From: Amia ocellicauda
Lineage: Eukaryota > Chordata > Actinopteri > Amiiformes > Amiidae
NCBI RefSeq assembly: GCF_036373705.1
Contig: NC_089866.1
Coordinates: forward strand, 19,623,501-19,687,500
Length of the DNA stretch: 64,000 nucleotides
Direction: 5' to 3'
The notes beneath the pieces were generated by a model. It was given only the letters and a program-made list of their open reading frames with translations, was not told where the DNA came from and did no database searches. The position numbers and the translations under genes were made by a program. Positions 1 through 64,000 of the stretch are shown one piece after another; within the stretch, counting starts at the first letter, position 1, and every line of letters begins with the position of its first letter.

Positions 1-2117
1 ATCTCCATACCTGAAATTGCACAATTTGAAGCCAAACTTTCATAAGAAATGAGTTGGAGAGATCAGGACAAGTTTTCTTACCATGTGATGGAAAATGCCT
101 CACTTTACCAATAGGTGTCCACACCAAATGTGGCAAGGCAAGGGATGCAAAAACTGTGCTTTTCACTTCAATCACATGATAACATCACATGGCTTGGGGG
201 AGGATACAATGCATATGATGCAAATGTGCTATATGGGATCTCATAGGGTTCTTAAAGGACACAGAAAGGAAATAAGTCAACCTGGATATGCCATTGAAGA
301 ACAGAAAATCAAATAGAGTAATTTAAATCATTATGAATTGAATATCTTGTGGTTTTGCATTGTTAACAAACAATACACTGATGTTAACTATTTCATAAAG
401 AACGTATTATATCCTTCTTTGATAATTTTATGTTTTGTTTGATTTATACTACTTGTTCTAAAATGATCACAAGACATAGTGGTGCAACAAATGTGGCAAG
501 GCAACAACAGCAGGTCAAGAGATGCTGTTTCTGTCACTGCACTCGAGTCCGTGCACACCACTCAAAGCTGCCCTTGTCTCTTGTCTCTCCCTCTGTGTCC
601 TTCCACACCCAGCTGCTCTTCTTCTCTAGTTTGATTAATCATGTCTTTTGCTACTCTAAATGATCCTGTAGTTGTGTGTAGCCTGCCCTGTGTGGACTGG
701 CCTCCCATCCCGGTATCCCCTGCCTTGTGACCCGGGCCTCCTGCTTCCCATGATGCTTTAGTGTAAGGAGTTTTTATTAATAACAGACGGATTGAAAAAT
801 CTTCCATATTGAATGTGAATGTTACCTTTTTATATATATTTTTTTTATTTGATGTATTTTATTATGGATGCTCTTTGTTTAATTAATACACTAAAAAAAT
901 AAAATGTTTTTCAATAATAAGCACAGCAGTCTTGGCTATGACATTTTTGCACAATCTGGAATTTCTGTGTGCTCACATAACCAGCAGAACCGCATCTTTG
1001 ACAAACACATTGGTGCTCCTTGACTTTATTCAGTAACAAAATGCACTAATGTTACAATCACCTGCAAACTTTGTAAAACACAAATGAGAGCATTAGCCCA
1101 AGACCTTTCTCTGAAAGATGAATCACGTTCAGACGTAACTAGAGAGCTATGACTTCTGCAAACACTGGAGGGAGTCCAACACACAAATTCTCATGCAATT
1201 GTACACATCATGGACAAGTGAAACATTGGGTGAAGATTACATATTAAAATTAGGTACGAGTCCTAATGCGTATTTCTGACAGTGGTTTCAAAAAAGGAAG
1301 TGGATTTATGGGGAAATATATATTCCAGCTGGTCTGTGAGTTGTCCCCCACACAAAGCGGAGGACTGTATTCTGTACTCCATTATTCAACCATTTGTTTG
1401 TGGTGAGTTTGTTTGCTTGTCATTGTTCACACTTTTAAATAGAATATGCACATAGATGTATATGTATGTCTACAAATAATGAAACAGATCTCATTTGTAT
1501 CAACAGCAGTTTTCTGTGAGTTAATTGTCAATAGATAATACAATTCTGTTAACTGTGGCAAAGTTGTAAGATTATGGTGCAATTTCTTAAACTGTTAGTT
1601 ACATGTATTCAGTTTAGCATTATTTTAAGAGATGTAAGTAATAAAACATGCTCATATTATTTTACCTTTTTCTTGGCAAAGATTTTTGGAAATTTTCCAA
1701 AACACACTATCATACAATGAAGTTTAACATTTATGCTTTATAATCTATAATCTAATTTTTATTTTTTTTCCAACCAAGTCCATACACCAGTGCAATATAT
1801 ATTAAATTAACCTAATGACATACAAGATCCTTATGTTTGATATAAGAAATTGCTGCCCATGGTGTCCTTGTTAAAATGTAATTCTGCGTCATATCATTTT
1901 TTTTTAACTTCGGTTCTAATCTCCAAGAAAGGTGTATTTATAATATCGATCTAGTAGAACAATTTGGGTTCTAGCTTTCAAAAACAGTTTCAGTTCTATG
2001 TATTTGTCATTATGAGACTCTGAACGAGAAATGATCAGTCTTGGTAATTGTGAAGAATCGTGTGATGTTTATAGAATCCTTCTCTGTTACAGTGACAGTA
2101 TAACTGAATATATGCAT
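1..2117. other. 5' flank of receptor copy 1, no gene seen
   Basis: AT-rich duplicated flank. Short open frames such as the one at 95-316 recur in the other units only because the DNA is duplicated. They match nothing I recognise and show no coding character. Confidence 0.6.
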
Positions 2118-2220
2118 TATAAAATTAATGCACAAACCCCTTCAGTCAAATATCCTGCCTGACTCTGCTGCTCACCTCTTTAACCACAGCTGAACATACG
2201 AACAATTGCTGTTCTTTAAT
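2118..2220 (+). promoter_or_regulatory. cmklr1: TATA box and putative non-coding exon 1, receptor copy 1
   Basis: TATAAAA at 2118-2124 is followed 103 bp later by a splice donor, AAT|GTAAGG, with the intron starting at 2221. A matching acceptor (TTTTCTCAG, ending at 2390) lies just before the coding exon, giving a 170 bp intron. The TATA-to-donor distance is exactly 103 bp in all four copies. The transcription start, about 30 bp after the TATA box, is inferred. Confidence 0.6.
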
Positions 2221-2412
2221 GTAAGGTTTTCGTACTTATGAATTTCAGGTTGTTTTCTATAGACATGCATACTTTTACTAAGAAATAGAATTATAATGAT
2301 AACAAAATCACAAACTTGCGTACTATACACTGTTTAGTATTTTGAGGTCAGTGATGTGATGTGAATCAATGTTCTTGTTTATTTTCTCAGGTATTTATTG
2401 ATAATACAAACA

Positions 2413-3459
2413 ATGGGTATCTACGACTATGACATTGATTATGACAGTAACGTTACTGAAACTGGTCCAGTGAAGACCAACACAACTTCCCTTTCCACTG
2501 GCACCGCTGCCGGTACTGAAACGGCCAGCTCTGCATTTAGAAATGTGATCGCCGTGCTTTATTCCATTATTTTTCTCCTGGGGTTCTGTGGAAATGGCTT
2601 GGTGATCTGGATAACTGGCTTCAAGATTAAGAGAACTGTGAACACCACCTGGTTCCTCAGCTTGGCCATCTCTGACTTCTTGTTCTGTGTTTTCCTTCCC
2701 TTTAACATTGTGCACGTTGCCTGCGATTCGCACTGGTACTTCGGATTGTTAATGTGCAAGCTTAACGCCTTCATACTGTTCCTCAACATGTTCAGCAGCA
2801 TCTTCCTCCTGGTCATCATCAGTATTGACCGCTGTGTGACTGTTGTGTTCCCAGTATGGTCCCAGAACTACCGCACACCACGGATGGCTTCTGTGATAGC
2901 CTTCCTTGCCTGGGTCACCGCTTGTCTTTTAAGTATACCGTCATTGATATTCAGGGACATTAAAACTAGTCGGGGGAAAACTTTGTGCTACAACAACTAT
3001 GAAAACACAGATCATGAAAGTGTTGCTTTCAGCAGATTCGTCTTTGGATTTGTGATTCCCTTCGTGGTGATTGTCTTCTGCTACACTATCATCATCAGGA
3101 AACTGAAGAACAATCGGATGGCAAGATCTAACAAACCATTCAAAATCATGTCTGCCATCATCGCCACTTTCTTTGTCTGCTGGTTACCCTACCACATTGT
3201 CATAATGCTCGAGATAAACCACCATCGACACGACACAGAGATTTTCAAAAAAGCATTTAGTGCCATTGTTACTCTTGCCTTCGCCAACAGTTTCCTCAAT
3301 CCCATCCTGTACGTGTTCATGGGCAACGACTTCAAGCAGAAGTTTAAGATGTCTGTCCTCTCCAAAATCGAGAACGCTCTGAGCGAGGATGGGCGCACCA
3401 CAAGCAGGCGGCTATCGAAGAGCAGCTCGGTGTATGATAAAGGATCAACTGTCGTGTGA
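2413..3459 (+). CDS. cmklr1: Chemerin-receptor-like GPCR, copy 1 (348 aa)
   Basis: A class A seven-helix receptor of the chemerin/formyl-peptide chemoattractant group, at the plasma membrane and expected to couple to Gi. Visible landmarks: Tyr/Asp-rich N-terminus (residues 3-11), N-glycosylation sites N13 and N23, TM1 GN at 60-61, TM2 D88, disulfide pair C115 and C192, DRC in place of DRY at 139-141 followed by PVWSQN, W167, P215, CWLPY 256-260, NPILY 296-300 and the FMGNDFK helix-8 start. DRC, WSQN, FRD, KPFKI and NALSED are features of the CMKLR1 family, and linkage to wscd2 agrees. The ATG at 2413 lies 22 bp inside the exon that starts at 2391; the open frame runs upstream to 2398 without another ATG. 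The Ser/Thr-rich tail (residues 329-346) could be phosphorylated. The tail is shorter than in human CMKLR1. GPR1/CMKLR2 is less likely because it carries DHY. Confidence 0.93.
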   Translation: MGIYDYDIDYDSNVTETGPVKTNTTSLSTGTAAGTETASSAFRNVIAVLYSIIFLLGFCGNGLVIWITGFKIKRTVNTTWFLSLAISDFLFCVFLPFNIVHVACDSHWYFGLLMCKLNAFILFLNMFSSIFLLVIISIDRCVTVVFPVWSQNYRTPRMASVIAFLAWVTACLLSIPSLIFRDIKTSRGKTLCYNNYENTDHESVAFSRFVFGFVIPFVVIVFCYTIIIRKLKNNRMARSNKPFKIMSAIIATFFVCWLPYHIVIMLEINHHRHDTEIFKKAFSAIVTLAFANSFLNPILYVFMGNDFKQKFKMSVLSKIENALSEDGRTTSRRLSKSSSVYDKGSTVV

Positions 3460-3734
3460 GAAACTAAAGTATGAAACACTGCAGTTGTTCTGCTACATAT
3501 TGCTAACCCAGACCCTTCGAAGAAACAGAGCTGAGCAGATTCAAATATGATTGTATACATCACCCTGAAGTGTAAACATATTTCTGATACAAACTGTGGC
3601 AGTAAATGCATAATAGTAATATTGCATTGCCATTTTGATACATGATTAAGGTTTTTTGTATGTGCTAATAATACTGGAAAAACTGTAGAAGCTGCCTTTT
3701 TGAGAACTCAGTCTGAATAAGCATTATACAGTAC

Positions 3735-3740
3735 AATAAA
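3735..3740 (+). other. cmklr1: Polyadenylation signal AATAAA, receptor copy 1
   Basis: AATAAA lies 275 bp after the stop codon and is kept in all four copies at a similar distance, so a short 3' UTR of about 300 bp is likely. Confidence 0.5.
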
Positions 3741-4679
3741 CAATGTATATTAATACTTAATTCATAGCATAACATTACACACAATAGAGGAGTGTTTTTC
3801 TATTATTGTCTAATTATTGTGCAAATGTCTACCATTCAACATTACTCTGAATACAAGTTTATATACTATTAACTTTAGCACTTTTATCATGATTTGTATC
3901 AAGCTGGTCAGTGTTTTTTATATATTTGATTGCCTTCCTGGAACTCTATGGTGCAGTGAAGGTGTATTATTTAATGGTGTTACTGAAGTGTGCAGGAAGA
4001 TGACGTCGTATTTCTAACCACAGTGCCAGACAGTATTTACAGCTTACTTTATGCAGTGGGATTAAGTAAATTGTACGACTTGTAAAATAGTAATGTAAAT
4101 GTAAAATATCTGAGAGCTTCTATATAATATATGCTGTAGAGTAATTTAAGGACTTTTTATTTATGCTAATGTATTAATATTTCTCTGAAAAATACATTCA
4201 TTTTACTGAGCAAGAGTTAATCAATGCATTAAATTTCATACAAATACTCTCTGCTTACACTAGTATGCAGAACTATTTGTACAAACAGAAATTGATATAG
4301 GCTTTACTTATTGGGTAACCTGAATGAAAATATAATCATACATTTGCTAATGTTATAGACATATTTCTTGACATCTTACCTTACAATAGTAATGGATAAT
4401 ATGTAAATGTTTTAGATAATAAAAGCTCCTTTCTGCTGCCATTCTCGAGAAACGTTTTCTAATAAAATACCATAGCACTGATGTTGTTATGACGGATGAC
4501 ACAGTTTTACTCATACATTTTCTGCAGAGTAATACTGTTGCTATGCATTACAATAGCCTGCTCTATAAACGAGGTATAGATTTGATTCAAAGACAAAAGG
4601 TGATCCTTCCAAGATGTCAAATGGGCAAAGTTATTTTACTCTCACTTCCTAAATAAACTGTGATCAACTCACACTGAAA
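3741..4679. other. 3' flank of receptor copy 1, no gene seen
   Basis: AT-rich duplicated sequence. The 66-codon frame at 3817-4017 recurs in other units but resembles no protein family known to me. Confidence 0.55.
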
Positions 4680-4867
4680 TCATGTGCATGTCTGTTGTGA
4701 CTATACTAGCAACCTGTAACAGCTGTATCAATCCTATGATCTACATCTTGAAGGGCAAGGACATGAAAATGTCATGGATGGAGGATATATTTGTCACAAA
4801 GGAACCAAACAAGTTGGAAGAAGTGAGTACTCCACTAAAATCTCATCATTCTGGGGTGGATGCCTGA
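4680..4867 (+). pseudogene. GPCR TM7 and tail relic, unit 1
   Basis: An open stretch of 61 codons from 4682 reads as the end of a rhodopsin-type receptor. TM7 has an NSCINPMIY motif (the NPxxY signature), followed by a basic helix-8-like KGKDMK and a Ser/Thr-containing tail. Upstream in the same frame are stops, including TGA at 4661-4663, and no TM1-TM6 is visible, so it cannot encode a receptor alone. It aligns in layout with TM7 of the intact copies but is far more diverged, so it came from a different paralogue. The exact subfamily is unclear; the C5a and formyl-peptide receptor group is possible. Confidence 0.65.
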
Positions 4868-7787
4868 GAAGAAACTGATTTTTCTTTATGTTGACTAATC
4901 CATTTTGACCTAAATGGTATATATATATACATAGATGTTTGTAATAACACATGCAGTAGTAATGGTACAATAATTTGGATGTATGATGCATAAATAGTGT
5001 TTATTATATCCATGTAGTTGGCACTTTATAATTTGTTCCTTGCAAGCTTTTATATTTGTATATTTTAAATACAACAAGTGCAATCCTACAAAAGTCAGGC
5101 TTTCCACTAATTCAGTGAAAACTGATGTAACAGTGCATGTTGTTAAACCCTATAAAAACACAGAACAATAATTATTACAATATAAATGTATCACTAACTT
5201 TAAATCTTATAACTATATATCACCCATCAACAGCTATTTAGCACCTGACAATAAATACTTTCATAGAAACCAACTGAAATTACTGCAGCCATCAGGTTCA
5301 GAGTTCACAACCTTATGACACGCTGATGTAATTTTGCAACAACCACAAAATGCTCCCAAAATATCTTAAAATGTTTAATTTTGAAAATGATTTCTAAACA
5401 CAAGACTTCTACAGACCATACTCAAGACACCTGTACTTGTTTTTGTATATCTCCATACCTGAAATTGCACAATTTGAAGCCAAACTTTCATAAGAAATGA
5501 GTTGGAGAGATCAGGACAAGTTTTCTTACCATGTGATGGAAAATGCCTCACTTTACCAATAGGTGTCCACACCAAATGTGGCAAGGCAAGGGATGCAAAA
5601 ACTGTGCTTTTCACTTCAATCACATGATAACATCACATGGCTTGGGGGAGGATACAATGCATATGATGCAAATGTGCTATATGGGATCTCATAGGGTTCT
5701 TAAAGGACACAGAAAGGAAATAAGTCAACCTGGATATGCCATTGACGAACAGAAAATCAAATAGAGTAATTTAAATCATTATGAATTGAATATCTTGTGG
5801 TTTTGCATTGTTAACAAACAATGTTAACTATTTCATATAGAACATATTATATCCTTCTTTGCTAATTTTATTCTATGTTTTGTTTGATTTATACTACTTG
5901 TTCTAAAATGATCACAAGACATAGTGGTGCTTTGCTCTGACAATCCCAGAACAGTTATTCTACTAGCAGCTCTACGCCATGCTCATCACACTGCATGGTG
6001 GTTTGCTCTTCTTGTTCTTGTTAATGCTCTTCCCTGCCAACCTCAAAACACACCACACTGGGAACAATATAGGATGTATACAATTGTATAACTCTCTTCA
6101 ACCTGGCTTTCTGGCTTCAACCATTCAACTGATTTCAACGTCTGCTGTTTGCTTTAGATTCTTCCAGCTTCGCTCCTCTCGTGTTCATTTCCTTTTCCAT
6201 ACTCTGCACTCGAGTCCGTGCACACCACTCAAAACTGCCCTTGTCTCTTGTCTCTCCCTCTGTGTCCTTCCACACCCAGCTGCTCTTCTTCTCTAGTTTG
6301 ATTAATCATGTCTTTTGCTACTCTAAATGATCCTGTAGTTGTGTGTAGCCTGCCCTGTGTGGACTGGCCTCCCATCCCGGTATCCCCTGCCTTGTGACCC
6401 GGGCCTCCTGCTTCCCATGATGCTTTAGTGTAAGGAGTATTTATTAATAACAGACGGATTGAAAAATCTTCCATATTGAATATGAATGTTACCTTTTTAT
6501 ATATATATTTTTTATTTTATTTGATGTATTTTATTATGGATGCTCTTTGTTTAATTAATACACTAAAAAATATAATGTTTTTCAATAATAAGCACAGCAG
6601 TCTTGGCTATGACATTTTTGCACAATCTGGAATTTCTGTGTGCTCACATAACCAGCAGAACCGCATCTTTGACAAACACATTGGTGCTCCTTGACTTTAT
6701 TCAGTAACAAAATGCACTAATGTTACAATCACCTGCAAACTTTGTAAAACACAAATGAGAGCATTAGCCCAAGACCTTTCTCTGAAAGATGAATCACGTT
6801 CAGACGTAACTAGAGAGCTATGACTTCTGCAAACACTGGAGGGAGTCCAACACACAAATTCTCATGCAATTGTACACATCATGGACAAGTGAAACATTGG
6901 GTGAAGATTACATATTAAAATTAGGTACGAGTCCTAATGCGTATTTCTGACAGTGGTTTCAAAAAAGGAAGTGGATTTATGGGGAAATATATATTCCAGC
7001 TGGTCTGTGAGTTGTCCCCCACACAAAGCGGAGGACTGTATTCTGTACTCCATTATTCAACCATTTGTTTGTGGTGAGTTTGTTTGCTTTTCATTGTTCA
7101 CACTTTTAAATAGAATATGCACATAGATGTATATGTATGTCTACAAATAATGAAACAGATCTCATTTGTATCAACAGCAGTTTTCTGTGAGTTAATTGTC
7201 AATAGATAATACAATTTTGTTAACTGTGGCAAAGTTGTAAGATTATGGTGCAATTTCTTAAACTGTTAGTTACATGTATTCAGTTTAGCATTATTTTAAG
7301 AGATGTAAGTAATAAAACATGCTCATATTATTTTACCTTTTTCTTGGCAAAGATTTTTGGAAATTTTCCAAAACACACTATCATACAATGAAGTTTAACA
7401 TTTATGCTTTATAATCTATAATCTAATTTTTTTTTTTTTCCAACCAAGTCCATACACCAGTGCAATATATATTAAATTAACCTAATGACATACAAGATCC
7501 TTATGTTTGATATAAGAAATTGCTGCCCATGGTGTCTTTGTCAAATATAATTCTGCGTCATATCATTTTTTTTTTAACTTCGGTTCTAATCTCCAAGAAA
7601 GGTGTATTTATAATATCGATCTAGTAGAACAATTTGGGTTCTAGCTTTCAAAAACAGTTTCAGTTCTATGTATTTGTCATTATGAGACTCTGAATGAGAA
7701 ATGATCAGTCTTGGTAATTGTGAAGAATCGTGTGATGTTTATAGAATCCTTCTCTGTTACAGTGACAGTATAACTGAATATATGCAT
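4868..7787. other. Inter-gene spacer between copies 1 and 2, no gene seen
   Basis: Contains the unit 1/2 junction at 5448/5449. Frames at 5543-5764 and 5979-6296 are duplicated passengers without recognisable domains. The segment 5931-6204 is missing from unit 1. Confidence 0.6.
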
Positions 7788-7890
7788 TATAAAATTAATG
7801 CACAAACCCCTTCAGTCAAATATCCTGCCTGACTCTGCTGCTCACCTCTTTAACCACAGCTGAACATACGAACAATTGCTGTTCTTTAAT
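7788..7890 (+). promoter_or_regulatory. cmklr1: TATA box and putative non-coding exon 1, receptor copy 2
   Basis: TATAAAA at 7788-7794, donor AAT|GTAAGG with the intron starting at 7891, and acceptor ending at 8060. The layout is the same as copy 1, with a 170 bp intron. Confidence 0.6.
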
Positions 7891-8082
7891 GTAAGGTTTT
7901 CGTACTTATGAATTTCAGGTTGTTTTCTATAGACATGCATACTTTTACTAAGAAATAGAATTATAATGATAACAAAATCACAAACTTGCGTACTATACAC
8001 TGTTTAGTATTTTGAGGTCAGTGATGTGATGTGAATCAATGTTCTTGTTTATTTTCTCAGGTATTTATTGATAATACAAACA

Positions 8083-9129
8083 ATGGGTATCTACGACTAT
8101 GACATTGATTATGACAGTAACGTTACTGAAACTGGTCCAGTGAAGACCAACACAACTTCCCTTTCCACTGGCACCGCTGCCGGTACTGAAACGGCCAGCT
8201 CTGCATTTAGAAATGTGATCGCCGTGCTTTATTCCATTATTTTTCTCCTGGGGTTCTGTGGAAATGGCTTGGTGATCTGGATAACTGGCTTCAAGATGAA
8301 GAGAACTGTGAACACCACCTGGTTCCTCAGCTTGGCCATCTCTGACTTCTTGTTCTGTGTTTTCCTTCCCTTTAACATTGTGCACGTTGCCTGCGATTCG
8401 CACTGGTACTTCGGATTGTTAATGTGCAAGTTTAACGCCTTCATACTGCTCCTCAACATGTTCAGCAGCATCTTCCTCCTGGTCATCATCAGTATTGACC
8501 GCTGTGTGACTGTTGTGTTCCCAGTATGGTCCCAGAACTACCGCACACCACGGATGGCTTCTGTGATAGCCTTCCTTGCCTGGGTCACCGCTTGTCTTTT
8601 AAGTATACCGTCATTGATATTCAGGGACATTACAGCTAGTCGAGGGAAAACTTTGTGCTACAACAACTATGAAAACACAGATCATGAAAGTGTTGCTTTC
8701 AGCAGATTCATCTTTGGATTTGTGATTCCCTTTGTGGTGATTGTCTTCTGCTACACTATCATCATCAGGAAACTGAAGAACAATCGGATGGCAAGATCTA
8801 ACAAACCATTCAAAATCATGTCTGCCATCATCGCCACTTTCTTTGTCTGCTGGTTACCCTACCACATTGTCATAATGCTCGAGATAAACCACCATCGACA
8901 CGACACAGAGATTTTCAAAAAAGCATTTAGTGCCATTGTTACTCTCGCCTTCGCCAACAGTTTCCTCAATCCCATCCTGTACGTGTTCATGGGCAACGAC
9001 TTCAAGCAGAAGTTTAAGATGTCTGTCCTCTCCAAAATCGAGAACGCTCTGAGCGAGGATGGGCGCACCACAAGCAGGCGGCTATCGAAGAGCAGCTCGG
9101 TGTATGATAAAGGATCAACTGTCGTGTGA
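8083..9129 (+). CDS. cmklr1: Chemerin-receptor-like GPCR, copy 2 (348 aa)
   Basis: Intact receptor with the same landmarks as copy 1. It has only six amino-acid differences from that copy: I72M, L117F, F123L, K184T, T185A and V210I. The N-terminal 40 residues are identical to copy 1. From the second extracellular loop into TM5 it instead shares ITASRG, RFIFGF and linked silent changes with copy 4. That switch of partners within one exon is what gene conversion produces. F123L is in TM3, and K184T/T185A are in the loop before C192 that caps the ligand pocket in this family, so a change in ligand preference is conceivable. The ATG at 8083 is chosen as in copy 1. Confidence 0.93.
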   Translation: MGIYDYDIDYDSNVTETGPVKTNTTSLSTGTAAGTETASSAFRNVIAVLYSIIFLLGFCGNGLVIWITGFKMKRTVNTTWFLSLAISDFLFCVFLPFNIVHVACDSHWYFGLLMCKFNAFILLLNMFSSIFLLVIISIDRCVTVVFPVWSQNYRTPRMASVIAFLAWVTACLLSIPSLIFRDITASRGKTLCYNNYENTDHESVAFSRFIFGFVIPFVVIVFCYTIIIRKLKNNRMARSNKPFKIMSAIIATFFVCWLPYHIVIMLEINHHRHDTEIFKKAFSAIVTLAFANSFLNPILYVFMGNDFKQKFKMSVLSKIENALSEDGRTTSRRLSKSSSVYDKGSTVV

Positions 9130-9404
9130 GAAACTTAAGTATGAAACACTGCAGTTGTTCTGCTACATATTGCTAACCCAGACCCTTCGAAGAAACAGAG
9201 CTGAGCAGATTCAAATATGATTGTATACATCACCCTGAAGTGTAAACATATTTCTGATACAAACTGTGGCAGTAAATGCATAATAGTAATATTGCATTGC
9301 CATTTTGATACATGATTAAAGTTTTTTGTATGTGCTAATAATACTGGAAAAACTGTAGAAGCTGCCTTTTTGAGAACTCAGTCTGAATAAGCATTATACA
9401 GTAC

Positions 9405-9410
9405 AATAAA
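9405..9410 (+). other. cmklr1: Polyadenylation signal AATAAA, receptor copy 2
   Basis: AATAAA 275 bp after the stop codon, at the same place as in copy 1. Confidence 0.5.
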
Positions 9411-10351
9411 CAATGTATATTAATACTTAATTCATAGCATAACATTACACACAATAGAGGAGTGTTTTTCTATTATTGTCTAATTATTGTGCAAATGTCT
9501 ACCATTCAACATTACTCTGAATACAAGTTTATATACTATTAACTTTAGCACTTTTATCATGATTTGTATCAAGCTGGTCAGTGTTTTTTATATATTTGAT
9601 TGTCTTCCTGGAACTCTATGGTGCAGTGAAGGTGTATTATTTAATGGGGTAACTGAAGTGTGCAGGAAGATGACGTCGTATTTCTAACCACAGTGCTAGA
9701 CAGTATTTACAGCTTACTTTATGCAGTGGGATTAAGTAAATTGTACGACTTGTAAAATAGTAATGTAAATGTAAAATATCTGAGAGCTTCTATATAATAT
9801 ATGCTGTAGAGTAATTTAAGGACTTTGTTTTTATGCTAGTATAAAGATATTTCTCTCAAAAATACATTCATTTTACTTTGCACGACTTTATCAATAGATT
9901 CAATTTCATACAAATACTCTCTCTGCTTACACTAGTATGCAGAACTATTTGCACAAACAGAAATTGATATAGGCTTTACTTATTGGGTAACCTGAGTGAA
10001 AATATAATCAAACATTTTCTAATGTTATAGACATATGTCTTGACATCTTACCTTACAATTGTAATGGATAATATGTAAGTGTTTTATATAATAAAAGCAC
10101 ATTTCTGCTGCCATTCTCGAGAAACGTTTTCTAATAAAATACCATAGCACTGATGTTGTTATGACGGATGACACAGTTTTACTCATACATTTTCTGCAGA
10201 GTAATACTGTTGCTATGCATTACAATAGCCTGCTCTATAAACGAGGTATAGATTTGATTCAAAGACAAAAGGTGATCCTTCCAAGATGTCAAATGGGCAA
10301 AGTTATTTTACTCTCACTTCCTAAATAAACTGTGATCAACTCACACTGAAA
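9411..10351. other. 3' flank of receptor copy 2, no gene seen
   Basis: Duplicated AT-rich spacer. The tract around 9821-9930 carries unit-4-type variants. Confidence 0.55.
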
Positions 10352-10539
10352 TCATGTGCATGTCTGTTGTGACTATACTAGCAACCTGTAACAGCTGTAT
10401 CAATCCTATGATCTACATCTTGAAGGGCAAGGACATGAAAATGTCATGGATGGAGGATATATTTGTCACAAAGGAACCAAACAAGTTGGAAGAAGTGAGT
10501 ACTCCACTAAAATCTCATCATTCTGGGGTGGATGCCTGA
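10352..10539 (+). pseudogene. GPCR TM7 and tail relic, unit 2
   Basis: A second copy of the relic seen at 4680. The encoded 61 residues are identical, with the NPMIY motif and upstream in-frame stops. Identity reflects recent duplication of the whole unit and does not by itself show constraint. Confidence 0.65.
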
Positions 10540-13458
10540 GAAGAAACTGATTTTTCTTTATGTTGACTAATCCATTTTGACCTAAATGGTATATATATAT
10601 ACATAGATGTTTGTAATAACACATGCAGTAGTAATGGTACAATAATTTAGATGTATGATGCATAAATAGTGTTTATTATATCCATGTAGTTGGCACTTTA
10701 TAATTTGTTCCTTGCAAGCTTTTATATTTGTATATTTTAAATACAACAAGTGTAATCCTACAAAAGTCAGGCTTTCCACTAATTCAGTGAAAACTGATGT
10801 AACAGTGCATGATGTTAAACCCTATAAAAACACAGAACAATAATTATTACAATATAAATGTATCACTAACTTTAAATCTTATAACTATATATCACCCATC
10901 AACAGCTATTTAGCACCTGACAATAAATACTTTCATAGAAACCAACTGAAATTACTGCAGCCATCAGGTTCAGAGTTCACAACCTTATGACACGCTGATG
11001 TAATATGCAACAACCACAAAATGCTCCCAAAATATCTTAAAATGTTTAATTTTGAAAATGATTTCTAAACACAAGACTTCTACAGACCCTACTCAAGACA
11101 CCTGTACTTGTTTTTGTATATCTCCATACCTGAAATTGCACAATTTGAAGCCAAACTTTCATAAGAAATGAGTTGGAGAGATCAGGACAAGTTTTCTTAC
11201 CATGTGATGGAAAATGCCTCACTTTACCAATAGGTGTCCACACCAAATGTGGCAAGGCAAGGGATGCAAAAACTGTGCTTTTCACTTCAATCACATGATA
11301 ACATCACATGGCTTGGGGGAGGATACAATGCATATGATGCAAATGTGCTATATGGGATCTCATAGGGTTCTTAAAGGACACAGAAAGGAAATAAGTCAAC
11401 CTGGATATGCCATTGACGAACAGAAAATCAAATAGAGTAATTTAAATCATTATGAATTGAATATCTTGTGGTTTTGCATTGTTAACAAACAATGTTAACT
11501 ATTTCATATAGAACATATTATATCCTTCTTTGCTAATTTTATTCTATGTTTTGTTTGATTTATACTACTTGTTCTAAAATGATCACAAGACATAGTGGTG
11601 CTTTGCTCTGACAATCCCAGAACAGTTATTCTACTAGCAGCTCTACGCCATGCTCATCACACTGCATGGTGGTTTGCTCTTCTTGTTCTTGTTAATGCTC
11701 TTCCCTGCCAACCTCAAAACACACCACACTGGGAACAATATAGGATGTATACAATTGTATAACTCTCTTCAACCTGGCTTTCTGGCTTCAACCATTCAAC
11801 TGATTTCAACGTCTGCTGTTTGCTTTAGATTCTTCCAGCTTCGCTCCTCTCGTGTTCATTTCCTTTTCCATACTCTGCACTCGAGTCCGTGCACACCACT
11901 CAAAACTGCCCTTGTCTCTTGTCTCTCCCTCTGTGTCCTTCCACACCCAGCTGCTCTTCTTCTCTAGTTTGATTAATCATGTCTTTTGCTACTCTAAATG
12001 ATCCTGTAGTTGTGTGTAGCCTGCCCTGTGTGGACTGGCCTCCCATCCCGGTATCCCCTGCCTTGTGACCCGGGCCTCCTGCTTCCCATGATGCTTTAGT
12101 GTAAGGAGTATTTATTAATAACAGACGGATTGAAAAATCTTCCATATTGAATGTGAATGTTACCTTTTTATATATATATTTTTTTTTATTTGATGTATTT
12201 TATTATGGATGCTCTTTGTTTAATTAATACACTAAAAAATATAATGTTTTTCAATAATAAGCACAGCAGTCTTGGCTATGACATTTTTGCACAATCTGGA
12301 ATTTCTGTGTGCTCACATAACCAGCAGAACCGCATCTTTGACAAACACATTGGTGCTCCTTGACTTTATTCAGTAACAAAATGCACTAATGTTACAATCA
12401 CCGGCAAACTTTGTAAAACACAAATGAGAGCATTAGTCCAAGACCTTTCTCTGAAAGATGAATCACGTTCAGATGTAACTAGAGAGCTATGACTTCTGCA
12501 AACACTGGAGGGAGTCCAACACACAAATTCTCATGCAATTGTACGCATCATGGACAAGTGAAACATTGGGTGAAGATTACATATTAAAATTAGGTACGAG
12601 TCCTAATGCGTATTTCTGACAGTGGTTTCAAAAAAGGAAGTGGATTTATGGGGAAATATATATTCCAGCTGGTCTGTGAGTTGTCCCCCACACAAAGCGG
12701 AGGACTGTATTCTGTACTCCATTATTCAACCATTTGTTTGTGGTGAGTTTGTTTGCTTTTCATTGTTCACACTTTTAAATAGAATATGCACATAGATGTA
12801 TATGTATGTCTACAAATAATGAAACAGATCTCATTTGTATCAACAGCAGTTTTCTGTGAGTTAATTGTCAATAGATAATACAATTTTGTTAACTGTGGCA
12901 AAGTTGTAAGATTATGGTGCAATTTCTTAAACTGTTAGTTACATGTATTCAGTTTAGCAGTTATTTTAAGAGATGTAAGTAATAAAACATGCTCATATTA
13001 TTTTACCTTTTTCTTGGCAAAGATTTTTGGAAATTTTCCAAAACACACTATCATACAATGAAGTTTAACATTTATGCTTTATAATCTATAATCTAATTTT
13101 TATTTTTTTTCCAACCAAGTCCATACACCAGTGCAATATATATTAAATTAACCTAATGACATACAAGATCCTTATGCTTGATATAAGAAATTGCTGCCCA
13201 AGGTGTCTTTGTCAAATATAATTCTGCCTCACATAATTTTTTTTTTAACTTCAGATATAATCTCCAAGAAAGGTGTATTTATAATATTGATCTAGTAGAA
13301 CAATTTGGGTTCTAGCTTTCAAAAACAGTTTGAGTTCTATGTATTTGTCATTATGAGACTCTGAACGAGAAATGATCAGTCTTGGTAATTGTGAAGAATC
13401 GTGTGATGTTTATAGAATCCTTCTCTGTTACAGTGACAGTATAACTGAATATATGCAT
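10540..13458. other. Inter-gene spacer between copies 2 and 3, no gene seen
   Basis: Contains the unit 2/3 junction at 11119/11120. The content is that of the spacer at 4868-7787, including the 274 bp segment absent from unit 1. Confidence 0.6.
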
Positions 13459-13561
13459 TATAAAATTAATGCACAAACCCCTTCAGTCAAATCTCCTGCC
13501 TGACTCTGCTGCTCACCTCTTTAAACACAGCTGAACATACGAACAATTGCTGTTCTTTGAA
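13459..13561 (+). promoter_or_regulatory. cmklr1: TATA box and putative non-coding exon 1, receptor copy 3
   Basis: TATAAAA at 13459-13465. The donor sequence here is GAA|GTGAGC instead of AAT|GTAAGG. The surrounding bases changed but a consensus donor was kept at the same offset, which supports a real splice site. The intron runs 13562-13917 and is 356 bp because of a SINE-tail insertion. Confidence 0.62.
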
Positions 13562-13689
13562 GTGAGCTTTCTGTACTTTGAATTTCAGGTTGTTTTCTAT
13601 AGACATGCATACTTTTACTAAGAAATATAATAATCATAATAATAATACATCTATTACATACAAAATCACAAACGTGAGTACTATATACT

Positions 13690-13789
13690 CCTTCACTGTA
13701 TTATTGCACTTTGTTTGCACTTATGTTGTAAATCGCCCTGGATAAGGGCGTCTGCCAATAATTAAAATAATAATAATAATATTATTATT

Positions 13790-13858
<69 letters not shown>
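13690..13858 (+). mobile_element. SINE 3' tail with ATT/AAT microsatellite in copy 3 intron
   Basis: The sequence TGTAAATCGCCCTGGATAAG and the following GGCGTCTGCCAATAA are the hallmark 3' tail of fish SINEs. It runs into a long AAT/ATT microsatellite (about 13765-13856). The insert is absent from the other three copies. It is bounded by ATACT at 13685-13689 and 13854-13858, a likely 5 bp target duplication. The 5' tRNA-like head is missing. Confidence 0.8.
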
Positions 13859-13930
13859 GTTTAGTATTTTGAGGTCAGTGATGTGATGTGAATCTATGTT
13901 CTTGTTTATTTTCTCAGGTATTGATTGATT

Positions 13931-14983
13931 ATGGACCCAGTAGATGACTATGACTATGACTATTTCAATAATGATACTGATGCTGGTCCAGTGAAGACCA
14001 ACACAACTTCCCTTCCCACTGGCTCTGCTGCCTGTACTGTAACTCTGCACAGCTCTGCATTTAGAAATGTGATCGCCGTGCTTTATTCCATTATTTTTCT
14101 CCTGGGGTTCTGTGGAAATGGCTTGGTGATCTGGATAACTGGCTTCAAGATGAAGAGAACTGTCAACACCACCTGGTTCCTCAGCTTGGCCATCTCTGAC
14201 TTCTTGTTCTGTGTTTTCCTTCCCTTTAACATTGTGCATGTTGCCTGCGATTCGCACTGGTACTTCGGATTGTTAATGTGCAAGTTTAACGCCTTCATAC
14301 TGTTCCTCAACATGTTCAGCAGCATCTTCCTCCTGGTCATCATCAGTATTGACCGCTGTGTGACTGTTGTGTTCCCAGTATGGTCCCAGAACTACCGCAC
14401 ACCACGGATGGCTTCTGTGATAGCCTTCCTTGCCTGGGTCACCGCTTGTCTTTTAAGTATACCGTCATTGATATTCAGGGACATTAAAACTAGTCGGGGG
14501 AAAACTTTGTGCTACAACAACTATGAAAACACAGATCATGAAAGTGTTGCTTTCAGCAGATTCGTCTTTGGATTTGTGATTCCCTTCGTGGTGATTGTCT
14601 TCTGCTACACTATCATCATCAGGAAACTGAAGAACAATCGGATGGCAAGATCTAACAAACCATTCAAAATCATGTCTGCCATCATCGCCACTTTCTTTGT
14701 CTGCTGGTTACCCTACCACATTGTCATAATGCTCGAGATAAACCACCATCGACACGACACAGAGATTTTCAAAAAAGCATTTAGTGCCATTGTTACTCTC
14801 GCCTTCGCCAACAGTTTCCTCAATCCCATCCTGTACGTGTTCATGGGCAACGACTTCAAGCAGAAGTTTAAGATGTCTGTCCTCTCCAAAATCGAGAACG
14901 CTCTGAGCGAGGATGGGCGCACCACAAGTAGGCGGCTATCGAAGAGCAGCTCGGTGTATGATAAAGGATCAACTGTCGTGTGA
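13931..14983 (+). CDS. cmklr1: Chemerin-receptor-like GPCR, copy 3 (350 aa)
   Basis: Intact receptor. The body from TM1 onward is the same as copy 1 except for I72M and L117F equivalents, so all family landmarks (DRC, PVWSQN, CWLPY, NPILY) are present. The N-terminus is of a second type shared with copy 4, starting MDPVDDY and followed by Tyr-Asp alternation (residues 7-11). Glycosylation sites are N14 and N24. It is also the most altered N-terminus: it has NDTDAG in place of NVTETG and an extra cysteine at residue 35 that has no counterpart in the other copies. The start ATG at 13931 lies 13 bp inside the exon that begins at 13918. Confidence 0.93.
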   Translation: MDPVDDYDYDYFNNDTDAGPVKTNTTSLPTGSAACTVTLHSSAFRNVIAVLYSIIFLLGFCGNGLVIWITGFKMKRTVNTTWFLSLAISDFLFCVFLPFNIVHVACDSHWYFGLLMCKFNAFILFLNMFSSIFLLVIISIDRCVTVVFPVWSQNYRTPRMASVIAFLAWVTACLLSIPSLIFRDIKTSRGKTLCYNNYENTDHESVAFSRFVFGFVIPFVVIVFCYTIIIRKLKNNRMARSNKPFKIMSAIIATFFVCWLPYHIVIMLEINHHRHDTEIFKKAFSAIVTLAFANSFLNPILYVFMGNDFKQKFKMSVLSKIENALSEDGRTTSRRLSKSSSVYDKGSTVV

Positions 14984-15258
14984 GAAACTTAAGTACAAAA
15001 CACTGCAGTTGTTCTGCTACATATTGCTAACCCAGACCCTTCGAAGAAACAGAGCTGAGCAGATTCAAATATGATTGTATACATCACCCTGAAGTGTAAA
15101 CATATTTCTGATACAAACTGTGGCAGTAAATGCATAATAGTTATATTGCATTGCCATTTTGATACATGATTAAGGTTTTTTGTATGTGCTAATAATACTG
15201 GAAAAACTGTAGAAGCTGCCTTTTTGAGAACTCAGTCTGTATAAACATTATACAGTAC

Positions 15259-15264
15259 AATAAA
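15259..15264 (+). other. cmklr1: Polyadenylation signal AATAAA, receptor copy 3
   Basis: AATAAA 275 bp after the stop codon, as in the other copies. Confidence 0.5.
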
Positions 15265-16216
15265 CAATGTATATTAATACTTAATCCATAGCATAACATT
15301 ACACACAATAGAGGAGTGTTTTTCTATTATTGTCTAATTATTGTGCAAATGTCTACCATTCAACATTACTCTGAATACAAGTTTATATACTATTAACTTT
15401 AGCACTTTTATCATGATTTGTATCAAGCTGGTCAGTGTTTTTTATATATTTGATTGTCTTCCTGGAACTCTATGGTGCAGTGAAGGTGTATTATTTAATG
15501 GTGTTACTGAAGTGTGCAGGAAGATGACGTCGTATTTCTAACCACAGTGCTAGACAGTATTTACAGTTTACTTTATGCAGTGTGATTAAGTAAATTGTAC
15601 GACTTGTAAAATAGAAATGTAAAAGTAAAATATCTGAGAGCTTCTATATAATATATGCTGTAGAGTAATTTAATGTATTTTTATTTATGCTAATGTATTA
15701 ATATTTATCTGAATATTACATTCATTTTACTGAGCAAGAGCTAATCAATGGATTCAATTTCATACAAATACTCTCTGCTTACACTAGTATGTAGTACTAT
15801 TTGCACAAACAGAAATTGATATAGGCTTTACTTATTGGGTAACCTGAGTGAAAATATAATCAAACATTTTCTAATGTTATAGACATATGTTTTGACATCT
15901 TACCTTACAATTGTAATGGATAATATGTAAGTGTTTTAGATTATAAAAGCACATTTCTGCTGCCATTCTCGAGAAACGTTTTCTAATAAAATACCATAGC
16001 ACTGATGTTGTTATGACGGATGACACAGTTTTACTCATACATTTTCTGCAGAGTAATACTGTTGCTATGCATTACAATAGCCTGCTCTATAGATGAGGTA
16101 TAGATTTGATTCAAAGACAAAAGGTAATCCTTCCAAGATGTCAAATGGGCAAAGTTATTTTACTTTCACTTCCTAAAAACACTGCGATCAACTCATACTG
16201 AAATCATGTGAATGTC
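15265..16216. other. 3' flank of receptor copy 3, no gene seen
   Basis: Unit-type flank ending at about 16216, where the match to units 1 and 2 stops. The TM7 relic present there is lacking here. Confidence 0.55.
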
Positions 16217-16612
16217 ATCCACGTCACTGTATTGTTTTTAATGTGAATGACTGGTTCCCTGATTCATGCAATACAAAATTGCATAACTGCAAGCTTCATT
16301 TTTTTTGTCCACTTGTGCAATTCCAGAAAGAGCAGTTTCCCTTGGCATGCGATCACCTCTTTGATCGGCCTTCTTGGGCTTTAACTGATAGTAACAAGTT
16401 TAGTTTGCCTGCAGTGCCACCGATGAGTTACAGCATGCATTTGTATGTTAACACTATCAAACCATTAAAAACAATCTCACTTAATAATGGCTTAAGTGGG
16501 ATATTAATTGATTTGTTTATGTGCAATTTCAACTCTGTTGTAATGCCAAATAAATGTGTTAAATTTTAATCATTCAAGACAGTGGAATAGCTAATAATAT
16601 ATATCATACATA
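16217..16612. other. Unassigned segment between unit 3 and the Tc1 element
   Basis: This segment has no match elsewhere in the window. A 108-codon frame at 16243-16569 resembles nothing I know. Near its end, AATAAATGTG at about 16551 looks like a polyadenylation signal in a T-rich context, so a retroposed 3' UTR is possible but unproven. Confidence 0.4.
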
Positions 16613-16614
16613 TA

Positions 16615-17838
16615 CATTCACCTAAAGGATTATTCGGAACACCTGTTCAATTTCTCATTAATGCAATTATCTAACCAACCAATCACATGGCAGTTGCTTC
16701 AATGCATTTAGGGGTGTGGTCCTGGTCAAGACAATCTCCTGAACTCCAAACTGAATGTCTGAATGGGAAAGAAAGGTGATTTAAGCAATTTTGAGCGTGG
16801 CATGGTTGTTGGTGCCAGAAGGGCCGGTCTGAGTATTTCACAATCTGCTCAGTTACTGGGATTTTCACGCACAACCATTTCTAGGGTTTACAAAGAATGG
16901 TGTGAAAAGGGAAAAACATCCAGTATGCGGCAGTCCTGTGGGGGTCGAAAATGCCTTGTTGATGCTAGAGGTCAGAGGAGAATGGGCCGACTGATTCAAG
17001 CTGATAGAAGAGCAACTTTGACTGAAATAAGCACTCGTTACAACCGAGGTATGCAGCAAAGCATTTGTGAAGCCACAACACGTACAACCTTGAGGCGGAT
17101 GGGCTACAACAGCAGAAGACCCCACCGGGTACCACTCATCTCCACTACAAATAGGGAAAAGAGGCTACAATTTGCACAAGCTCACCAAAATTGGACAGTT
17201 GAAGACTGGAAAAATGTTGCCTGGTCTGATGAGTCTCGATTTCTGTTGAGACATTCAGATGGTAGAGTCAGAATTTGGCGTAAACAGAATGAGAACATGG
17301 ATCCATCATGCCTTGTTACCACTGTGCAGGCTGGTGGTGGTGGTGTAATGGTGTGGGGGATATTTTCTTGGCACACTTTAGGCCCCTTAGTGCCAACTGG
17401 GCATCATTTAAATGCCACGGCCTACCTGAGCATTGTTTCTGACCATGTCCATCCCTTTATGACCACCATGTACCCATCCTCTGATGGCTACTTCCAGCAT
17501 GATAATGCACCATGTCACAAAGGTCGAATCATTTCAAATTGGTTTCTTGAACATGACAATGAGTTCACTGTACTAAACTGGCCCCCACAGTCACCAGATC
17601 TCAACCCAATGGAGCATCTTTGGGATGTGGTGGAACGGGAGCTTCGTGCCCTGGATGTGCATCCCACAAATCTCCATCAACTGCAAGATGCTATCCTATC
17701 AATATGGGCCAACATTTCTAAAGAATGCTTTCAGCACCTTGTTGAATCAATGCCACGTAGAATTAAGGCAGTTCTGAAGGCGGAAGGGGGTCAAACACAG
17801 TAATAGTATGGTGTTCCTAATAATCTTTTAGGTGAGTG
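16615..17838 (+). mobile_element. Intact Tc1/mariner element, DD36E type (1224 bp)
   Basis: The terminal inverted repeats start CATTCACCTAAAG at 16615 and, on the opposite strand, CACTCACCTAAAA at 17838. They match over about 29 bp with three mismatches. TA dinucleotides flank both ends (16613-16614 and 17839-17840), as expected of Tc1/mariner target duplication. An uninterrupted transposase gene fills the middle. Intact ends plus an open gene suggest recent insertion. Confidence 0.92.
16763..17803 (+). CDS. Tc1/mariner transposase, full length (346 aa)
   Basis: DNA transposase that cuts and pastes the surrounding element. Residues 1-110 form a paired-type helix-turn-helix DNA-binding region (LSISQSAQLLGFSRTTIS at 23-40). 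The catalytic region has D156 (WSDESRF), D247 (QHDNAPCH) and E284 (NPMEHLW). Thirty-six residues separate the second Asp from the Glu, rather than the 34 of classic Tc1, so the triad is DD36E. That spacing defines the Incomer family of Tc1/mariner transposases. No stop or frameshift interrupts the gene and the triad is complete, so it may be active. The start ATG sits 148 bp inside the left end and the stop 35 bp from the right end. Confidence 0.94.
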   Translation: MGKKGDLSNFERGMVVGARRAGLSISQSAQLLGFSRTTISRVYKEWCEKGKTSSMRQSCGGRKCLVDARGQRRMGRLIQADRRATLTEISTRYNRGMQQSICEATTRTTLRRMGYNSRRPHRVPLISTTNREKRLQFAQAHQNWTVEDWKNVAWSDESRFLLRHSDGRVRIWRKQNENMDPSCLVTTVQAGGGGVMVWGIFSWHTLGPLVPTGHHLNATAYLSIVSDHVHPFMTTMYPSSDGYFQHDNAPCHKGRIISNWFLEHDNEFTVLNWPPQSPDLNPMEHLWDVVERELRALDVHPTNLHQLQDAILSIWANISKECFQHLVESMPRRIKAVLKAEGGQTQ

Positions 17839-17840
17839 TA

Positions 17841-18083
17841 TACACAGCTCTGGAAAAAAATAAGAGACCACAGCAAATGTTTCTTAAATCAGCATCTCTA
17901 CATGTATGGCAGCCATTCCATTCCATTCATATTTTTATTTGGAATTTGGGAGAAATGTTGTCAGTAGTTTATAGAATAAAACAAAAATGTTCATTTTACC
18001 CAAACACATACCTACAGTATAAATAGTAAAACCAGAGGAACTGATCATTTTGCAGTGGTCTCTTAATTTCTTCCAGAGCTGTA
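17841..18083. mobile_element. Non-autonomous Tc1/mariner-like MITE
   Basis: The ends are inverted: ACAGCTCTGGAAAAAAATAA with GAGACCAC on the left, and GTGGTCTCTTAATTTCTTCC with AGAGCTGTA on the right. There is no coding capacity. TA flanks fit Tc1/mariner mobilisation. It directly abuts the right end of the DD36E element. The same terminal sequence recurs as a remnant at 24744-24803. Confidence 0.8.
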
Positions 18084-18383
18084 TATATTGTGATATAGTG
18101 CTGATTACAACACTACTTGGCCGGAAGGCTAACACTACACCTCCCAGAAGCCCTAAGTGGATGAATCATTCTTTGGAACCACCTGACCAGCTGGATGCCC
18201 CTGATTGACTGATTTCTTGCATAAAAGCAGGAAGTTGGACAGTGAAGATAGCAGTAGAGAAATGATTCAGAGAGTAATCCAAAGTCCATAAGTAGATGTT
18301 CATTAGCAGTAGTCCTCAATTCTGTTTCCATGTCTTCTGTTTATATATGAAATTCCTGTACACACTTTGCTGCCTAAGAAATA
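18084..18383. other. Unassigned segment before unit 4
   Basis: No gene is visible. CTCCCAGAAGCCC and a TATA-like GCATAAAAGCAGG recall retroelement LTR sequence, but no paired LTR or TG...CA boundary is evident. Confidence 0.35.
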
Positions 18384-19520
18384 TGCTCACATAACCAGTA
18401 TAACAGCATTTTGACAAACACATTGGTGCTCCTTGACTTTATTCAATAACAAAATGCATGCACTTTAAAATCACCTGCTAATTTTGTAAAACACAAATGA
18501 GAGCATTACCCCTACACCTTTCTCTAACAGATAAATCCTGTTTAGATGTAATTGAACAACTATGACTTCTGCAAACACTGGAGGGAGTCCAACACAAATT
18601 TTCAGAAAATTGCAAGTATGGTGGACCATTTGAATCATTGGGTGAAGATTATAGATTAAAATTAGCTACAAGTCCTAATGCGTATTTCTGACAGTGCTGT
18701 CAAAAAAGGATGTGAAATATGTACTTCAGCTAGGCTGTGAGTTGTCCCCCACACAAAACAGAGGACTGTATAACTCATTGTTCAACCATATATTTGGGGT
18801 GAGTTTGTTTTCTTATCATTGTTCACGCTTTTAAATATAAAATGCACATACAAGAATATGTATATCTACAAATATTGAAACATATCAAATTTGTACCAAC
18901 AGCACTCTTCTGTGAGTTAATTTTCACTAGATGATATAATATTGTTAACTGTGGCAAAGTCTTAAGATTATCATCCAATTTCTGAGTAAACTGTTAGTTA
19001 CGTGTATTTAGTTTAACAGTTATTTTAAGAGATGTATTCCTTTATAATCATCAGACATGCTCGTATTAAAACTTTTTCTTGGCAGAATTATTCGAACATC
19101 TTCAAAACACATTATTGTACCATGAACATTTATGCTTTATCATCTATTTAAATGCAAAGTTGTTTTTTAATCCGCCAAGTCCATACAACAATATAATATA
19201 TATTCAGTTACCATAATGACATACGAGGTCCTTATGTTTGATACAAGAAATTGCTGCCCATGTTGTATATAGTTCTGCCTCATATCACTTTTTTTTTTTT
19301 CAAATCTAATCTCGAAGAAAGGTGTATTTATAATATTGATCTAGTAAAACAATTGTGTTCTGCCAACGTTGTTTTAGCTTTCAAAAACAGTTTGAGTTAT
19401 ATGTATTTGTCATTATGAGACTCTGAATGAGAAATGATCAGTCTTGGTAATTGTGAAGAATCGTGTGATGTTTATAGAATCCTTCTCTGTTACAGTGACA
19501 GTATAACTGAATATATGCAT
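18384..19520. other. 5' flank of receptor copy 4, no gene seen
   Basis: Diverged counterpart of the flank upstream of copies 1-3. No coding content. Confidence 0.55.
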
Positions 19521-19623
19521 TATAAAATTAATGCACAAACCCCTTCAGTCAAATCTCCTGCCTGACTCTGCTGCTCACCTCTTTAAACACAGCTGAACAT
19601 ACGAGCAATTGCTGTTCTTTAAT
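19521..19623 (+). promoter_or_regulatory. cmklr1: TATA box and putative non-coding exon 1, receptor copy 4
   Basis: TATAAAA at 19521-19527, donor AAT|GTAAGG with the intron starting at 19624, and acceptor ending at 19811 (intron 188 bp). This block is nearly unchanged from the other copies, while the DNA upstream of about 19385 is clearly diverged. That points to constraint or to the edge of a conversion tract. Confidence 0.62.
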
Positions 19624-19824
19624 GTAAGGTTTTTGTACTTATGAATTTCAGGTTGTTTTATATAGACATGCATACTTTTACTAAGAAATAGAATAATCAT
19701 AATAATAATACATCTATTTCATATAAAATCACAAATGTGTGTACTATATACTGTTTAGTATTTTGAGGTCAGTGATGTGATGTGAATCTATGTTCTTGTT
19801 TATTTTCTCAGGTATTGATTGATT

Positions 19825-20886
19825 ATGGACCCAGTAGATGACTATTCCTATGACTATGACTATGACTATTTCAATAACGTTACTGAAACTGGTCCAGTGA
19901 AGACCAACGCAACTTCCCTTTCCACTGGCGCCGCTGCCGGTACTGAAACGGCCAGCTCTGCATTTAGAAATGTGATCGCCGTGCTTTATTCCATTATTTT
20001 TCTCCTGGGGTTCTGTGGAAATGGCTTGGTGATCTGGATAACTGGCTTCAAGATGAAGAGAACTGTGAACACCACCTGGTTCCTCAGCTTGGCCATCTCT
20101 GACTTCTTGTTCTGTGTTTTCCTTCCCTTTTACATTGTGCATGTTGTCTGCGATTCGCACTGGTACTTTGGATTGTTAATGTGCAAGTTTAACGCATTCA
20201 TACTGTTCCTCAACATGTTCAGCAGCATCTTCCTCCTGGTCATCATCAGTATTGACCGCTGTGTGACTGTTGTGTTCCCAGTGTGGTCCCAGAACTACCG
20301 CACACCACGGATGGCTTCTGTGATAGCCTTCCTTGCCTGGGTCGCCGCTTGTCTTTTAAGTATACCGCCATTGATATTCAGGGACATTACAGCTAGTCGA
20401 GGGAAAACTTTGTGCTACAACAACTATGAAAATGCAAATCATGAAAGTGTTGCTTTCAGCAGATTCATCTTTGGATTTGTGATTCCCTTTGTGGTGATTG
20501 TCTTCTGCTACACTATCATCATCAGGAAACTGAAGAACAATCGGATGGCAAGATCTAACAAACCATTCAAAATCATGTCTGCCATCATCGCCACTTTCTT
20601 TGTCTGCTGGTTACCCTACCACATTGTCATAATACTCGAGATAAACCACCATCGACACGACACCGAGATTTTTAAAAAAGCAGTTAGTGTTGTTGTTACT
20701 CTTGCCTTCGCCAACAGTTTCCTCAATCCCATCCTGTACGTGTTCATGGGCAACGACTTCAAGCAGAAGTTTAAGATGTCTGTCCTCTCCAAAATCGAGA
20801 ACACTCTGAGCGAGGATGGGCGCACCACAAGCAGGCGGCTATCGAAGAGCAGCTCGGTGTATAATAAAGGATCAACTGTCGTGTGA
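19825..20886 (+). CDS. cmklr1: Chemerin-receptor-like GPCR, copy 4 (353 aa)
   Basis: Intact and the most diverged of the four. The N-terminus is of the MDPVDDY type, with the longest Tyr-Asp run (residues 5-15, coded by repeated TATGAC hexamers). Glycosylation sites are N18 and N28. Private changes relative to the other copies include PFYIVHVV in TM2 (for PFNIVHVA), VAACLLSIPPL in TM4, ENANHES in loop 2, IVIILEI in TM6, KAVSVVVTL entering TM7, IENTLSED in the tail and YNKG near the end. It shares ITASRG and RFIFGF with copy 2. All activation motifs are kept (DRC, CWLPY, NPILY), so it should fold and signal. The start ATG lies 13 bp inside the exon that begins at 19812. Confidence 0.93.
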   Translation: MDPVDDYSYDYDYDYFNNVTETGPVKTNATSLSTGAAAGTETASSAFRNVIAVLYSIIFLLGFCGNGLVIWITGFKMKRTVNTTWFLSLAISDFLFCVFLPFYIVHVVCDSHWYFGLLMCKFNAFILFLNMFSSIFLLVIISIDRCVTVVFPVWSQNYRTPRMASVIAFLAWVAACLLSIPPLIFRDITASRGKTLCYNNYENANHESVAFSRFIFGFVIPFVVIVFCYTIIIRKLKNNRMARSNKPFKIMSAIIATFFVCWLPYHIVIILEINHHRHDTEIFKKAVSVVVTLAFANSFLNPILYVFMGNDFKQKFKMSVLSKIENTLSEDGRTTSRRLSKSSSVYNKGSTVV

Positions 20887-21161
20887 GAAACTTAAGTACA
20901 AAACACTGCAGTTGTTCTGCTACATATTGCTAACCCAGACCCTTCGAAGAAACAGAGCTGAGCAGATTCAAATATGATTGTATACATCACCCTGAAGTGT
21001 AAACATATTTCTGATACAAACTGTGGCAGTAAATGCATAATAGTAATATTGCATTGCCATTTTGATACATGATTAAAGTTTTTTGTATGTGCTAATAATA
21101 CTGGAAAAACTGTAGAAGCTGCCTTTTTGAGAACTCAGTCTGAATAAGCATTATACAGTAC

Positions 21162-21167
21162 AATAAA
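21162..21167 (+). other. cmklr1: Polyadenylation signal AATAAA, receptor copy 4
   Basis: AATAAA 275 bp after the stop, the same place as in the other three copies. Confidence 0.5.
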
Positions 21168-21663
21168 CAATGTATATTAATACTTAATTCATAGCATAAC
21201 ATTACACACAATAGAGGAGTGTGTCTATTACAGTCTAATTATTGTACAAATGTCTACCATTCAACATTACTCTGAATATAAGTTTGTATACTATTAACTT
21301 TAGCACTTTTATCATGATTTGTATTAAGCTGGTCAGTGTTTTTTATATATTTGATTGTCTTCTGCTTCCTGGAACTCTATGGTGCAGTGAAGGTGTATTA
21401 TTTAATGGTGTTACTGAAGTGTGCAGGAAGATGACGTCGTATTTCTAACCACAATGCCAGACAATATTTACAGCTTACTTTATGCAGTGTGATTAAGTAA
21501 ATTTTAAGACTTTAAGAGCTTTTATATAATATATGCTGTAGAGTAATTTAAGGACTTTGTTTTTATGCTAGTATAAAGATATTTCTCTCAAAAATACATT
21601 CATTTTACTTTGCACGACTTTATCAATAGATTCAATTTCATACAAATACTCTCTCTGCTTACA

Positions 21664-21745
21664 CCTACACAATATTAGGCAGGTGGTCATAATGTTATTG
21701 ACATTATGACATAACATTTTGACCACCTGCCTAATATTGTGTAGG
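21664..21745. repeat. Long hairpin, 35-bp arms
   Basis: The arms 21664-21698 and 21711-21745 are reverse complements with one mismatch, separated by 12 bp. The arm core (GGCAGGTGGTCATAATGTTA) is a very common fish interspersed repeat. The hairpin marks the point where homology to unit 4 ends. Confidence 0.85.
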
Positions 21746-21905
21746 CCCCAAAACAGCCCTGACCCGTCGAGGGAATTTGGAGGCCAAGTCATCACCTTGA
21801 ACTCGTGACTCATCAGACCAGGCCACCTTCTTCCATTGCTCCGTGGTCCAGTTCTGATACTCAAGTGCCCATTGTGGGCACTTTCGGCAGTGGGTGGCAA
21901 ACACA
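21746..21905. mobile_element. Fish interspersed repeat fragment
   Basis: The sequence continuing from the hairpin (CAAAACAGCCCTGACCCGTC and so on to about 21905) is familiar from fish repeats that carry the same hairpin end. I cannot assign its class, and no coding region is left. Confidence 0.45.
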
Positions 21906-24709
21906 GTGACTCATTAATATCTTGATATATTTTATTTCAGCATAATGTATATCTTCAACATGTGTAAGCTTCCATTTCTGTTTTTTAAGTGATGGTGAGT
22001 CTGCAAAATGTGACAATAATAAAAGTCAAAAGGGCCTGTCCGACTGAGAGCACCACCTTTATAGCCTTCATATCTGGAGATTTCAGAACATAATACTGAA
22101 AGCAGACATGGAAGAGGCACTGCAGTAAAAATATGGTTAACAACTGATCTGTTGATGTTGTTAACATCGAGTTTAACACTTCGGAGCAATTCCCAGGGTG
22201 ACAAACTCTTGTAATCAAATTTGTAGTTTAAAATGTTACAATACACATTTTGCCAAAATGTATTTCTCATCTCATCTATTCTAGCAAAGAAAGGTCAAGC
22301 TCAATCATTCAGCCAATGGAACAGCTAATATTTTAATAGGGAAAGGAAAAAAATGCTTATTGAAATTTTTAAAGCGTGGCATTGACGTTACAGTGCATCG
22401 TGTCATGAAGGCCCAATCAATCAAAGACCTGCGGAGAGAGAGCACCATGCTATAAAACACACACTTCAGGATTATTTAGAAGCAGACACCATTTATAAAT
22501 TAATATACCTGTGGATGTCTTCATTGTTAAGACAGATATATCCTGTTTCGAATTTGTATACATAAGAAAAGCAAGACGTTCAATCCTGCATTTGTTGTTT
22601 CAAGATCGGTTTTGGCTATTTTGTCCCTCTGCACACAACTTAGTGTTCCAATATTCAAGTTCGCAAAACCAAAGTCCTTAAGCATCTTCATAAATGTGCG
22701 ATATTTTTGTGTTTGTGTTTACATATAATAAAAATGTGTTACCAGATAAGAAGAAAACAGGAAGACATGACAGAAATGTGTTTCAGTTCCTCTCTTTCTA
22801 GCTCACAGTTTTAACTATCCAGCATTCTGCTCACTGTACTGCATTGGTGCCTAAATGCACAAACTACCAGACATCAGACATTATAGAATTCATATTTACA
22901 GGTGAATTTAAGCCCCCAAATGAAACTTATAAACACTGAATGGTGATCGGATGTCCCTTGTTCTAGTGTATTTTTCTGTGCAGTGCTGGCAGCTTGACAT
23001 TCAAATATGACATAAAAAGCACCGGTTCTTTCCCATTTATGAGACTGTAGGGGGAATCATCAAGAGGCACACTACATAACTGCATTTATGGAAGACACTC
23101 ATATTTACAGTAGTTGCCACATCAGGCTTATACAGATATATTTCTTTTCTTAACCAGCCCTGTCTCACTTCTGTGGTATTTTAAACAACAAAATTCAAGA
23201 GCTAGTATTTGACTTTGCTACAAGCTTGTGCTGCCTTGAGCAAAGAAGCTGAAGATTGTTCCACTTCTCTGGGCCTGCTCACTAGGTTTTATCAGCTAAC
23301 AAAGCCAAAATCAGAGAGATGGCCCTCTCAGTTCAGCTTTTCAGAGGTAATTTCTTGATTTCTTCCTCCTCTTATAGGTCTTGGGGGTCGCCAATCAGAA
23401 AAATTATCAATCAAAATCATTCCTGAGGTTTTATTCTCCACGTATGTAAAAAGATCCCTTGCTGTTTTCTTATTTCTCCACATTAATATTTAACGGTTAC
23501 GAAACTAGGAAATACAGCAAATGTCTGCAATCCTATGCACTCAACAATGGACTCATTATGTTTTTTTTTTGGGGGGGGCAGATGCATCAAAAACCCTTGT
23601 GCACTCTAAATTACATCTTGATGACAGCTGCCTAAAATAAAATTTTCAAGGTATTAAATTATTCTGTGAAGTCTAATACAACGGTAGTAGAAAATGTATT
23701 TTGCCTGGCACCATTATTGCATTCCTTGTGCAGAGCATTCGTGCACTAGTTTCCACACACTGGACACATAATCAGGGGAAAAAAATCTAATACAACACTT
23801 CAAGTTTGTGCTCTGAATGATTTGTCTTCAAAAATGGGGTGTATTTTTAATATTAGAGAAGCACTTTCATCAGAAGCCTTGGAGCGGTACATTTGCACAG
23901 AGATTGAAATATATTCAGATACTGAATGTAACTGATTTTGGGGGGGAGGTGATACTATCCGAAGAAGAGAGCAGCAATGGGTTAATCCTGGTAGATTCTA
24001 AACACGAAATGAGCTGAAGCCATGGAAACCACAGAGCAGAATAATAGAATTTTCAAATGCAATTCCATTGATTGAACTGACATATTCTTGTAAGACACTC
24101 TTGTAAGACAGTATGTTATTGTCAAGACCATGTTGCAGATATCGGCGTGAACTGCTCTGGCGCCTAATGGACCATGGAAAATAAAGTAATGAGTTCTTTC
24201 CTTCAGACAGCTGACCACATGACCAACCTCAAAGGCAGTTTATGAGGTTACAGCCGTTTCTCATTGCTTGGAACTCCATTTGTGATCCTTTAAATCTGGC
24301 TATAAAGGCAGTATTTATCATGTCAAATAAAATAAACCTGTATATTAGGGGGTTTAATCTGGACATTTGTATTCTAATCAATGAATCATGACAGTGGATT
24401 TATCAGACATGAATTTGTATTGAAAAACACAGTGTTAACATATAAATACCAACCAATCAGCTATACAGAGAAATAATGAGTCTTTATTCTTGTACCAGTT
24501 TTCTATTTAGATTTCAGAGCCATAAGTAAGAACTGCTAGGAAGCATGTATAAATGTATTTTGAAAATGATTATTTATTTCAACATTAGTGGTGACCTTCT
24601 TCCTTTTTGATTGTTATTGTTGTTTTACTGTCCTGTTTGTCTGCTGAGAAAATGTGGTCGTATGACCTAAAGCCACATCTTGAAGGACTCAGCAGTTTTC
24701 AGAACGGCA

Positions 24710-24710
<1 letters not shown>
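21906..24710. other. Intergenic, no gene seen
   Basis: AT-rich DNA with only short frames that look random. A mixed T/G run lies near 23561-23578. I see no exon with splice sites and no clear repeat family. Confidence 0.5.

Positions 24711-24743
<33 letters not shown>
24711..24743. repeat. TA microsatellite
   Basis: Uninterrupted TA repeats directly before the MITE remnant. Confidence 0.9.
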
Positions 24744-24749
<6 letters not shown>

Positions 24750-24803
24750 CCCTGGAAAAAATTAAGAGACCACTCCACTCTTAATTGTTTGCAGAGCTGT
24801 ATA
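24744..24803. mobile_element. TIR-only remnant of the 17841-type MITE
   Basis: The left end (CAGCCCTGGAAAAAATTAAG then AGACCAC) and the right end (CTCTTAATTGTTTGCAGAGC then TGTA) are almost joined, leaving about 60 bp. The inner part has been lost. Confidence 0.7.
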
Positions 24804-24832
24804 TTAGAGCATCCATGCCTGCAATGTTCATG

Positions 24833-24836
<4 letters not shown>

Positions 24837-24887
<51 letters not shown>
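24837..24887. repeat. TA microsatellite
   Basis: About 25 TA repeats, followed by a few CAT repeats. Confidence 0.9.
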
Positions 24888-24890
<3 letters not shown>

Positions 24891-24906
24891 CATCATCATC
24901 TGCCTA

Positions 24907-25264
24907 CAGTTAGGTCCATAAATATTTGGACAGTGACACAAAGGAAACAGTCAAGATGTGCTTGAAGTGTAGACTTTCATGTTTAATTTGAGGGCAGTTA
25001 CATCCAAATTGGGTGAAAGGTTTAGGAATTACACCCATTTTTATATGTGGTCCCCCCAATTTTAGGGGCTCAAAAGTATTTGGACAAACTAACATAATCA
25101 TGAATTAAATTGTGAGTTTCAATACTTGGTTGCAAATCCTTTGCAGTCAATGGGTGCCTGAAGTCTGGAACACATAGACATCACCAGATGCTGGGTTTCT
25201 TCCCTGGTGATGCTCTGCCAGGCCTGTCCTGCAGCTGTCTTTAGTTCCTGCTTGTTCTTGGGGC
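24907..25264 (-). pseudogene. Tc1 element fragment, C-terminal end of transposase
   Basis: Starts after TA with CAGTTAGGTCCATAAATATT, a terminus typical of a fish Tc1 family. On the - strand the distal part reads as the transposase C-terminus (KNKQELKTAA, then WQSITREETQ, ending CKGFATKY and a stop near 25119). The catalytic core and left end are missing. Confidence 0.75.
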
Positions 25265-25545
25265 ATTGGCCTCCCAAAGATGTTTATACTTGCTTCGATC
25301 TACAGCTTCTCTTTTCCATGTAATGCCTGCAATTTCACGATTTCATCTTCCCATCTTTCATGTGGTCGTCCTCTAGATATTTTTTTTCATTTTTTGGGAT
25401 CCATTCAATAGCTTCCTTCTGTGATCTGTTCCTTTTGCAATGTGTCCGGCCCATTGCCATTTCAACATTCCTATTCTTTCAGTGATGTCACATAATTGAA
25501 TTTGTTCTTGGATCTGGTCATTTATTTTTCTAACTTTTTTGTTAT
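25265..25545 (-). pseudogene. LINE reverse-transcriptase 3' fragment
   Basis: The - strand reads ITERIGMLKWQWAGHIAKGT and then WIP-like remnants. That resembles the LKWQWAGH motif after the RT domain of vertebrate non-LTR retrotransposons. It is joined directly to the Tc1 fragment and has no intact frame. Confidence 0.55.
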
Positions 25546-25590
25546 TCCAAGCACACATACACACACTCTCACACACACACATATATATGT
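25546..25590. repeat. CA/TA-rich simple repeat
   Basis: Imperfect CACACA and ATATAT runs. Confidence 0.75.
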
Positions 25591-28500
25591 ATACCTGAAT
25601 TTAAGGAGACACAGAAGTTATGTTTCTTGATTGACAGTTGGTTTTGAACTTGTTGGCACATTTTGTTAAGTTTAGTGACAGATTTTGCCGACTTCAGCTG
25701 CTGTCATGTGTTGTTGTGGTGGTTTTTTTTTTTGCTGCATAAGCACATACTACCCAGTTGCGGTCAGTGAATTTTCCTTTAACCCAGAGAACATCATGAG
25801 CTATTGTAATCTTCCTTGCAAGACATGTTTTATGGTGACTGATGTTACATAAACAATTCAAGATCATGATGTCTCAAGTGGTGGAAGATCTGTTATTTTC
25901 AATGCATACATTTTTTATGTGCAAAACCAGGCAGAAAAATGGCCCGTCTGATTTGTTGTTCAGTATTATTATATCCTGAGCTGTATTCACAAAGAGAATG
26001 TGTATTTGTATTTATTTGTTTATTTGACAGGGACAGTGCACATTGATAAACATTGCTGTAAATGTGCCAGAGTTAGCCAAATGGCACATTTTTATCTGTA
26101 GTCCCCATGAATTCCTAAAATGTGGATTTCAAACAAACACAGACTTAATTTAGACAGAAACACAAGTAAATGGTTCTAACTTCCCCAACAGCCTTACGTA
26201 AGTATATTATTTTAACACTTTACAAAAACTGTCTGAAAAGAAATATATTTTTAGGGCAGCATTTTGCTTAGAGACATTACTAGAAATATCTGCAGTCGCA
26301 ACCGGTCTTTTACATGATCTTCTTTGAACTACGGTCAGATATAAGGCTGCCAGACTTCACACTCAGCTTCAGAAACTACAGTTTTTAATATTTCTCTTGT
26401 ATATCTTGTGGCCATCAATTGTGATATCCAAACATATTAGACAGAATAGCATTAGAATTTGCAGCAGGTGAGTGGGTTGACACTGACCCTGAAAATAAAA
26501 TACATTTTTGATTTAGATGCCACTTAAAAAATAAATAAATAAATCATCCTTGCCAGTGAATTAATGGTTTCAAAACCACCCCCACAGATTAGGAGTAGAA
26601 TTACAGCTAATGCTAAAAGATGTACTTGTCTCAGCGGTATTCTCAGCTGAACTTTCTAGGCTTTTCCGCCCAATCGTTTCCTCTGCGGCTGTATCGGGGG
26701 TCTTGAAGAAGAAACACACAGGGGGGTTGCAGTCTCAATTATTTCTGTGAGCATACAGTAGATAGATAAACAGGAAAAACACATTTTATGCCAATTATTG
26801 CAGAATGTTTAAGACTTAGACACCTGGGTGATGTCCCCCGAGGGAGTCCTGGACATACTCCACTTACATTAATTACTTTCAGACTCATATGACACCAATA
26901 ATAGGACGAGAGCACCTGGGGACTCTCACAGCTAGAACGACGGGAAGAAAAAACTTAAAATGGCAGCTGTTGTAGCAGGAAGGACAGATAAAAAGCTGAG
27001 TATGAGTGTCAATGCCACTTCCCGGCTTGACAGATGATTTGCATATCACCTTTTGAATTTTAATACCTCTCCTCCACTTTGCGGGAAACAAAAGGAAAAT
27101 CTGGTTCTTTTATAACCCTGCGATTGAGATGAAGGAAGGAAACGGCCCATCATGCGTCAGTCCCCGTGACCTCAATGTGCAGCCCATAATTTACACACCC
27201 GCCGTCTGCCAGGAGAATCATATAAGGAAATAGACTTTCATTTTCCGGAAAGTGAGACATAAATTAATCCTTTCAAAAATATATGGGATGGAGAGGGGGT
27301 GGCATCAATCGTATTGTGCTCCGTTTGGTTATCCAGAAGAATTGAAATATGTCATTTAGCATTATTGCTCCTGCTGTTTCCTTTTATTCATAAGCATGGA
27401 ATAAAACCAAAGCAAAAACAAATAATACATATATGAAAATACATGCTCTCTGACCTTTTTTTAATTTTCAATAGTTTTTTTCCTCCTTTTTCACCCTATT
27501 TTGGAATCAACAGTTATTGATCTGGAGGCAACCTAGTAAGTGTACTTTGACCCCTCAACTTAATTGTAGTGCATCATTTTCATATTAGTAATAGCAGTAG
27601 TATAACCACAGTCAGTATTACTATTCTTATCTATCAGGTGTCAATTTTAAAATTCTTAGGCATTAGTTTGAAACTTTTTCTATTCAAAACCTTCAGACAA
27701 TAACTATGCAAATTAGAGCTTTTGATGAAGTTTCTGAACTCCATGTGAACTATTGCCAAGGCTTTGATTCCACTTTTCTCAGTACTTAATCTGACTGGTC
27801 CTAAATGTGCTTCCAGTTATGCTTTAGGATGTGCCCCGAAGTCCATCCCACTTTTTTATTCATTACAGCTACAAGGGGAATTTAATTATAAATCAAAATG
27901 CACATCTGCTGAAAACAGAGTGTACACTTTCCCAAAAATGTAGCGTTCTTCCTGTAACTGTAAGCAGCAAGCTCTGTATTTGTGGCATAAATTCAATTTG
28001 TAATGAACAGAGTTACATGCACGCCTCGCCTACTGTATAAATGCATTTTAAATTGTACATGAACAGACAAGCAGTTTGATTTTAGATAAGTGTCAATCTC
28101 CAGGGAGGAAAGACAGCTGAGAGAGCATCACCCATCATTGAAAACATGGACCGCAGTAAAATATGACTTTGAACCTGTGGCAGATAATCGTGGGCTGGTT
28201 GAATATGAAAACAACCGTCGAGCACAAACGTGTCACACATGTCAGATCTGAAACGCATCTCGTGTTTCTCGTCTTTTAGGTTGTAGCATTGTCATAGGAA
28301 AGGTTTCCTTCTGGAGCTTAGTCGGGAAGAGCATGACAAGTAAACCACACTTTCATTTATTTATATAATGGCATCTAACACATCTGTGAAAAGTGCTTTT
28401 TTAAATATATTTACTGTCCATTAACACAAGACTTTTAATTAAGATGCATGTGGTTTTCAAAGATTGCAAGGGCCAACAATCAAGATAATCTAGCCCTTGG

Positions 28501-31500
28501 TAGCTTTAATAGTTTAGCAGCTTTTCACAGCATAGACAAAACCGTGGTTTCCATTATAATATGCTGAATGTCCTACACATTCTTGGTGGACTTGGGTTCA
28601 GATGTGTTTGTTAGAAAAACACAAACTCCCTAATAAAAATGAATGGCAATATGTGTTTTAGTGTATTTGATTCTTAGACTATCCGTCCCTGGTCACTCTT
28701 CGTTTTCAATCAGTGAAACCGGCTAGGATGCAATGCTTAAAACCCCACAGATGCCTCGCTGAATCTCACAATAACTACAATGATTTATTACATATGGCCA
28801 AATTTCAGAAAATAAACTTGGTTTTCCTATTCCCTGTTGTGTCCAACCAGCACACAACTGAAAGTAAATCAAACCAACTGTTTGCTCTCTTAAATTAGAT
28901 CTTACTATTCGGGGGTGGTTATCTCTTACAAATATCACTAATGTTACTCATATCAATAAACTGACTAAATGAATGTACAAACTACACACCTGTTCTGATA
29001 CAATGAAGTTAAAAGTGGAGCGAGACCTTGCCAATCACTACCATTTTCTCCCCTTGTATTATGTAATTAAAGTTATGAATCACACACCCATTTAATTACA
29101 TTTCGCAGCTCTCTGGTGCACTTATGGCATATGCTCAAGGTCAGATATAGTGCTTCTGTTATGTCCACAGTTCTCCCTGGCCTTGACTTTCCCATCTGTC
29201 TAGTTAGGAGTATCTGGGGACAAAGAAGTGCCTTAAAGGAGCAGCATCCATGTTCAATCGTTCACATTCATGGATTTATAAGGTGAAGCAAATTCGATCA
29301 GGCTTATTTTTTGTTCTGTGTTTCAGCCACCAAGGAAATGGAATATTCTTCAAAACAATTATGCCTCCCTCTCACCTATACAGCTACAAACATCAGTAAG
29401 GCTTTCTTTCTAGAATGTTCCCCCCTATGTTTTTATCCATAACACTGCAACATTTCTATTTACAAATCAGACTCAATACCCCATGGGGTTTCCTTAAGGA
29501 GAAAGGAATAACGAGTTACACTGGCAACAAATGCCAGTTACAATGCACCAAAAGGACAAACTCAGCACCGAATACCAATAGGGATGGAGGCGAATATGCC
29601 TTCTGGAATATCATGATTGCAATGTTTTGAAGAAAGTCGTTTTGTTTTGAGCAGATTACCATGTTGCTCATGCATGCTGACACCCAGTTTTTTTTTGTTT
29701 TTTTTTACTGTAGCTGGGTCGCTGTCTTATTACAAATACAATAAAATAAATCAGTGCTGAACCATTGACATTAAAAGGTCTCACGATTTTTATATGAAGT
29801 TCTTAGCCAAAGGAAAAAAGAACAAAAACATAACTAGCTGATAGTTTTGTAATGAGAAGCCAAACTCCAGGATTGCACAGAAACACACATGCTATATTAC
29901 ACAACAACAGGACTCAGAATGAGCAAACGTCAAGAATATTCCCCCATCACAAACTGGTAGCATCAGCTGTACCCTTTCAAAATGTTCTTTCGTGACCTAT
30001 AAAATGATGCCATCTTACAATATGATTTAAAAAAAACACAACACACTAAATCAAAATAATGTATTAGGAAACATTTAATTACAGGTACAACCTGAGGAAA
30101 ATTCAGGCAAGTGCAATACCTTAACATTATATCAAAAAGGGGACAGAATATTAATTTCCTTTCTCAGGAAATGTACATGTGCATTTGGTCGAGCATACCA
30201 GAAACATAATCTGAAACATTGCACAACATATCCCTTTAGCATACTGTTTTTATTGTTGTTGCCTTTCTTTCTCTATTTGAACTATTTTTGGTAAAAACAT
30301 GTTACATTCATTCCATACAAAATACATTCAAAGAAGTGACCCCCATACAGTACCAAGTCTAAATCAATAGCATGAAACATTCAAAAGTAGCCCGTGTCAA
30401 AAAATAGTTGCAACTCTAAAAATTCCCTTATGTCTTTGCATTATAAATTATTTTGAGCTCATTTTCTTTGTACGAACTATAAAAATATATAAGGAAATAA
30501 CATTTTTTCTATTTTTGTTTTAATCAGTCCTCCTTTCTATTTGTATTTTATTTTGTGTAGGGGTTAAGTTGTGTACTAATGATTCTGTAATGCATGTGTA
30601 AAGAATCTGCATTTGTATTCTGCAGCAGCTAGCAACGCACACCCTCCTGCAACATAAACACAGGCACAGCAGGCAGACCACAATTAATAGCATTTGCTAC
30701 ACTTTCGTTCTTAGGAGAAAGTATTATGCACCGTTATTTATGCAGCTGAAAAGAATTTCAGAGGGATCTGTTCTCTGCAATAAGACATTCGGCATAGTTT
30801 TGACTATGGGGCTTCAAAGCCAGTATAGATGTGCAACATATAGGAATATAAGAAAAACAGTATTCACTTTTGTTTCTGAAACACAAATGCCAGATATAAG
30901 TCACTTCCCTGTTTTTTTGCTTTTTTTTGTTTGTTTTTACAGGGTCTAACCTGCTCTTCTGTTGAATTACACTCCACATATTACAAAACCATACATAAAC
31001 AATTTTAGTTGGAAAATGTTGTGTCAGGAGAGTTTTAGAACACATGAATGCAAATGCTTTTGCAGGAATTCTTTGATCAGTGATGTGTCCTGAAGAATGA
31101 AGCAGATTTCTTTTTGCATTATTTATGGTTTTTACTCAACTGGATCTTATACGTTTAATGTCCGGATAACAGCGGTCTATGTCTGACATCCAGGTTAGGA
31201 TTCAAAATCATTTTCGACGTTAACACGTTTTTGTCAAGCTTCAGAAATTGTATTGTAAAATCGTAATTCATAAAAATGTATCACCCATTTTCCTTGGATG
31301 TCATAGTTATAGTTAAAGCAGAAGGAAAGAAACAGACTGACAGAGAGGAAGTAATCATTGACTCCTTACTCTTACAGAAAAGTCTGTGATGAAAAGCCCC
31401 CCAAAAAAGCCCTAATTTAGTTGTTTCTTTTTTATACAGTATTGAGAACAATTCTTCTTTGTAGTGTAGTGTTTAGTCTGACAACAATGTCAGGTTTAAA

Positions 31501-32495
31501 CGCATTGGCAGTTTTTGAAAAGCACTATTAAAAGAGGCTTGAACAAATAATAAGTCCCGGAGAGCAAATTGTTCAAACAACAAAGAACATGAGACATTGA
31601 TTGTATGTGTTCAGGTCCCAGCTTGCTTTGCAGAATAATGTCAAAATCTCTTGTTGCAAAGAAAAGAAGAAAAAAACTATACTTTATTACTTTAATGACT
31701 GGAACAATAGTGCTTATCAATAGAGTTCATCTATATGAGTCAGTTGTGCTGCGAGAGAAAATGCATCAAAGTTGCCACCAGCACTCTACTATGAAAAGCA
31801 AGCCACCACAAGTGATTTGTAACCACATTTTTGCCTACCGAGTTAATGTTCACTGTACTCGTACTCAGAACAGAACTGAAATAATTAATAGATATGAAAT
31901 GTAATTGGTTGTTGCTTTGTTTAATTTGTCAGCATTAAACATTTAAATGTTAAGTGGGAATATGTTGACCTCTGGTCATGGTCAACACTGTGAACATTAG
32001 TGTCTTTGTGCAGGTCTGAGAAATATATTAGTGAAACGAGTTTATAATTACACTGGTCTTTTAGCAACTGTGATTACATGTTGTGAACAGTCACTATTAA
32101 ATGTTGCCTTGTTAATTCTAAACAAAATGCACTTAAATCTTCAAATAATAAAGTAAAAAGAACGGGGATTTTGTCAATGACATACCAAAAGGTAGCTTTA
32201 CAATTTCCTTTGCATTATCTCCTGTAGAAATTGATATAATGGTCTTGTTCTGCATTGTCCTCACTGGGGTTATAATATGAGTTCATCTAATCTATGAAGA
32301 ATTCCAAGTGCTAGCCACATTGAGACCGTTTCAAAAGTGAAATGCAAAGTAGATGTTGTTTTTTTTTGCTGATCCAAGAAAACAATTCCTTCTTTTAAAA
32401 AAGGATCTCTTTCACTAACTCAGGGTCAACCACAAACAGCACTGAAAGTGACAAGTTGAATAATCGAGATCTGCACAAGAAACACCGTAACCTCA
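25591..32495. other. Intergenic, no gene seen
   Basis: No supported exon. A stretch around 26012-26110 (TTTGACAGGGACAGTGCACA and following) looks like a common fish interspersed repeat of unknown class. Two blocks, about 26990-27290 and 29040-29110, are rich in motifs such as ATTTGCAT and TAATTA and could be conserved non-coding elements, but that needs alignment. The rest is featureless AT-rich DNA. Confidence 0.45.
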
Positions 32496-32702
32496 TAGCT
32501 CTCAAGTCTCACCCATTGAGATTGAGTTGCATGTATTGAGGCTCCACCTCGCGCTCTCACGCCTAGTTGCTGAAATCTCACGCCTTTCCCCCAAAATATC
32601 CTCCCTCAGGCTGTTGGTTTTGCCAGCGGGAGTGGTTACTGTCACCGCATTTCCATAATGTGACAAATCTCACGCATTGATGTTTTGAAAATTTGAGAGC
32701 TA
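32496..32702. mobile_element. MITE-like element with GCTCTCAA ends
   Basis: TAGCTCTCAA at 32496 and its reverse complement TTGAGAGCTA ending at 32702 bracket 207 bp without coding capacity. TA could be the target duplication. An internal motif TCTCAC(C/G)CATTGA occurs near both ends in direct orientation. Confidence 0.6.
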
Positions 32703-34043
32703 CTTTAACTTAACTCAAACTTAAAATGTGAGTGGTTTACCCAATGTGTTTTCCTTTCTTTGTTATACAAAATAACAGTCTCTGGGTATCAGTGTGTCAT
32801 TAAGCATGTCCTTATGTGAAGTCCCTCTGAGACCTCGGATTCTATTGCTGCCTTGAGAGAATAAAACAAAATAGTAACGATGAGGGGAAAACCTGAAGGT
32901 TTGTATTATATTTGTATAAAATCTGGGTCAACTTTGCATATATGTTGTGGCCCTTCTCTAGGGATGCATATCCTTGCTCAGTAACATCATCATTTCGTAT
33001 TGAAAATATACTTAAAATCAGGGGTAAATTTTTTATGTGAAAGTGTATCAAAAGTGGGTCTATTCTGCTTGGCTATATACAGTACATATTTTAATCTTTT
33101 ACAGCATATAATCAAACAGATTTTAATTCAGCCTTCACCCTGAAACACTGACATATGCAAGATTTGTTTTTGGCAAATGACAAATTGCTATTTTATTCCA
33201 GAGACAAAGAGGTCTAAAATTGTGAATATATGTGTATAATTGCCAAGTAATTGCACAATCAATTCAACATGCACTGTGCAAGTCAATATGGTTGACAATC
33301 GAGGGTCTTAATTGCTCCATCAGATGTAAAGGAGGCTTCATCTCAAGAACATTAGATAAATCAATAGCATGAAGCTCATTTATAAGAAGGTTGCATCATG
33401 CAAGGCAAGACAAAATGTAATTCTAGTTTTCCAACAGCATCACAGCATTAATGTTTTGTTTTTTCTGTTTGGCTTTTTTTTTTTTCTATGAATGGTAATA
33501 ATCAGATTTAATGGATTGTATGAGTCATATGTATTTAAACAGGACAAAGATATCTCAGCCTTGTTGCTCAATGCAGATTGCAGGGGGACGGGGAAATCCA
33601 AATAGACATTGAGACACTAAGAACTAAAAGAGGTGGCATTTGAAAAGGCAGAACTAGAAACATTGTTCCCTCTGTATGGACCAACTGATATTCTGATGTG
33701 TTAAGTACAGTAGTGGGAATCTACAGTGATGAAACATTTGAGTAACCTCTCCCAGGCAACAGAGCCTAGCAGTATAATCTCAGGGCTTCACGATCCTAGT
33801 AATAAATGAAGATGCAATAACAATAGTATTTTAGAGAACTAGACTCTCCTGGCCTGACCGCTTGAAAGAGGTTATCAGTTTGTTATGTTATGAGTTACCG
33901 AATATGTTTGATGACTCTCCCCCTTCCATAGCCTACAACAGAGTGTTTCAGCCCTAGTCTTGGAGTCCCCTTGTGTCTTCTGGAGATCATTTCTGGTGGC
34001 CCTTTACAAAAATACTTTCACGGTTAGATCTTTATCTGCACTC

Positions 34044-34119
34044 CAATGCTCTAGAAGAGTGGCAATGCTCTAGAACAGCAGCAATGCTCTAGAATGGTGG
34101 CAATACTCTAAAATGGTGG
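34044..34119. repeat. 19-bp minisatellite, 4 copies
   Basis: Four head-to-tail copies of CAATGCTCTAGAANNGNGG start at 34044, 34063, 34082 and 34101. The fourth has drifted (CAATACTCTAAAA). Confidence 0.9.
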
Positions 34120-35287
34120 GGGGTTTTTTTGCAGGCTAGCACCCCCTGCAGTGATCCATGATAATCCCGCACCCCCATCAGTGCCCCCAGAGGTGCCGCA
34201 GTTTTCTACAATTTACCCCCAGAAAGGTGCAACACACCCTGGTTAAAAATTATATACATATTTAGTTTCAACCAGAAAGGAAGTAAAATAAAGTCTATCC
34301 TATCTGTCCCCATCTTAGTTTCATAATTTGTCATACCTACATAGCTTTAAATGAGGAAAGTCTTAAATGTTGCAATTACTGTAGAGTTAGCATTCATTTC
34401 TACCCCCCTCCAAATCTTTAGCAGTTGGAACCAGTTCATGTTCCAATCAAGCAAATTGTTCAGTTTTAGGATTCAATAAGTAACTGAGTGCTCAGTTGGA
34501 ATGCAAACCTGAAGACACCGGGGTAATCCAGGACCAGAACTGCCCTACACCATTTAGCTTCATGATTTGGTAATGTTCAATTTTATCCGTGAGCTACCCG
34601 TACCAAAAACAGATATATCTTTTAAAAATACAAAATATATTTCTTGAAAATGGGCATATTCACAAAATGTACCCAGTATATTTGCCTGACCTATTCTAAA
34701 CGCTATATATGTTGCCCTTTACAGCCAGAGAACGGAGTCTGTATTTTCAATATTGTACACAGATTGTAAGAATATCTGAATTATAGAAAAAGGCTATATG
34801 TGTTCTGGGTACGGGTAATAGCAGCACACTTATAATATAAATATATATCTCTTTTCATATAGCTTGTTTTCTGTTATCCACCCCCTGAGTGGAAGAAAAC
34901 ATGGCGGCTGAATATAAATCAGCCATAACTTCATATTTGGACATACTTCCGAATACAAGTACTTTAACAGCGTTAAGAATAGTTACAGCTTTCTTATACT
35001 TAAGGCATGAACTTAACACACATTTCTGTGTTGGAGAGGAAATGGTTGACTGCCAGAAGTCAATTCAAATGAAGAGTACATATTGTATTTCATCACCATT
35101 TCCCCTTCAGAGAGTGTTGTGCTAACTGCATGTTACCGGTATTGCGAATGTGCAACTGAAGTTCTACATTAACGTATCAGTATTAAGAAGTGTATCCACT
35201 TTTTTCTTTTTTTCACTTTCTTCATGAAGAAGCTGGGTTGACAGACAGAGATCAAGAGAGACAGAGAGGAAGAAGTGGAAAGCAGTA
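34120..35287. other. Probable wscd2 3' UTR and intergenic sequence
   Basis: Lies directly after the wscd2 stop codon on the - strand, so part should be 3' UTR. No clear polyadenylation signal is seen nearby; the first plausible AATAAA on that strand is at 33192-33197, about 2.1 kb past the stop. Confidence 0.4.
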
Positions 35288-63135
<27,848 letters not shown>

Positions 63136-63214
63136 TCTTTGCCCCGCTGCCACTCAAACCCCGGGCACCGCCGCCGAACATAAAGCAGCGAAGAGAGGAA
63201 CGGTGCTCACAAAG
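63136..63214 (-). other. wscd2: Possible 5' UTR part of wscd2 first coding exon
   Basis: An acceptor-like CCCTGCAG ends at 63215 on the - strand after a T-rich stretch. If used, coding exon 1 has a short 5' UTR and a non-coding exon lies farther upstream. A 28-base T run (- strand) lies at about 63331-63358. No promoter could be identified before the window edge. Confidence 0.3.
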
Positions 63215-63325
63215 CTGCAGGGTGTCCAGTTGAAAAACGCAAACCCAGCCAAAACGATTAAAAGAAACAATGAAATGAACAGAAGGGAAGCACCAAATTA
63301 AGGTCTTCTGTGGTGGAATGCCAGC

Positions 63326-63360
<35 letters not shown>

Positions 63361-64000
63361 ACAACAATATTAATAAATAATAAAGAAGTAAAAAAGAAAA
63401 GGATGATCACTTTCTCTTGTCATTCAGTGCTTTGCATGGTGTCTCTTTCCTTTGGATAAATGTGCCCTGTGTCTCTGTGTTTTAGCACTCCCCTCCCTAT
63501 TTAAGTTCCAGTGGAAAGCCCAGGAGACGAAGCTGATGGAGGGTTCATGTCGTGAAAATTGAGCGCTCGCTGGTGGCTTGAAAGAGGATCAGTTGATGCA
63601 GCTCTCGCTCTGTTATCAAACCAGGGACAGAGACTCTTTGGAGCATTTTTCTCCCCTCCTCCTAATGGCAACGGCTTTGTCTGCGCTCCTCTGCCAGGCC
63701 CCGGGATGCCGATTCCCATGTACAAAGTGCTGACTGATAGCCTTTCGCTTTTAATGAAACGCCATTCAAGAAGCCACAGCCAGGGGGGACGAATTCAGCA
63801 TCTGCAAGTAAAACAGTTACATTAGTTTGTTTGTTTGTTTTCGCACTTTAAATCACTCAGCACGTTCATCTGCAGTGTCAAGGGGGGTACACAAAACGTA
63901 AGGTATAAAAACATACAAAGGACTATACAACTAATCCTGATTGTTAAGAGGGTTGCGCCTATGAATTCACAAAGATTAACTTCTGCTGGCCAGTGCTTTA
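63215..64000. other. Upstream of wscd2 coding start
   Basis: Likely intron or upstream region of wscd2. Contains a 28-base A run at 63331-63358 and some GC-rich stretches near 63640-63720. No gene seen. Confidence 0.45.

Follow-up and report, generated by a model that had tools for sequence, protein, structure and literature searches.

Lineage-specific duplication within the receptor branch that includes chemerin receptor 1 (CMKLR1) has precedents in fish. The three-spined stickleback carries a CMKLR1 duplicate, and a German lake-river pair shows strong differences in its copy number, according to the passages of PMC4256280 that treat this gene. In the GPCR cartography of PMC6504862, the sections on this branch describe clades (GPR190-193 and GPR1B) that lie near CMKLR1, GPR33, and GPR1 and have duplicated internally in fish, coelacanth, and amphibians. 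The locus described here lies in a 64 kb stretch of the Amia ocellicauda genome (hereafter, the window), which contains no N bases. It resembles the stickleback case in being a lineage-specific duplication of CMKLR1, and the cartography clades in showing repeated lineage-specific duplication within the same branch; however, the stickleback result reflects population read depth, whereas ours is one assembled locus with sequence mosaics, and GPR190-193 and GPR1B are separately named clades, whereas the present array adjoins a WSCD2-like gene. A literature search returned no description of this array, these two studies being the nearest; likewise, no such array is described in the relevant parts of a grouper paper (PMC9312885), which names CMKLR1 in its section on genome evolution, or of PMC10792014, on the chemokine system. 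The array is an ordinary recent duplication, of a receptor family whose duplication in fish is already on record in the portions of PMC4256280 and PMC6504862 noted above.

With vertebrate CMKLR1 (ChemR23), the array shares a rhodopsin-type seven-transmembrane (7TM) architecture, the tail-binding arginines, most of the Gi contacts, and a WSCD2-like neighbor. It differs in having four copies, in a second extracellular loop (ECL2) that is ca. 19 residues shorter than in human CMKLR1 (alignment of the second copy, U2), and in changes at positions 2.60, 3.29, 7.43, and F190. The N-terminus of human CMKLR1 is acidic and tyrosine-bearing. The copies in the array are like vertebrate CMKLR1 in this respect too (the acidic residues of the human receptor are treated in the N-terminal section of PMC12120241). 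Taken as a whole, the locus quite probably arose when the CMKLR1 orthologue was recently multiplied in tandem.

The preliminary description of this DNA proposed a head-to-tail array of four intact chemerin-receptor-like GPCRs that was open on the left and ended at 21662. All of this was borne out, with the end of homology now placed at 21664. Four single-exon receptor genes on the plus strand, each open from ATG to stop, lie between 2413 and 20886 (Table 1), and a tblastn search of the 64 kb window with U2 as the query found no further receptor copies or fragments at an E value of 0.01. The distances from one coding start to the next are 5670, 5848, and 5894 bases, and homology between units extends from the first base of the window to the end of the fourth unit, with unit boundaries that represent an arbitrary choice of phase. 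Because the first 485 bases of the window still match two later segments (Table 1), the left edge of the array is open, although a fifth gene is not implied. Head-to-tail repetition is seen in a match between 537-8001 and 6204-13689 at 98.4% identity; this match of 7.5 kb covers more than one unit and is thus not a pure U1-U2 figure. The U1 and U2 proteins are 98.3% identical (tblastn). Identity to U1 and U2 is ca. 96% for the U3 coding unit, and the U4 unit matches the others at 84-92%; U4, the most diverged copy, is also the one closest to the WSCD2-like gene. An acceptor-like sequence, tttattttctcag, is found shortly 5' of the ATG in all four copies, and the coding region therefore looks like a single exon, with a putative noncoding exon upstream. 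In the DNA alignment (8070-8100 and 13925-13960), the ATG of U3 and U4 stands opposite ATA in U1 and U2, whose ATG is farther on. The two pairs seem to differ by a shift of the start site, judging from an alignment with which the protein alignment disagrees as to the start codons. No RNA families were found in the window at gathering scores.

Table 1. Coordinates of the receptor array, its repeats, and the neighboring gene (window positions).
Feature	Coordinates	Strand	Basis or remarks
Receptor copy U1, CDS	2413..3459	+	348 aa; intact ORF; 7tm_1 198.2 bits
Receptor copy U2, CDS	8083..9129	+	348 aa; intact ORF; 7tm_1 197.7 bits
Receptor copy U3, CDS	13931..14983	+	350 aa; intact ORF; 7tm_1 199.5 bits
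Receptor copy U4, CDS	19825..20886	+	353 aa; intact ORF; 7tm_1 198.7 bits
Unit 1	1..5448	+	left end beyond window; phase from 1-485 / 5449-5930 / 11120-11601 match
Unit 2	5449..11119	+	unit homology
Unit 3	11120..16216	+	homology to units 1 and 2 stops at 16216
Unit 4	18384..21664	+	start and end of homology to other units
(AAT)33 microsatellite	13757..13856	+	inside U3 insertion, ca. 75 bases 5' of coding start; tandem repeat finder
Tc1-type transposon, between U3 and U4	16611..17842	+	33-nt terminal inverted repeats, 91% complementary
Hexanucleotide repeat, U4 N-terminus	19838..19869	+	in frame, Tyr/Asp repeats; tandem repeat finder, period 6, 5.3 copies; codon alignment
WSCD2-like gene	35291..63135	-	eight coding pieces in order; tblastn with human WSCD2
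WSCD2-like pieces	62758-63135, 53878-53994, 52401-52595, 48888-49007, ~47370-47543, 44840-45007, 43937-44152, 35291-35641	-	tblastn

Each of the four proteins matches the Pfam 7tm_1 model (197.7-199.5 bits; cut-off, 30.5), and each retains D-R-C at 3.49-3.51, CW-P, NPILY, and the TM3-ECL2 cysteines, in agreement with the earlier statement that the activation motifs are preserved in every copy. The D-R-C variant is the form found in human CMKLR1. When U2, the one copy used for this search, was compared with solved structures, human CMKLR1 scored highest among the best 60 of 368 matches (301.9 bits), followed by the C3a receptor (239.7), FPR1 (226.3), and CMKLR2 (221.4); GPR33 and the fish-only orphan clades are absent from those 60. 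Across the copies, 145-148 of 287 aligned residues are identical to those of human CMKLR1. An AlphaFold model made from four near-identical rows had a mean pLDDT of 38.4, too poor for comparison with CMKLR1.

The WSCD2-like gene lies downstream of the array and is convergent with it. Its pieces were located with a human WSCD2 query, in a comparison confined to WSCD2. Pfam searches of six of the eight pieces identified WSC domains in three (44.4, 31.7, and 22.6 bits, two above and one below the cut-off of 27.8) and a sulfotransferase domain in the last (31.7 bits), with no family in the remaining two; the first piece, taken as ORF 62701-63153, matched no Pfam family. The last intron of this gene contains two mobile-element fragments: part of a LINE reverse transcriptase at 39954-40625 (RVT_1, 90.7 bits) and, at 42221-42727, part of another transposase of Tc1 type (DDE_3, 50.3 bits). 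In mammals, a single CMKLR1 sits beside WSCD2, and the convergent CMKLR1-WSCD2 order is that of the human genome. This arrangement supports the claim that the array occupies the syntenic position of CMKLR1.

Given CMKLR1 as the top match of U2 and the convergent WSCD2-like gene, the assignment of the four copies as orthologues of CMKLR1 is well supported by similarity and synteny. It is doubtful that they instead represent a lineage-specific group beside CMKLR1, either GPR33-like or a fish orphan clade, that senses another peptide or lipid. Internally duplicated fish orphan clades near CMKLR1 and GPR33 do exist, as the sections of PMC6504862 on this branch describe, and 4 of 11 ligand-pocket positions differ from human; however, such a group would have to account for a WSCD2-like gene convergent with the array and for a CMKLR1 score 62 bits above that of the C3a receptor, the next-best family (U2, best 60 of 368 matches).

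Eleven CMKLR1 positions are named in the structural passages of PMC10699647 as contacts of the chemerin nonapeptide (chemerin9). Seven of these (F88, M123, R178, R224, Y276, E283, and F294) match the human residue in every copy, and four are changed in all four: H95 to N (U1-U3) or Y (U4), N116 to A, F190 to Y, and I306 to F. L119, which shifts upon binding according to the same passages, is kept in the alignment of U2 with human CMKLR1. That source also reports, where it deals with mutants, that replacing H95 with Ala, Leu, or Lys lowers the potency of the nonapeptide, two of these mutants being poorly displayed at the surface; N and Y, the residues found here, are not among the three replacements. 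From its tyrosine at this position, U4 may be tuned differently from the other copies. Among 12 G-protein-side and ICL positions, 10 are the same as human (D136, R137, C138, I243, L247, P258, I261, V145, N149, and R151), and S140 and L252 differ. Chemerin-type recognition with Gi signaling is the likely, predicted mechanism: each copy, if expressed, would act as a Gi-coupled chemoattractant receptor. The C-terminal tail of chemerin would enter the pocket, which is for the most part conserved, while its core would be held by the acidic, Tyr-rich N-terminus.

Divergence among the copies is mosaic. U4 differs from each of the others by ca. 15.5% upstream of U2 position 7642 but by 3-4% from 7642 to the exon, and divergence is also low in the coding body and 3' flank. 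This combination resembles a gene-conversion tract, with a possible contribution from constraint. Of 35 ungapped four-way differences between U1 and U2, 21 unite U1 with U3 and U2 with U4, 2 unite U1 with U4 and U2 with U3, 8 are private to U1, 3 are private to U2, and 1 is of another type. The 21 comprise 14 at 9827-9896, a span of 70 bases close to where U4 homology ends, 5 at 8633-8733, and two singletons (7695 and 9320); because shared variants are concentrated in clusters, they represent few events. In a test of runs of matching variable sites, the observed length was reached in 0/3000 permutations for four pairs, 6/3000 for U1-U2, and 36/3000 for U1-U4. For U1-U2, U1-U3, and U2-U3, the longest runs fall in the upstream part, in which U4-private differences predominate, and are thus weak evidence of conversion; the telling runs are those of U2-U4 (23 sites at 9820-9901) and U3-U4 (12 sites at 7998-8089).

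These patterns also bear on whether some of the array was created as an artifact during assembly, with U1/U2 (or U2/U3) representing duplicated haplotypes or collapsed repeats merged into a chimeric consensus. Exact shared runs of 1033 aligned bases in U2-U3 and 602 in U1-U2 are what such an artifact could produce, mis-joined reads could also yield a mosaic of identity, and the shared variants fall mainly in two clusters. We nevertheless consider an artifact improbable: 23 of the 35 U1-U2 differences are shared variants rather than private noise; the ca. 6% difference between U1 and U2 over 9707-10156 (26/448) is high for two alleles; and U3 and U4 are clearly distinct, making some three real copies hard to avoid. 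The preliminary description had left the choice between very recent expansion and assembly duplication. Duplication with gene conversion fits better than a plain duplicated haplotype, as the variants that link U1 and U2 to U3 and U4 fall into distinct clusters. Plain assembly duplication therefore appears unlikely from the variant pattern, which sequencing noise would not produce either, although chimeric assembly might give the same pattern.

We infer the following history for the tandem expansion. An ancestral receptor gene adjoining WSCD2 would have been duplicated as a block of ca. 5.7 kb; U4 would have split off first, followed by U3, U1, and U2 via unequal crossing-over, and the receptor exon would have been homogenized through gene conversion, every copy retaining the whole coding exon together with a predicted splice acceptor of its own. 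Gap runs in the coding alignment are all multiples of three, whereas many in the intron alignment are not, and dN/dS in the coding body is 0.14-0.58 over the six pairs. The chance of remaining stop-free after 52 random substitutions is 0.23, and so survival of the reading frames alone is weak evidence of constraint.

Mobile elements and simple repeats are interspersed in the array. The U3-U4 linker (16201-18390) has no residual homology to the U1-U2 linker (4201-6700) at an E value of 0.01. The Tc1-type transposon between U3 and U4 carries an intact 346-aa transposase ORF (16763-17803) and may be recent. It is abutted by a MITE-like element of 249 bases (17839-18087) with 39-nt inverted ends, which match 24740-24777. 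Just 5' of the U3 coding exon is an insertion (13690-13856) with (AAT)33 and a SINE-like tail. The heterology created by this insertion might keep gene conversion from extending freely into the N-terminal segment.

The N-terminus (codons 1-39) is the most variable part of the coding sequence, with 21/111 variable sites compared to 31/927 elsewhere in the CDS (p 8e-9) and 23/400 in the adjacent intron (p 6.5e-5), in tests that assume independence among sites and are sensitive to the alignment. The densest 110-site stretch within U2 7660-9600 starts at 8060, approximately the start of the exon, and holds 23 of the 96 variable sites in that region, a density reached in 0/20000 permutations. When gap-adjacent and repeat sites are dropped, the N-terminus has 9/69, compared to the same 31/927 (p 0.001) and to 20/365 in the intron (p 0.03). 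Each N-terminus has two N-glycosylation sequons, with 3, 3, 3, and 5 tyrosines and 6, 6, 7, and 8 acidic residues in U1 to U4, respectively; a cysteine occurs in U3 only, and the length of an (Asp-Tyr)n repeat varies among copies. That the tyrosines are sulfated is a guess. Positive selection on the N-terminus is not supported: dN/dS is 0.69-0.95 in the five pairs with changes, which amount to three distinct comparisons because U1 and U2 are identical there, and no pair exceeds 1. Of the ungapped variable N-terminal codons, 15 are nonsynonymous and 3 synonymous, compared to 18 and 12 in the body (six gapped N-terminal columns excluded). Synonymous change is raised in the N-terminus as well, which fits either an older or foreign segment outside conversion or a local mutation hot spot.

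If the locus is indeed a tandem array, the chances fall only slightly short of even that its members are redundant dosage copies, which supply more receptor and nothing else, with the N-terminal differences reflecting drift in a segment missed by conversion. The dN/dS values of body and N-terminus fit purifying selection with relaxed constraint, and the N-terminal density of variable sites is close to that of the unhomogenized flanks (155/960 upstream and 44/304 downstream); yet drift alone does not readily explain an N-terminus more variable than the adjacent intron, an excess that is weaker in the reduced set of sites. It seems unlikely that the array is a small receptor repertoire, in which conversion would keep the transmembrane signaling core alike while the N-terminal "address," with its slippage-prone, in-frame (Asp-Tyr)n, would be kept different, tuning the hold of each copy on chemerin or a relative. 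In the human receptor, truncation of more than 20 N-terminal residues reduces chemerin potency more than 260-fold, and acidic N-terminal residues are implicated, according to the mutagenesis passages of PMC12120241; the relevant portions of PMC11515964 describe a sheet formed by the GPR1 N-terminus with the chemerin core, and those of PMC11592271 set out a two-site model of chemerin binding.

At the orthologous locus, the array shows an immune chemoattractant receptor that has recently multiplied, in four intact copies that are directly testable. Mammals have one copy of this receptor, compared to four side by side here, which differ most in the outer tail predicted to grip the ligand. Because the N-terminus strongly affects chemerin potency, copies with a common core and a differing tail would offer a natural experiment on the two-site binding model.
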